64,000 bases of DNA. It comes from Bacteroidales bacterium. GTDB lineage: Bacteria > Bacteroidota > Bacteroidia > Bacteroidales > UBA932. The stretch spans positions 20,975 to 84,974 of the forward strand of contig JAFSOA010000010.1 in the NCBI GenBank assembly GCA_017447265.1, given 5' to 3'. The notes beneath the pieces are model-generated. The model saw only the letters and a list, made by a program, of their open reading frames with translations. It did not search any database and was not told the DNA's origin. Positions 1 to 64,000 of this stretch are shown here, in pieces. Position numbers and translations under genes: made by a program. How positions within the stretch are numbered: the first letter of the stretch is position 1; each line of letters begins with the position of its first letter.

Positions 1-2
1 CG

Positions 3-1220
3 CGGCATAAGCTGGGCCGGGTAAGCCTGTACGGGCACTTCGGTTACGACTACGAATATGGGAAGGGTAGCACCTGGCGGGGCTGGCTCGATCCCTATGA
101 GACACCTTTCATGCTGGCCGACTCGATTCCGGGCAATCTTTCGCTGGAACGCTACACGATGGCGTCCGGTGCGGGCCTGTCGCTGGACGACCACTGGTCG
201 CTGGGCCTGGACATGGCCTACGACGTGGCACTGATGGCCAAGCATAAGGACTTGCGCAACAAGAATACGGCCATGAACTTCCGGGTGTCTCCGGGCGTGA
301 ACTGGCAGGGCGGTCAGGTGGGCCTGGGCCTGAACCTGGGTTACGAGCGTTCGACCGAGCGGGTGGAATTCACGCAGATTGCCACCAATGTCGAGCATAT
401 CCTCTTTGACATCTATGGCCTCTGGGTCTGCCATGGCAGTGGCTATGCGAGCGCCGAGAACCGCCGCCTGAAGACGAACAACCGCGTGTTCGGCGGCTTC
501 CAGTTCGACTGGACGCCGGGCCGCCTGGCCCTGCACAACGAACTGCGGACTTCCTGGCTGCAGAGCCGGCAGACCGAAGTGGGCTACAACAACCAGCAGT
601 TCGGCTCGACGCGTTCCTGGACCTGGGAAGACGACCTTTCTTTGGAATTCGGGCCGGCCCATGCGCTGGAAGCGTCGTTCATCTTCTCGTCGATGCAGGG
701 CTTCCGTCCGCTGCAGCGGCAGGAACTCGATCCCGATTCCCGCATCCGCGTCTGGGTCACCTATGGCGACCCGGTGTTCTGTTACTGGCGCCAGTATCAT
801 GTGGAGCGCCTGAATTACCGTTTCGGCACCCGTTGGAAATTGCTGGTGGGGGTGGAGAACTGGGGCATGGAGCACAGCTATACGGAGTATCCGCAGCGTT
901 TCGTGCAGCGTATCAGCACGCTGACGCCCTCGGTGGCCGTGGAGATTCCCGTTGGCCGTTTCACGCTGATTCCCTGGCTGGGTTTCGCGATGGACTACCA
1001 TGCCTACACCGACAACACCAGCTGGCAGCTGACCGAACCCCTGCTCCGGCAGTGGGATTTCTGGGACGGCAACAATTATCTCGGTGCGTTCGACGTGAAA
1101 TGGTCGTCCGCCTCCGGCCGCACCTATATCCGGGCGCACTACGACATCAACGCCTCGACCCGCTACGACAACGATGGCGCCCGCCACACCGCCGCCCTGA
1201 CGGTCGGTTTTGTTTTTTAA
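3..1220 (+). CDS. Outer-membrane beta-barrel protein, 5'-truncated by the window edge
   Basis: The frame is open from the first bases of the window, so the true start lies upstream; 405 residues are visible. The protein is made of alternating amphipathic strands rich in Tyr, Trp, Phe and Gly (GRVSLYGHFGYDYEYGKG near the edge, HYDINASTRYDNDGARH near the end). It ends in a strand finishing with aromatic Phe (ALTVGFVF), the usual C-terminal signal of outer-membrane barrels. It resembles the DUF6850-type barrels of Bacteroidales, which I recall lying beside TonB receptors, but this is from memory and the partner genes are outside the window. No plug domain is visible in this part. The function is unknown. 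No terminator with a T-tract is evident before the next gene. Confidence 0.75.
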   Translation, partial: RHKLGRVSLYGHFGYDYEYGKGSTWRGWLDPYETPFMLADSIPGNLSLERYTMASGAGLSLDDHWSLGLDMAYDVALMAKHKDLRNKNTAMNFRVSPGVNWQGGQVGLGLNLGYERSTERVEFTQIATNVEHILFDIYGLWVCHGSGYASAENRRLKTNNRVFGGFQFDWTPGRLALHNELRTSWLQSRQTEVGYNNQQFGSTRSWTWEDDLSLEFGPAHALEASFIFSSMQGFRPLQRQELDPDSRIRVWVTYGDPVFCYWRQYHVERLNYRFGTRWKLLVGVENWGMEHSYTEYPQRFVQRISTLTPSVAVEIPVGRFTLIPWLGFAMDYHAYTDNTSWQLTEPLLRQWDFWDGNNYLGAFDVKWSSASGRTYIRAHYDINASTRYDNDGARHTAALTVGFVF

Positions 1221-1335
1221 AGGCGTCGCTGCAACGTACGCAGCTGATTGATAGACGATTATATAAACAGCATCCCCTTGAAACCATGGGGTGCATATCA
1301 TATAAAACATTGATTCGTAAATGTTTACATTGCAG

Positions 1336-3303
1336 ATGAAAAAGATAGTCCTGGCTTGCGCACTGCTGTTTTGCGCCGTCAGCGCCTTCGCCGACGAAGG
1401 CATGTGGATGATCAACACCATCGACCGCGTCCTTGAGAAGCGGATGAAGGCCGCCGGCCTCAAACTCGACGCCAAAGTGCTCTACGACGAAGAGCAGGAA
1501 AGTCTTTCCGACGCCGTGGTGGCGCTGGCCTTCGGCTGCACCGGCAGCATGATCTCGAACGACGGCCTGATGATCACCAACCACCATTGCGCCTACAGCG
1601 ACATCCATGCCCTGAGCACCCTGGGCCACAACTACCTGGAGGACGGCTTCTGGGCCATGCGCCGCGACGAGGAGCTTCCGGTCAAGGGGCAGGCCATCTA
1701 TTTCCTCAAGAAGATTTTCGACGTGACCGACGAAGTGACGGCCCTGCGCCAGGAGTTCGATGCGGAGCACAAGCCCATGGCCATGCGGCGCGTGTACAAG
1801 CAGATAGAAGAAAAGTACGCCCAGGTCTACGAAGGGCAGGGCGAACTCATCTGCTCGTCGTACTACAACGGCAACAAATATTACATGGCGCTCTACCAGG
1901 TGTATCGCGACGTGCGGCTCGTGGCGGCCCCCCCGGTGAGCGTCGCGTCGTTCGGCGGCGACACCGACAACTGGGAGTGGCCGCAGCACAAGGGCGATTT
2001 CGCCATCTATCGCATCTATACGGCACCGGACGGTTCGCCGGCGGAATATGCCCCCGAAAACGTGCCCATGCATCCCAGAAAGATCCTGAAGATCACGCAG
2101 GAAGGCCTCAAGGACGGTGATTTCACCATGGTCATTGGTTATCCGGGCCGCACCAACCGCTACGCGTCGTCCTATGCGGTGGAGGAGATCCTGCAGATCC
2201 AGAATCCCATCCAGGCGCAGTTCCGCCTCGACCAGATGAAAATCATCGACAAGTGGATGAACGAGGATGTGGCCCTCCGTCTCAAATATGCCGACCGCTA
2301 TTTCAGCCTGAGCAACGTGCAGGAGATCCGCGAGGGCGAAATCTACTGCTACAACCGTTTCGGCGTGGTCGACGCCAAGCGGACCGAGGAACAGCAGCTG
2401 CAGAAATGGCTGGGCAATTCGGACCTGATCTTCCGCCTGGGCCAGAAATACGAAGACGTGGCGGGCATCAACCAGCAGATCGTCTATTTCCAGGAGACGC
2501 TGGTGCGGGGTACGAACCTGCACCGTTATGCGAATGCGTTGTTCCGGGGCGATACGGTGTTGGCGAACAAGGAGTTGGAGAAGCTGGACATGCGGGTGGA
2601 ACGCGACCTGATGCGCTATGCGCTGGGACAGTTCTTCAAGCATGTGCGTCCGGCGTACTGGGGTGAATACCTGACGGGCCTGCACCAGCGCTTCGGCGGC
2701 GATGTCGACGCTATGCTCAACGAGGTTTTCGATGGACATGTCCACGATGCGCTCACTTCGTGCAAGATCGTGGCGTTCAACGAGAAGCGCGACGAGATCG
2801 AGGCGGGCGTGAGCAAGAATTCGCTGGAAAAGGAGTACAAGAACGCGGTCTACCGGATGAAGCTGGCCCGGAAGCAGCCGATGTATCCGGACGCCAATTC
2901 GACGATGCGCATCACCTACGGCAAAGTGTGCCCGCTCGAGCCGCGTGACGCGGTGTCGCTGGCCTCCCGGACACGGACGGCGGGCGTGCTGGAGAAATAC
3001 AATGCAGATGACTATGAGTTCACGCTGAAGCCGGATTTCCGCGAGTTGCTGCTCCAGCATCCGGACGTTCCGGTCAACTTCCTGACGAACAATGATATCA
3101 CGGGCGGCAATTCGGGTTCGCCGGTGCTCAATGCGAAGGGAGAGCTGGTAGGACTGGCTTTCGACGGCAACAAGGAGTCGCTGGCGGGCGACACGTACTT
3201 CGTCGAATCCATGAACCGCTGCATCTGCGTCGACATCCGCTACGTCCTCTGGCTCCTCCGCGACTACGCCCACATGGACGAACTCCTCACAGAGATCCTT
3301 TGA
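1336..3303 (+). CDS. S46 family dipeptidyl-peptidase, DPP7-like
   Basis: A secreted serine peptidase that removes dipeptides from peptide N-termini in the periplasm of asaccharolytic and gut Bacteroidota. The start at 1336 gives a signal peptide (MKKIVLACALLFCAVSAFA) followed by the DEGMWM motif typical of mature S46 enzymes; an ATG five codons upstream would only add MFTLQ. The chymotrypsin-like triad is visible: His84 in TNHHC, Asp211 in GGDTDNWEWP, and Ser593 in GGNSGSP. The residue 18 positions after the catalytic Ser is Gly (FDGN). In Porphyromonas this position is Gly in DPP7 (hydrophobic P1) and Arg in DPP11 (Asp/Glu P1), so a DPP7-like preference is inferred. At 655 residues it is somewhat shorter than the roughly 710-residue Porphyromonas enzymes. 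It is a single gene followed by a terminator. Confidence 0.93.
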   Translation: MKKIVLACALLFCAVSAFADEGMWMINTIDRVLEKRMKAAGLKLDAKVLYDEEQESLSDAVVALAFGCTGSMISNDGLMITNHHCAYSDIHALSTLGHNYLEDGFWAMRRDEELPVKGQAIYFLKKIFDVTDEVTALRQEFDAEHKPMAMRRVYKQIEEKYAQVYEGQGELICSSYYNGNKYYMALYQVYRDVRLVAAPPVSVASFGGDTDNWEWPQHKGDFAIYRIYTAPDGSPAEYAPENVPMHPRKILKITQEGLKDGDFTMVIGYPGRTNRYASSYAVEEILQIQNPIQAQFRLDQMKIIDKWMNEDVALRLKYADRYFSLSNVQEIREGEIYCYNRFGVVDAKRTEEQQLQKWLGNSDLIFRLGQKYEDVAGINQQIVYFQETLVRGTNLHRYANALFRGDTVLANKELEKLDMRVERDLMRYALGQFFKHVRPAYWGEYLTGLHQRFGGDVDAMLNEVFDGHVHDALTSCKIVAFNEKRDEIEAGVSKNSLEKEYKNAVYRMKLARKQPMYPDANSTMRITYGKVCPLEPRDAVSLASRTRTAGVLEKYNADDYEFTLKPDFRELLLQHPDVPVNFLTNNDITGGNSGSPVLNAKGELVGLAFDGNKESLAGDTYFVESMNRCICVDIRYVLWLLRDYAHMDELLTEIL

Positions 3304-3346
3304 TGTTGTCGTGCAACGTAAGTTGTTGATTTTCATCTAAATAATA

Positions 3347-3382
3347 AAAACAACCTGCTTTTCGCCAAGTAGGTTGTTTTTC
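3347..3382. terminator. Bidirectional rho-independent terminator
   Basis: AACAACCTGCTT (3349-3360) pairs with AAGTAGGTTGTT (3367-3378) with one wobble, around a 6-base loop. A T-run follows on the + strand and an A-run precedes it. It sits between the S46 gene and the convergent flavin-fold gene and can serve both. Confidence 0.8.
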
Positions 3383-3421
3383 GTAATAGGCTGAAAATCA
3401 CGGTGTCTCCTTGCACAGCCA

Positions 3422-3512
3422 CGCTTCGTTTCGCGGCTCTGGTGTCCGTCTTGCTCCCGAAAAAAGGTCGCTTCGCCGGACACCACCCGCCGCTGCGCTC
3501 CGCTTTAGCGAG
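3422..3512 (-). repeat. Dispersed intergenic repeat, copy 1 (inverted relative to 4725-4811)
   Basis: The reverse complement matches 4725-4811 closely: both contain AGCGGAGCGCAGCGGCGGGT and then CCAGAGCCGCG about 40 bases later, with poorly conserved sequence between. The two copies bracket the flavin-fold and comF genes. This copy reaches the last bases of the convergent coding sequence at 3505. Confidence 0.65.
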
Positions 3513-3930
3513 TCCAGTGAAGCTTTTTGCCGAAGCCGAGACGGTTGTCGGTGAACTTGAGACTGTCGAGTTTGATCTGCCAGACCTCACCGCCTTTAAA
3601 GACGGCGTAGGGAAAGCGCTTGAGATAGAGCAGGCGGCAGCGGTCGAAGAGGCCGCCGTCGCACCGGCGCACCGTGCCGGTGAACTGCAGGCCCTGGATC
3701 TTTCCGACCTGTTCGGTCTCGAGGACCACTGAGCCCGCGACCTGCGGATTCTCCAGAAACAGCTGGGCGTGAAGGGTCTTTTCTTCGGAAGTAATAATGA
3801 ATCCTTCTTCCTGAGGATCATACACATAGAAGGCGTTCGCACACCACGGCATACCGCCCGCCTGCGGGACGCACGCCACCGTCAGCACATGGTGCTCCCC
3901 GATGAAATCCAAGATTCGTTGATCGATCAT
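3505..3930 (-). CDS. Pyridoxamine-5'-phosphate-oxidase-fold protein, YhbP/UPF0306-like
   Basis: A 141-residue soluble protein with the split-barrel flavin-binding fold. It begins MIDQRILDFIGEHHVLTVAC, followed by PWCANAFYVYDPQEEGFIITS, the pattern of small PNPOx-like proteins where the first strands form the barrel and bind flavin. The later segment KIQGLQFTGTVRR is also typical. I think it belongs to the YhbP/UPF0306 group, whose function is not established. I chose ATG 3930 over an upstream TTG because a TACTTTTG promoter box ends only six bases before the ATG; the TTG would overlap the box. It is divergent from comF across about 58 bases and transcribed alone. Confidence 0.75.
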   Translation of the reverse strand: MIDQRILDFIGEHHVLTVACVPQAGGMPWCANAFYVYDPQEEGFIITSEEKTLHAQLFLENPQVAGSVVLETEQVGKIQGLQFTGTVRRCDGGLFDRCRLLYLKRFPYAVFKGGEVWQIKLDSLKFTDNRLGFGKKLHWTR

Positions 3931-3936
3931 ACCTTG

Positions 3937-3944
3937 CAAAAGTA
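3937..3944 (-). promoter_or_regulatory. -7 box of the YhbP-like gene
   Basis: TACTTTTG on the minus strand matches Bacteroidales TAnnTTTG. Only six bases separate it from the ATG at 3930, which predicts a nearly leaderless mRNA. No TTTG is seen at the -33 position. Confidence 0.6.
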
Positions 3945-3988
3945 CGCATTTTTCCCTACCTTGCCATCAAATCATCGAGGCGAGAGAT

Positions 3989-4714
3989 ATGTGCGGATAT
4001 TTGATTCAGCAGATAGCATCGGGCATACAGGGGCTGCGGGAGTTGTTCTTTCCGCGGAAGTGTGTGGTGTGCGGGCGTTTTCTGGAGTTGGAGGAGCGGG
4101 ATGTCTGTGACGCATGCATGGAAGGACTGCCGAAGACGTACCAGTGGGACATCGTGCAGAATGCGGCGTTCGAGCGGCTGGCGCGGCGCTTCGAGGTGCA
4201 GGATGCAGCTTCGCTGATGTTCTTCGGCACGGAGAGCGACTATCGGCACATCCTCTACGGCATCAAGTACGGCAACCGCCGGGAACTGGCCGTGCGTATG
4301 GGTATGTTGTTGGGAGAAGAGCTGGCAGGCAGCCGGATGTTCAAAGGCTGTCAGGCCGTGGTGCCGGTGCCGCTGCATCCGCTGCGGCGCTGGAAGCGCG
4401 GCTACAACCAGGCGGAATTGATTGCGCGCGGCGTGGCGCAGGCGATGGGTCTGCCCGTTGAGGCGAAGCTGCTGCGCCGACGTCGTAACACGAAGACCCA
4501 GACGAAGTTACAGGGCGCCGCCAAGACAAAGAACGTGCAGGGCGCTTTCGCGGTTGACGAACGCCATGCCGCCGCCCTGCAGCAGCAAAACATCCGCCAT
4601 CTCCTGCTCATCGACGATACCCTGACGACAGGCTCGACCCTGGCCGCCTGCGCCGCTCCGCTCCTCCACGCCGGCTTTCAGGTCAGTTGTACGACCCTCG
4701 CTTTTGTCGGCTAA
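3989..4714 (+). CDS. comF: ComF family amidophosphoribosyltransferase-like protein
   Basis: A 241-residue ComF/GntX homologue, linked in other bacteria to DNA uptake; its biochemical substrate is unclear. The N-terminus has a zinc-knuckle-like set of cysteines (CVVCGRF, then CDACMEGLP). The central part has the ComF signature VPLHPLRRWKRGYNQAELIARGVA. The C-terminus has the PRPP-binding loop LLLIDDTLTTGSTLAACA of type I phosphoribosyltransferases. A run of basic residues (LLRRRRNTKTQTKLQ) precedes that loop, as is usual in the family. It is transcribed alone and divergently from the upstream gene. A weak promoter-like TACCTTGC lies at 3957-3964. The copy-2 intergenic repeat follows the stop codon. 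Confidence 0.9.
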   Translation: MCGYLIQQIASGIQGLRELFFPRKCVVCGRFLELEERDVCDACMEGLPKTYQWDIVQNAAFERLARRFEVQDAASLMFFGTESDYRHILYGIKYGNRRELAVRMGMLLGEELAGSRMFKGCQAVVPVPLHPLRRWKRGYNQAELIARGVAQAMGLPVEAKLLRRRRNTKTQTKLQGAAKTKNVQGAFAVDERHAAALQQQNIRHLLLIDDTLTTGSTLAACAAPLLHAGFQVSCTTLAFVG

Positions 4715-4724
4715 TAACGATGAT

Positions 4725-4811
4725 GCTAGCGGAGCGCAGCGGCGGGTGGTTTTAGGAGCCGCGAGCATTTTTCGCGAGCGGGACGAAAACCAGAGCCGCG
4801 GAGCGGAGCGA
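4725..4811 (+). repeat. Dispersed intergenic repeat, copy 2
   Basis: Inverted partner of 3422-3512. It lies in the 246-base gap between comF and cdaA. It contains nested short palindromes (CGCGAGCATTTTTCGCG) and the shared ends AGCGGAGCGCAGCGGCGGGT and CCAGAGCCGCG. A second palindromic stretch, TTCATCCATGAA, lies just beyond it at about 4820-4831. Confidence 0.65.
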
Positions 4812-4945
4812 TTCGTGTTTCATCCATGAATACCCCCGTTTTTATGGATATAATGCTCAACGCGATCAGTTCGTCCATAAAAACAGCCGCTTTTCATGGA
4901 CGAAATGCATGGCATAGCAAATAGCGTTTTATCAATTATTTTTGT

Positions 4946-4953
4946 TATCTTTG
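4946..4953 (+). promoter_or_regulatory. -7 box of cdaA
   Basis: TATCTTTG matches TAnnTTTG exactly and ends seven bases before the cdaA ATG, so the transcript should start at or within a few bases of the start codon. Confidence 0.7.
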
Positions 4954-4960
4954 TTCGAAT

Positions 4961-5746
4961 ATGTTCGATTTCATAGATATATCGTGGATTGACGTGATCG
5001 ACGTGCTGATGGTCGGGTTGCTGATCTATTGGCTGATCCGGGTCGTGCGCGGCACGTCGGCCGTCAATATATTCCTGGGTATCCTGCTGCTCTATGTAAT
5101 CTGGATCGCCTCCCGCGCCCTGGGCATGAAACTCCTCTCCTTTATCCTCGGACAGGTGCTCGGCGTGGGCGTGGTGGCCCTGCTGGTAATCTTCCAGCCC
5201 GAGATCCGCCGCTTCCTCCTCCGCATCAGCTCCAGCACCTCCCAGGCTGCCTATAAAGGCCTCTTCAGCAAACTGTTCCGCCAGACCGCCCGCTCGGGCG
5301 GCATGCGGCCCGCCGAGCTGGAGGAGCTCACCGCCGCCTGCAGCCGGATGGCCGACACGAAGACCGGTGCCCTGATCGCCCTCCGGCACAATTCCGGCCT
5401 CGGTGAGATCATCGACACCGGCGATGAAATCGACGCCCGCATCAGCCGGCGCCTCATCGAGAACATCTTCTTCAAGAACTCCCCGCTGCACGACGGCGCC
5501 ATGATCCTGTCGGAAAACCGCATCCTCGCGGCCCGCTGCACCCTGCCCATCACACAGCGGCAGGATATCCCCGCGCACTATGGCATGCGCCACCGCGCCG
5601 CCATCGGACTCTCCGAGGCCTGCGACGCCTCGGTCATCGTCGTGTCCGAAGAGACCGGCCACATCTCCTTCGTGCAGGAAGGCCAGATCAAGACCCTGGG
5701 CAGCATTACAGAGCTGCGCCTGGCCATCGAACAATCGTACAAATAA
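4961..5746 (+). CDS. cdaA: Membrane diadenylate cyclase CdaA (c-di-AMP synthase)
   Basis: Makes cyclic di-AMP from two ATP molecules at the inner membrane; c-di-AMP controls potassium and osmolyte balance and cell-wall homeostasis. The 261-residue protein begins with three predicted membrane segments (about residues 9-29, 33-55 and 58-77), followed by a cytosolic DAC domain. The catalytic motifs are both visible: DGA at 178-180 (SPLHDGAMI) and RHR at 210-212 (YGMRHRAAIG). The length and order match CdaA rather than DisA, and no DNA-binding helix-hairpin-helix is present. It is followed after 15 bases by mutS2, so the two are probably cotranscribed. The -7 box is close enough to the ATG to suggest a leaderless message. 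Confidence 0.95.
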   Translation: MFDFIDISWIDVIDVLMVGLLIYWLIRVVRGTSAVNIFLGILLLYVIWIASRALGMKLLSFILGQVLGVGVVALLVIFQPEIRRFLLRISSSTSQAAYKGLFSKLFRQTARSGGMRPAELEELTAACSRMADTKTGALIALRHNSGLGEIIDTGDEIDARISRRLIENIFFKNSPLHDGAMILSENRILAARCTLPITQRQDIPAHYGMRHRAAIGLSEACDASVIVVSEETGHISFVQEGQIKTLGSITELRLAIEQSYK

Positions 5747-5761
5747 ACCCGCCTCCCGCCC

Positions 5762-8296
5762 ATGGTACTCGAGCAGAAAATCGGATTCAATAAGGTGCGG
5801 GAGAAGATAGCCGCCAAGTGCGTCACCCAGTACGCCCAGCGGAAAGTCGCCGCCGAGCAGATCTCGCACGACCCGGAGGAAATCCTGTTCCGACTGGGCC
5901 TGACCGACGAGATGCGCCTCATCTGCCTCTTTGAAGACAGCTTCCCGGCTGGCGGCTACCTCGACACCAAAGAGTTTCTGCTGCCCCTGCAGGCAGAAAA
6001 CACCAGCATCGACCTGCCCTCGCTCCGCGCCCTGCGCACCAGCCTCGACACGCTGCGCCGCATCCTGGCCTTTTTCCGCGAGTGCAAGGACGATCTGTAC
6101 CCCATGCTCCGGCAGATTTCCGCATCGGTCAGCTATGACCCGGAAATCAGCCGCCGCATCGATACCATCCTGGACCGCAGCGGCGAAGTGCGGGATACGG
6201 CTTCCCCTGAGCTCGCCGAGATCCGCCGCAGCCTCCGCGCCAAAGAAGGACAGGTTTCCCGCCGCATCAATGCCATTCTGGGCAGCGCCAAAAGCGAAGG
6301 TCTGGTCGACGCCGACGCCGAAGTGGTGGTGCGCGACGGCCGCGTGCTGATTCCCGTGGCGGCCGGCAGCAAGAAGAAACTGCCCGGCATCGTCTACGAC
6401 GAGTCGGCCAGCGGCAAGACTGCCTTCGTGGAGCCCATCGAGATCATCGAACTGGGCAACCAGATCCGGGAACTGCAGTTCGACGAACAGCGTGAAATCG
6501 CCCGTATCCTGCAGCTTTTCACCGAATTTCTCCGACCTTACCTCGGCGGCCTGATCGCCGCATCCGAATACATCGGCGAGATCGACTTCATCCGCTCCAA
6601 AGCGCTGGTGGCCCTCGACATGATCGCCGGCATGCCCATCCTCTCGACCAACGGCGAGCTCAACCTGCGCCGTGCCCGCCATCCGCTGCTGGAGGCTTCG
6701 CTCCGCCGCGAGAAGAAGGAGATCGTGCCGCTGACCCTGTCGTTGAGCCGCGAGAAGCACATCCTGCTGATCTCGGGTCCGAACGCCGGCGGCAAGTCGG
6801 TGTGCCTCAAGACCGTGGGCCTGCTGCAGTATATGTTCCAGTGGGGCATGCTCATCCCGACTTCGGAGGTCAGCGAGATGCTGATCTTCGACAGCATCTT
6901 CATCGACATCGGCGACGACCAGTCGCTTGAGAACGACCTGAGCACCTACAGTTCGCACCTGCAGAACATGCGGGAGATCCTGACCCATGCCACCGAACAT
7001 TCGCTCGTGCTCATCGACGAGTTCGGCAGCGGCACCGAGCCCGCCGCAGGCGGCGCGATCGCCGAGGCCGTGCTGGCCCGCCTCGACGCCCTGGGTGCCT
7101 ACGGCGTGATCACGACCCACTACACCAACCTCAAGCTTTACGCCGACAAGAGCTCCGGCGTGGTCAACGGCGCCATGCTCTTCGACGGGGCGGCCATCAA
7201 GCCCCTGTTCCAGCTGCAGCAGGGCATGCCCGGCAACTCCTTCGCCTTCGAGCTGGCCCGGAAGATGGGCCTGCCCGCCGACGTGGTGAAGGATGCGGAA
7301 GAACGTGCCGGCAGCGAATTCGTCAACATTGAGCGCAACCTGCGCCAGATTGCGCGCAGCCGTCGCGTGCTCGACGAGAAACTGGCCCGCATCAAGAGCA
7401 CCGACAAGACCCTCGAAAGCCTGACCGACAAATACCAGAAAGAACTCGAAGAAGTCAAGGCGCTCAAGAAGCGCATGCTCGACGAGGCCCGCGCCGAAGC
7501 CGCCGAGATCGTGACGGAGGCCAACAAACAGGTGGAACGCACCATCCGCGAAATCCGCGAGGCACAGGCCGAGCGCGACAGGACGCGCCAGGCCCGCGCC
7601 CAGCTCTCGCAGTTCAAGGAGGCGCTGCAGCAGGAGAATCCCAGCGAGAACGATGCTGCGATCGAGCGCAAGATGCAGAAGATCTCGGAGCGGAAGGAGC
7701 GGGAGCGTGTCCGGAAGGAACGTCGCGGGGAGGTTTCCAAAGCGCCATCAGGCGCTGGCGGAGACCAGGCGGGAGAGCCTCGTGAAACAGCGGGTCGGAG
7801 CGGCGGGACGGGCAGCGCCCCAGAATTGAAAGTGGGCGATAAAGTGCGCCTCAAAGACAACAACATGGTGGGCGAAGTGGTGCAGGTCGCCGCCAAATAT
7901 ATTTCCGTGTCGGTGGGCAGCATCATCTCGAAAATTGCCCCCGGCAAAGTCGAAAGAATCTCCAACCAGCAATACAAAGAGCAGACCCGCAGCACTTTCC
8001 GGCCGGTCATCCACTACGACAGCGAATCGATCAGCCGGCGCAAGCTCGAGTTCAAGCCTACGATCGACATCCGCGGCCAGCGCCTGGCCGACGCCCTCGA
8101 CATCGTCATGCACTTCATCGACGACGCCACGATGGTGGGGGTGGGGCAGGTGAAGATCCTGCACGGCAAGGGCAACGGCGTGCTGCGCGAGGAAATCCGC
8201 AAGTACCTCAAGACCGTCCCTTCCGTGGCTTCGTTCCGCGACGAGGCCGTACAGCAGGGCGGTGCCGGCATCACCGTGGTGGAAATGGACCTGTAA
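5762..8296 (+). CDS. mutS2: MutS2 family ATPase/endonuclease with Smr domain
   Basis: MutS2 homologues act on DNA branched structures to suppress recombination, and in some Firmicutes on collided ribosomes; they do not take part in mismatch repair. The 844-residue protein lacks the mismatch-recognition domain of MutS. It has core and clamp regions, then an ABC-type ATPase with Walker A GPNAGGKSV at about 339-347 and Walker B HSLVLIDEFGSGTEP. A long charged coiled-coil/linker follows (about residues 520-670), with a low-complexity Gly/Ala/Glu stretch. The C-terminus is an Smr nuclease domain (IDIRGQRLADALD, then KILHGKGNGVLREEIRKYL). It lies between cdaA and a small lipoprotein gene that begins four bases after its stop, consistent with one operon. 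Confidence 0.95.
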   Translation: MVLEQKIGFNKVREKIAAKCVTQYAQRKVAAEQISHDPEEILFRLGLTDEMRLICLFEDSFPAGGYLDTKEFLLPLQAENTSIDLPSLRALRTSLDTLRRILAFFRECKDDLYPMLRQISASVSYDPEISRRIDTILDRSGEVRDTASPELAEIRRSLRAKEGQVSRRINAILGSAKSEGLVDADAEVVVRDGRVLIPVAAGSKKKLPGIVYDESASGKTAFVEPIEIIELGNQIRELQFDEQREIARILQLFTEFLRPYLGGLIAASEYIGEIDFIRSKALVALDMIAGMPILSTNGELNLRRARHPLLEASLRREKKEIVPLTLSLSREKHILLISGPNAGGKSVCLKTVGLLQYMFQWGMLIPTSEVSEMLIFDSIFIDIGDDQSLENDLSTYSSHLQNMREILTHATEHSLVLIDEFGSGTEPAAGGAIAEAVLARLDALGAYGVITTHYTNLKLYADKSSGVVNGAMLFDGAAIKPLFQLQQGMPGNSFAFELARKMGLPADVVKDAEERAGSEFVNIERNLRQIARSRRVLDEKLARIKSTDKTLESLTDKYQKELEEVKALKKRMLDEARAEAAEIVTEANKQVERTIREIREAQAERDRTRQARAQLSQFKEALQQENPSENDAAIERKMQKISERKERERVRKERRGEVSKAPSGAGGDQAGEPRETAGRSGGTGSAPELKVGDKVRLKDNNMVGEVVQVAAKYISVSVGSIISKIAPGKVERISNQQYKEQTRSTFRPVIHYDSESISRRKLEFKPTIDIRGQRLADALDIVMHFIDDATMVGVGQVKILHGKGNGVLREEIRKYLKTVPSVASFRDEAVQQGGAGITVVEMDL

Positions 8297-8651
8297 ACCG
8301 ATGAAAAAGACCCTGATCCTTCTTGCCTGCTGCCTCCTGGCCCTCGGCGCCTGCCAACGCCCGGAGAAGCGTGTCCGGGCCGTTGCCGAATCGTTTCTGC
8401 ACGCGTATTACACGGCTGACTACGCCGCCGCGGCCGCACAGTGCACGCCGCGCCTGGCCGCGCTGGTGTCGCAGGGCGCCGAAGACCCGTCCGTCGTGCC
8501 CGACGACCTGGCGCAAAAAATGAAAGAGGCCCTGTCGGAGACCTCTTTCCAAATCATTTCCGTCGAGCTCGACGAAGACGCTGCTTCCGCCCGCGTCCGC
8601 TATGACCTCAGCGTACCGGATGCCGGCAGGCCGGTGCCGATGACGCTGGTG

Positions 8652-9893
<1,242 letters not shown>

Positions 9894-9958
9894 GATTTTA
9901 GCCTTTTTTTAGGGTGGTTGGCAAGCAGTACAAATCCATCCACCGGGTTAAGTGGCTG
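9894..9958 (-). promoter_or_regulatory. metK 5' leader with competing hairpins, possible riboregulator
   Basis: In the mRNA sense, CCAC and GTGG can form a hairpin around TTAACCCG. The same GTGG also lies inside GGTGGATGG, which pairs with CCAACCACC further down (8 of 9 pairs). The two helices exclude each other or form a pseudoknot. An A-rich tract follows before the ATG. SAM-sensing leaders are common in front of metK, but this does not match SAM-I, and a match to SAM-II is not convincing by eye. Confidence 0.3.
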
Positions 9959-9989
9959 CAAAGGTAGAAAAAATATGAGCAAGTCAAAA
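9959..9989 (-). promoter_or_regulatory. metK promoter
   Basis: TACCTTTG (9959-9966, minus strand) with TTTTG at 9985-9989, 18 bases apart, fits the Bacteroidales -7/-33 pattern. Confidence 0.75.
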
Positions 9990-10030
9990 CCGTTTGTTGA
10001 TAACTTCCTGAAAATTCTCATGAAATCAAG

Positions 10031-10061
10031 TTTGTAATAATGCGGGGAATTGTTATTTTTG
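10031..10061 (+). promoter_or_regulatory. Promoter of the nuclease/TonB locus
   Basis: TTTG at 10031-10034 and TATTTTTG at 10054-10061 with 19-base spacing are a full Bacteroidales -33/-7 pair. The predicted start is about 20 bases before the nuclease ATG. No promoter-like box is seen in front of the next two genes, so this one may drive all three. Confidence 0.8.
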
Positions 10062-10085
10062 CGCCGTCGTTTCAAGCCTGCAAAC

Positions 10086-12152
10086 ATGAAACAGCGTATA
10101 TTGCTTTCCCTTTTAGCCGTAGCGGCTTTCCTTGTCGTGTCCTGTGACAAGCCTGAGCCGGAACCTGAACCTATACGCGTATCTGTCTCACCTTCATCCA
10201 TTTCCTTTACTTCTGAAGGCGGAACAGAGAGCTTCTCTGTCTCGTCCAACGGGCTTTGGTACGTGCGTACCGAAGGTTCGTGGATCAGCACCTCGACCGC
10301 CTCGGGTTCGGGCAACGGAACCGTGCAGGTGATCGCGGCCTCCAATACGGGTGAAAGCCGGACGGCGACGATCCATATCGAATCGGCCGACAACAAGGCG
10401 ACGGTGAGCGTCACGCAGCAGGCCTACGTGAAGCCCGAGCCCGTGGTGAAAAGCATCAAGGACATCCGCGCGCTCTACAAGGGCAGCGACTATAAGATTA
10501 CCGATGACATCTATCTTGAAGGTGCCGTCCTCAGTGATTTCCGCAAGAAAGAGGATGGCGGCCTCCACAACTATACCTCCGCGAAGACGCTGATCGTCTC
10601 CGACGGCGAAGCGGGCCTCATGTTGCGGCTGACGGAAGACAACAAGGATATCCTCCGCGGCCAGAAAGTGCGTGTCTCGCTCAAGAACCAGACCCTTTCG
10701 GTCTACAACGGCGGGCCGCTCCAGATCAGCGACCTGCCGCGCGACCGGGTCACCACGACCGGCACGGAGACCCTGGTGCCCAGGGAAGTTTCCGTCCAGG
10801 AACTGCTGACGGGCAACTACGAGTGTACCTACGTGGCTGTCAAGGAAGTCCAGGTCAAGGCGGAGTATGTTGGCAAGCCCTTCGGGAATGCGGAAAACCA
10901 TACCTCGATTCCTTTCGAAGGAAAGTCGGGCGGTGAATTCGACCTCTTCACGTCGAAACTAGCCTCGTTTATCAATGAAACAGTACCTTCCGGCAGCGGT
11001 ACTTTAAAAGGTATTGCCGGCGTATTCGGATCCCGTTGCCAGATCTACATTTCGGAGAAGGGCGACTATGCAGGCTTGACCGGTGAGCGTTTCGCTCCCG
11101 GCGCCCGTTTCTCCCTGGCGGCGACGAGCCGGACGGTGAGTGGTGATGCCGGTTCCTTCGGCATCACCCTTGCCGCCAATGTCGCATGGAAGGCGACCGC
11201 GTCCGATGCCGACTTCAGCGTCTCTCCCGCTTCCGGTACGAAAGACGCCACGGTGACGGTCACTTACAAAAGCAATCCGAGTACGGCCCAGAGCCGCGTG
11301 GCCAGGGTGATTTTCACCACGGAAGACGCCGGCGTCGCGCAGAAGGAACTCACGTTCACGATCACGCAGCTGGCGCTGGACCAGGTGGTTCCGAGCCCGG
11401 TGCAGGCCTGGACGGAACTTCCGGCCATGCAGCAGGCGGAGGGCAAAGCCTTCTTCAGCCACGACATGACCTACGGAGGAGCGACCGTCCGCAACTATTC
11501 TTTCTGGTATGACCTGAACAACCGGGTGGCCCTCTGGGTGGCCTATCCGCTGGTCAAGGGGCATCTCTCCGGGGTGAAGCGCACCGACAAGTGGGACTAC
11601 GACCCGATGGTGCCGCACCGCTACCAGGGTGAAGTCTCGTACAGCTATGCCGGCTATGACCGCGGACACCAGCTTCCCTCCGCCGACCGTCTGTGCAGTG
11701 CGGAGGCCAACGAGCAGACCTTCTATTACACCAATATCACACCGCAGAACAAGAATTTCAACCAGGGCATCTGGGAGACGCTCGAAGTCCTGGTGCGCAA
11801 CCAGCTTTCCGCGTGCGACACGATGTTCGTGGTGACGGGCTGCGTGCTCAGCACGGATGAAAACCCGACGGTCGTCTATGCGAAAGATACGCAGGGCAAG
11901 GATGTGGCGGTGCCGCAGATCTACTATAAGGTGCTCCTGCGCTACAAGGCGGGTGCGGCCAACGGCGGCTATTCGGGCATCGGCTTCTGGCTGGAGAACA
12001 GGAGTTACGGCAGCGAGGTGATCAGCCGCAGCCACGCCTGCACGATCGACCAGATCGAAGGCCGCGTAGGCATCGATTTCTTCGTGAACCTGAAAGATGA
12101 GTATGAAAAAGAAGCCGAATCGAAATTCGATGCCGGCGCATGGGGATTATGA
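10086..12152 (+). CDS. Lipoprotein endonuclease: BACON, DUF5689-like and NUC1 (DNA/RNA non-specific) domains
   Basis: A 688-residue surface-type lipoprotein. The signal is MKQRILLSLLAVAAFLVVSC with the lipobox Cys followed by a Pro/Glu spacer. BACON-like repeats (SISFTSEGGTESFSV, W-containing) occupy about residues 35-120. A DUF5689/OB-like segment (IKDIRALYKG, DIYLEGAVLSDF, QKVRVSLKNQTL) spans about 125-340, and a second BACON domain about 340-440. The C-terminus is a beta-beta-alpha-metal nuclease: DRGHQLPSADR carries the general-base His528, and NITPQNKNFNQGIW carries the Mg-binding Asn. Such enzymes cut DNA and RNA without sequence preference. Location before a TonB receptor and an OB-fold lipoprotein suggests extracellular nucleic-acid breakdown for uptake. 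ATG 10086 gives the clean lipoprotein signal. Confidence 0.88.
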   Translation: MKQRILLSLLAVAAFLVVSCDKPEPEPEPIRVSVSPSSISFTSEGGTESFSVSSNGLWYVRTEGSWISTSTASGSGNGTVQVIAASNTGESRTATIHIESADNKATVSVTQQAYVKPEPVVKSIKDIRALYKGSDYKITDDIYLEGAVLSDFRKKEDGGLHNYTSAKTLIVSDGEAGLMLRLTEDNKDILRGQKVRVSLKNQTLSVYNGGPLQISDLPRDRVTTTGTETLVPREVSVQELLTGNYECTYVAVKEVQVKAEYVGKPFGNAENHTSIPFEGKSGGEFDLFTSKLASFINETVPSGSGTLKGIAGVFGSRCQIYISEKGDYAGLTGERFAPGARFSLAATSRTVSGDAGSFGITLAANVAWKATASDADFSVSPASGTKDATVTVTYKSNPSTAQSRVARVIFTTEDAGVAQKELTFTITQLALDQVVPSPVQAWTELPAMQQAEGKAFFSHDMTYGGATVRNYSFWYDLNNRVALWVAYPLVKGHLSGVKRTDKWDYDPMVPHRYQGEVSYSYAGYDRGHQLPSADRLCSAEANEQTFYYTNITPQNKNFNQGIWETLEVLVRNQLSACDTMFVVTGCVLSTDENPTVVYAKDTQGKDVAVPQIYYKVLLRYKAGAANGGYSGIGFWLENRSYGSEVISRSHACTIDQIEGRVGIDFFVNLKDEYEKEAESKFDAGAWGL

Positions 12153-12203
12153 TGAAATAAAACAACTATTTATTATATCAACAATTAACCACAAACAACA
12201 TTT

Positions 12204-15200
12204 ATGAAAAAAACACTCAAGTTTTTCATGGCTGCAGCAGCCTTTCTGATGATGGTGTTTACGGCCCAGGCCCAGGTGACCACCTCGGCCCTCGCCGGAC
12301 AGATCGTCGATGAAGGCGGCGAGCCGCTGGTCGGCGCGACCGTCATCGCGGTCCACACCCCTTCCGGCACGCAGTACTATGCCGTGGCCAACGAAGAAGG
12401 CCGCTATGCCATCCAGGGTATGCGTACCGGTGGCCCGTATGAAGTGACCTACTCCCTGATCGGCTGCCAGACGGTCGTGATCCCCGACATCACCCTCGCC
12501 CTGGCTGAAACCTATCAGCAGAACGTGCGGATGAAGACCGCGGCCCAGAACCTCTCCGAGGCCATCGTGGTCGCATCGGCCGCTTCCAAATTCTCCAATG
12601 AGAAAACGGGTGCCGCCACCAACATCTCCAACCAGCAGATCACCAACCTCCCGAGCGTGAGCCGCGCCATCACCGACGTGACCCGCCTGTCGCCGTACGG
12701 CGGCAACGGCATGAGCTTCGCCGGCAGCGACGGTCGTCTGGCCAACTTCACGGTGGACGGTGCCAACTTCAACAACAACTTCGGTCTGAGCTCCAACCTG
12801 CCTGGTGGCGGCAACCCGATCTCCATCGACGCCATCGAGGAACTCCAGGTCGTGATCTCCCCGTATGACGTCCGTCAGACCAACTTCATCGGCGGCGGTG
12901 TCAACGCCATTACGAAGTCCGGTACGAACACCTTCCGCGGAAGCGCCTATGTGTATCATCGCAACGAAAACCTCCGTGGTGACACGGTAGAAGGCGAGCA
13001 GATCGGCGGCGCACGCGCCAAAGACCGTTCGACCACCTACGGCTTCACCATCGGCGGCCCGATCGTCAAGAACAAACTCTTCTTCTTCGTCAACGGCGAA
13101 TATTCCAAGATCCCGACCATCGTCAACCGTTGGCAGGGTTCCACGAACGGCGTCGCCGATCCGGACAACTACATCTCCCGCACGAAACTCAGCGACCTGC
13201 AGCGCGCCTCCGAATACGTGAAGAGCAAATATGGCTATGACACGGGTTCCTGGACCGACTTCCCGGCCGATGAGAAGAACATGAAGATCCTGGCCCGCCT
13301 TGACTGGAACATCAGCAACCAGCACAAGCTGGCCCTCCGTTACAACTATACGCAGAACAACGTGTGGAACTCGCCGAACGGCAGCTCCATGGACGGTGGC
13401 ACGCGTATGAGCGGCGCCCGTATGTCGCAGTACTCCATGTCCTTCGCCAACTCGATGTATTCCATGAAGAACATCGTGAGCACCTGGTCGCTCGACCTCA
13501 ACAGCCGTCTGTCCGACAACCTGTCGAACCAGTTCCTGGCCACCTTCTCGAAACTCGACGATATCCGCGGCACCAACTCCGAAGAGTTCCCGTTCATCGA
13601 TATCCTCGATGACAACAGCTCCAACAACTACATGGCCCTCGGCTATGAGCTGTTCACCTGGAACAACGCCGTGCACAACACCGTGGCCAACGTCAAGGAC
13701 GACATCACCTGGTACAAGGGCAGCCACAAGGTTACCGCCGGTCTCAACTACGAGTATCAGATGGCTGACAACCAGTACATGCGTAACGGTTCCGGTTACT
13801 ACCGCTACAAGACTCTCGACGACTTCCTCAACGGCCGTACCCCGGAGGTGGTCTGCTTGACCTACGGTTACGACGGTGAGCAGTATCCGGCCGCCCGTGT
13901 CCAGTTCCACAAAGCCGGCATCTATGCCCAGGACGAATGGAACATCAACGACCGCTTCAAACTGACCTACGGTATCCGTCTCGACGGCCTGTTCTTCGAC
14001 AACGGCGACCTGATGACCAACAATGCCATCAAGGAGCTGACCTATTATCCGAAGCGGTACAACTACCAGGAAACGCACATCGACACCGGTAAATGGCCTA
14101 CCTCCAAGGTGACCGTTTCTCCGCGCGTGGGCTTCAGCTGGGATGTCTTCGGCGACAAGAGCTTCAAGGTGCGTGGTGGTACGGGTCTCTTCTCCGGCCG
14201 TCTGCCGCTCGTGTTCTTCACCAACATGCCGACCAACGGTGGTCTGGTGCAGTATCAGGCACAGATCAATGCCAAGAACGCTGCCGCAAGAGGCTTCTCG
14301 ATGGATGTGTTTGACGGCGGTCTGGTGACCGACGCCAACGGCAAGGCTACCATCGCGGCTCTCTACGACAAACTCGTCAGCCTCGGTTACCCGAGCACGG
14401 TGAAACCGGAAGACGGTACGGTTCCTTCCGCCGTCAACGGTGTCGATCCGAAGTTCAAGATGCCGCAGGTCTGGAAGAGCTCGCTCGCATTGGACTACAG
14501 CTTCCCGACCTCTTTCCCGTTCAGCATCTCGGCTGAGGGTATCTTCAACAAGACCGTCAACGCGGTGGCCATCTCCGACTGGAGCATGAGCAACGTGGCC
14601 GGTTTCGCCCGCTTCAACGGTGCCGACAACCGCCCGATCTATCCTGCCGGCTTCCGCTACACCACCAAAGCCTTTGTCCTGGAGAACACCGACAAGGGTT
14701 ACGGCTGGAGCGCCAGCGCCCAACTCAACATGCAGCCGATCAAGAGCCTGAGCATCATGGCCGCCTACACGCACACCGTGAGCAAGGAAATCACCGGCAT
14801 GCCGGGTTCCGCCGCCGAGTCGGCCTTCACCTATGTGCCGACCAACGAAGGTCCGAACTACATCAAACTCCACAATTCGCAGTATGTGACGCCTGACCGC
14901 GTGGTCGCTTCCCTGACGCACCACGACAAGGCCGGCAACCACTACAGCTTCATCTATGAGGCTTGGCGTGGCGGTTACAACTACTCCTACATGCTGTCGA
15001 ACGACATGAACGGCGACGGTTACAACTACGACGCTCTCTACATCCCGACCGACGAAGAAGTGCAGACCCGCCAGTTCCGTTTTGTCTCGCCTGACGACCA
15101 GAACCGCTTCCTGGACTTCCTCCACAACGACAAGTACCTGAGAAGCCACCAGGGCCAGTATGCAGAAGGCTACAGCCTCTACAGCCCGTGGGTGCACCGT

Positions 15201-15506
15201 CTGGACTTCAGCTACAAGCACGACTTCACCGTCAAGTGCGGCAAGAACACCAACACCTTGCAGCTCTGCCTCGACCTGAAGAACGTCCTCAACCTGTTCA
15301 ACTCCAGCTGGGGTGTGAGCAAGTACCTCAACCCGGCCATCGGCTCCGATGCCCGCATCCTCAAGTATGAAGGTGTCGACGCTGACGGTTATGCTACCTT
15401 CTCCACGCCGGCCGCCATCAGCGGCGCGACCCAGACTTTCGTTCCGAACCACGCGCTCGGACAGTGCTGGTATGCTTCCGTGGGTATCAAATATCTGTTC
15501 AACTAA
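12204..15506 (+). CDS. Oar-like TonB-dependent outer-membrane receptor
   Basis: An 1100-residue importer. The signal peptide is MKKTLKFFMAAAAFLMMVFTAQA. A carboxypeptidase-regulatory-like domain follows (ALAGQIVDEGGEPLVGATVIA, about residues 28-110), then the plug (SNEKTGAATNISNQQI ... DGANFNNNFG ... IDAIEELQVVISPYDVRQTNFIGGGVNAITKSGTN). The rest is a large beta-barrel closing with WYASVGIKYLFN. The plug wording (SPYDVRQTNFIGGGVNAITKSG) is that of the Oar family, whose members import proteins, peptides or other large ligands. It lies 51 bases after the nuclease and 16 before an OB-fold lipoprotein, so the three probably form one operon. The ligand may be nucleic acid or its fragments; that is inference from neighbours. 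Confidence 0.93.
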   Translation: MKKTLKFFMAAAAFLMMVFTAQAQVTTSALAGQIVDEGGEPLVGATVIAVHTPSGTQYYAVANEEGRYAIQGMRTGGPYEVTYSLIGCQTVVIPDITLALAETYQQNVRMKTAAQNLSEAIVVASAASKFSNEKTGAATNISNQQITNLPSVSRAITDVTRLSPYGGNGMSFAGSDGRLANFTVDGANFNNNFGLSSNLPGGGNPISIDAIEELQVVISPYDVRQTNFIGGGVNAITKSGTNTFRGSAYVYHRNENLRGDTVEGEQIGGARAKDRSTTYGFTIGGPIVKNKLFFFVNGEYSKIPTIVNRWQGSTNGVADPDNYISRTKLSDLQRASEYVKSKYGYDTGSWTDFPADEKNMKILARLDWNISNQHKLALRYNYTQNNVWNSPNGSSMDGGTRMSGARMSQYSMSFANSMYSMKNIVSTWSLDLNSRLSDNLSNQFLATFSKLDDIRGTNSEEFPFIDILDDNSSNNYMALGYELFTWNNAVHNTVANVKDDITWYKGSHKVTAGLNYEYQMADNQYMRNGSGYYRYKTLDDFLNGRTPEVVCLTYGYDGEQYPAARVQFHKAGIYAQDEWNINDRFKLTYGIRLDGLFFDNGDLMTNNAIKELTYYPKRYNYQETHIDTGKWPTSKVTVSPRVGFSWDVFGDKSFKVRGGTGLFSGRLPLVFFTNMPTNGGLVQYQAQINAKNAAARGFSMDVFDGGLVTDANGKATIAALYDKLVSLGYPSTVKPEDGTVPSAVNGVDPKFKMPQVWKSSLALDYSFPTSFPFSISAEGIFNKTVNAVAISDWSMSNVAGFARFNGADNRPIYPAGFRYTTKAFVLENTDKGYGWSASAQLNMQPIKSLSIMAAYTHTVSKEITGMPGSAAESAFTYVPTNEGPNYIKLHNSQYVTPDRVVASLTHHDKAGNHYSFIYEAWRGGYNYSYMLSNDMNGDGYNYDALYIPTDEEVQTRQFRFVSPDDQNRFLDFLHNDKYLRSHQGQYAEGYSLYSPWVHRLDFSYKHDFTVKCGKNTNTLQLCLDLKNVLNLFNSSWGVSKYLNPAIGSDARILKYEGVDADGYATFSTPAAISGATQTFVPNHALGQCWYASVGIKYLFN

Positions 15507-15522
15507 TTAACAAGACTGCGAT

Positions 15523-17178
15523 ATGAAAATCAAGAATATCCTTGTTTCCCTCTTTGCCATTCTGGCTCTCGCAGCCGGTTGCAATCAGATCGAGCCGGAT
15601 CATTATCTGGACGAGGTTTCGCTTTCCACTTCCTATGTCTCCCTCTCCATGGCGGGTGGTTCCTCTTCCGTCGAAGCCTTCACGGCCGACAACTGGACTA
15701 TCACCGGCGCTCCTTCCTGGCTGACCGTCACCCCGACTTCGGGCAGTGCCGGTGTGACCAGCATCTCCTTCTCCGCCCCCACGACGCTTGACGGTCGTTC
15801 GGCTGAACTCATCCTGACCTGCGCCGGCAAGACCCAGCGCATCAATGTGATCCAGGGCCTGTCTACCGTCTCGCCCGCTACCTGTGCTGAGGTGATCGCC
15901 GGTCCCGACAGCAAGACCTACCTGGTGACGGGTGTCTGCACGGGTATCGCCAACACCAACTATGGTAACTGGTACCTGATGGACGACACGGGTGAGATCT
16001 ATATCTATGGTACGGTCAATGCGGCCGGCAACTATGCCTGGAGCAGCTTCGGCATCGAGGTCGGTGACGAGGTGACTGTCCAGGGCCCGAAGACGACCTA
16101 CAACGGTACCGTCGAGCTTGTGGATGCACAGGTTGTCAACGTCAACAAGTCGCTCATCAAGATCGCCGAGATTGTCCCGATGGAAGGTATCTTCCCGACG
16201 GCTGGCGGCGACATCGCCATCACGCTCAACAACAAGGGTAAAGGTCTCTACGTGGAGATCCCCGAAGCAGCGAAGAGCTGGCTCACCATCAAATCGATTG
16301 CTGGCAACACCATCGTGTTCCATGCCGATGAGAACGTCGCCGGCCCGCGTACCGCGACCCTCGTGTTCAAGACCACGGACGGCAAGAAAGACTATACCTG
16401 CGAGACCAGCCTCATCCAGCTGGGTGCTTCCGGTTCGAAGGACCTTCCGTTCACCGTGGACGAGGCCATCGCTTACGCCATGAGCGTAGGTACCGAGACC
16501 ACGACCGACTTCTACGTGAAGGGTATTGTCTCCAAGATTCTGGACAAGGGCGAGTACGGTTCCTACGGCAACGCCTCCTTCTGGATCTCCGACGACGGTG
16601 AATACCACAATGATCTGTCCCGCGACTTCGAGGCTTACCGTGTCCTCTGGCTCGGCAACGAGAAGTGGGTTGAAGGCAACGCCCAGATCGCTGTCGGCGC
16701 CGAGGTCATCATCTGCGGTCATCTGACGACCTACAAGGGTACCGCCGAGACGGCCCAGAACAAGGCGTATGTCTACCAGATCAACGGTGTCCATACCGAT
16801 GCCAACGGTATCGGAACCAAGGCTGATCCGTTCAACGTGGCCGGTGCCATTGCTGCTTGCAACGCCATTGGTGGCGCCACGAATTTCAATGCCTATGTGA
16901 CTGGCAAGGTGTCGAAAGTCGAAAGCGCTTACAGCGCCCAGTACGGCAACGCTACCTTCTGGATCTCCGAAGACGGCGCTTACCACGACAAGGATGTCAC
17001 GAAGGACTTCGAGGCCTACCGTGTCCTCTGGACAGACGGCAAGAAATGGGCGGAAGGTGATCCGCAGGTCGCTGTCGGTGACAAGGTGACGATCTACGGC
17101 CAGCTGACCCTTTACAAAGGCCTCGCCGAGACCAACTCCGGTAAAGCCTGGGTCCAGGAGCACATTCCTGCCAACTAG
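15523..17178 (+). CDS. Lipoprotein with BACON and tandem OB-fold-like domains
   Basis: A 551-residue lipoprotein (MKIKNILVSLFAILALAAGC, lipobox Cys at about 20). A BACON domain (VSLSMAGGSSSVEAFTADNW) covers about residues 35-115. A first OB-like domain (KTYLVTGVCTGIANTNYGNWYLMDDTGEIYIYG) covers about 120-210, and a BACON-like insert about 215-305. Two near-duplicate OB units follow (about 305-425 and 435-551), both with YGNA(S/T)FWIS(D/E)DG, DFEAYRVLW and ItvyG-type strands. The OB units resemble predicted nucleic-acid-binding OB proteins of Bacteroidota. Placement next to the nuclease and the Oar-like receptor makes a surface capture or presentation role plausible. A strong terminator follows, ending the operon. 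Confidence 0.82.
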   Translation: MKIKNILVSLFAILALAAGCNQIEPDHYLDEVSLSTSYVSLSMAGGSSSVEAFTADNWTITGAPSWLTVTPTSGSAGVTSISFSAPTTLDGRSAELILTCAGKTQRINVIQGLSTVSPATCAEVIAGPDSKTYLVTGVCTGIANTNYGNWYLMDDTGEIYIYGTVNAAGNYAWSSFGIEVGDEVTVQGPKTTYNGTVELVDAQVVNVNKSLIKIAEIVPMEGIFPTAGGDIAITLNNKGKGLYVEIPEAAKSWLTIKSIAGNTIVFHADENVAGPRTATLVFKTTDGKKDYTCETSLIQLGASGSKDLPFTVDEAIAYAMSVGTETTTDFYVKGIVSKILDKGEYGSYGNASFWISDDGEYHNDLSRDFEAYRVLWLGNEKWVEGNAQIAVGAEVIICGHLTTYKGTAETAQNKAYVYQINGVHTDANGIGTKADPFNVAGAIAACNAIGGATNFNAYVTGKVSKVESAYSAQYGNATFWISEDGAYHDKDVTKDFEAYRVLWTDGKKWAEGDPQVAVGDKVTIYGQLTLYKGLAETNSGKAWVQEHIPAN

Positions 17179-17187
17179 CATTCCAAA

Positions 17188-17274
17188 CCCCGGGTCAAGC
17201 CCGGGGTGACGGAAAACATCCTGCCGGGCTTGACCCGGCATCGCAAAGGGCGGTCTTCTGACCGCCCTTTTTTT
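17188..17274 (+). terminator. Three successive hairpins ending in a rho-independent terminator
   Basis: CCCCGGG/CCCGGGG (17188-17206), GCCGGG/CCCGGC (17223-17239), and AAAGGGCGGTC paired with GACCGCCCTTT (17245-17270) followed by T7. The last is a textbook terminator for the upstream operon. The first two share CGGGTCAAGCCCG-type palindromes, a common intergenic repeat theme. Confidence 0.85.
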
Positions 17275-17294
17275 GTCCTGCGCCGTCCCTCTTT

Positions 17295-17408
17295 GCGCGA
17301 CACAGACGCCGGCGCCGCTTCTTCTGTGTCGCGCGAGGTTTCTGCCCGAAAACCGCTATTTCCTTCCCGCGACACAGACGAGACAGATGAAACTTCTGTG
17401 TCGCGAGC
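17295..17408 (+). repeat. Paired-hairpin repeat, copy A
   Basis: Two hairpins with GCGACACAGA / TCTGTGTCGC stems, about 70 bases apart, separated by a conserved spacer (TTTCTGCCCGAAAACCGC). Copy B at 19204-19316 is its reverse complement with only a few mismatches over more than 100 bases. Copies A and B flank the TonB-receptor-like gene between them. By layout it resembles BIME/REP elements of other bacteria. Confidence 0.8.
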
Positions 17409-17427
17409 GGGAAATGAGATAAAATGA

Positions 17428-19125
17428 TTAAAGAATGTATCGCAAGCCGAAAAGCAATTGCGAACTGCTGGCGGCACGACGGTAGTAACCCGTGAGCTGG
17501 AAGCGGTGCTCCCGGCCGCCGGTCTGGAAGAAAAAGTCCTGGCTCAGGCGTACTTCAAAGAGATGGTGCCAGACGAACATATCCGGCGCCGGATATGTGC
17601 TGCTGAGCAGCGACTCGTCCACGTGCTGTCCGTCATAGAGCACCGCCAGCATCGTCGCGAAATGCCGGGCATATTCCGCCTGGTACGAGAAGCCCCCCAT
17701 AACGCGGTCGCGGATCCATCCGTCGCTGCGCGTATAGGAAGCCAGGGCCCAGGCCCGCTTGGCGAAGGGCCGCTCCATCCGCGCCGTCAACGCATAATGG
17801 CTGTCCAGCACATTGCGCGAAGAGATATAGAAAGCCCGGCGCCAGGCCTGCCCGTAGATGCCTTCGAGCGTCAGCTTGAAATCGAGCGGCAGGCGCGTAT
17901 CAATGGCCGCCAGATTCTTCCAGACCGTGCCTTCGCCATGCACGCCATAGACCGCCGTGCCGGCACGCAGCACGAGCCGGCCATTGCCCAGCGCATCGTA
18001 ATACACGCTCACACGCGGCGAAAAGGCAAAGGGGAAGGTAAAGCGCACACCGGCCTGCAGGGTCAGGCGCCGCCCGAGGCGGATGGCATCCTGCACATAG
18101 ATATCGCCGTGCGTGGACGTTGAATCGGCCAGGATGAAATTCTGGTAGGAGAACTGCACGCCGGCCAGCACACGATGTCTTCCTGCGGCAAAGGTGAAGT
18201 CATCGGAAGCCAGCAGCTGGCGGGAATAGCCGGTCGCGTACCAGCCCGCCTGGAGCCGCATCGAAAGCTGTTCGCTGAAAGATGCCGTCAGCCCTGCCGT
18301 GGCCCAGTTTTCACCCCCGAAATGATCCGTGCCGGCCACATTGGCCGCCAGCCGTCCGCCGGAGAGATCCAGCCGGAAACGCTCGCTCAAGCGCGCGTCG
18401 AAGCGCGCCGCGCCGGAAAGGGCCTGGAGGCTACCGCCATATTGCAGGCCGCCGAACAGCTGGTAGTCCTGGTTTCCAAGGGGAGTGGCGATGCTGAGGC
18501 CGCCGAGTCCCAGATGCTGGGTCGAGCCCGGCATGACGGAAGAAGCGTCCTCGCCGGGAAAGCCAACGCCGCCAAAAAATCCGTAGGCTGTGCCATGGAA
18601 ACGGCTGCTGCCCGTGGGCATCATCCATTGCTCCGAAACGCCCGCCAGCGGCGATGTCTGCCGTATATCGAAGGCCACGGGCGTGGAGATGCGCTGGCTC
18701 ACCAGGTCGTAGCCCAGCGGAGAGACCGGCACCGTGCCGCCACCCAGTTCGGGGCCCATGCGCAGTGAGGTGGCGGCCTCATCGACATGGACATACGATG
18801 TCTTCGCTTCCAGATCGGCGTCGACCACGGTGTTCTGCCCGGCATAGGTAAAGACCTGTCGGACAGTTAGCGGATCGTATCCGAAATAGTGGATGCGCAG
18901 CGTATAGGGGCCGCCCGGCAGGACGTCCAGCAACTGCCACCAGCCTCCGTGGCCTGTCGTGGTATAATACTGTGCGTTGGTCTGCTGGTGGATGGCCACC
19001 ACGGTCACGCCCTCGATCGGGCCGTTCTCGTCGGTCACACGGCCGCCGAGGCTGGCCGTACCGGTCTGCGCAGCTATCGGCAGCGCCGCCAGCAGCAATA
19101 TGATGGTGCAGAGTTTTCTAATCAT
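17428..19125 (-). CDS. Short TonB-receptor-like outer-membrane protein lacking a clear plug
   Basis: A 565-residue protein. The signal peptide is MIRKLCTIILLLAALPIAAQ. A carboxypeptidase-regulatory-like domain (ASLGGRVTDENGPIEGVTVVAIHQ) covers about residues 22-105, as in Oar-type receptors. A barrel of about 430 residues ends in LLFGLRYIL. In a normal receptor about 130 residues of plug would separate the two; here only a short stretch (YDLVSQRISTPVAFDIRQTSPLAG) recalls the Oar plug. It may be a degenerate receptor or a plug-less barrel. ATG 19125 is chosen because the signal peptide begins there and a TATCTTTG box ends four bases before it; the longer upstream open frame is repeat sequence. 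Inverted repeats flank the gene on both sides. Confidence 0.75.
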   Translation of the reverse strand: MIRKLCTIILLLAALPIAAQTGTASLGGRVTDENGPIEGVTVVAIHQQTNAQYYTTTGHGGWWQLLDVLPGGPYTLRIHYFGYDPLTVRQVFTYAGQNTVVDADLEAKTSYVHVDEAATSLRMGPELGGGTVPVSPLGYDLVSQRISTPVAFDIRQTSPLAGVSEQWMMPTGSSRFHGTAYGFFGGVGFPGEDASSVMPGSTQHLGLGGLSIATPLGNQDYQLFGGLQYGGSLQALSGAARFDARLSERFRLDLSGGRLAANVAGTDHFGGENWATAGLTASFSEQLSMRLQAGWYATGYSRQLLASDDFTFAAGRHRVLAGVQFSYQNFILADSTSTHGDIYVQDAIRLGRRLTLQAGVRFTFPFAFSPRVSVYYDALGNGRLVLRAGTAVYGVHGEGTVWKNLAAIDTRLPLDFKLTLEGIYGQAWRRAFYISSRNVLDSHYALTARMERPFAKRAWALASYTRSDGWIRDRVMGGFSYQAEYARHFATMLAVLYDGQHVDESLLSSTYPAPDMFVWHHLFEVRLSQDFFFQTGGREHRFQLTGYYRRAASSSQLLFGLRYIL

Positions 19126-19129
19126 ATTG

Positions 19130-19137
19130 CAAAGATA
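19130..19137 (-). promoter_or_regulatory. -7 box of the short TonB-receptor-like gene
   Basis: TATCTTTG on the minus strand, four bases from the ATG at 19125; this predicts a leaderless mRNA. Confidence 0.7.
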
Positions 19138-19203
19138 ATAAAAGTCTCGCCGCATTTTCTTCCCTTTCCTTGCTTCTGCTATTCTGTTTAGCTTGTTCTC
19201 TTT

Positions 19204-19316
19204 GCGTGACACAGACGTTTTAACTGTCTCGTCTGTGTCGCGGGGAGGAAATGGCGGTTTTCGGGCAGAAACCCCGCGCGACACAGAAGAAGCGGCGCCG
19301 GCGTCTGTGTCGCGCA
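19204..19316 (-). repeat. Paired-hairpin repeat, copy B (inverted to copy A)
   Basis: Contains GTGACACAGAC/GTCTGTGTCGC and GCGACACAGA/GTCTGTGTCGC stems. The reverse complement follows copy A almost base for base, including the spacer. It occupies the space between the divergent short TonB-receptor-like gene and the S41 protease gene. Confidence 0.8.
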
Positions 19317-19387
19317 AGGAAAGACAGCGCAAGGAAAGACAGCGCAAGGAGGGACAGCGCAGTGAGGGGCAGCGCAAGGACGGCGCG
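19313..19387 (+). repeat. Five tandem 15-bp units
   Basis: Units of consensus CGCAAGGAAAGACAG run head to tail at 19313, 19328, 19343, 19358 and 19373; the first two are identical and the later ones diverge. The array directly follows hairpin repeat B and ends three bases before the -33 element of the protease promoter. Confidence 0.85.
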
Positions 19388-19389
19388 GA

Positions 19390-19420
19390 TTGCAGGAGAC
19401 GAAATAAATTCGTAACTTTC
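19390..19420 (+). promoter_or_regulatory. Probable promoter of the S41 protease gene
   Basis: TTGC (19390-19393) and TAACTTTC (19413-19420), 19 bases apart, one mismatch in each consensus box. The predicted leader is about 35 bases. Confidence 0.5.
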
Positions 19421-19460
19421 CCGAATTAATCGGAAAGAAACGAATAATACCAAAATAAAC

Positions 19461-22400
19461 ATGAAAAGAGCTAGAATCATGATCCTGCTGGCGGCCGTGG
19501 GGCTGCTGGCGGCGTCAGCCACAGCCCTCTCCGCGCAGGAAAGCGCGCGCTGGCTGCGCAAGAACGCCATCTCCCCCGACGGAACCCGCATCGCCTTCTC
19601 CTACAAGGGCGACATCTACGTCGTGCCCGTGGCGGGCGGCCAGGCCCGGCAACTGACCACCAACCCGGCCTACGATTCGGACCCTGTCTGGACGCCTGAC
19701 GGAAAGCAGCTGTTCTTCAGCTCGTACCGCGAAGGCAGCAAGGATATCTTCCGCATGCCGGCCGAAGGCGGCACGCCCAAACGCATCACCAACTATCCCG
19801 GCAACGAGACCCCGAAGGCCGTGCTGCCCGACGGGCGCATCGCCTTCACGGCCAACCTTCAGCCCGACGTCCAGTTCGACGGCTTCCCGGGCGACGCCCA
19901 GGTCTGGGCTGTCTCGCCCGAGGGCGAGCAGCCGACCCGGCACCGCCCCGCGCTCCTGAGCTCGATCACCATGTCGGAACTGAGCGTGCGGCCCGACGGC
20001 GCCATCCTCTATGAGGACTACAAAGGCTACGAAGATCCGCTCCGCAAGCACCACACCTCCGCCGTCACCCGCGACATCTGGCTCTGCCAGAACGGCAGCT
20101 TCACCCAGCTTTCCCGCTTCAACGGCGAGGACCGCCAGCCCGTCTGGGCCGCCGACGGCGACACCTTCTACTATCTGAGCGAGCAGGGCGGCAAGACCAT
20201 CAACCTGTTCAAGAGCAGCGTCAGCAACCCCGGCAAGGCCGAGCAGCTGACCCGCTACGAGAAAGACCCCGTCCGCTACATCTCCGTGGCGAACGACGGC
20301 ACGCTGGCCTTCTCGCAGAACGGCGACCTCTATATCTTGCAGGAAGGTGGCGAGCCGCGCAAGCTGGCCATCGCGGTGACCCGCGACGAGAACGAGCGCG
20401 ACCTGGTGAAGATGAACTATACGGGCGGCGCCACGTCGATGGCCGTCTCGCCCGACGGGAAAGAGATCGCTTTCGTGGTCCGCGGCGACGTCTTCGTGAC
20501 ATCCACCGAATACAACACCACCCGCCGCATCACCAACACCCCGGAGCAGGAACGCGGCGTGAGCTTCTCGAAAGACGGCCGAGAACTCTATTACGCTGCT
20601 GAGCGAGGCGGCTGCTGGGGCGTCTGGCGCACCGTCCTGACCGAAAAGAACGACAAGCTCTTCACCTATGCCGTCAAGACGAAGGAGGAGCTCTTTTCCG
20701 AACCTGGCGTAACCAGCTTCCAACCCGAAGTCTCGCCCGACGGCAAGTGGGTGGCCTACCTGCGCGACCGCACCGAACTTGTGGTCCGGTCCGCGAAGGG
20801 CGGTGCCGTCAAATCGCTCCTCAAGGGCGCGAACTATTCCTACAGCGACGGCGACCAGTCCTTCGCCTGGAGCCCCGACAGCGAATATCTGCTGACCGAA
20901 TACCAGGCCAACGGCGGCTGGAACAACACCGACATCGCCCTGATCGAGGTCTCCACCGGCCAGGTGACCGACCTGACCGAGAGCGGCTACTCCGACGGCA
21001 GCTTCCGCTGGGCCCTCGGCGGCAAGGCCATGACCTGGGAATCCGACAAGAACGGCTACCGCAGCCACGGCAGCTGGGGCGCGCAGGGCGACATCTACAT
21101 CATGTTCTTCGACGGCAAGGAGATGAGCAAGTTCGCCCAGGACAAGGAAGATGAGGAGATCGAGAAACTGCTCAGCGGCAAGAGCGAGAAACAGCTGGCC
21201 AAGGAAGAGAAGAAAGACTCCCTGGCCCAGGAAAAGCCTAAGAAGCTGGAACTGACCCTCGAAGGCCGTGAAGCCCGCATCCGCCGCCTGACCGCTTCGT
21301 CGGCTTCCTACGGCGACCATTATCTGTCCAAAGACGGCCGCAAACTCTACTACGTGACTCCGCTCGAAAGCGGCATGGGCCTTTGTGTGAAAGACCTGCG
21401 CGAAGGCAGCGTGAAAGTGCTCTCCCGCGGCGTCACTGGCAGCATCACGCCGTCGCACGACGGCAATGATATCTTTATGTTCTCAGGCCGCGGCATCACC
21501 AAGGTGACCTTGTCCAGCGGGCAGACCAAGCAGATCCACTTCGCCAGCGAGTTCGAGTTCAAGCCGAAGGCAGAACGGGAATACATGTTCTCGCACGTGT
21601 GGAAGCAGGTGAAGGAGAAATTCTACGATCCGGACCTGCACGGCGCCGACTGGGACTATTACCGCGAGAACTATGCGCAGTTCCTGCCCTATATCGACAA
21701 TTATTTCGACTTCCAGGAGATGCTTTCCGAGTTGCTGGGCGAGCTCAACGGCTCGCACACGGGCGCCCGCTACCGTCCGCAGGGCGGTGAGAGCCTGGGC
21801 CGGCTCGGCGTACTCTACGACCTCGGCTATACCGGCGCCGGCCTGCGGATTACCGAAGTGCTGCCGGGCGGCGTGCTCAACCTGGCCGACAGCGAGATCA
21901 AGGCCGGCGACGTGATCGCCGCCATCGATGGCAAGCCCATCGCTCCGGGCGAGAACTGGTTCCCGTTGCTCGCGGGCAAGGCCGGCAAGAAAATCGTGGT
22001 GACGGTGCGCAAGGGCGGCGAGAAAGGCAAGGAGGAGGATCTGATCGTCAAGCCGGTGGCCAATGAAAGCACGCTGCTCTACCGCCGCTGGGTGAAGCAG
22101 CGCGAAGACTTGGTCGAGCGCCTCTCCGGCGGCCGCGTGGGTTACGTGCATGTGGAAGGCATGGACTCGCCTTCGTTCCGCGAAGTGTATTCGAAGGCGC
22201 TGGGCAAGTACCGCAACTGCGACGCGCTGATCGTCGACATCCGCCACAACGGCGGCGGCTGGCTCCACGACGACCTCGTGACCCTGCTGGGCGGCAAAGC
22301 CTATGTGGAATGGCGCCCGCGGGGCCAGTACATCGGCACGGAGCCCTATAACAAGTGGACCAAGCCTTCCTGCGTGCTGATGAATGAGGACTGCTACTCC

Positions 22401-22688
22401 GATGCCTGCGGCTTCCCCTACGCCTACAAGGCCCTGAACCTGGGCAAGCTCGTCGGCATGCCGGTACCCGGCACGATGACCGCTGTGTGGTGGGAGACGC
22501 TCATCCATCCGCAGATGGTCTTCGGCATCCCCGAAGTGGGCGGCTGGATTCCCGAGAAGCAGTATTACATGGAGAACCACCAGATTGAGCCCGACGTCCG
22601 CGTCGACAACGATCCGGCTTCCCGCCTGCGCGGCGAAGACCGCCAGCTCGAAGCCGCCGTCCGTGAGATGCTCGCCGGCTTGAAATAG
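19461..22688 (+). CDS. Tricorn-like S41 protease with WD40-type propellers and PDZ domain
   Basis: A 1075-residue exported protease. After the signal peptide (MKRARIMILLAAVGLLAASATALSA) come beta-propeller repeats of the WD40/TolB type (ISPDGTRIAFSYKGDIYVVPV, VSPDGKWVAYL) through about residue 720, with a charged Lys/Glu-rich insert near 555-600. A core domain follows, then a PDZ domain (about 790-880), and the S41 catalytic domain. The Ser-His pair of tricorn is seen in ELNGSHTGAR (about 765). The nucleophile Ser980 lies in CYSDACGF, and a Glu follows in MTAVWWE. Tricorn-type enzymes degrade oligopeptides delivered through the propeller. It is transcribed alone and ends at a hairpin terminator. 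Confidence 0.9.
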   Translation: MKRARIMILLAAVGLLAASATALSAQESARWLRKNAISPDGTRIAFSYKGDIYVVPVAGGQARQLTTNPAYDSDPVWTPDGKQLFFSSYREGSKDIFRMPAEGGTPKRITNYPGNETPKAVLPDGRIAFTANLQPDVQFDGFPGDAQVWAVSPEGEQPTRHRPALLSSITMSELSVRPDGAILYEDYKGYEDPLRKHHTSAVTRDIWLCQNGSFTQLSRFNGEDRQPVWAADGDTFYYLSEQGGKTINLFKSSVSNPGKAEQLTRYEKDPVRYISVANDGTLAFSQNGDLYILQEGGEPRKLAIAVTRDENERDLVKMNYTGGATSMAVSPDGKEIAFVVRGDVFVTSTEYNTTRRITNTPEQERGVSFSKDGRELYYAAERGGCWGVWRTVLTEKNDKLFTYAVKTKEELFSEPGVTSFQPEVSPDGKWVAYLRDRTELVVRSAKGGAVKSLLKGANYSYSDGDQSFAWSPDSEYLLTEYQANGGWNNTDIALIEVSTGQVTDLTESGYSDGSFRWALGGKAMTWESDKNGYRSHGSWGAQGDIYIMFFDGKEMSKFAQDKEDEEIEKLLSGKSEKQLAKEEKKDSLAQEKPKKLELTLEGREARIRRLTASSASYGDHYLSKDGRKLYYVTPLESGMGLCVKDLREGSVKVLSRGVTGSITPSHDGNDIFMFSGRGITKVTLSSGQTKQIHFASEFEFKPKAEREYMFSHVWKQVKEKFYDPDLHGADWDYYRENYAQFLPYIDNYFDFQEMLSELLGELNGSHTGARYRPQGGESLGRLGVLYDLGYTGAGLRITEVLPGGVLNLADSEIKAGDVIAAIDGKPIAPGENWFPLLAGKAGKKIVVTVRKGGEKGKEEDLIVKPVANESTLLYRRWVKQREDLVERLSGGRVGYVHVEGMDSPSFREVYSKALGKYRNCDALIVDIRHNGGGWLHDDLVTLLGGKAYVEWRPRGQYIGTEPYNKWTKPSCVLMNEDCYSDACGFPYAYKALNLGKLVGMPVPGTMTAVWWETLIHPQMVFGIPEVGGWIPEKQYYMENHQIEPDVRVDNDPASRLRGEDRQLEAAVREMLAGLK

Positions 22689-22704
22689 CGAAACAGACGG
22701 GGAC

Positions 22705-22728
22705 GCCGCTTCTTAGCGGCTTCCTTTT
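22705..22728 (+). terminator. Terminator of the S41 protease gene
   Basis: GCCGCT/AGCGGC stem (22705-22720) with a TCTT loop, followed by TTCCTTTT. It lies directly at the 3' end of the convergent threonine aldolase gene. Confidence 0.7.
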
Positions 22729-23752
22729 AGAGCCATTTACGAAGTTCTTCGATGTGGTCGGGCGGGGTGGCCCAGCTGGTGGCGAAGCGGACGGCTGTGT
22801 GGTCGGGGTCGACGCGGTCCCAGAGATCGAAGGCCACGTGTTTGGCAAGCGCGGCCAGTTGCCGGTTCTCCAGCACCACGAACTGCTGGTTCGTGGGGGA
22901 GTCGATGAAGAAGGTGCAGCCCTTCTCCTGCAGCATGGCCTTCAGCTGCATCGCCATCTCGATAGCGTGGCGGCTGATCGTGAAGTAGAGATTGTCGGTG
23001 AAGAGCGTGTCGAACTGGATGCCTAGCAATCGGCCCTTGGCCATCATGGCGCCGTGCTGCTTGGTGATGGTGTAGAAATGCTTCGGCGCGTTGGCGTGCG
23101 GGAAGACCACCGCCTCGCCGCAGAAGCAGCCCACTTTCGTGCCGCCAATATAGAATACGTCGCACAGGCGCGCGAGCTCAGGGAGCGTCAAGTCGCAGGC
23201 CGGGCTGGTAAGGCCGTAACCCAGGCGCGCGCCGTCAACGAAGAGCGGCAGGCCGTAGCTGTGCGCGATGCCGGCGATTTCCTCCAGCTCCCGCTTCGTG
23301 TAAATCGTGCCATATTCCGTCGGGAACGAGATGTAGACCATCCCCGGGAAAACCATGTGCTCGTAATTCGGATCGGTGGTGGCAGCCACCAGGTAGGCCT
23401 TCAGCTCTGCCGGGTCCATCTTGCCCTGGTGGCCCGGAATTGTGAGCACCTTGTGCCCCGTGTACTCCACGGCACCCGCCTCGTGCACACCGATGTGCCC
23501 CGTCTCGGCCGACACCACGCCCTCGTAGTCTTGCAGCATCGCCGCAATCACGGTTGAATTGGTCTGCGTGCCGCCCACCAGGAAGAACACCTCCGCCTCC
23601 GGCGCCTCGCACGCCGCGCGGATCTTCGCCTTCGCGCTTTCGCAGTAATGGTCCATGCCGTAGCCCGGCAGTTGTTCCAGATTCGTCGCCGCCAGGCGCT
23701 CCAGAATCTTCGGATGCGCCCCTTCGCTGTAGTCGCAAGTAAAGGAAATCAT
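22727..23752 (-). CDS. Low-specificity L-threonine aldolase family protein
   Basis: A PLP enzyme that splits threonine or allo-threonine into glycine and acetaldehyde in the cytosol. The 341-residue sequence shows the family order: opening FTCDYSEGAHPKIL with GYGMDHYCESA, GGTQTNSTVIAA for PLP phosphate contacts, and Asp173 in LPLFVDGARLGYG for the pyridine nitrogen. The Schiff-base Lys206 lies in FYIGGTKVGCFCGEA. Length and motifs match the bacterial LtaE/GLY1 group. Some related enzymes prefer other beta-hydroxy amino acids, so the substrate is not certain. It is a single gene, divergent from the fimbrial operon, with its own promoter 22 bases upstream. Confidence 0.93.
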   Translation of the reverse strand: MISFTCDYSEGAHPKILERLAATNLEQLPGYGMDHYCESAKAKIRAACEAPEAEVFFLVGGTQTNSTVIAAMLQDYEGVVSAETGHIGVHEAGAVEYTGHKVLTIPGHQGKMDPAELKAYLVAATTDPNYEHMVFPGMVYISFPTEYGTIYTKRELEEIAGIAHSYGLPLFVDGARLGYGLTSPACDLTLPELARLCDVFYIGGTKVGCFCGEAVVFPHANAPKHFYTITKQHGAMMAKGRLLGIQFDTLFTDNLYFTISRHAIEMAMQLKAMLQEKGCTFFIDSPTNQQFVVLENRQLAALAKHVAFDLWDRVDPDHTAVRFATSWATPPDHIEELRKWL

Positions 23753-23774
23753 GGTCAGTATTTTATTCTCGTTC

Positions 23775-23805
23775 CAAAGATACGGATTGTTTCCAAAATA
23801 GGCAA
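23775..23805 (-). promoter_or_regulatory. Promoter of the threonine aldolase gene
   Basis: TATCTTTG at 23775-23782 and TTGC at 23802-23805 on the minus strand, 19 bases apart. Confidence 0.65.
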
Positions 23806-23831
23806 CCCCCAGCTGCGGGCGTACGAAAAAG

Positions 23832-23869
23832 TCCTAGAATAGGATTTTTTGTAAAAGTTTTCGACTTTT
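23832..23869. promoter_or_regulatory. Two small AT-flanked hairpins upstream of fimbrial operon 1
   Basis: TCCTA/TAGGA with A- and T-runs on either side (23832-23850), then AAAAGT/ACTTTT (23853-23869). They sit between the two divergent promoters. They could insulate one from the other as a bidirectional terminator, or bind a regulator. Confidence 0.4.
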
Positions 23870-23882
23870 TTAAAAAATAAAT

Positions 23883-23914
23883 TTTGTTTAATTGGAGGAT
23901 TTTAAGTAAATTTG
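23883..23914 (+). promoter_or_regulatory. Promoter of fimbrial operon 1
   Basis: TTTG at 23883-23886 and TAAATTTG at 23907-23914, 20 bases apart: a complete -33/-7 pair. The surrounding 80 bases are much more AT-rich than the rest of the window. Confidence 0.8.
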
Positions 23915-23946
23915 TTTAAATAGTGATACTAGCACCCAGAATGAAC

Positions 23947-24729
23947 ATGAGCCAGTTTCCCTATCCGAAGAAGACAAGATGCCATAAGGCACTGTTAATA
24001 GCGATTTTAGGCTTTTTCAGCACAATCGTTCCCCTGAATACTTTTGCGCAAGAGATCCCTGCGCCCGGGATTGAAGAAGTCCTGACGCAGTTCCTCGGCC
24101 CTCAGGGCCGCACCGGACGTCCCGCCGGCGTCATTCCCCAGCAGGAACCGACGCTCGTGTACCGCCCGAACAACCCGGCGGCCGTGTTCTCCATCCGCAA
24201 CAACCTGGCCTACGATGCCACGGGTACCATGAACCTCTCGGTCGAGTTCGCCCTGGGTCGCCACGCGAGCCTCGGCGGCACCTTCGGCCTGAAGCCCTGG
24301 GACCGCTTCTTCTTCTGGGACCACGACGAAGCCCTCGTCAAGAAATGGCGCCATCTCTCTGTCGTGCCGGAGTTCCGCTACTATCTCAGTGAGGTGAGCC
24401 GGGGCCACTTCTTCGGCGCGAACCTGCTCTGGCTGCACTACAATGCGGCGGGCCTCACCTTCCCGTGGGGGATCTACCCTGATGTGCGTGACCTGCGCCT
24501 GCAGGGCGACCTCTTTGGCGGCGGCCTGTTCTACGGCTATGACTTCCCGTTGGGCAACCACTGGCGCATCGAGGGGCTCCTCGGCGTGGCCGGCGGCTGG
24601 TACAGCGACCAGTCCTTCCGCTGCGAGTCCTGCGGCCAGTCGGTCGGTGCGCGCACCGGCGCCGCCCTCCTGCCGAACGTGGGCGTGAACGTGGTGTACA
24701 CCTTTAACAAAAGAGAGAAAAACAATTGA
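23947..24729 (+). CDS. DUF3575-like outer-membrane protein of fimbrial operon 1
   Basis: A 260-residue secreted protein. The signal region is HKALLIAILGFFSTIVPLNTFAQE. After a short linker comes a barrel-like domain opening NPAAVFSIRNNLAYDATGTMN and ending LLPNVGVNVVYTF, the layout of the DUF3575 proteins I know from Bacteroidota fimbrial loci. A CESC pair sits near the C-terminus. From NPAAVF to NAAGL it is identical over 95 residues to the protein at 37006 while the gene differs at many silent sites. ATG 23947 is chosen because ATGAGC is the shared start in both copies; ATG 23941 is possible. A role in export or outer-membrane assembly of the fimbria is plausible but unproven. Confidence 0.8.
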   Translation: MSQFPYPKKTRCHKALLIAILGFFSTIVPLNTFAQEIPAPGIEEVLTQFLGPQGRTGRPAGVIPQQEPTLVYRPNNPAAVFSIRNNLAYDATGTMNLSVEFALGRHASLGGTFGLKPWDRFFFWDHDEALVKKWRHLSVVPEFRYYLSEVSRGHFFGANLLWLHYNAAGLTFPWGIYPDVRDLRLQGDLFGGGLFYGYDFPLGNHWRIEGLLGVAGGWYSDQSFRCESCGQSVGARTGAALLPNVGVNVVYTFNKREKNN

Positions 24730-24761
24730 GAAACAAATAATAATAACACATCCATTACACC

Positions 24762-27038
24762 ATGAAAAAGTTACTTTTCATCACACTGGGCCTTGCTGCC
24801 ATCTTCGGATTGACGGCATGCGTCGAAAGCAATCCCGGATTCGATCCATCCAAGGTAGACGGACACGAATCTGTGGTTACCAAGTTCTTCCTGAACATTT
24901 CTCCCGGCAGCCAGCCCAGCACCAAGCAGATGCCTGCCGACGTCCAGGCGAACGGCCAGTTCCGCGGCATCGACAATGCCACGATGTTTGCCTTTTCTTT
25001 GAAAAATCCTGACGGAACGCAACGGGATGGCAGCAAGGTCGTCGACAATTCGATTGTGCCCACCCAGATGTACAATCTGTCCACGCTGTTCCCGAAAGGC
25101 ACTTTCGGACCGACCGACAGCGGCAACGAGACGAACAACCGCATGTTCGAGGTATCGCTCCCTTCCGGCACCAATGCCATCATCTTTTATGCCCAGGCCT
25201 ATCGGGAGACCAAGACCAGCACGACCGGCAACCTCGACAACGACGAAGTGTACGGAAAGCTGGAATACGTGGTGGAAGGCGATGGGCGGACGACTGATAT
25301 GACGGCCATCGGCAGCAAGGCAGGATCCCGGCTCAATGAGTCGAACAAGAAGCAATACGTTGTCATGAAAGACATCATTCTGAGTGTCTTCAACCATATC
25401 CTCCGCGTCGGCTTCAATGCAACCGGAGCAGATGCAGGCGGCTGGGACAACGCCGTCGTCGATTCCACATTCGGTTCCTATTCTTTGAAGAATTGGGCGA
25501 TTCACTGGTACGACTACAGGGTGAGCACGGGAGCGACGCCCAAGAGTCCGATTGACAACAATCAACCGGCTTCTGAGATTGAAAGCATTCTGGGTAAGAT
25601 GTATGTGGCGCTTACGACCATCGAAGTCCCGGAAATCCGTTCAGGTGCCGGCAATGCCATCGAACGGCAGATGGCAGACCTGTATTCCGTTTTGGCGGCC
25701 TCTTTGTATTCCGGCGCCAAGAATGACAGGGAGCGGGTCGCCTTGGAAATTATCAAGCAGATTCAAAAGAACATCTTGTATTTCTTCGATCTCAACATCG
25801 AAACCGGTTCGCTGACATGGAAATCAACAACGGATGTAATGACGGCTCTGTCAACGAATTATCACATTTCCATCAGTGGCGCGAAAGCAGATCCTGTCGA
25901 CGTTAGCAATATCAACATTTCCCGTTTCCCCCGCAGCTTCCACATCCCGTTCGGCGGTGCTACGCTGCTTGTCCAGAGACCGGATGGAAAGCCCTATGAC
26001 GAGTATGTCTACAACGACGCAAAGATCAACATGTCCCAGGTCTACTACAACAAGGACACGTCTACTTTCTTTGTCGGTGTAGAAGATTTCACCTATACGC
26101 CGGAGCTCGTCTATTATTGCAATGCGCCGATCCATACGACCGAGGTCGCTCCCACGGTGGCGAATTTCAATGTATCCGTCAACAATTGGCCTCAATTTGA
26201 CAAGTGGGGAGCTGCCGGAACAGGCTGGACGAAGAATTCCCATGTCGAATCTTCTACGCGTGGTGTCGCCCTGGCCAACAATGTCCATTATGGTGTGTCC
26301 CTGCTGAAGTCACAGGTCATCATGGACGTGACGACGCTGAAAGACAACAACTCCGCCATCAATTCCACGCCCGGGAACATCGAACAGGACAAAGATATTC
26401 CAGTAGGCAACAACGCGTATCTGACCTGGACGGGCATTCTGGTGTCGGGCCAGCCCGATAAGGTGGGATGGACCTATATCGCTTTCCCGGAAGCTACGGG
26501 CAAAGGCAGCAAGTTCACCAAGATGGTGTACGATAAGGTCAACTACGTCAACGATGAAGAAGAAGGTTATAAAGTCCCCACAGACAAAAGCAGGACACCG
26601 GAAAACTATACGATCCTGTTCGACAACTACAACCCCAACGTAGCCGATGCGGAGCAGAGTCCCGTGTTCGTCGCCCTGGAGTTCCGCAACGACCTGGGCG
26701 TCGACTTCTGGGGCAACGCCAACCTGGTCCGCCAGGGCGGTACCTTCTACATCATCGGCGTCATGCCGCCGGCGACCCTGGATGACAGCTGGTGGAACGA
26801 CAACAATACGGAATATGACATGCTGCCGCCGTATGACGGTGATGGCAAGACCAGGCACGTCCCTCGTGTATTCATGCAGAACTGCATCACGAACGCCTTG
26901 TTCCACATCGGCGAGAACTCCCTGAAGCGCGCCTTTACCACGGTGCCGGACCTGCGGACCGCGCGCCTGTCGCTGGGCTTGTCGGTCGACCTCAACTGGC
27001 GTTCGGCCGCTTCTTACGATATCCTTCTTGGCCAATAA
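24762..27038 (+). CDS. Major fimbrial subunit (FimA/Mfa1-like fimbrillin), operon 1
   Basis: A 758-residue lipoprotein precursor: MKKLLFITLGLAAIFGLTAC with the lipobox Cys at about 20. The N-terminal domain has the fimbrillin signature (STKQMPADVQANGQFRGIDNATMFAF), including the Lys/Arg-flanked region that proteases cut in Porphyromonas fimbrillins to free the donor-strand groove. The C-terminal end (VPDLRTARLSLGLSVDLNWR) fits a terminal strand donated to the next subunit. It is larger than FimA or Mfa1 (about 380-560 residues), mostly through a central insertion, so identity as the stalk subunit rests on signature and operon position. The AACACATCCATTACACC leader is the same in operon 2. Confidence 0.82.
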   Translation: MKKLLFITLGLAAIFGLTACVESNPGFDPSKVDGHESVVTKFFLNISPGSQPSTKQMPADVQANGQFRGIDNATMFAFSLKNPDGTQRDGSKVVDNSIVPTQMYNLSTLFPKGTFGPTDSGNETNNRMFEVSLPSGTNAIIFYAQAYRETKTSTTGNLDNDEVYGKLEYVVEGDGRTTDMTAIGSKAGSRLNESNKKQYVVMKDIILSVFNHILRVGFNATGADAGGWDNAVVDSTFGSYSLKNWAIHWYDYRVSTGATPKSPIDNNQPASEIESILGKMYVALTTIEVPEIRSGAGNAIERQMADLYSVLAASLYSGAKNDRERVALEIIKQIQKNILYFFDLNIETGSLTWKSTTDVMTALSTNYHISISGAKADPVDVSNINISRFPRSFHIPFGGATLLVQRPDGKPYDEYVYNDAKINMSQVYYNKDTSTFFVGVEDFTYTPELVYYCNAPIHTTEVAPTVANFNVSVNNWPQFDKWGAAGTGWTKNSHVESSTRGVALANNVHYGVSLLKSQVIMDVTTLKDNNSAINSTPGNIEQDKDIPVGNNAYLTWTGILVSGQPDKVGWTYIAFPEATGKGSKFTKMVYDKVNYVNDEEEGYKVPTDKSRTPENYTILFDNYNPNVADAEQSPVFVALEFRNDLGVDFWGNANLVRQGGTFYIIGVMPPATLDDSWWNDNNTEYDMLPPYDGDGKTRHVPRVFMQNCITNALFHIGENSLKRAFTTVPDLRTARLSLGLSVDLNWRSAASYDILLGQ

Positions 27039-27047
27039 GCCTGAAAG

Positions 27048-28184
27048 GTGAACCGGACGTTCCATCTCCGCTTGTGCTGGATCGCGGCAGGCCTGCTCAC
27101 GGCCTTCGCGTTGGGGTCGTGTGCCCTGATCGACGAGCGGCAGAAGGACTGCCCGGAGGAAATGAGCCTGACCTGCACGGTGAACCTGGTCAGCAACAAG
27201 GAAGAAGAAATGAACGACAAGCTCGGTACGCTGCATGACCTGCCGCTGCGGGCCGCCCTCGAGGACTATCTTTCGGATGTCTTCGTGAGCAGCACGCGCG
27301 ACGTGGACATGCTGTTCTACGACCAGCGCAAACGGGGCAAGATGACCTTCCGCGAATCAGAAGTAATGGATGCGGAGCAGAGGGTCTTCTCGCTGCAGGT
27401 GCCGGCGTCGGACTACCGCGTGGCGGGCGTATCGAACCTGACGGCGGTGCCGGTGCTGTCGTTGCAGGACGAAGAGGACGGCTATGCCCTGGCACTGACG
27501 CACAAAACATCCAGGAGCGTCGTCCCGTCCCATCCCTCGGCCGTCTATGCGGCCCGCCAGCGCATGCTGGTGCGGGACCGGGGCGATCAGACGTTCGGCA
27601 TACAGTTCCATATGGCCAATGCCGCTGCGGCGCTGGCGCTGAACTGCGACTCATGCGAAGTCCGGAACCTCCGGGCGACGTTCACCGGCCTGGCCGATTC
27701 GTTCCGGATCCTCGACAGCGCCTATTCCTTCGACCAGCATATCGTCATGGAGGCGGACGTCATCGACGCCCGGCCGTATGTCGACGACAGCGAAGAAGCC
27801 GAGCGTTTCATTTACGACACGTTCTGGGAGCGCTGGACGAAACTGCCGCTCATGGTCTGCACGGTGGGTTTCCCCAGCCCGAACGTGGGTTCCGCGGTGA
27901 TCGGCACCTATCCGATCGTCTGGACGATCGAGTTGTATGTGACCCTGGCCGACGGTTCGACGACGCGCAGCGACATCTACATCGGCCGCCCGCTCGAAGC
28001 AGGGAGGCTGATGATCATCAAAGGCTGGCTCACGGAGAATGGCGGTTTCATGGCTACGCCGCCGCACCCGCCGTATGTCCCGCCGCCGCCCGTCGATCCG
28101 GACCAGCCGGCCGACTCGACGGTCGTGGGCGTCAGCGTCGTGCTCAACTGGAATAACGCTGGTAACTATAACCCTTATTTATAA
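27048..28184 (+). CDS. Mfa2/FimB-like fimbrial anchor lipoprotein, operon 1
   Basis: A 378-residue lipoprotein (lipobox ALGSC at about residues 21-25) with a mature start CALIDERQKDCPEEMSLTCTVNLV. This is the form of the Mfa2/FimB anchors that end fimbrial growth and tether the stalk to the outer membrane. Two beta-sandwich domains are likely (MLFYDQRKRGKMTF, LPLMVCTVGFPSPNVGSAVIGTYPIVWTI). The C-terminus has a Pro-rich segment before a final strand (VVGVSVVLNW). The start is GTG, as in the operon 2 copy, nine bases after the fimbrillin stop. Codons for FRESEVMDAEQRVFSLQVP and their surroundings are nucleotide-identical to the gene at 40144. Confidence 0.85.
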   Translation: MNRTFHLRLCWIAAGLLTAFALGSCALIDERQKDCPEEMSLTCTVNLVSNKEEEMNDKLGTLHDLPLRAALEDYLSDVFVSSTRDVDMLFYDQRKRGKMTFRESEVMDAEQRVFSLQVPASDYRVAGVSNLTAVPVLSLQDEEDGYALALTHKTSRSVVPSHPSAVYAARQRMLVRDRGDQTFGIQFHMANAAAALALNCDSCEVRNLRATFTGLADSFRILDSAYSFDQHIVMEADVIDARPYVDDSEEAERFIYDTFWERWTKLPLMVCTVGFPSPNVGSAVIGTYPIVWTIELYVTLADGSTTRSDIYIGRPLEAGRLMIIKGWLTENGGFMATPPHPPYVPPPPVDPDQPADSTVVGVSVVLNWNNAGNYNPYL

Positions 28185-28198
28185 TTAGTTAGTTTAAT

Positions 28199-30031
28199 AT
28201 GTCAAGTCGTTTCACCCTCCGCCGCTTCATGCTGGCCACCGTCTTTCTGGCGCTGGTCACGGCGGGGTGTGTGGAACCATTTCATCCGTTCGGCCCCGGA
28301 GAAGGCGGCGCGGGCTATCTGCCCATCGAGGTCTACCTGCCCGACATACCGGCCAGGACCAAGGCGTCCGGGGGCTTGGTCACTTCCCGCGAGATGGAGT
28401 CGTCCCTGTACGACCTGCAGATATGGGCGTTTACCCACCAGGCGCCGAATGCGACAGCCAACGACTATGAAGGTGCCGTGGCTTACATGTGCCTGCCGGC
28501 CATCAGCAGCTCGGAGACCCTTACCGGTATCCTGACGGTCTCCCTGCGTATCCCGGACTACGTGATGTCCCGGCCCGATTCGCTGCTGAAGTTCGATTTC
28601 TACGTGCTGGGCAACGGCAGTTCCGTGGGCTTTGACCTGGCCAGCGAGGCGACGGCCCGGCTGACGCGCGGCGACCTCAAGAACAAGGTCTTCGGCGACA
28701 GCGACGGCAGCGGCTTCGGCGGCAGCATCGTGACGGCGGTGCCCGACGGCCGGATGGAAGGCCGTGGCAAGGGTCTTCCGATGACCAGTTTCTTCAACAA
28801 CGGCGGCGAAGGCTTCGATCTGTCGTTCCTGAAGTACGACTTCACGACCGACCAGATGACCTATGTCAAGAATCACCATGGCCATCCGTACGACGCGGAC
28901 GATCCCGATTTCCTGGCCCTGGGCCTGAGCAGCGGGCAGAAGAGCTACCTGCTGGGCCACTGCGTGGTGGCCGGTGTCTGGAACTGGTTCCGTCTTTCGC
29001 CTTCCGTCCAGCTGACCCGCGCGGTGAGCAAGCTGCGCTTCGTCTTCGCCAAGAGCCAGGGCATGACGGAAACCCAGATCACCTCGGTCGAACTCATCGA
29101 CTATACCGACGAGTCGGGCGTCATTCCGACCCAGAGCTACCTCTTTGCGCGCGAGGCGGAGCCGCTGAACGGCATCGCCCTGCCTGTCAGCAGCTATGAG
29201 CCTGTCACCATGGGCTCGGAGCGACTTCCGCTCCTGCTCGACGACGACATCAAGGAGGATCCCAACCCCGTTCGTCTGAGCGGTTCAAGCACCATCGTGG
29301 ACCCGTATTTCGGGCAGCCTTCCTCGATGAACGCGCAGCAGTACGACGCATTCCTGACCAACTGGATTGGCGACTCCACGAAGACGGAAAAACTGCTCTA
29401 TTTGCGGGAGACCGACAAGCCCATCAAGGGGCGGATTCACTACAAGCTCGGGGAATCGCGTGGGACCGCCACGTTCAACATGCTCGGCGTGGGGGCGGAA
29501 AACCTCTGCCGCAATTGCACCTGGACGGTGTTCGCCTATTATTCAAGCGACCCGCGCCGCCTCGAGGTGGAGACCTTTGTCCTGCCCTGGGACGACAAGG
29601 TGGGCGGCAGCACCGGTATCCTGGAATCCGTGAACGTAGATCAGGACGGCAAGCTCCTCGTGGATCCCAACACCGCGACAGTTGACCATTTCGTGGTGCA
29701 GGTGCCCTCCCTGCCCGACGCGGCCATCGCCCGCGTCGTCATCTACAGCCCGGAGGGCGGGCAGTTGCTCGTCAATCCCAAGGGCGACGCAGATGCCTTC
29801 GACATCCGGATTGTCGACAAGGACGGGAACAGCCCGGCCGGCGTCGACCAGATCAACCGCAACCGGGACGGCGGCAAGATGTATATCCGCGTGGCCCGCT
29901 CTTCCGATCCGGGCAAGGCGGTATCCGGCAAATCCATGCAACTGTCCTTCCGCATCAAGCTGCCCGGCGGGCGGATCATCAGCGCGGATTCGGAACTGAT
30001 TGACGATAACTACACCTTTGTGATACCCTAG
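28199..30031 (+). CDS. Accessory fimbrial lipoprotein, operon 1
   Basis: A 610-residue lipoprotein (RRFMLATVFLALVTAGC lipobox). The mature N-terminus VEPFHPFG and the LPDIPARTKASGG stretch, with basic residues before the first domain, are the form of fimbrillin-family subunits that need proteolytic activation. Conserved features shared with the gene at 41312 are SLYDLQIWAFTH, IPDYVMSRPDSLLKFDFYVLGNG, LLYLRETDKPIKGRIHY, and the C-terminal ISADSELIDDNYTFVIP. It sits where Porphyromonas operons encode minor shaft or tip subunits (FimC-E, Mfa3-5), but I cannot assign it to one of these. The start is ATG 28199, 14 bases after the anchor gene. Confidence 0.75.
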   Translation: MSSRFTLRRFMLATVFLALVTAGCVEPFHPFGPGEGGAGYLPIEVYLPDIPARTKASGGLVTSREMESSLYDLQIWAFTHQAPNATANDYEGAVAYMCLPAISSSETLTGILTVSLRIPDYVMSRPDSLLKFDFYVLGNGSSVGFDLASEATARLTRGDLKNKVFGDSDGSGFGGSIVTAVPDGRMEGRGKGLPMTSFFNNGGEGFDLSFLKYDFTTDQMTYVKNHHGHPYDADDPDFLALGLSSGQKSYLLGHCVVAGVWNWFRLSPSVQLTRAVSKLRFVFAKSQGMTETQITSVELIDYTDESGVIPTQSYLFAREAEPLNGIALPVSSYEPVTMGSERLPLLLDDDIKEDPNPVRLSGSSTIVDPYFGQPSSMNAQQYDAFLTNWIGDSTKTEKLLYLRETDKPIKGRIHYKLGESRGTATFNMLGVGAENLCRNCTWTVFAYYSSDPRRLEVETFVLPWDDKVGGSTGILESVNVDQDGKLLVDPNTATVDHFVVQVPSLPDAAIARVVIYSPEGGQLLVNPKGDADAFDIRIVDKDGNSPAGVDQINRNRDGGKMYIRVARSSDPGKAVSGKSMQLSFRIKLPGGRIISADSELIDDNYTFVIP

Positions 30032-30033
30032 TC

Positions 30034-32616
30034 ATGAAGAAAAGGATCTTCCATAGTCTGATCGGTCTGGTCGCCTGCCTGCTGTGCGGCTGTGTCGAGC
30101 CTGTGCTGCCCGACACGGGCCGCGGCATCGCGCTGACCGTCGTCTGCGAAGATCCTGTCCGGACGAAGGCGCCGGTGTCGGGTGTGGACAATTACAACGA
30201 AAACCTCATCTCCTGGGTGGACTTCTTCTTCTATCCCGGTGAGAACCCCACGGGTCCGGCGGTGCTGCACAGCCGCGTCACGTCGGGCGAGCGCTCCGAG
30301 GCGGAATTCAAGATCAAGATCTCCCAGGGAGACGCTTACCGCCTGTTCCCGCTTTCCCCCGATACGCGCAAGGCGACGGTCCTGGCCGTGGTCAACTGCC
30401 CCCATACGCTGGTCGTGGACGAGAACGACCTCTCCGGCACGGACCTGGCCACCCTGTATGCCGAAGTGATCGAGAGTGATTTCACCGCTCCCGCCAATCA
30501 CAAGCAGACGCATTTCATGATGAGCGGCACGACGGTGCTGGACCTCAGTCCGGAAGGCCGTGAGACGGAACTGGTCACTTCGGGACGCCTCGATGTCAGG
30601 CGCTACGCCGGCAAACTGACCGTGTCGGTCCATCTGGTCGATACCGTCACCCTCAATACCTACGAGAAGTGGCATCCGATGCTCGAAGAGATGGAGGTCT
30701 ATCTGGAGAACGGCGTCAAGACGGTGAAACTGTCGGGCAAGGACGACGCCCCGCATTATTTCAGCTTCTCGAACAACCGCAAGCGTTTTGCCTACAGGGA
30801 TCCGCAGACCGATTCGGTGGATATCTTCTTCCTGCCGACCACGATCGGCGACAAGCTGTACTACAACACCTATCCGATGTACATGTATCCGCAGTCGTGG
30901 GAGGAAGGCTCCGACGACCGGGCGGCCGGCCTGTGTGAGCCGGACCTGAAAGTGATCGTTCCGTGGTACTGCGACCCGGACGATGAGCACGGCGTGGTCT
31001 CCAACCAGAAGCAATGCTATTACAAAGTGTTGATGCCCGAAAACTTCCAGTCGGAGTTCCGGAGAAACTACTGGTATCACCTCGACATCGATATCGAGAT
31101 CCTGGGTGCGCTGAGCGGGGAGAATGCCGTCCCCATTTCCTCCGGGTCCTGCTTCATCGTGCCCTGGCAGAACCAGTCACAGGCCATCAGCCACGAGTCC
31201 AGCGTCGGCAAGGCCCGCTACCTGTCGGTGAACCGCGACTCGCTCCTGCTGCAGAATGTCAACAGCGTGCGCATCCCGTATCTCACGAGCCATCCGGCCG
31301 TCATCAAGCCGGGCTCCATCCGCATGACGCGGCCGTACTATGGCGAGAAGACCTCGGGAAAACTGGGTGACGGCACGATCAGGCAGGTCACGGCCGACGG
31401 TGACATCTATCCGAAGGGTTCCTATTACCTCGACTATGACGGCGCGCCTTTCTTCAACAGCAAGGAGGACATCCAGCAGACCTCGACCGTTGTCCTGACG
31501 CACCCGCTCAACAATGACTATACGGACCCGGCCTTCGACTACTCGCCGTATACCATTTCCTTCACCCTGGTCCACGAAGACAAGCAGGACGGCGGCAGCA
31601 TCGAGCGCCCGGTCGTGATCGTGCAGTATCCGGGCATCTATATCGACCGGCATACGAACTCCGACGCCAGCACGGTCGGCGGCACGACGCCGGTCTATAC
31701 TTCGACGCAGCATTACAACCTGCCCTCCGTCTACTGGGGCTATACCTTTGTGGACGGTGCCTATAAACCCGACGATGCCGAAGGAACGAAGTTCACCTTC
31801 TATCCGGGCAAGCAGCAGGCCCGCAAGAGCAACGGGTCCAGCGATCCCTACAATCGCCTGACGGACGATAACGACAAGAAGGACTTTCAATGGCGCACCG
31901 TCTGGTATACGGGTGGCAGCCCCGACCTCTACCAGATCCACATCACAGTGCTCGACAACAGCGATTTCAGTATCGGCGACCCGCGCATGAGCACGATCGA
32001 CAACCTGGACTATTCCTATAATGAGGATCATTCGGTGGCGGACTCCAGGCTCGGCAGCCGCGGCGGCTTTGCCGTCGCCTCGTCCCTCCATCCGGAAGAT
32101 GACGGTCAACAGACGCGCGAGCTCCGCTATTACCACCCGACGGATGCTTCCCACCGCACGCTCAACATGCTGGCGCCCAGTTACCGGGTCTCGTCGAAGT
32201 TCAGCGGCGTGGAATACGGCAAGATCGATCTCGAGCATGCCCGCTACCGCTGTGCGTCCTTCCAGGAAGACGGTTTCCCGGCCGGACGCTGGCGCCTGCC
32301 CACCCGCGGCGAAGTCCGCTTCATCGCCCAGCTGTCGGCCAACGGCATCTTCACCGTCCTTTTCAACAACAACGACACCTACTGGTCGGCCAACGGCGCC
32401 ATCAGGATTTCAGGGCACACCGTCGTGGATTCTTCCGAACCGACAGCCTTGCTGCGCTGCGTGTACGACACCTGGTACTGGGGCGAAGACCAGAAAGAAT
32501 ACGATGACTGGCGCAGGAAGGATCCCGAATGGCTCGCCTTGCCGGACGGCGACGAGCCCTACCAGAAAAACAAGGAATTACGCAATAAATTCGTATGGGG
32601 GGACCGACCGCGATGA
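30034..32616 (+). CDS. Large accessory fimbrial lipoprotein with probable lectin/FGE-like C-terminal domain, operon 1
   Basis: An 860-residue lipoprotein (SLIGLVACLLCGC). The N-terminal third is fimbrillin-like (ALTVVCEDPVRTKAPVSG, then ENLISWVDFFFYP). The middle is beta-rich, with internal YDAYSPYTI-like strands. The C-terminal ~150 residues have the look of the sulfatase-modifying-factor/C-type-lectin-like fold used in bacterial lectins: ARYRCASFQEDGFPAGRWRL, PTRGEVRFIAQL, NDTYWSANGAI, LLRCVYDTWYWGED. The end FVWGDRPR is kept exactly in the operon 2 copy. It starts two bases after the previous stop and overlaps the next gene by ATGA, so translation is probably coupled. A tip-adhesin role is inferred; the fold needs structural confirmation. 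Confidence 0.72.
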   Translation: MKKRIFHSLIGLVACLLCGCVEPVLPDTGRGIALTVVCEDPVRTKAPVSGVDNYNENLISWVDFFFYPGENPTGPAVLHSRVTSGERSEAEFKIKISQGDAYRLFPLSPDTRKATVLAVVNCPHTLVVDENDLSGTDLATLYAEVIESDFTAPANHKQTHFMMSGTTVLDLSPEGRETELVTSGRLDVRRYAGKLTVSVHLVDTVTLNTYEKWHPMLEEMEVYLENGVKTVKLSGKDDAPHYFSFSNNRKRFAYRDPQTDSVDIFFLPTTIGDKLYYNTYPMYMYPQSWEEGSDDRAAGLCEPDLKVIVPWYCDPDDEHGVVSNQKQCYYKVLMPENFQSEFRRNYWYHLDIDIEILGALSGENAVPISSGSCFIVPWQNQSQAISHESSVGKARYLSVNRDSLLLQNVNSVRIPYLTSHPAVIKPGSIRMTRPYYGEKTSGKLGDGTIRQVTADGDIYPKGSYYLDYDGAPFFNSKEDIQQTSTVVLTHPLNNDYTDPAFDYSPYTISFTLVHEDKQDGGSIERPVVIVQYPGIYIDRHTNSDASTVGGTTPVYTSTQHYNLPSVYWGYTFVDGAYKPDDAEGTKFTFYPGKQQARKSNGSSDPYNRLTDDNDKKDFQWRTVWYTGGSPDLYQIHITVLDNSDFSIGDPRMSTIDNLDYSYNEDHSVADSRLGSRGGFAVASSLHPEDDGQQTRELRYYHPTDASHRTLNMLAPSYRVSSKFSGVEYGKIDLEHARYRCASFQEDGFPAGRWRLPTRGEVRFIAQLSANGIFTVLFNNNDTYWSANGAIRISGHTVVDSSEPTALLRCVYDTWYWGEDQKEYDDWRRKDPEWLALPDGDEPYQKNKELRNKFVWGDRPR

Positions 32617-35600
32617 GACGATGCTTCTATATCTGGCTGGCCTTCGTGGCCCTGTTCTCCGTCCTGGCCTGCATGCGTGAGCTGCAGCCCGTTCCGGAGG
32701 TCGTGGACGAGCCGTTCCCGGAAGGGGAGCCTGTGACGCTTTCCTTCTCGCTCCCGGCCGAAGCCCCGACCAAGGCGCTGGAGGAAAACGGGGTGCTGAA
32801 GACCCTGCATATCGCCGTTTTCGGCAGTTCCGGCTATCTGAAGGAATATGTGAAGGCAGTGGACCAGGGTCCCGGAACGCCCATCACGTATACGGATCCG
32901 TATGGCTATACCCGGGAAAACGTACCGGTCCGCAACTTCTCCGTGACGCTGACCCTTTCCGAGAAGCCGCGTATCCTGCACTTCATCGGCAACGGGCCGA
33001 AAACCCTGCCCTTCGACGCCGACACCACCATCCTGTCGACCCTGATGTCCGAATCGGGACAGGAGGGCTTCTGGCAGGTGAAACGGGTGAACAGCATCGA
33101 CGCGAAGAAGGAGAACGGCCATTATGTCAAGGACGCCGACGGGAACTACATCGCGGACGACGCCATCGTGAACAACCTGACCCATGTGCCGTTGATCCGC
33201 AACTGGTCGAAGATTTCCATTGTCGCCGACCCGGAATCCGGCTTCACGCCCAAGAGCTTCGCGGTGGTGAATGTCCCGGACAAGGGTACCATCGCCCCGA
33301 TGTACCGGATCCAGGGCTCCCTGGGGCAGGACTCCCTGGTGTTTGTCGAGCACTACGACACGCTGTCGTTCGCCAGCCTGGAGCGGAAGGGCTATCCGGC
33401 CAGCCTGCCGGGCGACGCTCACTTTGTCCGTACGGTGCCCACGAAGCAGGACTTTGTGAACTGTACCAACGGGGTGGTCGCCTATCAAAACGGCCTGGGT
33501 GCCGGCTATCTCTATGAGCGTCCCATCCCGTCCGACGAGATCGAACCGACTTTCATCATCGCGTACGGAACCTTTGCGGAAGACGGAAAAGACTACTTTT
33601 ATCGCATCGACTTGGCCGACAAGGACGGATACTATGCGGTCTACCGGAATTTCTGGTATCGGATCGATATCCAGAAGATCGAATCGGTCGGCCACCTGAC
33701 ACCCGAGGCGGCGGCCAAGTCGTCGGGCGGCGCCAATGTCTCCTCCGACGTCGTCACCAGCCAGCTGGGCGACATCTCCGACGGCGTGGCGCGCCTGGTG
33801 GTGCAGCCCTGGATGACCCAGACTTTCCCCAGCCGGCAGACCGACAACCAGCTCCTGCATGCCAAGTTCTTTGCGGATCTCGCTTCGGCCGAGCCGGTCA
33901 TGGACCCCGCCGCGGTGACGGTCGAAGTGCTGGAGATGAAAGACGACCCGCTGGATACCGTCATCACGTCGTGCAGCATCGGCCCCGCATCGGACGGAGA
34001 AGGAACGGAAAAAGGCTGGCGGACCATCACTTTCTCCACCTCGGATCCCGACGACCAGAAGATACGGACGCAATATCTCCGGGTTACCGCCCATTATAGC
34101 CAGGCGGGTGTGCCCAAGACCCTCTATCGGGATGTCGAAATCACCCTCCTGCCGCTTCAGGACATGGAGGTCTCCTGTGCGAAGGGAACCCTGAAGCGCG
34201 GCATCGGACAGGAGCAGACGCTGTATATCACCCTCCCTGACGGCCTGCTCGAATCGATGTTCCCGCTGAATTTCACCATCGAGGCGGAAAACCTGTCCCT
34301 GATGCCCAAGGTGGGTTCCAACCTCCCCGTCATTGCAGGCATGAGCATTTCCGACGACGGCGAGCGGAAAGGGGAGCAGTCCTTCTATTTCGCCTGGACG
34401 CTTTCGTGGGACGATTACCAGGCGGTGGCGCCGGTCCAGTCCCCGATCAATGACGAACAGTTCTTCCGGACTTTCAGCTGCGATTTCGTAACGACCCGGG
34501 CCCTGAGCGCCACGACCATCTGGGTGGGCAACGAATTCTTCCACAAGGCCAAGACCTCTTTCACCAACAGCGATCTGTCGAACCTGCCGTACTTCTATGT
34601 GGAAGCGGCCGACATCAATGGCTGCACCGTCTCCATCGACCAGAACGGCCTGCAGTACCAGGTCGACAACGACGGCTGGATCAACTATACGGCGAAGGAC
34701 CTGATTCCGTTGGATGAAGGGCAGAAACTGTACATCAGGGCTGGTTCCGCCGCGGCGCCTGTCACCAACTGGAGCGGTGCCAACAAGTTCAACTGCACGG
34801 GTACTTTCAACCTGGGCGGTAATCTCGCCTCGCTGGTGATCGGCGAGGATTATGCGCAGGGAGCCGACCTGAGTTCCCTGGCCCCGGGCTGGACTTTCGC
34901 CAACCTGTTCCAGAAGGAGGCGGGCCTGCTGAAAGCTTCCGCCCTGGAGCTTCCCATGACAACGATGAGTGCGAACGGATTCCAGAGCCTGTTCGAGGGC
35001 TGTGTGAACATGAAGGAGCCGCCGGCCCTGCCGGCTGCCACGCTGGCGTCGTACTGCTACCGCTATATGTTCAAGGGCTGTACTTCGCTGCGGACTGCGC
35101 CCGTCCTGCCCGCCCGTACGCTCGCGCAGAACTGCTACGAACAGATGTTCCACAGCTGTATCAGCCTGACCGTTGCTCCTACCCTGCCAGCAGAGAAACT
35201 GGTGAATAACTGCTACATCAACATGTTCAACAGTTGCACGAATCTTGGCGAGATCTCCATGATGGCCACCGATGTCTCTGCAAGCAACTGTCTGTCCAAC
35301 TGGGTGACGGGTGTGCCGGCGAGCGGCACGTTCTACCGGAACCCGAAGATGCTTGAAAGCGGCTACAAGCGTGGCAACAGCGGTGTCCCCGCCAGCTGGG
35401 AACTCCTGCCCTGGGACGAGTTCCGCCTTGAAGTCGCGTCGCCCGGCTCCGTGTCCTATTCCGCTTCGGACTTGCTTTATTCCCTGAACTGGGGCGAATG
35501 GGAGGAGTACACGGCCAATGTAGCGATCAGCCTGGCCGTCGGCGACAACGTCCGCTTCATGAGTTCGGCGCCGGTGACGCGGGCTTGCGAAGGCAGCTTC

Positions 35601-36836
35601 GCCTCGACGACCCATTTTACCGCGGCCGGCAACATCATGAGCCTGGTGGCGGGGGAACATTACCGGACGGAGACCAGCGTGCCGGATGAGGGCTTCAGGG
35701 CCTTGTTCTCCGGCAATACCCACCTGACGTCCGTCGCCGCACTGGACCTCCCCGCCCGGAACCTGGGCGTTGCCTGCTATGCGGAAATGTTCAAGAACTG
35801 CACCGGCCTGACCGCTGCACCGGCCCTGCCCGCCACGACCCTGTCCCGGGAGAGCTACAAGGAAATGTTCGCGGGCTGTTCGAACCTGTCCATGGTCCTG
35901 TGCGACGCGGTCGACATCTCCGCGGCCAACTGCACGCAGGACTGGCTGCAGGGCGTGAAGGGCACGGGCCTGCTGGCCGGCAACCATTACGAAACAGCCT
36001 GGACAAAAGGCAGCGCTTCCGGCGTGCCCGTGGGATGGGAAGCCAGCAACTATTTCTTCGTGAAAGCGATGGAGGAAGGCGCCAGCGTGAAGCTGGCCCG
36101 GAATTGCAGCATCTCGTACAACGGCCTCGACTGGGTGTCGTATACGTCCAATACGAACGTGAGCCTCGAAGTGGGCAAGCCCGTGTATTTCAAGTCTGGT
36201 TCTGCGGCCTCGAAGACTCCGAACTGGAACTCGTCTCAAGGCGCTCGCGCTCTGACCGTGGCGGGCGCGTATGTGGAAGTGGGCGGCAACCTCGCTTCGC
36301 TGGTCGCCGGCGATGACTTTGTCGTGGAGGGCCCGGGATTGCGGGGATATATATTTGTCAATTTCTGCTTGAACAACGGTTTCCTCCGCGAGGCGACCCA
36401 CCTGGAATTCCCGATGCTGACCTGTGAGGAGGGCTGCTACAAATCCTTCTTCGACGGTTGCAAGAATCTGCTGCACGGACCGGAAATCCTGCAGGCCACG
36501 ACACTGGCCAAGACCTGCTACCGGAATTTCTTCTATAACTGCTCCTCCTTGGAGCGAGGTCCAGTCTTGCCTGCCACAACCATCGTCGCAGAGTGTTATC
36601 AGCGTATGTTCTGGGGCTGCACCTCGCTGACCTGGGTCAAGATGATGGGTACCAATTACATCCAGAGTGCCTTCAAGTCCAACAACGACGGCTGGATGCA
36701 GAACGTCCCGAGCGGGGACGACGCTGTCAGCAAGGGCTGCGTCTTCGTCATGAACGCCCATGCGCCGGCCAATCTGCTTCCTCGCGATAAGTTCGGTATT
36801 CCGGAAGGCTGGACCATTCAAACCGCTACCCCTTGA
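32613..36836 (+). CDS. Giant BspA-type LRR fimbrial tip lipoprotein, operon 1
   Basis: A 1407-residue lipoprotein (MRRCFYIWLAFVALFSVLAC). Residues about 30-640 are fimbrillin-like beta domains (APTKALEENGVLKTLHIAVFG, GSSGYLKEYVKA, then RLVVQPWMTQTF). Three modules follow, starting near residues 659, 935 and 1146. Each has a ~90-residue beta-domain ((Y/F)FYVEA, ISYNGLDWVSYT type, GGNLASLVxGxxF) and then LRRs of the BspA/Treponema kind with CYxxMFxxCTSL cores (CYRYMFKGCTSL, CYEQMFHSCISL, CYQRMFWGCTSL). Modules close with a SGVPxxWE- or GIPEGW-type cap. BspA-type LRRs bind fibronectin, fibrinogen or mucin-like ligands in other species. The start overlaps the preceding stop by ATGA. A terminator follows. 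Confidence 0.85.
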   Translation: MRRCFYIWLAFVALFSVLACMRELQPVPEVVDEPFPEGEPVTLSFSLPAEAPTKALEENGVLKTLHIAVFGSSGYLKEYVKAVDQGPGTPITYTDPYGYTRENVPVRNFSVTLTLSEKPRILHFIGNGPKTLPFDADTTILSTLMSESGQEGFWQVKRVNSIDAKKENGHYVKDADGNYIADDAIVNNLTHVPLIRNWSKISIVADPESGFTPKSFAVVNVPDKGTIAPMYRIQGSLGQDSLVFVEHYDTLSFASLERKGYPASLPGDAHFVRTVPTKQDFVNCTNGVVAYQNGLGAGYLYERPIPSDEIEPTFIIAYGTFAEDGKDYFYRIDLADKDGYYAVYRNFWYRIDIQKIESVGHLTPEAAAKSSGGANVSSDVVTSQLGDISDGVARLVVQPWMTQTFPSRQTDNQLLHAKFFADLASAEPVMDPAAVTVEVLEMKDDPLDTVITSCSIGPASDGEGTEKGWRTITFSTSDPDDQKIRTQYLRVTAHYSQAGVPKTLYRDVEITLLPLQDMEVSCAKGTLKRGIGQEQTLYITLPDGLLESMFPLNFTIEAENLSLMPKVGSNLPVIAGMSISDDGERKGEQSFYFAWTLSWDDYQAVAPVQSPINDEQFFRTFSCDFVTTRALSATTIWVGNEFFHKAKTSFTNSDLSNLPYFYVEAADINGCTVSIDQNGLQYQVDNDGWINYTAKDLIPLDEGQKLYIRAGSAAAPVTNWSGANKFNCTGTFNLGGNLASLVIGEDYAQGADLSSLAPGWTFANLFQKEAGLLKASALELPMTTMSANGFQSLFEGCVNMKEPPALPAATLASYCYRYMFKGCTSLRTAPVLPARTLAQNCYEQMFHSCISLTVAPTLPAEKLVNNCYINMFNSCTNLGEISMMATDVSASNCLSNWVTGVPASGTFYRNPKMLESGYKRGNSGVPASWELLPWDEFRLEVASPGSVSYSASDLLYSLNWGEWEEYTANVAISLAVGDNVRFMSSAPVTRACEGSFASTTHFTAAGNIMSLVAGEHYRTETSVPDEGFRALFSGNTHLTSVAALDLPARNLGVACYAEMFKNCTGLTAAPALPATTLSRESYKEMFAGCSNLSMVLCDAVDISAANCTQDWLQGVKGTGLLAGNHYETAWTKGSASGVPVGWEASNYFFVKAMEEGASVKLARNCSISYNGLDWVSYTSNTNVSLEVGKPVYFKSGSAASKTPNWNSSQGARALTVAGAYVEVGGNLASLVAGDDFVVEGPGLRGYIFVNFCLNNGFLREATHLEFPMLTCEEGCYKSFFDGCKNLLHGPEILQATTLAKTCYRNFFYNCSSLERGPVLPATTIVAECYQRMFWGCTSLTWVKMMGTNYIQSAFKSNNDGWMQNVPSGDDAVSKGCVFVMNAHAPANLLPRDKFGIPEGWTIQTATP

Positions 36837-36871
36837 TTCCTCGCGGTGAAGAATCATTGTAAATAGCTGTG

Positions 36872-36906
36872 AAACAGGCCGTCTAGTGATAGATGGCCTG
36901 TTTTTT
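36872..36906 (+). terminator. Terminator of fimbrial operon 1
   Basis: AAACAGGCC and GGCCTGTTT arms (36872-36880, 36895-36903), extended by GTCT/AGAT pairs, with a T6 run at 36901-36906. Confidence 0.85.
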
Positions 36907-36908
36907 CC

Positions 36909-36918
36909 GGGGGGGGGG
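36909..36918 (+). repeat. Homopolymeric G10 tract upstream of fimbrial operon 2
   Basis: Ten consecutive G residues directly after the operon 1 terminator and 46 bases before the -7 box of operon 2. Tracts of this length are prone to slippage. It may be a phase-variation site or a sequencing error hotspot. Confidence 0.8.
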
Positions 36919-36964
36919 TGGGTAATTTGTGATATTTTTCGGGCCAATTGTAGGGGTTTTTCTG

Positions 36965-36972
36965 TAACTTTG
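36965..36972 (+). promoter_or_regulatory. -7 box of fimbrial operon 2
   Basis: TAACTTTG, 33 bases before the ATG, matching the spacing in operon 1 (32 bases). No TTTG lies at the usual -33 distance; the upstream DNA is GGGCCAATTGTAGGGG. An ATACTAG motif follows the box in both operons. Confidence 0.7.
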
Positions 36973-37005
36973 CGGGTTAGTAATACTAGTACTCATAAGT
37001 GAGGA

Positions 37006-37785
37006 ATGAGCAGATTGCCCCTCAGATCGACGACGAGTGTTCGTAAAGTATTGAAAGTGGCGATTTTAGGATTCTTCTTCTTAGGAATCGCTACGACGTA
37101 TTCGTTCGCCCAGGATGCCCCCGCGCCCCGGGCGGACGACGTGTTGGCCCAGGTCCTCGACACACTGACCCGGAGCGGACAGGCTACGGGCGTCATCCGT
37201 CACCAGGAACCGGCCATCGTCTATCGTCCGCACAATCCGGCAGCGGTCTTCTCGATCCGCAACAACCTGGCCTACGACGCCACGGGGACCATGAACCTCA
37301 GCGTTGAATTCGCGCTGGGCCGTCATGCAAGCCTCGGCGGCACTTTCGGCTTGAAGCCCTGGGACCGCTTCTTCTTCTGGGACCATGATGAGGCCCTGGT
37401 CAAAAAGTGGAGGCACCTGTCCGTCGTGCCGGAATTCCGCTACTACCTCAGCGAAGTGAGCCGCGGCCATTTCTTCGGTGCGAACCTGCTCTGGCTGCAC
37501 TACAATGCGGCGGGCCTCAATTTCCCCTGGGGCATTTATCCGGCGGTCCGGGACCAGCGCCTGCAGGGCGACCTGCTGGGCGGCGGCCTCTTCTATGGCT
37601 ATGCCTTCCCGCTGGGCCGTCACTGGCGCATCGAAGGCCTGCTGGGCGTGGCGGGCGGCCGCTACGCCGACGACACGTTCCGCTGCGAGCACTGCGGCCA
37701 GTCGACCGGCTCCCGCCGCGGAGGCGCCCTCCTGCCGAACCTGGGGGTGAACATCGTGTATACCTTCCATAAAAAGAATCAATAA
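37006..37785 (+). CDS. DUF3575-like outer-membrane protein of fimbrial operon 2
   Basis: A 259-residue paralogue of the product at 23947. The signal region is KVLKVAILGFFFLGIATTYSFAQD. The linker differs from copy 1, but the barrel core NPAAVFSIRNN...NAAGL is identical for 95 residues. The terminal part then diverges slightly (YPAVRDQRLQGDLLGG, CEHC in place of CESC, closing LLPNLGVNIVYTF). Synonymous differences are frequent, so the identity is kept by selection and not by recent copying. It is separated by 36 bases from the fimbrillin gene, with the same AACACATCCATTACACC leader as copy 1. Confidence 0.82.
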   Translation: MSRLPLRSTTSVRKVLKVAILGFFFLGIATTYSFAQDAPAPRADDVLAQVLDTLTRSGQATGVIRHQEPAIVYRPHNPAAVFSIRNNLAYDATGTMNLSVEFALGRHASLGGTFGLKPWDRFFFWDHDEALVKKWRHLSVVPEFRYYLSEVSRGHFFGANLLWLHYNAAGLNFPWGIYPAVRDQRLQGDLLGGGLFYGYAFPLGRHWRIEGLLGVAGGRYADDTFRCEHCGQSTGSRRGGALLPNLGVNIVYTFHKKNQ

Positions 37786-37821
37786 CAAGAAATCAATATC
37801 AATCAACACATCCATTACACC

Positions 37822-40131
37822 ATGAAAAAATCATTTTTCATCACCCTGGGCCTTGCGGCCCTCTTCGGCCTGACGGCCTGCGTGGAACCGCAGAACGTCA
37901 GCCCGACCTACAATCCGGTGGACAACACCATCAACACCCAGTTTGTTTTCAACATCTCCGCGGCTGCGGGCGAGTCCGATCCCAGTACCAAACAGGCCGA
38001 CACCAGCGTGCAGGCAAATGGCAATTTCCGCGGTATCGACAATGCCTCGCTGTTCGGCCTGATCGATTCGACGGTTACGACGAGTACGGCTTCTGCGAAA
38101 AGAAAAATGGTGCAGGCTTTTACGGCCACGACCTATCGTGATTTTTCCTCCATTTTGTCTCAAAGTGCCGTCCCTGCCAATCAGAAGGGAGGAACGCGAA
38201 TCGTTGAGGTCAACCTGCCCGTCGGTACGAACGAGCTGGTTTTCTATGCCAAGGCTGCAAAACAACATATTTCCGGTTTGGACGACAAGGAGTTGTATGG
38301 TAGTCTGAGTTACACGACGACGTCAGATAAGTATATGGATCTTTCCGAGGCCATCGGCTCCTTTGCCGAAAGACGCCTGGCCGACGAAGACACCACCGCC
38401 TTCCGGATTATGAAGCAACTCATCTCAGGTGTGCTGAATGGCCTTTTCAGAACCTGCATCACGTCAGAGACATCGACCAATTGGTTCGACTCAACGCTGG
38501 CGAACCCTACCATTACCTATACCAATGCGAGTCATGAGGTTTCATCATATACAGTAAACGGCAGGCTGTATTTGGCCGACTACCAAAAGGCAGGGAGTGA
38601 CGATAATCCCCTGTCGCCCCTCGGCACCAACATGCCTGCTTCCGAGTTGGAAAAAATCTTGGGAAAATTGTTTGTATCCCTTTCTTCGAACCGATACGCC
38701 GTCTCTGCCGGATCCGGTTCGGCTTGTGCGCGCGTGCTGTCCGATATCTATAATATCGCAAAATCCGGCGCCGATGCGACCCCGACAAGTATTCAGGAGG
38801 CGGTTGCGCAAGTCATGTTCAAAAAAATAGCTTCCAGTGTCGAGAAGTTTTCGGACGCGACCACTTCCCTGACGGGTGAAAGAACGTGGAAACCCGTCAG
38901 CACCGTGCGTACGTATTTTGGCATCAATACAAATGCGTATGACAGTTATGACCTGAATGAGTTCCCTGTGAACATGCATCTGCCGCTGGGCGCCGTAACC
39001 CTGGGCGCCGGGAGCCCGATCTTGATAGGCACTCCTCCTACTATTATTATTCCGCAGATTAAGTATACAACGGCGCTCGACACCTTGTTGCATGGCTCCG
39101 GGCAAGGGATTTATACCTATATGCCGGAATTGTGCTACTATGGCAACAGCTCCATCCGTACCAACAATTCGAATACACTGAGCAATAGTAGCTATCCGAC
39201 CGATTACACGGATTGGTATGGGAGCGACATGTGGAATGGCGCCGGCTGGGAAGCAGACGGTTCTGCCATTACGAACAGCACCCGTGGCATTGCGTTGACT
39301 AATACCATCCAATACGGCGTTTCCCTGCTTTGTTCGAAACTCGTTTTTACGACGACAATGGGTTTGACCGATAACGGCTTGAATATGGCAGGCCAGACGA
39401 AATCCTTCACGCTCGACGATGCGCATTATCTGGAATGGACCGGTATCCTGATCGGCGGCCAGCCCGAGCAGGTGGGATGGGACTATTTGTTGAAGAAAAC
39501 GAATGGCGCTGCTGCCGGAATGAATGCCATCGTCTACGATAAGGTCAATTATCGCCTTTCAGAAAAGAATACGGGGAAGGATACCTGTGGAATTGCCATC
39601 AACACCAAGTCCAGTGGAGAAGTCTGGGTCGGAGGTACGTCAAAAGCGAACAGTTTTACGAACTATACACTGGTATATGACAATGTAGATCCGTATGCGA
39701 ATACGGACGATACGCAAGGAGATGTGTATGTCGCGTTGGAATTTGTGAATCGTTTGGGACAGGATTTCTGGGGCCAGGAAGGTCTGATCCGAGACGGTGC
39801 TACTTTCTACCTGTTCGCCAAGTTGACGCCGACACCGAATCTGGGTGGTGATGAAGAAACCTTCTGGACAAACGTTTTCAAGGAGGGTGGTTACAACAAT
39901 CACTATCTGTTGCCGCCGTACAATCCGAACTCGGGAGTATCGCGGCCTATCCGCCGGGTCTTTGTTCAGGACATCAAGACGGGTGTAGATTTCCGCTTCG
40001 GACCCACATCCTTGAGCAATGCGTATCTTTCGATTCCGGACCTTCGGTCGGCCAAGATATCCCTGGGTATGGCCGTCGACCTGAAATGGGAGACCGGGCT
40101 TAACTATGAGGCAGCGCTGGGAGAACGCTAA
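37822..40131 (+). CDS. Major fimbrial subunit (FimA/Mfa1-like fimbrillin), operon 2
   Basis: A 769-residue lipoprotein precursor (MKKSFFITLGLAALFGLTAC). The fimbrillin signature PSTKQADTSVQANGNFRGID is shared with copy 1. The body is largely diverged: the region near 38100-38960 is AT-richer than its neighbours and aligns poorly with the operon 1 subunit. The C-terminal donor-strand region (IPDLRSAKISLGMAVDLKWE) is again well kept. This pattern, with conserved assembly ends and a variable exposed centre, is that of an antigenically variable stalk subunit. It is larger than known FimA/Mfa1, as is copy 1. Confidence 0.82.
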   Translation: MKKSFFITLGLAALFGLTACVEPQNVSPTYNPVDNTINTQFVFNISAAAGESDPSTKQADTSVQANGNFRGIDNASLFGLIDSTVTTSTASAKRKMVQAFTATTYRDFSSILSQSAVPANQKGGTRIVEVNLPVGTNELVFYAKAAKQHISGLDDKELYGSLSYTTTSDKYMDLSEAIGSFAERRLADEDTTAFRIMKQLISGVLNGLFRTCITSETSTNWFDSTLANPTITYTNASHEVSSYTVNGRLYLADYQKAGSDDNPLSPLGTNMPASELEKILGKLFVSLSSNRYAVSAGSGSACARVLSDIYNIAKSGADATPTSIQEAVAQVMFKKIASSVEKFSDATTSLTGERTWKPVSTVRTYFGINTNAYDSYDLNEFPVNMHLPLGAVTLGAGSPILIGTPPTIIIPQIKYTTALDTLLHGSGQGIYTYMPELCYYGNSSIRTNNSNTLSNSSYPTDYTDWYGSDMWNGAGWEADGSAITNSTRGIALTNTIQYGVSLLCSKLVFTTTMGLTDNGLNMAGQTKSFTLDDAHYLEWTGILIGGQPEQVGWDYLLKKTNGAAAGMNAIVYDKVNYRLSEKNTGKDTCGIAINTKSSGEVWVGGTSKANSFTNYTLVYDNVDPYANTDDTQGDVYVALEFVNRLGQDFWGQEGLIRDGATFYLFAKLTPTPNLGGDEETFWTNVFKEGGYNNHYLLPPYNPNSGVSRPIRRVFVQDIKTGVDFRFGPTSLSNAYLSIPDLRSAKISLGMAVDLKWETGLNYEAALGER

Positions 40132-40143
40132 AGCTGTTTTGGG

Positions 40144-41295
40144 GTGAGACGTTTCTTCCGGACATCGGTTCTGCTCTGTGTGTTGCTGGCCAGCCTGGCG
40201 ACGTCGGGGTCTTGCGCCCTGATCGACGAACAGCAGAAGAACTGTCCGGAGGAGATGGAGATGACGTGCACGGTAAACCTGGTCAACAACAAGGAAGAGG
40301 AATTGAACGACAAACTCGGTACGCTGCATGACCTGCCGCTGCGGGCCGCCCTCGAAGACTATCTGTCGGATGTCTTCGTGGACGACGCGCACGACGTGGA
40401 CATGCTGTTCTACGACCAGCGCCGCCGGGGCAAGATGACCTTCCGCGAATCAGAAGTAATGGATGCGGAGCAGAGGGTCTTCTCGCTGCAGGTGCCGGCG
40501 TCGGACTACCGGGTGGCGGCCGTGGCGAACCTGTCGGCGGTGCCGATGCTCTCGTTGCAGGGCGAGGAGGACGGCTATGCGCTTTCCCTGGTGCAGAAGG
40601 CGTCGAAAGACCCTGTCCCGTCACACCCCTCGGCCATTTATGCGGCCCGCCGGCGCATGCTGGTCCGGGATGAGGGCGACCAGTCGTTCGACCTGAATTT
40701 CCACATGGCCAATACGGTGGCGGCCGTGGCCTTGAACTGCGACTCCTGCGAGGTCCGCAGCATCCGGGCTACTTTTTCAGGCCTGGCCGACACGTTCAGG
40801 ATCTTGGACAGTGCCTATTCTTTCGACCAGCATATCGTGCTGGAAGCAAAGGTGGTCGATGCTTCGCCTTATGTCAGCAGCACGGTAGGCAACGATGAAG
40901 AGGCCGAGCGCTTCCTCTACGACATCTTCTGGGAGCGCTGGACGAAATTGCCGCTGATGGTTTGTGGCGTGGGTTTCCCGAGTCCGAGCGTGGGTTCCGC
41001 GGTGGTCGGCACCTATCCGATCATCTGGACCGTCAACCTGTATGTGACCCTGGCCGACGGTTCGACGACGCGCAACGACATCTATATCGGCAAGCCGCTC
41101 GAACCCTCCCGCTTGATGATTGTCAAGGGTTGGCTTACCGCCAACGGCAGTTTTATGAACACGCCGCCGCACCAGCCGTATCTTCCGGGGCCGGAGTTCC
41201 CGGACAATCCGGACCAGCCTGCCGACTCGACGGTCGTGGGCGTCACCGTGATGCTCAATTGGACGGAAGGCATGAACCAGTCCCCTGATTTGTAA
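40144..41295 (+). CDS. Mfa2/FimB-like fimbrial anchor lipoprotein, operon 2
   Basis: A 383-residue paralogue of the product at 27048, with GTG start, lipobox TSGSC, and mature start CALIDEQQKNCPEEMEMTCTVNLV. The two anchors are highly similar throughout, unlike the subunits they hold. Bases 40426-40511 are identical to 27333-27418, silent positions included, which points to gene conversion. Differences concentrate in short surface-type segments (VDDAHDVD, PYVSSTVGND) and the Pro-rich C-terminal linker. It starts 12 bases after the fimbrillin stop. Role as in copy 1: tethering and length limit of the fimbria, by analogy to Mfa2/FimB. Confidence 0.85.
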   Translation: MRRFFRTSVLLCVLLASLATSGSCALIDEQQKNCPEEMEMTCTVNLVNNKEEELNDKLGTLHDLPLRAALEDYLSDVFVDDAHDVDMLFYDQRRRGKMTFRESEVMDAEQRVFSLQVPASDYRVAAVANLSAVPMLSLQGEEDGYALSLVQKASKDPVPSHPSAIYAARRRMLVRDEGDQSFDLNFHMANTVAAVALNCDSCEVRSIRATFSGLADTFRILDSAYSFDQHIVLEAKVVDASPYVSSTVGNDEEAERFLYDIFWERWTKLPLMVCGVGFPSPSVGSAVVGTYPIIWTVNLYVTLADGSTTRNDIYIGKPLEPSRLMIVKGWLTANGSFMNTPPHQPYLPGPEFPDNPDQPADSTVVGVTVMLNWTEGMNQSPDL

Positions 41296-41311
41296 CCCTT
41301 TGTTTGTATCC

Positions 41312-43192
41312 ATGACGAGAAGTTCCCATATCCTGCCTGTTTTGCTGGCGATGCTGCTGATGGCACTTGCCGGGGCGGGGTGTGTGGAACCGCTTTGGAC
41401 CGAGGACAAGCACAATAGAAAAGGGGTTGAACTCCCGCTGCAGATTTATCTGCCGACCCGTGTCAACACGGCCACGAAAGCCATTTCCGACGGACCGGTG
41501 GATGGCCTGGCCGCGGAATCAGCACTCTATTCCCTGCAAGTATGGGCCTTTTCCCATCCGGACAAGTCGGAGCAGGCGATGTCCGAAGCAGAATTAGCGC
41601 TGTTCCAGCAAGAGAGTTCCATCGCCTATCTGAACGTGCCCGATGTCAACGTGCTGTCCTCGTCGGGTGCAGGTTCGAGCATTCAGGTGGGCCTGCTCAT
41701 CCCGGATTATGTCCTTTCGCGGTCGGATGATGCCTTGAAACTGGATTTCTATGTGTTGGGGAACGGCGCATCCATCGGATTGGGGGATGTCGGCGTCAAG
41801 AAAAGGAGCGAGATGCGCGATTTGGTATTTGAGGGCAACTATTTTGGGGTCAATGCCACCCGTTCTTCCGAGATTCCGGCCACCGGCCTTCCCCTGGCCT
41901 GTTTCTTCGACAACCGCGGAAATGGCTATGACATCGCTTTCTTGAAGACCGATCCGAATCCGACGGAAGCGCGCATGGAAGAAATGGGCCGCGTCTGGCC
42001 GGAGATGGAACTGACGCGCTCGGTCGCGCGCATGCGTTTTCTCTTCGCCCAGGCCACGGGCATGACGGGCAATGCCATCGACAGCGTTGTGCTGTTCAAT
42101 TTCGATGACCTCGACGAACCGGGCCTGATTCCTACGGGAACCTACGTCTTTCCCCGGGAAGACGCCAGTGCCATCAAGCTGCCGGAGGGCAGTGCTTACG
42201 AAACGCTGAGCTGGGGTTCGTATTACTCCGGACTGGAAGAGAACATCGGACAGATGGACGATCCCACGATCCTGTGCAGCAACAGCGAAGTGATGCGGAA
42301 TATGTCGGCACAATTCTTTGAAGACTATCTCCAGCAGTTATTTGCGCAAGCAGGCAACCAGAACAAGCCGACATCGAAAGTCCTCTATCTGCGGGAAAGC
42401 GACAAGCCGATCAAAGGCAGGATCTATTACAATGGCCAGCGGGATAACGAAGACCAGATTGTCAAGCCCTCCCAGAGCGTGGAATTCACCATGGCCGGCC
42501 TGGGCTTTCCCGACAGGACCAATTTCTACCGCAATCACTCCTGGACGGTCTATGCCTATATGATCGGGCAGCACATGGAGGTCGACGTGCGGCTGGACGA
42601 TTGGGTGGTTCCCTGGACCCGGCAGGAGGTCAACCTCATGGATACGGTCATGGTCAATGTGGACCAGGACGGCAAGTTTATCACGGACGCCACGATGCAG
42701 GCCGACAGCTTGCGCTATTACAATGGAAATGTCATTCCGAAAAGCAATGGCAAGCCCAGGAAGAAATGGTTCAACGTGCCGATTCCGGAAGGGGATGAGG
42801 GCGTTACGGGGCGCGTGGTTATCTATGCGCCGCAAAACGGAAAGTTGATCGTTACGCCCGTAGCGGTCGATACGGCCGAGTTCTGGCCCAAGCTGTCAGC
42901 GTCAGAAAAGGGTGTTTATGAAGCAGATCCATCGGATCCTTCGTATGTAACGAAGTGGTTCGACATTTCCATGACCACGAATGTGATCGACCGCCGTGTC
43001 GATGAAGGCAGCGGCATCCCGGGTTTGATCGGCATTACGGTCAAGCGAAAGAATCCGGCGCCCGGAACACAGAGCGGGAGAAAGGCGATCAAACTCTCGT
43101 TTGAAATTGAAGTGATGGAAAACGGTCAGCCCCGGAGAATCAGTGCTGATTCTGAGTTGATCGACGATGAATACCATTTTATCATCCCATGA
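41312..43192 (+). CDS. Accessory fimbrial lipoprotein, operon 2
   Basis: A 626-residue paralogue of the product at 28199. ATG 41312 gives the signal MTRSSHILPVLLAMLLMALAGAGC; a TTG four codons upstream is less likely. Shared blocks include ALYSLQVWAFSHPD, IPDYVLSRSDDALKLDFYVLG, VARMRFLFAQATGMT, VLYLRESDKPIKGRIYY, VNVDQDGKF, and the end ISADSELIDDEYHFIIP. The loops between blocks differ in length and sequence. Copy 1 carries an insert of about 30 residues near its residue 220 that is missing here. A minor or tip-proximal fimbrial subunit is the likely role. Confidence 0.75.
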   Translation: MTRSSHILPVLLAMLLMALAGAGCVEPLWTEDKHNRKGVELPLQIYLPTRVNTATKAISDGPVDGLAAESALYSLQVWAFSHPDKSEQAMSEAELALFQQESSIAYLNVPDVNVLSSSGAGSSIQVGLLIPDYVLSRSDDALKLDFYVLGNGASIGLGDVGVKKRSEMRDLVFEGNYFGVNATRSSEIPATGLPLACFFDNRGNGYDIAFLKTDPNPTEARMEEMGRVWPEMELTRSVARMRFLFAQATGMTGNAIDSVVLFNFDDLDEPGLIPTGTYVFPREDASAIKLPEGSAYETLSWGSYYSGLEENIGQMDDPTILCSNSEVMRNMSAQFFEDYLQQLFAQAGNQNKPTSKVLYLRESDKPIKGRIYYNGQRDNEDQIVKPSQSVEFTMAGLGFPDRTNFYRNHSWTVYAYMIGQHMEVDVRLDDWVVPWTRQEVNLMDTVMVNVDQDGKFITDATMQADSLRYYNGNVIPKSNGKPRKKWFNVPIPEGDEGVTGRVVIYAPQNGKLIVTPVAVDTAEFWPKLSASEKGVYEADPSDPSYVTKWFDISMTTNVIDRRVDEGSGIPGLIGITVKRKNPAPGTQSGRKAIKLSFEIEVMENGQPRRISADSELIDDEYHFIIP

Positions 43193-43196
43193 TGCC

Positions 43197-45710
43197 ATGA
43201 GAAGCGTGCGTATCCTTATCCTCTGCCTGGCAGCGGTCCTGCTGACCGCCTGCGTCGAGGTGCTGTCGCCCCCGGTGCAGCCAGCGGGTACGGGCATCGC
43301 CCTGACGCTGGTTTGCGAGGATGCCGTCAGGACGAAGGCGGAGAGTACGGAGCCGGGCGTGCGCAGCTACCATGAGAACCTCATCTCCTGGGTTGATTTC
43401 TACTTTTTCTCCGGTAAGATACCGTCGGAAAATCCGGCTGCGTGGAAAGATACCTCGGCTGCCAGGCTGCACTACCGCCTGTCTTCCGGCGAACAGAACG
43501 AAGCTTCTTTCCAGATGAACCTTTCGGCGACGTCCATCGGGCAGTTGTTCCCGACCAGCGGGGAAGGGAAAGACAAGATGACGGTGCTGGCCATTGCCAA
43601 TTATCCGGGAAGCTCGATTCCCGCCTCTTCAAGCACGCCGACCTTCGCCCAGTTGGAGGCATTGGCGGTCAGCGCAGATTTCGTCGCTCCGGCAGATCAT
43701 CGGCAAACCCATTTTATGATGCGGGGCGTCAAGGTGCTGGACCTGATCGGACGGAGTGCCGATCTGGTTTGCCAGGACACCGTCCGGCTCGAGCGCTATG
43801 CCAGCAAGATGACCGTCGCGGTGAGGGTGCAGGACACCGTCCAACTAGCCGAACATGAAGTATGGCGGCCCATGCTCGACGGCATGGTCGTCTATCTGGA
43901 AGACGGCGTGAACACCGTCCGCCTGGGCGGCCGGGACAGTGTTGCCGCTGACATGGAGTATTTCTCCTATTACGACAACTGGCTCCGCTTCGTGTCCAAA
44001 GACCGTCAGGGCAACTATTCTCCCATCATCGGCAAGAGCCAGGACGGATATTACGAGACTTACCCCATGTATATGTATCCCCAGCGCTGGGAACCCGGTT
44101 CCGGTGTGGCGCCGACGAAGGAGCCTGACCTGAAGCTGATTATTCCCTGGTATCGCGAGGAATACCATGATGAGGTGAACCACATCGACATTTCTTCCAC
44201 CCAGAAGCAATGCTACTATAAGGTCATGATGCCGGCGGATTTCGGGAAGCAGTTCCTGTCCAACCGCTGGTATCATCTGGGCCTGGATGTCAAAATCCTG
44301 GGCGCCCTGACCGAAGAGACGCCGGTGACGATCACGGGCTCCAGCCATATCGTGTACTGGCAGGACCGCGATGTGGTGGTCCGGCAGGCTGAGGTGGGCA
44401 GTGCCCGCTACCTGTCCGTCGACAAGGAGACCTGGGAAATATACAACCAGAATGAACTGGATATCGCTTATTTGTCCAGCCATCCGCTGGTGCTCGACAG
44501 CATTACCGTGACGCGGCCCTACTACGGCAGCGCAGCGGCCGGTACGCCGACCCTGGGCGGTGTCGTGATCGATTCGACGGCAGGTACCAAGTATCTGAAG
44601 TACGATGCATCTTACTACGGCAGTTGGCTGCATGACAGCGGCACGGAGATCGAGTTCCGTCATACGCTCAACAACAACTACCAGGATGCCTTGTTCGACT
44701 ATTCGCCCTACACGATTACTTTCCGCATCCGGCATGTCGACAACGACGAGTACCAGCAGACCGTGAAGATCATCCAGTATCCGGCCATCTACATCAGCCG
44801 GATCCGGAACTCCGACCCGGACACGGCGGCGAACCATACAACGAAAGACAATGATCCGGCCGCCTGGTCAAAGTACAACGGTTTCGTCATCGTTGACGGT
44901 GCATGGAAGTATGACGCCGCCCTTGACTCGGTTACCTTTATTCCGGGCAAGCAGCAGAAGCGAGACAATGTACAGGATTCTGTACAAAAAAAGCTGAGCA
45001 CCGCTGAACAGAACGACTACCAATGGCGCGCGGTGCATTATACGGGCGGCAGCATCGACATGTATAACATCCATATTTCCGTGCTTCCGGCCGATTTCAA
45101 GTTCGTCATCGGCGATCCGCGCGTCTCGGAAATTGACAATCTGGGCTATCATTTCTATCCGGGGACGAACGACAAGCATCTGACCCAGCGGCTCGACGAT
45201 TTCTCCTATGCGCCTGCCATGTACGGCGCTGGAAGAAGGACACTCGCATACTATTACCCGACGGAAGCGTCCGAACGGACCCGGAATATGCTGGCGCCCA
45301 GTTACCGCGTCTGTTCCAAGTTCGGCGGCGTCGAGTTTGGCAAGGTTACCCTCGAATATGCCCGCTATCGCTGTGCCGCGTACCAGGAAGACGGTTTCCC
45401 GGCCGGCCGCTGGCGGGTCCCGACCCAGGCCGAAGTGAGCTTTATCGCCCAGCTGTCGGCCAATGGCACTTTCGATGTTCTCTTCAATCTTAACCAGATC
45501 TATTGGTCGGCCAATAGTGCCGTTCAGGTTAAAGAGAATGGAGTCGTTACAGCGGTACCAGACGGAAAGGCCTTGCTCCGCTGTGTCTACGACACCTGGT
45601 ATTGGGGTGAAGATCAGAGTGAGTATGAAGCTTGGCGCAAGAGGTACGATCCGGTTGTTCCTGGAGAGTTCCCGCATGATGTTTTTGTTTGGGGAGATCG
45701 TCCGCGATGA
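43197..45710 (+). CDS. Large accessory fimbrial lipoprotein with probable lectin/FGE-like C-terminal domain, operon 2
   Basis: An 837-residue paralogue of the product at 30034. ATG 43197, four bases after the previous stop, gives MRSVRILILCLAAVLLTAC. The N-terminal opening (GIALTLVCEDAVRTKAESTE, ENLISWVDFYFFSG) and the C-terminal domain (ARYRCAAYQEDGFPAGRWRV, PTQAEVSFIAQL, QIYWSANSAV, LLRCVYDTWYWGED, FVWGDRPR) closely follow copy 1. The middle is more variable. Conserved Trp, Cys and the RWR(L/V)PT motif support the same lectin- or FGE-like fold in both. It overlaps the next gene by ATGA. Confidence 0.72.
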   Translation: MRSVRILILCLAAVLLTACVEVLSPPVQPAGTGIALTLVCEDAVRTKAESTEPGVRSYHENLISWVDFYFFSGKIPSENPAAWKDTSAARLHYRLSSGEQNEASFQMNLSATSIGQLFPTSGEGKDKMTVLAIANYPGSSIPASSSTPTFAQLEALAVSADFVAPADHRQTHFMMRGVKVLDLIGRSADLVCQDTVRLERYASKMTVAVRVQDTVQLAEHEVWRPMLDGMVVYLEDGVNTVRLGGRDSVAADMEYFSYYDNWLRFVSKDRQGNYSPIIGKSQDGYYETYPMYMYPQRWEPGSGVAPTKEPDLKLIIPWYREEYHDEVNHIDISSTQKQCYYKVMMPADFGKQFLSNRWYHLGLDVKILGALTEETPVTITGSSHIVYWQDRDVVVRQAEVGSARYLSVDKETWEIYNQNELDIAYLSSHPLVLDSITVTRPYYGSAAAGTPTLGGVVIDSTAGTKYLKYDASYYGSWLHDSGTEIEFRHTLNNNYQDALFDYSPYTITFRIRHVDNDEYQQTVKIIQYPAIYISRIRNSDPDTAANHTTKDNDPAAWSKYNGFVIVDGAWKYDAALDSVTFIPGKQQKRDNVQDSVQKKLSTAEQNDYQWRAVHYTGGSIDMYNIHISVLPADFKFVIGDPRVSEIDNLGYHFYPGTNDKHLTQRLDDFSYAPAMYGAGRRTLAYYYPTEASERTRNMLAPSYRVCSKFGGVEFGKVTLEYARYRCAAYQEDGFPAGRWRVPTQAEVSFIAQLSANGTFDVLFNLNQIYWSANSAVQVKENGVVTAVPDGKALLRCVYDTWYWGEDQSEYEAWRKRYDPVVPGEFPHDVFVWGDRPR

Positions 45711-48700
45711 TGAAGATGATGAAAAAGATAGGATATTGGCTGTTGCTGCTCTTGCTTGTGTTGAGCTGTGTTCCGGAGCTTCCGGTACAGCCGGTTCCGG
45801 TCGATGAGGGCTATCCGGAAGGGGCCAAGGCGACGGTTCACTTCTCCGTAACAGGCGGCGGCTCGATGCCGGGCACCAAAGCACTGGGAGAGAATCCGGA
45901 GCTGGATTCGCTATACCTGGCCGTGTTCGGCAGTTCGGGCTACCTGAAAGAATATGTGAAGGCGACGATTGACCACAAGCCGACCTATCTGGACGCCGAT
46001 ACGATGTTGCGTTTCCATGCCACGCTGACGCTTTCCGACAAGGAGCGCAGTGTCCATTTCATCGGGAACGGCCCTTCGACCCTGGATTTCGGTTATGACA
46101 CGGATATTCTTCCCCAGTTGCTTTCCGCCGGCGGTGGACAGTCTTTCTGGCAGATGAAGAAAAATGTGCTCATCGAGGGTGTCAAGCAGCAGGACGGTTC
46201 TTACCTGCCGACAGACGCGACCAATGCGCAATTCACCGGTATTCCCCTGATCCGGAATTTTTCGAAGATTGTTCTGGTGAACGAAGAGGATTCCAATTTC
46301 ACGCCCGACTCTTTTGCCGTCTTCAGCGTGCCGGCCAAAGGCTCCGTGGTGCCATTCCATGACGGCAAGTTCGTTGAGAATTACCAGGATTTCGGATTCA
46401 CGGAGCTGGCTCAGCAATACCCGGGGAACCTGCCCGATTCTACGGATTTCATGTGGGATGCCGGGGGTTGGGATACCCTCCGGGTGGAGAAAGGCCAGGC
46501 TGTGTATCTGTATGAGCGGCCCGTGCCGACCGATCAGATCCCCCCTACGTACGTGATTATCCATGGTATCTACAACAATCCTGAGGATCAGAATAGTGAG
46601 CATAACAACAAGCCATATTACTACAAGATAGACCTGATGCAGGATGGCGAGTACTATCCGATTCTCCGGAATTTCAAGTATCAGATCAAGATCAACAAGA
46701 TTCTGTCCATCGGGCACACTTCGCCGCAGGCCGCTGCGGCTTCCGCCGGCAGCGCCGACGTTTCAGCCGACATCACGACGAGTCATTTGAGCGATATCTC
46801 CGACGGAGAGGCGCGCCTGGTGGTCCAGCCCTGGATGTCCCAGACCTTCAACAAGCGGCAGGTCAACAACAATCTGCTGCATGTCAAGTTCTTCAGCCGT
46901 GCCTTGAGTGGCGATCCGGAGATGTCGTTCGATGCCGTCCAATGTGAGATACAGCATGTCGACGGGCAGGAGGATATCATTGAGAGCGCCAGCATCGGTT
47001 ATCCCGTGCAGGCTTCCGGCACGGAGAAGGGCTGGCGTACGGTGACGTTTACGACCGTAGAGCCCGGCGCCCCGGGCACGGCGCCCCGGACTCAGGCGCT
47101 CCGCATCAAAGGTACCTACAAGACCGCCAATAATGAAACACGGACGCTGTACCGCGACGTACTCATCACCCTGCAGCCGCTGCAGCAGTTCCAGTTGATT
47201 GTGGAGAGTCCTGACGACACGGGTACGGGCGTTCCCCGCGATACGGCACAGGCCGTTCAGTTGAAAATCGGGATTCCGACCGGTCTGGCGCAGTCGATGT
47301 TCCCGCTCAATCTCACCATCGAGCCGGAAGACATGTCCCTTACCCCCGATAACCAGGTCTCCAACAACAATCTTCCGGTGTCGGCCGGCACCTCGATCTC
47401 CGATCATGCCGATTATGCCGGCAAGCGGGCCTTCCAGTTTATCCGGACGCTGACCTACGATGAATACCTGGCGCTGCCGCAGTCGCTGGACCTGGACGGA
47501 GAGCCTATCCGCACGGTGACGTGCCATTTCAAGACGACCCGCAAAGACAATGCGACGACCATCTGGGTGGCCAACGATTACTTCAGCAAGGCCCGGGTCG
47601 CTTACGCGAACGAACCCGCAGCCCAGCGCCGTTTCTTCTATGTGGAGGCACGGGAAGACAACATCAACAAGGCTGTCGTCAAGTTGTCTTACAGTACGGG
47701 CAAACTTGAATACCAAAAGAACAGTGACGGTTGGTCAAGCTATACCTCGAATTCCGAGCTCCGGCTGAAGCCTGGCGACCGGGTATACTTCCGGGGCAAT
47801 ATCAAGGATTGGAGCGGTGCCGGCAAGTTTTTGGTTGAGGACGGCTATGTCAATGTGGGCGGCAACATCGCGTCGTTGTTCCGGGACAATTTTACCGAGG
47901 ATGATCTGCCCGCGGAGGATTGGGGGGCTGACCAGACGGGCTGGAAATTCCAATCCTTCTTCGAGGAAGAGCCCTACCTGGTGGATGCGTCCCAGTTGAT
48001 CCTTCCGATGAGCACCATGGTGAGTTCAGGCTATCTGTCGATGTTCAAGGGCTGCACAGGGTTGACTGCCGCACCCGCCCTTCCTGCGACTTCGTTGGCT
48101 AGCAATTGCTACCAGTCGATGTTCGAGAACTGCATCGCGTTGACCGAGGCGCCGGCCCTTCCCGCCACCACTCTGTCGGCCAACTGCTACCAGTCCATGT
48201 TCCAGGGCTGCAGACAGCTTACTGCTTCGCCTGTTTTGCGGGCAGATGTCCTGGTTGGCAGTTGCTATTATCAGATGTTTTCCGGCTGCAGCAGCCTGGA
48301 TACGCTCACGATGACCGCAACCAGTATTTCGGCATCTAATTGCTTGAAAGAATGGGTTTCAGGAGTTGCTGCGACGGGTGATTTCTACGGCCATGTGAAA
48401 GCGACGATTCCCGTAGGGGTCAACGGTATCCCTACCGGCTGGCTGAAGCGCAATGAGTTCTATGTTGAGGCTGTAGAAGACGGAACGGTATCGTTTAGTG
48501 GTACCGGTTTGCAGTACTCCAAGAACTGGGAGGAATGGACGAGCGACGGCATCTCTTCGATAACCGTGGCTGCCGGCGACATTGTCCGCTTCAGAGGCGT
48601 CCGTAGCGACGGTACGATTTCTTCTACCGGAAACTTCAACGTGGCCGGAAACATCTTAAGCCTGGCCGCAGAGAATTACCCTTCCGTAACGACCGGTTCC

Positions 48701-50110
48701 TTTACGGGTATCTTCAAGGACGCCACGAAACTGGTTTCCGCCGGCGACCTGGTTCTCCCGACCACTTTGCAGGCCAACTGCTTCAAGGAGATGTTCTCCG
48801 GCTGCTCTTCTTTGACGACGCCTCCGGCCCTTAAGGCCACGACGCTAGCCGAAAGTTGCTACGAGTCGATGTTCTCCAGCTGTTCCTCCTTGAGATCTTC
48901 TCCGAACCTTCCGGCCGAAACCCTGGTGGACAATTGCTATAAGCAGATGTTTTCGGGTTGTACTCAGCTGAATTTTGTGATCTTGTCCGCTACAGGCGAT
49001 ATTACAGAAAATAATTACACATACAACTGGCTTGAGAATGTGGCTGGCAGCGGTTTCATGCTTAAATCCAGAGATCTGGTCCTGAATATAAGCGACAACA
49101 GCGGTGTTCCTCCCGGCTGGAGTCCGGAGGCTCCGTTCTTCGTCGAGGCCAGGGCGGCGACATGTAAAGTAAAGATTAACAAGGCTGATGTGCGATACAA
49201 CATAGATGGCTCCGGCTGGTATGATTACACCCAAAATGCTGAGGTTTCTCTATCTCAGGGCCAGAAGATGTTTATACAGGCAACTATCAACGACTGGTCC
49301 GGCAAACCCGTGACCATCACCGGTAATTTCGCCATTGGCGGCAGCCTCGCTTCCCTGGTCAAGGGTAATTATACCACTACCGCCGAGGCAACTGGTGCGA
49401 CGGGATGGAAATTCACGGAGTTTATGTCTGGTAAGACGAACCTGGTGGACGCCTCTTTGCTTGATTTGCCGATGGCAACAGTTGGAGACAGTGGATATAA
49501 GAGCTTCTTTAACGGTTGTACAAAACTTGTTGACGGCCCTGTCATGATAGCTGCCACGAATTATAACAAAGAAGCCTGCTATCAGATGTTTTACGGTTGT
49601 ATTTCTCTTAAGGCCATTCCTTCTTTCCCTTCAACGGTGACTTTAAGCGGTACAAGTATCTTTTATCAGATGTTCCAGTCGTGTACATCCCTCTCCTCGT
49701 TGACGGAGCCGCTTTTCAACAAAGATGTTCCTTTGGCGAAAGGTTGTTTCCAGGATATGTTTGCTCACTGCACGTCAATTTCGACAATCTGCGATGGTTT
49801 TCTGCCGGCAACCACGCTGGTGGAGGACTGTTACCGTGGCATGTTCCAGCATAATACCAGCCTTGAGCGTGCTCCCTTCCTGCTCGCCCCAACACTGGTT
49901 ACCAACTGCTATCGATATATGTTTTATGGCTGCACGAGCCTTAGCTATATTAAGTGCCTTGGCGCCAACCTTAATAATAACGATAGTTACACCCAGAATT
50001 TCACGACGGGAGTGTCTTCCAGCGGAACCTTTGTCAAGAAGGCGGGTGTAACCAAATGGTTAACCGGTAATAACGGCATTCCTTCCGGCTGGACAGTTAC
50101 AGAAGAATAG
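45707..50110 (+). CDS. Giant BspA-type LRR fimbrial tip lipoprotein, operon 2
   Basis: A 1467-residue paralogue of the product at 32613 (MMKMMKKIGYWLLLLLLVLSC). The fimbrillin-like N-terminus (MPGTKALGENPELDSLYLAVFG, GSSGYLKEYVKA) and RLVVQPWMSQTF are shared. Modules start near residues 642, 916 and 1143, each with the FFYVEA / LQYSKNWEEWTS / GGNIASL beta-domain followed by CYxxMFxxC LRRs (CYQSMFENCIAL, CYESMFSSCSSL, CYRYMFYGCTSL). The third LRR block has six units against three in copy 1, so repeat number has changed by gain or loss. Codon use is less GC-rich towards the 3' end (49000-50100). The end is GNNGIPSGWTVTEE. Confidence 0.85.
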   Translation: MMKMMKKIGYWLLLLLLVLSCVPELPVQPVPVDEGYPEGAKATVHFSVTGGGSMPGTKALGENPELDSLYLAVFGSSGYLKEYVKATIDHKPTYLDADTMLRFHATLTLSDKERSVHFIGNGPSTLDFGYDTDILPQLLSAGGGQSFWQMKKNVLIEGVKQQDGSYLPTDATNAQFTGIPLIRNFSKIVLVNEEDSNFTPDSFAVFSVPAKGSVVPFHDGKFVENYQDFGFTELAQQYPGNLPDSTDFMWDAGGWDTLRVEKGQAVYLYERPVPTDQIPPTYVIIHGIYNNPEDQNSEHNNKPYYYKIDLMQDGEYYPILRNFKYQIKINKILSIGHTSPQAAAASAGSADVSADITTSHLSDISDGEARLVVQPWMSQTFNKRQVNNNLLHVKFFSRALSGDPEMSFDAVQCEIQHVDGQEDIIESASIGYPVQASGTEKGWRTVTFTTVEPGAPGTAPRTQALRIKGTYKTANNETRTLYRDVLITLQPLQQFQLIVESPDDTGTGVPRDTAQAVQLKIGIPTGLAQSMFPLNLTIEPEDMSLTPDNQVSNNNLPVSAGTSISDHADYAGKRAFQFIRTLTYDEYLALPQSLDLDGEPIRTVTCHFKTTRKDNATTIWVANDYFSKARVAYANEPAAQRRFFYVEAREDNINKAVVKLSYSTGKLEYQKNSDGWSSYTSNSELRLKPGDRVYFRGNIKDWSGAGKFLVEDGYVNVGGNIASLFRDNFTEDDLPAEDWGADQTGWKFQSFFEEEPYLVDASQLILPMSTMVSSGYLSMFKGCTGLTAAPALPATSLASNCYQSMFENCIALTEAPALPATTLSANCYQSMFQGCRQLTASPVLRADVLVGSCYYQMFSGCSSLDTLTMTATSISASNCLKEWVSGVAATGDFYGHVKATIPVGVNGIPTGWLKRNEFYVEAVEDGTVSFSGTGLQYSKNWEEWTSDGISSITVAAGDIVRFRGVRSDGTISSTGNFNVAGNILSLAAENYPSVTTGSFTGIFKDATKLVSAGDLVLPTTLQANCFKEMFSGCSSLTTPPALKATTLAESCYESMFSSCSSLRSSPNLPAETLVDNCYKQMFSGCTQLNFVILSATGDITENNYTYNWLENVAGSGFMLKSRDLVLNISDNSGVPPGWSPEAPFFVEARAATCKVKINKADVRYNIDGSGWYDYTQNAEVSLSQGQKMFIQATINDWSGKPVTITGNFAIGGSLASLVKGNYTTTAEATGATGWKFTEFMSGKTNLVDASLLDLPMATVGDSGYKSFFNGCTKLVDGPVMIAATNYNKEACYQMFYGCISLKAIPSFPSTVTLSGTSIFYQMFQSCTSLSSLTEPLFNKDVPLAKGCFQDMFAHCTSISTICDGFLPATTLVEDCYRGMFQHNTSLERAPFLLAPTLVTNCYRYMFYGCTSLSYIKCLGANLNNNDSYTQNFTTGVSSSGTFVKKAGVTKWLTGNNGIPSGWTVTEE

Positions 50111-50147
50111 CCCTCTGACATTGCGAGGTTTTATTCCATTTTCCTTC

Positions 50148-50270
50148 CGCGACACAGACAGTTTAACCTTCTCGTCTGTGTCGCGGCTGGTTTTCGGCCC
50201 GAAACGGCCCAAACCGCTGACTGACACAGATGAAACGGCGTCCTCTTCAGTGTCGCGGAGGGTTCGGCAG
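50148..50270 (+). repeat. Paired-hairpin repeat, copy C
   Basis: CGCGACACAGAC (50148-50159) pairs with GTCTGTGTCGCG (50174-50185); a second, weaker GACAC/GTGTC hairpin begins at about 50223. The first hairpin with its AGTTTAAC loop follows copy B, so orientation is the same as B. It lies just after the operon 2 stop and may end its transcripts. Confidence 0.75.
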
Positions 50271-50320
50271 AGCACTGACGAAAATTGCTTTTTTGCAGGC
50301 GGGTTTTTGGAAAATGTGTT

Positions 50321-50410
50321 TATATTTGTCGTGTAAATGTAGGTCAATTGAATTATGACCAATCGGTGGGAAAAGAGCACCGGAACCGGTGGGTTCAGGT
50401 GCTCTTAATT
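50321..50410 (+). ncRNA. Candidate small structured RNA between fimbrial operon 2 and guaB
   Basis: A TATATTTG box (50321-50328) is followed by a GGTCA/TGACC hairpin (50342-50360). A long hairpin comes next: AAGAGCACC (50373-50381) with GGTGCTCTT (50398-50406), and inner GAACC/GGTTC pairs. The tail AATTTGATT is only moderately T-rich. A 17-codon reading frame (ATG 50355 to TAA 50408) runs across the hairpin, so a leader peptide is an alternative reading. No known RNA family is recognised. Confidence 0.4.
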
Positions 50411-50604
50411 TGATTAAGTCGGGCTGGTACTTGAGGCGTAGTTTTCTCCCGTCCAGAATGGGCGCGGGATAGAGAGGGCCCCGCGCCATTTCCGGCCGGG
50501 GAAAACTACTCGCACCTTTCGGAAATGTGGGGTAGGTGTCGGCCAATCCATTCGACCTACCCCAAAACAGGAAGGGACCTGTCTCAAGATGACGGAAAAA
50601 TACG
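50411..50604. other. Non-coding stretch with two long palindromes upstream of guaB
   Basis: No gene is evident. A 72-base palindrome (50438-50509) has GTAGTTTTC at one end, GAAAACTAC at the other and GC-rich imperfect pairing inside. A second hairpin pairs GGGGTAGGT (529-537 of the 50-kb block) with ACCTACCCC (50555-50563). These may be terminators, a mobile-element relic, or part of a guaB control region if a transcript starts at 50328. Confidence 0.6.
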
Positions 50605-50612
50605 TATATTTG
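50605..50612 (+). promoter_or_regulatory. -7 box of guaB
   Basis: TATATTTG, 26 bases before the guaB ATG. No clear -33 TTTG is seen. Confidence 0.65.
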
Positions 50613-50638
50613 CCAAAATATACCTGTTTCTGCGCTTT

Positions 50639-52105
50639 ATGAACACCGACAAGATCATCATGGAGGGACTGACGTACGACGACGTGCTGCTCATTCCTGC
50701 CCGTAGCGAAGTCCTTCCCCGCGAAGTGGACATCCAGACCCGCTTTACCCGCGACATCGCCATCCAGGTGCCGATTGTCTCGGCCGCCATGGATACCGTG
50801 ACCGACGCGAACCTGGCCATCGCCATCGCCCGCGAAGGCGGCATCGGCGTGATCCACAAGAACATGCCGATTGAGATGCAGATGGAGCACGTGCGCAAGG
50901 TCAAGCGCGCCGAAAACGGCATGATCTACGACCCGGTGACCATCGACGTCAACGCGACCGTGGGCGACGCCCTGCGGCTGATGGCGCAGAACCACATCGG
51001 CGGCATTCCGGTGGTCGACGCCGGCCGTCGCCTGATCGGCATCGTCACCAACCGCGACCTCCGTTTCCAGGACAACCCCGACACCCCGATCAAGACTGTA
51101 ATGACCTGGGAAAGGCTGATCACCGTAGGCCCCTCGACCACGATCCCCGAGGCCACCGAAGTGCTGCGGAAGCACCGCATCGAGAAGCTTCCCGTGGTCG
51201 ACGCCGACGGACGCCTGGCCGGCTTGATCACCTACCGCGACATCACCAAGATCAAGGACAACCCGAAAGCCTCGAAAGACGCGCTCGGCCGTCTCCGCGT
51301 GGCCGCTGCCGTGGGCGTGAACGCCCACAGCCTCGAAGACGTGGAGCGCCTGGTGAGCGTCCATACCGACGCCGTGGTCGTCGATACTGCACACGGCCAC
51401 TCCTTAGGCGTGCTCAAGACTATCAAGCGCATCCGCGAAGCCTTCCCCGACCTGCAGATCGTAGCCGGCAACATCGCCACCGGCGAAGCCGCCCTCGCCC
51501 TGAAAGAGTGCGGTGTGGATGCCGTGAAAGTGGGCATCGGCCCGGGCTCCATCTGCACCACGCGCATCATCGCCGGCATTGGCGTGCCGCAGCTGACCGC
51601 CGTGCTCAACACCACCGCCGCCCTCAAGGGCAGCGGCATCCCCGTGATCGCCGACGGCGGCATCCGCTATTCGGGCGACATCGTCAAGGCCCTGGCGGCG
51701 GGCGCCAGCACCATCATGGCCGGCTCGCTCTTCGCCGGCGTGGAGGAGGCCCCCGGCGAAGCCATCATCCTCAACGGCCGCAAGTTCAAGTCGTACCGCG
51801 GCATGGGCTCGCTCGAAGCCATGCAGAAGGGCTCGAAGGACCGCTACTTCCAGGACATGGAAGAAGACATCAAGAAACTCGTGCCCGAGGGCATCGTGGC
51901 ACAGGTACCGTACAAAGGCACGCTGGGCGAGGTCATCTACCAGCTGGTGGGCGGCCTGCGCGCCGGTATGGGCTATTGCGGTGCGAAGGACCTGGCGGCG
52001 CTGCGCGAGGCCAAGTTCGTGAAAATCACGGCCGCGGGCATGGTGGAAAGCCACCCGCACGACGTGACCATCACCCGTGAGGCCCCGAACTACTCCACGC
52101 GCTAG
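50639..52105 (+). CDS. guaB: Inosine-5'-monophosphate dehydrogenase
   Basis: Oxidises IMP to XMP with NAD+, the committed step of GMP synthesis in the cytosol. The 488-residue protein opens [27 protein letters not shown]. It has two CBS domains (about residues 95-205) inserted in the TIM barrel, the catalytic Cys306 in [11 protein letters not shown], the active-site flap region around [24 protein letters not shown], and the [10 protein letters not shown] phosphate-binding motif. ATG 50639 follows a TATATTTG promoter box by 26 bases and gives the standard length. A SurA-like gene starts about 48 bases after the stop. Confidence 0.98.
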
Positions 52106-52153
52106 CTTTTGGCGCGAGAGTTGCTCTACCTTAGACCCGTGAAAAAAAAGTCT

Positions 52154-53512
52154 ATGATGAAAAAGATAGTTTGGGCCGTGACGGCCCTGATCCTGGCCCT
52201 GTCGCCGGCGGCCGCCCAGAAATACGAAGGCGTGATCGACAGGTCGGTGGCCTTGGTCGGCAACGACATCGTCATGCTTTCGGAGATCGAGGCCGAGGCC
52301 CAGATGATGCGTGCCCGCGGCCTGACGGTCGACAAGACCGCCCGCTGCGAAATCCTCGAGAACATGCTCGTGTCGAAGCTCTTCCTGACCCAGGCCAAGC
52401 TCGACTCGCTGACGGTCAACGACGCGCAAGTGTCGGCCAGCCTCGACCAGCGCGTCAACGAGATCATGTCGACCCTGGGCGGCGAGCAGAAGATGGAAGA
52501 ATATTTCGGCAAGCCCGTGTATAAGCTGCGCCAGGAGTGGCGGCAGACGCTCAACGACCAGTCGCTGATCCAGGAGATGCAGCGCAACGTGGCTTCGAAT
52601 ACGCCGAAGCTCACCCCGCGCGACATCAAGAAATACTGCGAGGAAACCCCGGCGGAAGACCTGCCGATGGTCAGCACGAAGTACCGCATCCGCCAGATCG
52701 GCATCTATCCCGACCGCGAAGCAGCGGAACTGGCTGTGAAAGAGCGCCTTGTGAATCTGCGTGAGCGCATCGTGAACGGTGAGAAGTTCTCCACGCTGGC
52801 CCGCCTCTATTCCCAGGACCCGGGCAGCCTGAGCAAGGGCGGCGAACTGGGCATGGCTTCGCGCGCCATCTTCTGGCCCGCATTCTCCGACGCCGCCATG
52901 TCGCTGAAGGTGGGGCAGGTGTCGCAGGTGGTCGAGACCCCCGACGGCTTCCACATCATCCAGCTCATCGAGCGCGAAGGCGACATGTTCAACGCACGCC
53001 ACATCCTCATCAAGCCGCAGTACACCTCGGAAGACCGCGAACGCGCGTTCCATAAGCTCGACAGCATCCGCAACCTCGTGCTCGCCGACACCCTGAGCTT
53101 CTTCGACGCGGCCCGCGCCTACTCGGAAGAGAAGCACAGCGCCACCAACGGCGGCCTGATGGCCGACGAGTACACCGGTTCCTCGTATTTCGAGAAGGAC
53201 CAGCTCAAGCCCAACGACTACAACGTGCTCCGCAACATGCAGGAGGGCGACATTTCCGAGCCCTTCGAGTCGCTCGACAACGAAGGCCGCAACGGCAATA
53301 CCATCTACAAGATCCTCTATCTGGAAAAGATCCTGCCCGCCCACGTGGCCAACTACCAGGACGACTACAGCATCCTGATCGACGAGGTCAACAACAAGAA
53401 TGCGATGAAGGCCATCGAAGATTTCATCGTCGAGAAACAGAAATCGACCTACATCGTGATCGATCCTTTGTTCCAGGGCTGCGAGTTCCAACGGAAAGGC
53501 TGGATCAAATAA
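52154..53512 (+). CDS. SurA-like periplasmic peptidyl-prolyl isomerase/chaperone
   Basis: A periplasmic folding factor for outer-membrane proteins. The 452-residue protein has a signal peptide (MMKKIVWAVTALILALSPAAAQ) and a SurA-N chaperone region (DRSVALVGNDIVMLSEIEAEA, about residues 24-170). Two parvulin-type domains follow: the first is well preserved (FSTLARLYSQDPGSLSKGGELGMA, VVETPDGFHIIQL), the second degenerate (SFFDAARAYSEEKHSATNGGLM). ATG 52154 is preferred over an upstream TTG because it opens a normal signal peptide. A weak promoter-like TTTG/TACCTTAG lies at 52108-52134. It is followed after three bases by the OstA-like gene, so the two outer-membrane assembly genes are cotranscribed. 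Confidence 0.9.
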   Translation: MMKKIVWAVTALILALSPAAAQKYEGVIDRSVALVGNDIVMLSEIEAEAQMMRARGLTVDKTARCEILENMLVSKLFLTQAKLDSLTVNDAQVSASLDQRVNEIMSTLGGEQKMEEYFGKPVYKLRQEWRQTLNDQSLIQEMQRNVASNTPKLTPRDIKKYCEETPAEDLPMVSTKYRIRQIGIYPDREAAELAVKERLVNLRERIVNGEKFSTLARLYSQDPGSLSKGGELGMASRAIFWPAFSDAAMSLKVGQVSQVVETPDGFHIIQLIEREGDMFNARHILIKPQYTSEDRERAFHKLDSIRNLVLADTLSFFDAARAYSEEKHSATNGGLMADEYTGSSYFEKDQLKPNDYNVLRNMQEGDISEPFESLDNEGRNGNTIYKILYLEKILPAHVANYQDDYSILIDEVNNKNAMKAIEDFIVEKQKSTYIVIDPLFQGCEFQRKGWIK

Positions 53513-53515
53513 GCC

Positions 53516-56002
53516 ATGAAGGCGGGACGGACAGGACTGCTGGCGGTGCTGCTGCTCATACTGGGCTGCAGCGCGCCGCTTTTGGGCCAGTCGTCCGCGC
53601 CTCAGGACAGCCTGTTCCGCATGCTCGAGGCCGAGCGGGCCGAACAGTATGAGCAGTACGGCATGCAATACCGCCTGGTGAAGGGGCATGCCCGCTTCCT
53701 GCACAACGACACCTATCTGCTGTGCGACTCCGCCTCCTGGAATGTCAACACCCGCTTCATCGAGGCCTACGGCAACGTCCAGCTCATCCAGGACAAGACC
53801 ATGCTCAAGAGCGAGGAGATGCTCTACTGGATCGACGAGAACAAGGCCCTCTTCCGGGGCCCGCTGGTGGAGCTCTTCGACAAGGACGGCAACACCCTCC
53901 GCACCGAGCGCCTGACCTACAACACCAAGGACAGCGTGGCGGTGTTCGAATACGGCGGTTCGATGAAAGACAAGGACGGAAACGTAATCGAGAGCCGCAC
54001 GGGCACCTATGACGCGAAAGAGGGGCTGTTTACCTTCGACGACCAGGTGGAACTCTACATGGATTCCATCGAGATCAAGACACACCAGCTGCGCTATTTC
54101 AACGAGACGGAGCGCGCGCATTTCGGGCGCAATACCTATGTGTGGCGCGACCAGGGCTTCCTGCGGGCCGACGCCGGCTGGTATGACCGCCCCTCGCAGC
54201 TGATCTATTTCTCCGACCATGTGTTCATGTTCGACCCCAGCTACGACGCCTGGGCCGATGAGGTGTACTACCGCCAGCAGGACGGTGCGGTGGATCTGCT
54301 GCGCAACGCCCAGGTGCTCGATTCGACCAACAAGAGCGTCTATCTGGGCGACCACATGCAATACCTGCCGGCTACGGATTCGCTCTCGCAGCGGGGCTAT
54401 CTGACCGGCGACCCGTCCATCATCTACTACGGTGAGAACGAGAACCATGAGATCGACACGCTCTACACGCGGGCCGATACTTTCTATGTGTATTCGGTGC
54501 CGCGCAACGAGATTCCCGCCGCGGAGGTGAAAGAAGCGGAGAAGCGGCTCGAAGACATGCTTTTCGACGCGCTGAGCAAGAAGCGCACCGAAGAAGGGGA
54601 GACGCGCGAGAAGGAGCGCATCCAGAAGCTGCGCCAGGTGGGCAAGCTGCCGCCGGAATGGGTGGAGAAGCAGCAGCAGGCGGAGCGCGATTCGCTGGCC
54701 AGGCTGGACTCGCTGGCGAAGCTGCCGCCGGCCGATTCTCTCGCTGAGATTCCGGATTCCCTTTCCGTCACCCCGGACTCGATCCAGGGTCCCGACACGA
54801 TTGCTGTCGCGGCGCGCGATACCATCGTGGCGCCGCCGGACACCACCCCCATCCGCTACGTACTCGGCTGGCACAACGTGAAAATGTACCGCAGCGACCT
54901 GCAAGGCGTCTGCGACTCCGTCGTCTTCTGTGAACTCGACTCCATCGCCCGGCTCTACGGGCGTCCCGTGCTCTGGAACGAGGTCCGCAACCAGCTCAGC
55001 GCCGATGAGATGCAGTTGCTCATGAAGGGCGGCACCTTCGAGCGCGGCAGCATGGTGACCAACGCCTGGATCATCTCCCAGCAGGACAGCATCCACTTCA
55101 ACCAGATCAGGAGCACCGAGATGCAGGGCTGGTTCCGCGACAACAAACTCTACCGCTTCGACGCCCTGGGCGGCGTGGCGGCCGTTTTCTATCTGGTGGA
55201 GGAAGAGGAGGTGACGACCATCAACGTCAAGGAGGCCAAGTCGCTGACCGCCGCCCTGAAGGACGGTTCCGCCCAACGGCTGCTCTATATGGAGGCCATC
55301 AAGAGTGACGCCTATCCGGTAGGTGACCTGGAGCTGTCGAAGCAGCGGCTCAAGGGCTTCGAGTGGCGGGGCGAAGAGCGTCCGGTCTCGCGCGAGGTCA
55401 TCACGCAGCGGCAGGTGCGCAAGTCGGAGCGCAAGCAGTACGAGAACCTCAGCAAGCCGCTCTACCGCGAGACGAACAAGTTCTTCGACGGCTACATGTA
55501 CGATCTCTTCGAGCAGATCAACGCCCGCAAGCGCGCCGAACTGGAGCGTCGTGAGCGCGAACGCGACTCGATTGCGCGTGTTCAGGACTCGCTGGAACGT
55601 GCTTTCGCCATGCTTACGCCGGAGCTCGAGATGACACCGAAAGTATCGGAGATTATATCAGATACGACGGCCGTCATCGCTCCTGCCGTTCCCGACAGTG
55701 CCACCGCACCCGTCAAGCCTGTCGCAGACACTACAGTGGTCGAGGCACCGAAGCCCGTGGTCCAGGAGCAGGAACCCGTCATCAAGCGAGAAACGCCGGT
55801 CAAGGTCGTCGAAGAAGCCCCCGCCGTCGCGTCGCCCGAAACCGTCGTGCGTACCGAAGAACTTACGCGCGCCGAGAAACGCGCCCTCCGCAAAGCGGAA
55901 CGCCAGGCCCGCCGGGAAGCCCGCCGTGCAGCCCGTGCGGCACGCCGCGCACAGCGCGCCGCCGCCCGCGAAGCCGCCCGCGCCGCCCGTCGCGCGAAAT
56001 AA
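53516..56002 (+). CDS. OstA/LptA-like lipopolysaccharide-transport protein with Arg/Ala-rich tail
   Basis: An 828-residue exported protein (MKAGRTGLLAVLLLILGC ... LLGQ). Residues about 45-330 are OstA-type beta-jellyroll repeats (ARFLHNDTYLLCDSASWNVN, RFIEAYGNVQLIQDKTMLKSEEMLYW, TYDAKEGLFTFDDQVELYMDS), as in LptA and the periplasmic part of LptD, which carry LPS to the outer membrane. A charged, Ser/Asp/Pro-rich linker (360-445) and a second OstA-like segment (445-600) follow. The end is a Pro/Val-rich stretch and about 44 residues that are nearly all Arg, Ala, Lys and Glu. Bacteroidota encode such long OstA proteins beside SurA-like genes. The basic tail is unusual; it may bind phosphate-rich LPS. 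Confidence 0.82.
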   Translation: MKAGRTGLLAVLLLILGCSAPLLGQSSAPQDSLFRMLEAERAEQYEQYGMQYRLVKGHARFLHNDTYLLCDSASWNVNTRFIEAYGNVQLIQDKTMLKSEEMLYWIDENKALFRGPLVELFDKDGNTLRTERLTYNTKDSVAVFEYGGSMKDKDGNVIESRTGTYDAKEGLFTFDDQVELYMDSIEIKTHQLRYFNETERAHFGRNTYVWRDQGFLRADAGWYDRPSQLIYFSDHVFMFDPSYDAWADEVYYRQQDGAVDLLRNAQVLDSTNKSVYLGDHMQYLPATDSLSQRGYLTGDPSIIYYGENENHEIDTLYTRADTFYVYSVPRNEIPAAEVKEAEKRLEDMLFDALSKKRTEEGETREKERIQKLRQVGKLPPEWVEKQQQAERDSLARLDSLAKLPPADSLAEIPDSLSVTPDSIQGPDTIAVAARDTIVAPPDTTPIRYVLGWHNVKMYRSDLQGVCDSVVFCELDSIARLYGRPVLWNEVRNQLSADEMQLLMKGGTFERGSMVTNAWIISQQDSIHFNQIRSTEMQGWFRDNKLYRFDALGGVAAVFYLVEEEEVTTINVKEAKSLTAALKDGSAQRLLYMEAIKSDAYPVGDLELSKQRLKGFEWRGEERPVSREVITQRQVRKSERKQYENLSKPLYRETNKFFDGYMYDLFEQINARKRAELERRERERDSIARVQDSLERAFAMLTPELEMTPKVSEIISDTTAVIAPAVPDSATAPVKPVADTTVVEAPKPVVQEQEPVIKRETPVKVVEEAPAVASPETVVRTEELTRAEKRALRKAERQARREARRAARAARRAQRAAAREAARAARRAK

Positions 56003-56048
56003 TCCTCTTTGTGGCAGTATCCCACCTGATTTCCAGCACTTTAGAATA

Positions 56049-56085
56049 ATCCGCCTGCGTAAAAAAGCGCAAGCGGATTTCTTTA
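56049..56085 (+). terminator. Terminator after the OstA-like gene
   Basis: ATCCGC/GCGGAT (56049-56054, 56073-56078) with inner GCG/CGC pairs and a TTTCTTT tail. A second hairpin, CGCTGA/TCAGCG followed by GGGGTTTTG, lies at 56089-56103. Confidence 0.7.
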
Positions 56086-56237
56086 TCTCGCTGATTATCA
56101 GCGGGGGTTTTGCCACGCCCGTTCGCAAAGGGTATAAGCTGATGATATTTTAGATTATACTATCATTATTCGTGTAAAAAATTGATACAGATAGAGATTC
56201 TTCAGATTGTCCGCTGGTTTTTGCAAATTTTTTTGTA

Positions 56238-56245
56238 TAAATTTG
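56238..56245 (+). promoter_or_regulatory. -7 box of the susCD-like operon
   Basis: TAAATTTG, 55 bases before the SusC-like ATG, inside an AT-rich region. A TTTG at 56220-56223 is closer (14 bases) than the usual -33 spacing. Confidence 0.65.
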
Positions 56246-56300
56246 TAAAAGTATCGCGTGTAATCTTCACATCATACACTTTTAATCTAAAAAACTGCTT

Positions 56301-59300
56301 ATGAAGAAAGTATTGATCATTGCGCTGATGGTGCTGTCCTGCAGCTCCCTTTTTGCGCAGACAAGGGTCACCGGACGGGTGACTTCTTCACAGGATGGCA
56401 CGCCCATTCCCTTTGCCAGTGTCGTGGTGAAGGGCACCATGACGGGTGTCGCCTCCAATGAGAACGGTGCGTACGTCCTCGACAACGTGCCGTCGAATGC
56501 AGTCCTTGTTTTCTCCTCCATCGGCTTCAACGACCTGGAGGTCGTGGTGAACGGACGGGCCGTAATCGACGCCGTCCTGTCTCCGAACGCCGAGTCCCTG
56601 GATGAAACCATTGTAGTCGCCTATGGTACGGCGAAAAAAGGTACCTTCACCGGCGCGGCTTCCGTCGTGAAGCAGGAAGCCATCAAAGACGTCCCGACCG
56701 TATCGTTCGAGCAGGCGCTGAACGGTAAGGTGGCCGGCATGCAGATTACCAGCGCATCCGGACAGGCCGGTTCCGCCGCGCAGATCCGAATCCGCGGTAT
56801 CGGCTCCATGAATGCATCCAACGAACCGCTCTATGTCATTGACGGCGTACCGGCACAGTCCGGTGACGCCGGTCAGATGAGCGATTACATCTATTCGACC
56901 AACAACGTGATGAACTCCCTGAACCCGAGTGATATCGAATCCATCACGGTGTTGAAGGACGCTGCGGCTTCCGCCCTGTACGGTTCGCGTGCCGCAAACG
57001 GCGTCATCCTGATCACCACGAAGCGCGGCCGGGAAGGCCGTCCGACGGTCAGCTTCAAGGCATCGGTGGGTATCACCCCTGACTGGGCCGTGAAGAACTT
57101 CGAGCCCGCTTCCGTGCAGGACAACGTCAACGCCCTGTATACCATCTTCCACGATGCGGACACCCGCGTGGAAGGCTACAACGACGCCGATGCATCGGCC
57201 GACGCCATCAGCATGCTGAACAGCCGCTGGCGCCGTTTCGGTTATGAACTCTCCGCTACGGGCACCGGCGCCTATGACCCGGTCCACATCGACACCCGCA
57301 CCGACGGTATCATCACCCGCCGCGACGCGAACGGCAACATCCTGTTCTTCGACTGGAACAAAGCCTACTTCCGCACGGCCGTGTACCAGACCTACGACCT
57401 GAGCGTGAGTGGCGGTACGCAGAACAGCAACTACTACACCTCTTTCGCGTATACCAAGGACCAGGGCCGCGTCTATATCAACGGCTTCGACCGTCTCTCC
57501 GGCCGCGTGAACCTCAACCAGAAGGTGGGCAAGCACTTCGAACTGACCACCAACGTGGCGATCGCCAGCACCAACCGCACCGGCTTCAACGATACCATCA
57601 ACAACTCCGACAACTACTTCATGCAGTCGGTCAACCTGTTGTGGCCGCTTTACTGGCCGGATGACTACAAGACGGGCGATCCCTGGACCTCGCGCTACCA
57701 GAGCTACGGCTACAACCTGCTCTACTACAATAACCTGTGGGAGAACAACTCGAAGAGCCTGAAGCTCTCCGTCAACGAGACGGCTACGATCAAGTTCACC
57801 GACTGGCTGAACTTCCGCACCGTCTTCTCCTACGACGACACCCGCTATCGCGACCACCTGTATTTCAGCCCCGAGCACTACAGCGGCGCCGCCGACAACG
57901 GCCGCGTGAACGAGATGACGACGATCTACAAGAAACTTGTCTCGTCCTCGACCCTCAACTTCAACAAGACCTTCGGCGACCACAACGTATCCGCGCTGGT
58001 GGGCTTCGAGGCAGAGAAGAACATCACGGATTTCCACCGTTCCACCGGTAAGGATCTTCCGGTCAGTGCGCTCCATACCGTGTCGACCGCCGGTTCGCTC
58101 GATGCGAGCGGCTACAGCTGGGGCAATTCCATGATGTCCATCCTCTCCCGCCTGGAATACAACTATGCCGGCAAGTACTACGCTTCGGCTTCGTTCCGCC
58201 GCGACGGTTCCTCCCGCCTGGGTGCCAAGACCCGCTGGGGTAACTTCTGGTCGGTGGCGGCTTCCTGGCGCATCAGCGAGGAAGGCTTCATGCAGAGCCA
58301 GGATGTCATCAACAACCTGCGTCTCCGCGCTTCCTACGGTGTCAACGGTACGCTGCCGAGCAGCAACTACGGCTGGCGCTCGCTGGCCGGCTACAGCTAC
58401 CAGTACATGGGTTCCCCGGGCGGCGCGCTGATCAACGCCGCTGACGACAACCTCTCCTGGGAGACCAGCTACACCTACAACCTCGCCCTCGAGTTCGGCC
58501 TGTTCGACAGCCGCCTGACCGGTAGCGTCGAATACTTCAACCGCGACTCCAAGAACCTGCTGCAGGACGTGCCCATCTCCACGACCACGGGCTTCAGCTC
58601 CACGCTCCAGAACATCGGTGAGATCAACAACCACGGCTTCGAGGTCGAACTGGCCGGCGACATCATCCGCACCAGCAAGTTCCGCTGGAGCGCCGGCATC
58701 AACGCCTCGTTCATCCGTTCGAAGGTGACCAAGCTGTACGACGATGCCGACATCATCTGGTACGACCCGACGGGCGGCGACGACAACACGCAGTTCCTCT
58801 ACCGGGTGGGAGAATCGACCCTGGCCGTCTTCGGCCGCGAATGGGCCGGCACCAATCCCGAGAATGGTGACAACCTCTGGTATTCCAACAACGAAAACTG
58901 CGACATGAAGCTCAACGGCCGCAACGTGGTGCTCGACTTCAACGACTCCGAAGAGGTGATCCTGGCCGACGCCAACCCGTTCGCATTCGGCGGCATCAAC
59001 ACCGACCTCGAATGGAACGGCCTGACCTTCGGCCTGAACTTCGTCTACAAGCTGGGCGGCACGATCTACGACGGCGCCGTGTACCGCATCGCTGATGACG
59101 GTTACTTCTGGAACCGTATCCGCGGCAAGGAGTACCTGGCCAATGTCTGGACCCCGAGCAACCATGCCGGTATCTACCCGCAGCTCCGCGGCTGCGACCT
59201 TGAGGACGCCATGGAATACAGCTCCCGCTGGCTGCACTCCGGCACCTTCCTCCGCCTGAAGACCCTCTCCCTGGGCTACAGCCTCCCGACCAACGTAATC

Positions 59301-59465
59301 AAGAAGATCGGCCTGACCAAAGCCCGCGTCTACTTCAACGGCAACAACCTGCTGACCTTCTCCAAGTACAAATGGGCCGATCCGGAAGTCAACGCCTATG
59401 GATCGAGAGCCTTTGAGACTCCTATTGGAAAGACCTACACCTTCGGTATTGAACTCAGCTTCTAG
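56301..59465 (+). CDS. SusC/RagA-family TonB-dependent receptor
   Basis: The outer-membrane channel half of a SusCD pair that takes up glycans or peptides with energy from TonB-ExbBD. The 1054-residue protein has a signal peptide (MKKVLIIALMVLSCSSLFAQ). A carboxypeptidase-regulatory-like domain (RVTGRVTSSQDGTPIPFASVVVKG) covers about residues 20-105. A plug carries the SusC signatures LDETIVVAYGTAKKGTFTGAASVV, IRIRGIGSMNASNEPLYVIDGVP and LKDAAASALYGSRAANGVILITTKRG. The barrel ends ETPIGKTYTFGIELSF. It has no N-terminal STN domain, so no direct anti-sigma signalling is expected. The SusD partner starts 21 bases later. No enzymes or regulators adjoin, so the substrate is unknown. Confidence 0.96.
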   Translation: MKKVLIIALMVLSCSSLFAQTRVTGRVTSSQDGTPIPFASVVVKGTMTGVASNENGAYVLDNVPSNAVLVFSSIGFNDLEVVVNGRAVIDAVLSPNAESLDETIVVAYGTAKKGTFTGAASVVKQEAIKDVPTVSFEQALNGKVAGMQITSASGQAGSAAQIRIRGIGSMNASNEPLYVIDGVPAQSGDAGQMSDYIYSTNNVMNSLNPSDIESITVLKDAAASALYGSRAANGVILITTKRGREGRPTVSFKASVGITPDWAVKNFEPASVQDNVNALYTIFHDADTRVEGYNDADASADAISMLNSRWRRFGYELSATGTGAYDPVHIDTRTDGIITRRDANGNILFFDWNKAYFRTAVYQTYDLSVSGGTQNSNYYTSFAYTKDQGRVYINGFDRLSGRVNLNQKVGKHFELTTNVAIASTNRTGFNDTINNSDNYFMQSVNLLWPLYWPDDYKTGDPWTSRYQSYGYNLLYYNNLWENNSKSLKLSVNETATIKFTDWLNFRTVFSYDDTRYRDHLYFSPEHYSGAADNGRVNEMTTIYKKLVSSSTLNFNKTFGDHNVSALVGFEAEKNITDFHRSTGKDLPVSALHTVSTAGSLDASGYSWGNSMMSILSRLEYNYAGKYYASASFRRDGSSRLGAKTRWGNFWSVAASWRISEEGFMQSQDVINNLRLRASYGVNGTLPSSNYGWRSLAGYSYQYMGSPGGALINAADDNLSWETSYTYNLALEFGLFDSRLTGSVEYFNRDSKNLLQDVPISTTTGFSSTLQNIGEINNHGFEVELAGDIIRTSKFRWSAGINASFIRSKVTKLYDDADIIWYDPTGGDDNTQFLYRVGESTLAVFGREWAGTNPENGDNLWYSNNENCDMKLNGRNVVLDFNDSEEVILADANPFAFGGINTDLEWNGLTFGLNFVYKLGGTIYDGAVYRIADDGYFWNRIRGKEYLANVWTPSNHAGIYPQLRGCDLEDAMEYSSRWLHSGTFLRLKTLSLGYSLPTNVIKKIGLTKARVYFNGNNLLTFSKYKWADPEVNAYGSRAFETPIGKTYTFGIELSF

Positions 59466-59486
59466 GACCCTCAAAAACAAAGAGAT

Positions 59487-60989
59487 ATGAAAAAGATTAC
59501 CCACATATTGCTTTCACTGGCCTGCGTCCTGACGTTCGCTTCCTGCCAGGGTTTCCTCGACATGGCTCCGACCAACCAGGCTGACTCTTCGACCTGCCTG
59601 ACCAGCGTGCACGATGCACAGGTCATGCTGAACGGACTGATCTACAAGATGAGCTCCTCCAGCTACTATGGCCGCAACTTCATGCTTTACGGCGATGCGA
59701 AGGGCGGTGACATGACCATCTATACCGGCGGCAACCCGGGCGATGCGCTCTACTACTTCAACCACTCGGCGTCCAGCAGCTCGTACTGGAGCTTCTGGTC
59801 CACGGGCTACAACTGCCTGCTGCAGGCCAACAACATCATCAATAACATCAAGAAGATGCAGAATGAGGCCACGACCGAGAACTTCGACGACATCCTGGGC
59901 CAGGCCCTGACCATCCGCGCCCTGATCCACTTCGACCTGGTGCGCCTCTATGGCAAGCCGTACAACATGGACAAGAACAGCGACGGCATCACGGTGGTCA
60001 CCGAGCAGGTCGACGCTTCCGCCAAGCTGCTCCGCGACCCGGTGGAGAAAGCCTACACCCAGATCCTCGCCGACCTGAACGAGGCGGCGCCGCTGCTGTC
60101 GAAGAGCGTGGCGCGCGGCTACTTCAACTACTACGCGAACCAGATGCTGCTCGGCAAGGTCTACCAGTACATGGACAACCAGAGCGCCGCGCTCACCTGC
60201 TTCGAGAATGTCATCAACAGTGGCAAGTACGCGCTCTACACGCCGGCCAACTGGGTGGCTTCCTGGAGCCGCGAGTTCGGCAGCGAGTCCATCCTCGAGA
60301 TTGCCATCTATCCGAGCGAGGGTGACCTCGGCACGGGCTCCCTGGGCTGCTACTACATGCGCAAGGGCCACATCAACGCCGCCAACGGCAACTTCAACGC
60401 CAGCAAGTACTGGATGGACCTCATGGGCGAGAACGACGTCCGCTGGGGCATCATGGCCTATGGCCACTACTACGGTGACACGAGCCAGGATCCGCGCATC
60501 CAGGCCCGCGCCGCCTACGGCAAGGACTGGTGCTACAAGTATGCCGGCAGCACGACGCTCGCCGGCGACAAAGGTTCCTCCAACTTTACGGCCGTCAACA
60601 TCAAGGTCTTCCGTCTCTCCGAAGCTTATCTGCTTGCTGCGGAGGCTGCCCTGGGGAGCAACAAGGCCAAGGCTGCCGAGTACTTGAACGCCATTGCCCA
60701 GCGCAACCCGGACTACACGCCGTGGACTTCCGCGACTGTGAATGCCGACGCCGTGTACAACGAGTACCGCCGCGAGTTCCTCTGCGAGGGCAAACTGTTC
60801 TTCGAGGCCTGCCGCCTGAACAAGACCATCACCTTCGAGGACAACGCGTACTACGGTTCGACCGTCTCGTCCCGCCGTGGCCTGACCATCGACCGCAGCA
60901 ACAACCTGTGCCGTCTCCCGGTTTCGATCGACGAGATCCACACGAATCCCGGCATCCAGCAGAACCCGGGCTACTCCGGAACGGAATAG
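59487..60989 (+). CDS. SusD/RagB-family surface lipoprotein
   Basis: The surface lid of the SusCD transporter that binds the substrate and closes over the barrel. The 500-residue lipoprotein has lipobox SLACVLTFASC and a mature start QGFLDMAPTNQADSSTCL. TPR-like helices typical of SusD follow (LTIRALIHFDLVRLYGKPY, AYTQILADLNEAAPLLSK, FRLSEAYLLAAEAALGSNKAKAAEYLNAIAQR), then NEYRREFLCEGKLFFEACRLNKTI and the final LPVSIDEIHTNPGIQQNPGY, a common SusD ending. It is cotranscribed with the SusC-like gene and ends at a strong terminator. Confidence 0.95.
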   Translation: MKKITHILLSLACVLTFASCQGFLDMAPTNQADSSTCLTSVHDAQVMLNGLIYKMSSSSYYGRNFMLYGDAKGGDMTIYTGGNPGDALYYFNHSASSSSYWSFWSTGYNCLLQANNIINNIKKMQNEATTENFDDILGQALTIRALIHFDLVRLYGKPYNMDKNSDGITVVTEQVDASAKLLRDPVEKAYTQILADLNEAAPLLSKSVARGYFNYYANQMLLGKVYQYMDNQSAALTCFENVINSGKYALYTPANWVASWSREFGSESILEIAIYPSEGDLGTGSLGCYYMRKGHINAANGNFNASKYWMDLMGENDVRWGIMAYGHYYGDTSQDPRIQARAAYGKDWCYKYAGSTTLAGDKGSSNFTAVNIKVFRLSEAYLLAAEAALGSNKAKAAEYLNAIAQRNPDYTPWTSATVNADAVYNEYRREFLCEGKLFFEACRLNKTITFEDNAYYGSTVSSRRGLTIDRSNNLCRLPVSIDEIHTNPGIQQNPGYSGTE

Positions 60990-61008
60990 CCGCTTCTGCC
61001 AGTCCGAC

Positions 61009-61041
61009 GACGGCCGCCTTTTCCGGGCGGCCGTCTTTTTT
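61009..61041 (+). terminator. Terminator of the susCD-like operon
   Basis: GACGGCCGCC pairs with GGCGGCCGTC around TTTTCCG, followed by T6 (61036-61041). Confidence 0.9.
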
Positions 61042-61058
61042 ATGCGTCGCTTTTTTAC

Positions 61059-61066
61059 TATCTTTG
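61059..61066 (+). promoter_or_regulatory. -7 box of the MBL-fold hydrolase gene
   Basis: TATCTTTG ends five bases before the ATG at 61072, right after the susCD terminator; a leaderless mRNA is predicted. Confidence 0.7.
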
Positions 61067-61071
61067 TCAGT

Positions 61072-61713
61072 ATGAAAACATTCAGCACCCCGATGGGCGA
61101 GCTCCGGGTCGAGGTATTCGGACACGCCTCCGTACGCTTCAGCATCAACGGCAAGACCATCTATGTCGACCCCTACAGCGAGGTCCACGACTACAAGGGC
61201 GACAAGCCCGCCGACCTGATCCTGGTCACCCACAACCACTATGACCACTACGACCCCAAGGCGTACAAGGAGATCGAGACGCCGCTGACCACCTACATCG
61301 TGAGCCAGAACGTCGGTCGGGTGGACAGCCGCTACACCGTGCTGGCCAACGACGAGATCTGCTCGTGGCAGGGCATCAGCATCTGCGCCGTCGAGGCCTA
61401 CAATGTGAACCGCCGCAATCCGCAGGGCGATCTTTTCCATCCGCGCGGGGTGGGGAACGGCTACGTGCTCGACTTCGAGGGTTTCAAGGTCTACCTGGCG
61501 GGCGACACCGAGCCCATTCCCGAGATGCAGGACCTGCCGAAGATCGACCTGGCCTTCCTGCCGAAGAACCTGCCCTACACGATGACCGACGAGGAATTCG
61601 TCAAGGCCGCCAATCTCATCAAGCCGAAGTATCTCTACTGCTACCACTATTTCGAGATTGACATCCCGAAACTGAAAAAGGAGCTCGATCCTGCGATCGA
61701 ACTCCTCAATTAA
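61072..61713 (+). CDS. Metallo-beta-lactamase-fold metal-dependent hydrolase
   Basis: A 213-residue cytosolic hydrolase of the UlaG/YycJ-like group. The metal-binding motif is HNHYDH in LILVTHNHYDHYDP, the form HxHxDH. Further ligands are likely in LAGDTEPIPEM (the D of motif 4), and in the late His of YCYHYFEID. The opening VEVFGHASVRFSINGKTIYVDPY is typical of UPF0173/UlaG-like proteins, which act on phosphate esters or lactones; substrate is unknown here. I chose ATG 61072 because a longer frame from 61042 would lie inside the promoter. A 14-bp perfect-stem terminator follows. Confidence 0.85.
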   Translation: MKTFSTPMGELRVEVFGHASVRFSINGKTIYVDPYSEVHDYKGDKPADLILVTHNHYDHYDPKAYKEIETPLTTYIVSQNVGRVDSRYTVLANDEICSWQGISICAVEAYNVNRRNPQGDLFHPRGVGNGYVLDFEGFKVYLAGDTEPIPEMQDLPKIDLAFLPKNLPYTMTDEEFVKAANLIKPKYLYCYHYFEIDIPKLKKELDPAIELLN

Positions 61714-61716
61714 ACC

Positions 61717-61753
61717 ATGAGAAAAGGGCCGTGAGGCCCTTTTCTCATTTTGG
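61717..61753. terminator. Bidirectional terminator
   Basis: ATGAGAAAAGGGCC (61717-61730) and GGCCCTTTTCTCAT (61735-61748) form a perfect 14-bp stem with a GTGA loop. It serves the convergent hydrolase and decarboxylase-like genes. Confidence 0.9.
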
Positions 61754-61768
61754 GGTTCAGCGCCCCAG

Positions 61769-63553
61769 TTATTCAATGAAACCAATAATCTGGCCCTTGA
61801 CGACCTTCTCGCCCTGCTTGGCGTTGATCGAGACGATGCGGCCGCTCTTGAGCGCCTTGCATTCCTCCACGCCGTAGTAGGCCTGGACCCAGCAGGCGGG
61901 CTTGCCTTCCTCGATCTTCGTGCCGATGGCCGGGGGTACCGACTCGCCGGCGGGATCGACGGTCCAGGTGAGGACGCCGGCCGCGGGGGTCTGGATCGGC
62001 TGGGCATTCGGATGCTCCTCGGTGTATTTCTCGATGTCGAAGGCGGGACGTTCCACCACCGGACGCTCGACCACGATCGGGGCGCCGGCCTTGGCACGGG
62101 CGGCCTCCAGGTCGGTCTTGAAGCGTTTCTCGGCGGCGCCGCTCTTGTAGTCGCGGTACTGCGTCGGGTGCATAGCCAGCTCGAAGAGTTCTTCGTCGTC
62201 GGGACCGAACTCCCAGCCATTCTCCTTCATCTCCTTGCGGTATTCGTCCATATCGTCCGGATAGAGCGCCTGGACGTCGCCTTCGAAGAATTCGAAGCCC
62301 TGCTTTTCGGCGAGTTCCTTGATCTCCGGAGCCACGGGGCCCGGCAGCTTGCCGCTCTTGCCGAGAATCATGCCCCAGATGCTCTTGTCGGTCAGGAGGC
62401 TGTAGCGCGGCTTGCCCTGCGCCTCGGCCATGATGTTCATCAGGGCGATGTTCTTCACATACTGGCTGAACGGGGTCACCAACGGCGGATAACCCACCTT
62501 CGGCCACACGAATTCGACTTCTTCGAACAGCTTGACCACGAGATCGTCGAGCGAGACTTCGGGCTTGCCGTTGTTGCGGAGGTACATGTTCACGGCGGGA
62601 TGGACGCCCTTGAGGTCGGCCATCATGGAACCCATCATGCCGCCCGGGAGGCCGCAGCCCACCAGCAGGGAGGTGAGGTGATGGTTGGTCGGCTCGATGA
62701 AGTAGCCCAGGAAGTCGTCAATGAACTTCTGCGTGAGGGCGCGGGCTTCCATGTAGGCTTTCATGTTGATGTCCTTCACCTGGAATCCGGCATCCTTGAG
62801 CATGGCGCGGATGGTGATCACGTCGGGATGGATCTTACCCCAGGACAGCGGCTCCATGGCCACGTCGAGCACGTCGACGCCGGCCTTGGCGGCTTCCAGC
62901 ATCGAAGCCACGGAGAAACCGGGGCCGGAGTGGCCGTGGTACTGGATCACGATATTGGGGTGATTCTTCTTGATACCCGCGATGATCTGGCCGATCGACC
63001 AGGGACGGCCGATACCGGCCATGTCCTTGAGGCAGATCTCCTGCGCGCCGGCTTCGATGAGCTTCTCGGCCAGCTTGGTGTAGTACTCCACGGTATGGAT
63101 CGGGGAGTAGGTGATGCAGAGGGATGCCTGCGGAATCATGCCGCCTTCGATCGCATACTTGATGGAGGGGATGATGTTGTTGGCATCGTTCAGACCGTCG
63201 AAGATACGGGTGATGTCGACACCCTGGGCGTGCTTGACCTTGTACATAAGCTTGCGCACGTCAACCGGGCAGGGATACATGCGGAGGGCGTTCAGGCCGC
63301 GGTCGAGCATGTGGGTCTGGATGCCGGCCTTGTGGAGGGGTTCCGTAAAGGCGCGGACGGCCTTGTTCGGATTCTGGCCATAGAGGAGCTGGACCTGTTC
63401 GAACGCACCACCGTTCGTTTCCACACGGTCGAAGCAACCCATGTCGATGATTACCGGAGCTATTTCCTGGAGCTGGTCGACGCGGGCGGTGTATTTGCCG
63501 GACGACTGCCACATGTCTCGATAAACGAGCGAAAATTTTATTTCACGAGCCAT
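61769..63553 (-). CDS. Oxaloacetate decarboxylase alpha / pyruvate carboxylase B-like protein
   Basis: A 594-residue carboxyltransferase-type protein. The TIM-barrel catalytic domain has RDMWQSS near the start (RDAHQS in typical members), DRGLNALRMYP, ITRIFDGLNDANN, Lys176 in EICLKDMAG (the carboxylated active-site Lys), and YHGHSGPG with metal-binding His206 and His208. A PYC-OADA domain follows (about 290-470), then a Pro/Val linker and a C-terminal fold like a biotinyl domain (GRIVSINAKQGEKVVKGQIIGFIE). The biotin motif AMKM is absent; the aligned place reads EECKAL. It may work with a separate biotin carrier, or use another cofactor. Typical partners (beta and gamma subunits) are not in view. 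Confidence 0.82.
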   Translation of the reverse strand: MAREIKFSLVYRDMWQSSGKYTARVDQLQEIAPVIIDMGCFDRVETNGGAFEQVQLLYGQNPNKAVRAFTEPLHKAGIQTHMLDRGLNALRMYPCPVDVRKLMYKVKHAQGVDITRIFDGLNDANNIIPSIKYAIEGGMIPQASLCITYSPIHTVEYYTKLAEKLIEAGAQEICLKDMAGIGRPWSIGQIIAGIKKNHPNIVIQYHGHSGPGFSVASMLEAAKAGVDVLDVAMEPLSWGKIHPDVITIRAMLKDAGFQVKDINMKAYMEARALTQKFIDDFLGYFIEPTNHHLTSLLVGCGLPGGMMGSMMADLKGVHPAVNMYLRNNGKPEVSLDDLVVKLFEEVEFVWPKVGYPPLVTPFSQYVKNIALMNIMAEAQGKPRYSLLTDKSIWGMILGKSGKLPGPVAPEIKELAEKQGFEFFEGDVQALYPDDMDEYRKEMKENGWEFGPDDEELFELAMHPTQYRDYKSGAAEKRFKTDLEAARAKAGAPIVVERPVVERPAFDIEKYTEEHPNAQPIQTPAAGVLTWTVDPAGESVPPAIGTKIEEGKPACWVQAYYGVEECKALKSGRIVSINAKQGEKVVKGQIIGFIE

Positions 63554-63601
63554 TTGTTGGGATATGTAAGTTTAGTTTGTGTTTTTCGTCAAAACATTTG
63601 G

Positions 63602-63609
63602 CAAATATA
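63602..63609 (-). promoter_or_regulatory. -7 box of the decarboxylase-like gene
   Basis: TATATTTG on the minus strand, 48 bases upstream of the ATG at 63553. Confidence 0.6.
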
Positions 63610-63632
63610 ACGAAAATCTCAAAGAAAAACAA

Positions 63633-63640
63633 TATCTTTG
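63633..63640 (+). promoter_or_regulatory. -7 box of the tRNA-Arg gene
   Basis: TATCTTTG ends 13 bases before the mature tRNA 5' end, divergent from the decarboxylase-like promoter. Confidence 0.65.
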
Positions 63641-63653
63641 CAGGCACATACGG

Positions 63654-63725
63654 GCCTCCGTAGTTTAATGGATAGAATTTCAGATTCCGGTTCTGACGGT
63701 TGCGGTTCGATTCCGCACGGGGGTA
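63654..63725 (+). tRNA. tRNA-Arg, anticodon CCG
   Basis: Acceptor arms GCCTCCG and CGGGGGT (63654-63660, 63718-63724) pair with G-U at both 1:72 and 4:69. The anticodon stem TCAGA/TCTGA holds loop TTCCGGT with anticodon CCG, for CGG codons. The T-arm is TGCGG-TTCGATT-CCGCA. The discriminator is A at 63725. CCA is not encoded, as is usual in this phylum. The D-stem is weak (GTTT against AGAA), with three pairs. Confidence 0.93.
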
Positions 63726-63772
63726 CTTGATTTACTTCGCTAGCGCCCGATGGCGCATGATAGCAACAGACG

Positions 63773-63800
63773 ATGGACATCTTTCGAGATGTCCATTTTT
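63773..63800 (+). terminator. Terminator after tRNA-Arg
   Basis: ATGGACATCT/AGATGTCCAT stem with a stable TTCG tetraloop and a T5 tail. Confidence 0.85.
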
Positions 63801-64000
63801 GGGATCACCGCCAAAGTGGGTGGAGAAGTATCGACCTTGATACTGTCTCTCGCGGCGCTCCTGTGCAGGTCTGAAAGCGTTTCTCCTCATGGTTCGCGGC
63901 AGGCGCAGCCTGCGCGTCCGTCCCTTGACGGCGAACTTCTCCCTTTTAGCTGTCGCTACGCTCCGCTAACGGTCGAAGAACCTGCGCCGTCACGAGACGG
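63801..64000. other. Unassigned sequence at the window end
   Basis: No coding region is evident. GGAGAAGT near 63822 and ACTTCTCC near 63933 form an outer inverted repeat around inner hairpins such as GCAGGC/GCCTGC. It may be an intergenic repeat or the edge of an element beside the tRNA gene; the window stops too soon to tell. Confidence 0.4.

Follow-up and report, generated by a model that had tools for sequence, protein, structure and literature searches.

A probable type V pilus locus with two tandem, apparently mosaic operons in a Bacteroidales genome

The closest described systems are the fim and mfa pilus clusters of Porphyromonas gingivalis. The fimA gene is found in single copy (PMC3436787), and fimA alleles are exchanged through natural competence (PMC3953592). 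Both the fimA types and the fimCDE types represent divergent alleles, and these undergo recombination between strains; FimD and FimE share less than 43% identity between types, and the 5′ portion of fimC displays more than 96% (PMC5266723). In the mfa cluster, Mfa1, Mfa3 and Mfa4 are matured by signal peptidase II and then by Rgp cleavage, and Mfa2 is the anchor and terminator (PMC5954841). Variation in mfa2 tracks the mfa1 genotype (PMC8313007). DUF3575 proteins are reported alongside fimbriae, with no function given in the available portion of the source (PMC10434189). A search of titles and abstract openings, covering few subscription journals, found no description of a tandem or anchor-homogenised type V locus.

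The locus described here is in the metagenome-assembled genome (MAG) of an uncultured Bacteroidales bacterium from the gut, which comprises 2.13 Mb in 19 contigs and is 78.7% complete. The 64 000-nucleotide stretch analysed, termed the window, is positions 20975–84974 of contig C9 of this genome. Two six-gene operons, with genes A-B-C-D-E-F, lie head to tail on the same strand at 23923–36836 and 37006–50110, and the 169-nt intergene (36837–37005) contains no gene. Gene sizes are closely matched, with 268 and 259 aa (operons 1 and 2, respectively) for A, 758 and 769 for B, 378 and 383 for C, 610 and 630 for D, 860 and 847 for E, and 1413 and 1473 for F. A 22-nt overlap of E and F is present in both blocks. 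The first-pass annotation described two tandem blocks of matching architecture, and this is borne out by the 12 open reading frames and by the alignment of the blocks in register. Of the 20 direct-repeat families in 20000–54000, 17 are two-copy repeats of 40–300 nt, spaced 13.02–13.20 kb apart. Amino acid identities between the operons are 76% for A, 38% for B, 77% for C, 41% for D, 51% for E and 45% for F, and global alignment scores of all six pairs are 43–102 SD above those of shuffled sequences. An assembly artefact, which the annotation had named as the finding that would undo its reading of the second block, is unlikely, because a single sequence entered twice in the assembly would not give copies this divergent, and the same pair is found in the same order in another MAG, G026.

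All genes are on the plus strand. Gene A encodes a DUF3575 outer-membrane barrel (A1, 23923–24729; A2, 37006–37785), with PF12099 scores of 132 bits (E 1.4e-38) and 137 bits (E 7.5e-40) against a Pfam gathering cut-off of 21.1. The mechanical A1 reading frame starts with GTG, and the ATG at 23941 is the likelier start. Gene B encodes a lipoprotein (B1, 24762–27038; B2, 37822–40131) that is a probable stalk subunit, based on operon position and on its signals, a lipobox and a T[KR] dipeptide. The B family profile has no credible match in Pfam, NCBIfam or the PDB; the best NCBIfam match, PG1828_fam_lipo (E 0.0033, 2 of 12 members), was taken as chance. Gene C (C1, 27048–28184; C2, 40144–41295) encodes a probable Mfa2/FimB-like anchor lipoprotein. 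The Mfa2 matches are at the family level and sub-threshold: four of 12 members match at E ≤ 0.01 (best 4.9e-4), C1 is not among them, and C2 (E 9.2e-4) reaches 19.3 bits, below the cut-off of 21.2.

Gene D (D1, 28199–30031; D2, 41300–43192) occupies the FimC position and encodes a probable adaptor with the T[KR] dipeptide. In the D family, three of 11 members match the FimD model and one of 11 the Mfa1 model; D1 itself matches neither. Gene E encodes the FimD-type tip protein (E1, 30034–32616; E2, 43167–45710), and both copies exceed the cut-off of the NCBIfam equivalog model for the FimD tip adhesin (NF052322, 289 and 288.6 bits, cut-off 170). Gene F encodes a giant leucine-rich repeat (LRR) lipoprotein, a probable outermost tip adhesin (F1, 32595–36836; F2, 45689–50110). 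The BspA-type repeat model (PF13306, LRR_5) is reached in both, at 27.7 bits in F1, which equals the cut-off, and at 38.8 bits (E 1e-9) in three stretches of F2; a Fimbrillin_C match is sub-threshold. PDB searches with the E1, B1 and F1 sequences and the C, D, F and B profiles gave nothing or chance-level matches, save the LRR protein 4fs7 (E 0.03–0.04).

The T[KR] dipeptide is found at aa 40–70 in 34 of 35 members of the B, D, E and F families, with about 6 expected, and in none of 12 members of the anchor family, with 1.5 expected. In the single member without it, the reading frame begins past the lipobox region. This distribution fits the published maturation by signal peptidase II and then Rgp, as well as the role of Mfa2 as anchor. 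The source genome has a gene for a C11 (clostripain-type) protease, which could, as a guess, be the trimming enzyme. The earlier assignment to FimA/Mfa-type operons is thus upheld by the FimD scores of E and by the trimming dipeptide in the subunits and not in the anchors, and the placement of a DUF3575 gene first and an LRR lipoprotein last agrees with the family matches.

Each operon has its own promoter-like element, as judged by sequence scan. Operon 1 has the element TAAATTTG followed by a 13-nt motif, GTGATACTAGCAC (23907–23935, plus strand), and operon 2 has TAACTTTG followed by GTAATACTAGTAC (36965–36992, plus strand). The sequence TAnnTTTG, which we take to be the Bacteroidetes −7 element, precedes A1 and, in the intergene, A2. 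It is found less than 140 nt from 10 of 13 operon or gene starts examined, a raw count without a chance expectation; two G036 operons and that of G029 do not display it within this distance. Just 3′ of the promoter-like element is the near-palindromic motif GTRATACTAGYAC, at 23923–23935 and 36980–36992. The motif is exact behind TAnnTTTG in both window operons and in operon 1 of G026, and has two mismatches in operon 2 of G026 and one in G001. The remaining one- and two-mismatch matches are elsewhere, as expected of so loose a scan. The window contains two copies of the motif half RATACTAGYAC, with 0.00 expected. In 40 same-genus genomes the pattern TTTG-N(5-9)-RATACTAGYAC has three matches, all at these operons, and a reversed control has none; operon 1 of the window is missed by this pattern because its spacing is 10. 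A hairpin scan shows a hairpin followed by T residues between the operons (36872–36903, plus strand), which was not flagged by a consensus terminator scan of the intergene (scan total 1, with 0.4 expected, no excess over chance). An invertible promoter was also considered and set aside: inverted repeats near both operon starts are short, and neither promoter-like element lies between a pair of them in the manner of a switch.

Homologues of C1 are found in eight of 61 genomes, all of the same genus, and the anchor profile has matches in 17 of 249 genomes of the family, representing four of 25 genera; both counts include the source genome. FimD-model matches above the cut-off are present in 18 of the 40 same-genus genomes, again with the source genome included. 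Only three of these 40, the source genome (G000), G026 and G036, have at least two FimD-type genes on one contig, all of them next to an anchor gene of their own; in G015 and G034, two above-cut-off FimD matches lie on different contigs. The same three are the only genomes of the 249 with more than one anchor gene; where G112, G149 and G239 give doubled anchor rows, these are fragments of a single reading frame in each case. Accordingly, the multi-operon arrangement is rare (3 of 40 same-genus genomes, and 3 of 249 in the family by anchor count), with the qualification that MAGs are incomplete and a missing A or further copies may be apparent only. In another genus of the family, G153 has two FimD-type genes 5.5 kb apart with one anchor-family gene nearby (G153:C2:87788-101647). 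The source genome has a second locus, G000:C15:100007-110684 (L030), with a DUF3575 gene, three weak FimD-model matches and a 1372-aa lipoprotein-like open reading frame; weak matches of this kind recur in many same-genus genomes.

The first-pass annotation knew of no described system of this exact composition. This does not hold with respect to relatives: the gene set recurs in the same genus, and the comparison of one versus two copies that the annotation had proposed shows mostly single copies, with two in G026 and three in G036. The single-copy operons of G001, G023, G029, G015 and G006 have the gene families of the window in one copy rather than two, with an extra B-like gene in G023, G029, G006 and G015 and a different gene order in G023. 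LRR_5 is found in none of five F-position homologues scanned, that of G029 being partial; two of these have sub-threshold Fimbrillin_C matches, one has Big_2, one has a sub-threshold FimA match and one has no match. The loci of the window, G023 and G036 occupy a common site: genes for a tricorn-type S41 peptidase and a beta-eliminating lyase lie to one side of it and genes for IMPDH and a rotamase to the other, with flanking genes of 85–94% amino acid identity. G001 and G006 have the left neighbours of the window. The beta-eliminating lyase gene of the window (22727–23752) adjoins operon 1 and is oriented opposite to that of G026, G001 and G023, where it is co-directional with the operon.

In G036 a single contig carries three operons, of which one is inverted. 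This region (G036:C41:48250-92984, L024-L026) also contains an orphan fourth B, an IS66 element and a gene for an archaeal-type ATPase, and a tyrosine recombinase gene adjoins the outermost operon. The locus has a single DUF3575 gene for the three operons, and the G026 locus has one for two. DUF3575 genes, one or more, are found elsewhere in all five genomes tested; a barrel could thus be supplied by a different locus as well.

The six genes differ in how far the two operons have diverged. At fourfold sites C1 and C2 are 76% identical (115 of 152; chance 41%), and A1 and A2 64% (chance 44%). The values for B, D, E and F are 40, 40, 53 and 42%, respectively, with chance at 31–40%; D2 was taken from 41318, two residues past the likely Met, here as well as in the trees and in the fourfold comparison with G026. 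When only well-aligned stretches are compared, C is still above each of B, D, E and F (Fisher p 0.004, 0.007, 2e-4 and 2e-8). In G036 the three anchors display 92.5–95% amino acid identity versus 36–45% for B and D, and at fourfold sites 66–73% versus 20–44% for B, D, E and F (chance 24–31%). The anchors of the window lineage and the G036 lineage are 47% identical to each other, and thus the likeness of anchors arose inside each lineage.

Gene trees were compared by the AU test. The C and A trees place the two operons as sisters, with alternatives at p ≤ 4e-6 for C and ≤ 0.001 for A. For D and E combined, sister operons are rejected (p 0.003) and a grouping of operon 1 with G001 is favoured; the result is weak when either D (p 0.015) or E (p 0.043, with KH and SH not significant) is tested by itself. 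B is undecided between topologies and allows sister operons. F favours sister operons without rejecting operon 1 with G001, and in its tree G023 groups oddly with operon 2 (support 87). The trees were made without G015, the F tree without the F of G036, and neither E nor F is present on the G006 contig. For G001 B and G023 C the frame was shortened to an internal Met, which drops an upstream extension, and the G029 B frame starts late. Together, fourfold sites and tree tests give the anchors a younger common ancestor than D and E. Gene conversion and the import of divergent stalk and tip alleles would both fit the anchor likeness; no conversion tract could be delimited inside C, in a comparison made without the G001 B row (out of frame, 31 stops).

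The closest relative of the locus is in G026, a red-deer MAG (contig CAJODQ010000017.1) that has both operons in the same order. Fourfold identity to G026 is 91–94% for B1–F1, versus 74–79% for the four genes to the left and 72–78% for operon 2 (A2–E2). The block B1–F1 (24746–36857, unstranded) is therefore nearly identical to that of G026 and is a probable exchange tract. Beyond its right border, in the intergene, identity drops to 76%. On the left, the border coincides with A1, a gene absent from G026, and the lyase gene beyond is 89% identical in nucleotide sequence. Operon 1 of G026 has the 13-nt motif 81 nt before B. Operon 2 of G026 extends from C17 onto contig C31; the two contigs have a 99-nt overlap, and C31 runs on to the IMPDH region. 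Two shorter tracts (both unstranded) are found in operon 2 by windowed identity: one across E2/F2 (44500–45863), 97.6–100% identical to G026, and one in F2 (46864–47863), 98.8–99.6% identical, both amid sequence mostly at 82–94%. The LRR part of F2 falls to 58–77% in several windows. Operon 1 (B1–F1) was probably exchanged between species recently. Homologous exchange is the simplest reading of the near-identical tracts, and chimeric MAG joins may also produce them.

How the pair of operons arose can be asked of these same data. If all six genes had been copied once in an old block duplication, B, D, E and F would simply evolve faster as parts that face hosts or other microbes, and rapid evolution is indeed expected of pilus stalk and tip genes. 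Gene order and junctions are equal in both operons, the F tree supports sister operons best and the B tree allows them. Yet fourfold sites differ as well, with C at 76% and B, D, E and F at 40–53%, also in well-aligned stretches; D and E reject the sister tree; and G036 has the same anchor pattern independently. We consider a single duplication unlikely, although it is the foremost of the competing accounts. Accordingly, the plain two-copy block of the earlier description stands as to genes, order and junctions, and fails as a simple duplication, since the gene trees conflict and operon 1 was apparently exchanged between species recently.

The likeness of operon 1 to G026 might reflect slow evolution or an assembly join instead of exchange. 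Both genomes are MAGs, and the left border shows no clean drop in identity, as it coincides with the absence of A1 from G026. However, five adjacent genes stand at 91–94% at fourfold sites next to four left genes and an operon 2 at 72–79%, contigs are continuous in both MAGs, and operon 2 has two more near-identical tracts; this account is improbable. Slightly less probable again is that the products of the operons are lipoprotein complexes on the surface, with a role in binding or feeding, and not polymerised pili. The long B proteins without a family match (758–769 aa) and the giant LRR lipoprotein F would suit such complexes, but E is FimD by an equivalog model above its cut-off, and the trimming dipeptide is present and absent as expected of subunits and anchor.

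The reading we favour, with reasonable though not full confidence, is that of a chromosomal type V (FimA/Mfa1-like) pilus locus of two mosaic operons, in which stalk and tip genes have diverged, the base has stayed alike and tracts have been exchanged between species. Judged by the trees and identity tracts, the operons are shown to be mosaics. In kind the locus is a known one, a rare, mosaic, multi-copy form of the type V pilus locus. The pili here are known from genes, and the assembly mechanism is modelled on the P. gingivalis literature. Following the known pathway, B, D, E and F would reach the surface as lipoproteins, and A would be an outer-membrane barrel that helps display them. A trypsin-like protease would trim these four at T[KR], about 25–40 residues past the lipid cysteine. 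The trimmed subunits would polymerise by strand exchange into a pilus with stalk B, adaptor D, tip E and outermost LRR adhesin F, and C, left untrimmed, would keep its lipid and hold the pilus base. Gene conversion, or import of divergent stalk and tip alleles around a common base, would account for operons that are alike in anchor and barrel and differ in stalk and tip, and homologous recombination probably moved a whole operon and shorter tracts between species.

One lineage is thus likely able to make two pili that differ in stalk and tip and have near-interchangeable bases. The annotation's suggestion of different stalks and tips accords with the divergence of B, D, E and F (38–51% versus 76–77% for A and C), and its suggestion of shared export or anchoring parts is consistent with one DUF3575 gene per multi-operon locus in G036 and G026 and with the within-genome likeness of the anchors. 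That the barrel is shared and the anchors interchangeable is plausible. Perhaps, and this is a tentative proposal, the locus is a system for diversity within a genome, where one DUF3575 barrel and concertedly evolving, interchangeable anchors form a universal base for traded stalk and tip modules. If so, a cell could display two or three pilus types, or hybrids, with its assembly site unchanged. Two lineages with different anchors each have similar anchors inside a genome, and it becomes testable which pilus parts are common to all pili of a cell (anchor and barrel) and which are traded modules (stalk and tip).

The locus resembles the P. gingivalis fim cluster (fimX, pgmA, fimA–fimE) in combining a probable stalk and a probable anchor gene with three accessory genes in a single operon, as well as in its FimD-type tip. 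In P. gingivalis the alternative stalks and tips are alleles in different strains that vary around conserved parts, whereas here the alternatives coexist in tandem, as two to three whole operons in one genome. Further differences from the fim cluster are the likeness of anchors inside a genome, the DUF3575 gene at the head of the operon and the LRR giant at its end. A probable stalk, a probable anchor and tip proteins are likewise shared with the mfa cluster (mfa1–mfa5), as is arginine-protease trimming, which is represented here by the motif. Mfa5 has a von Willebrand domain, and F has LRRs. Lastly, mfa2 follows the mfa1 genotype, whereas the anchors of the present locus do not follow their stalks.
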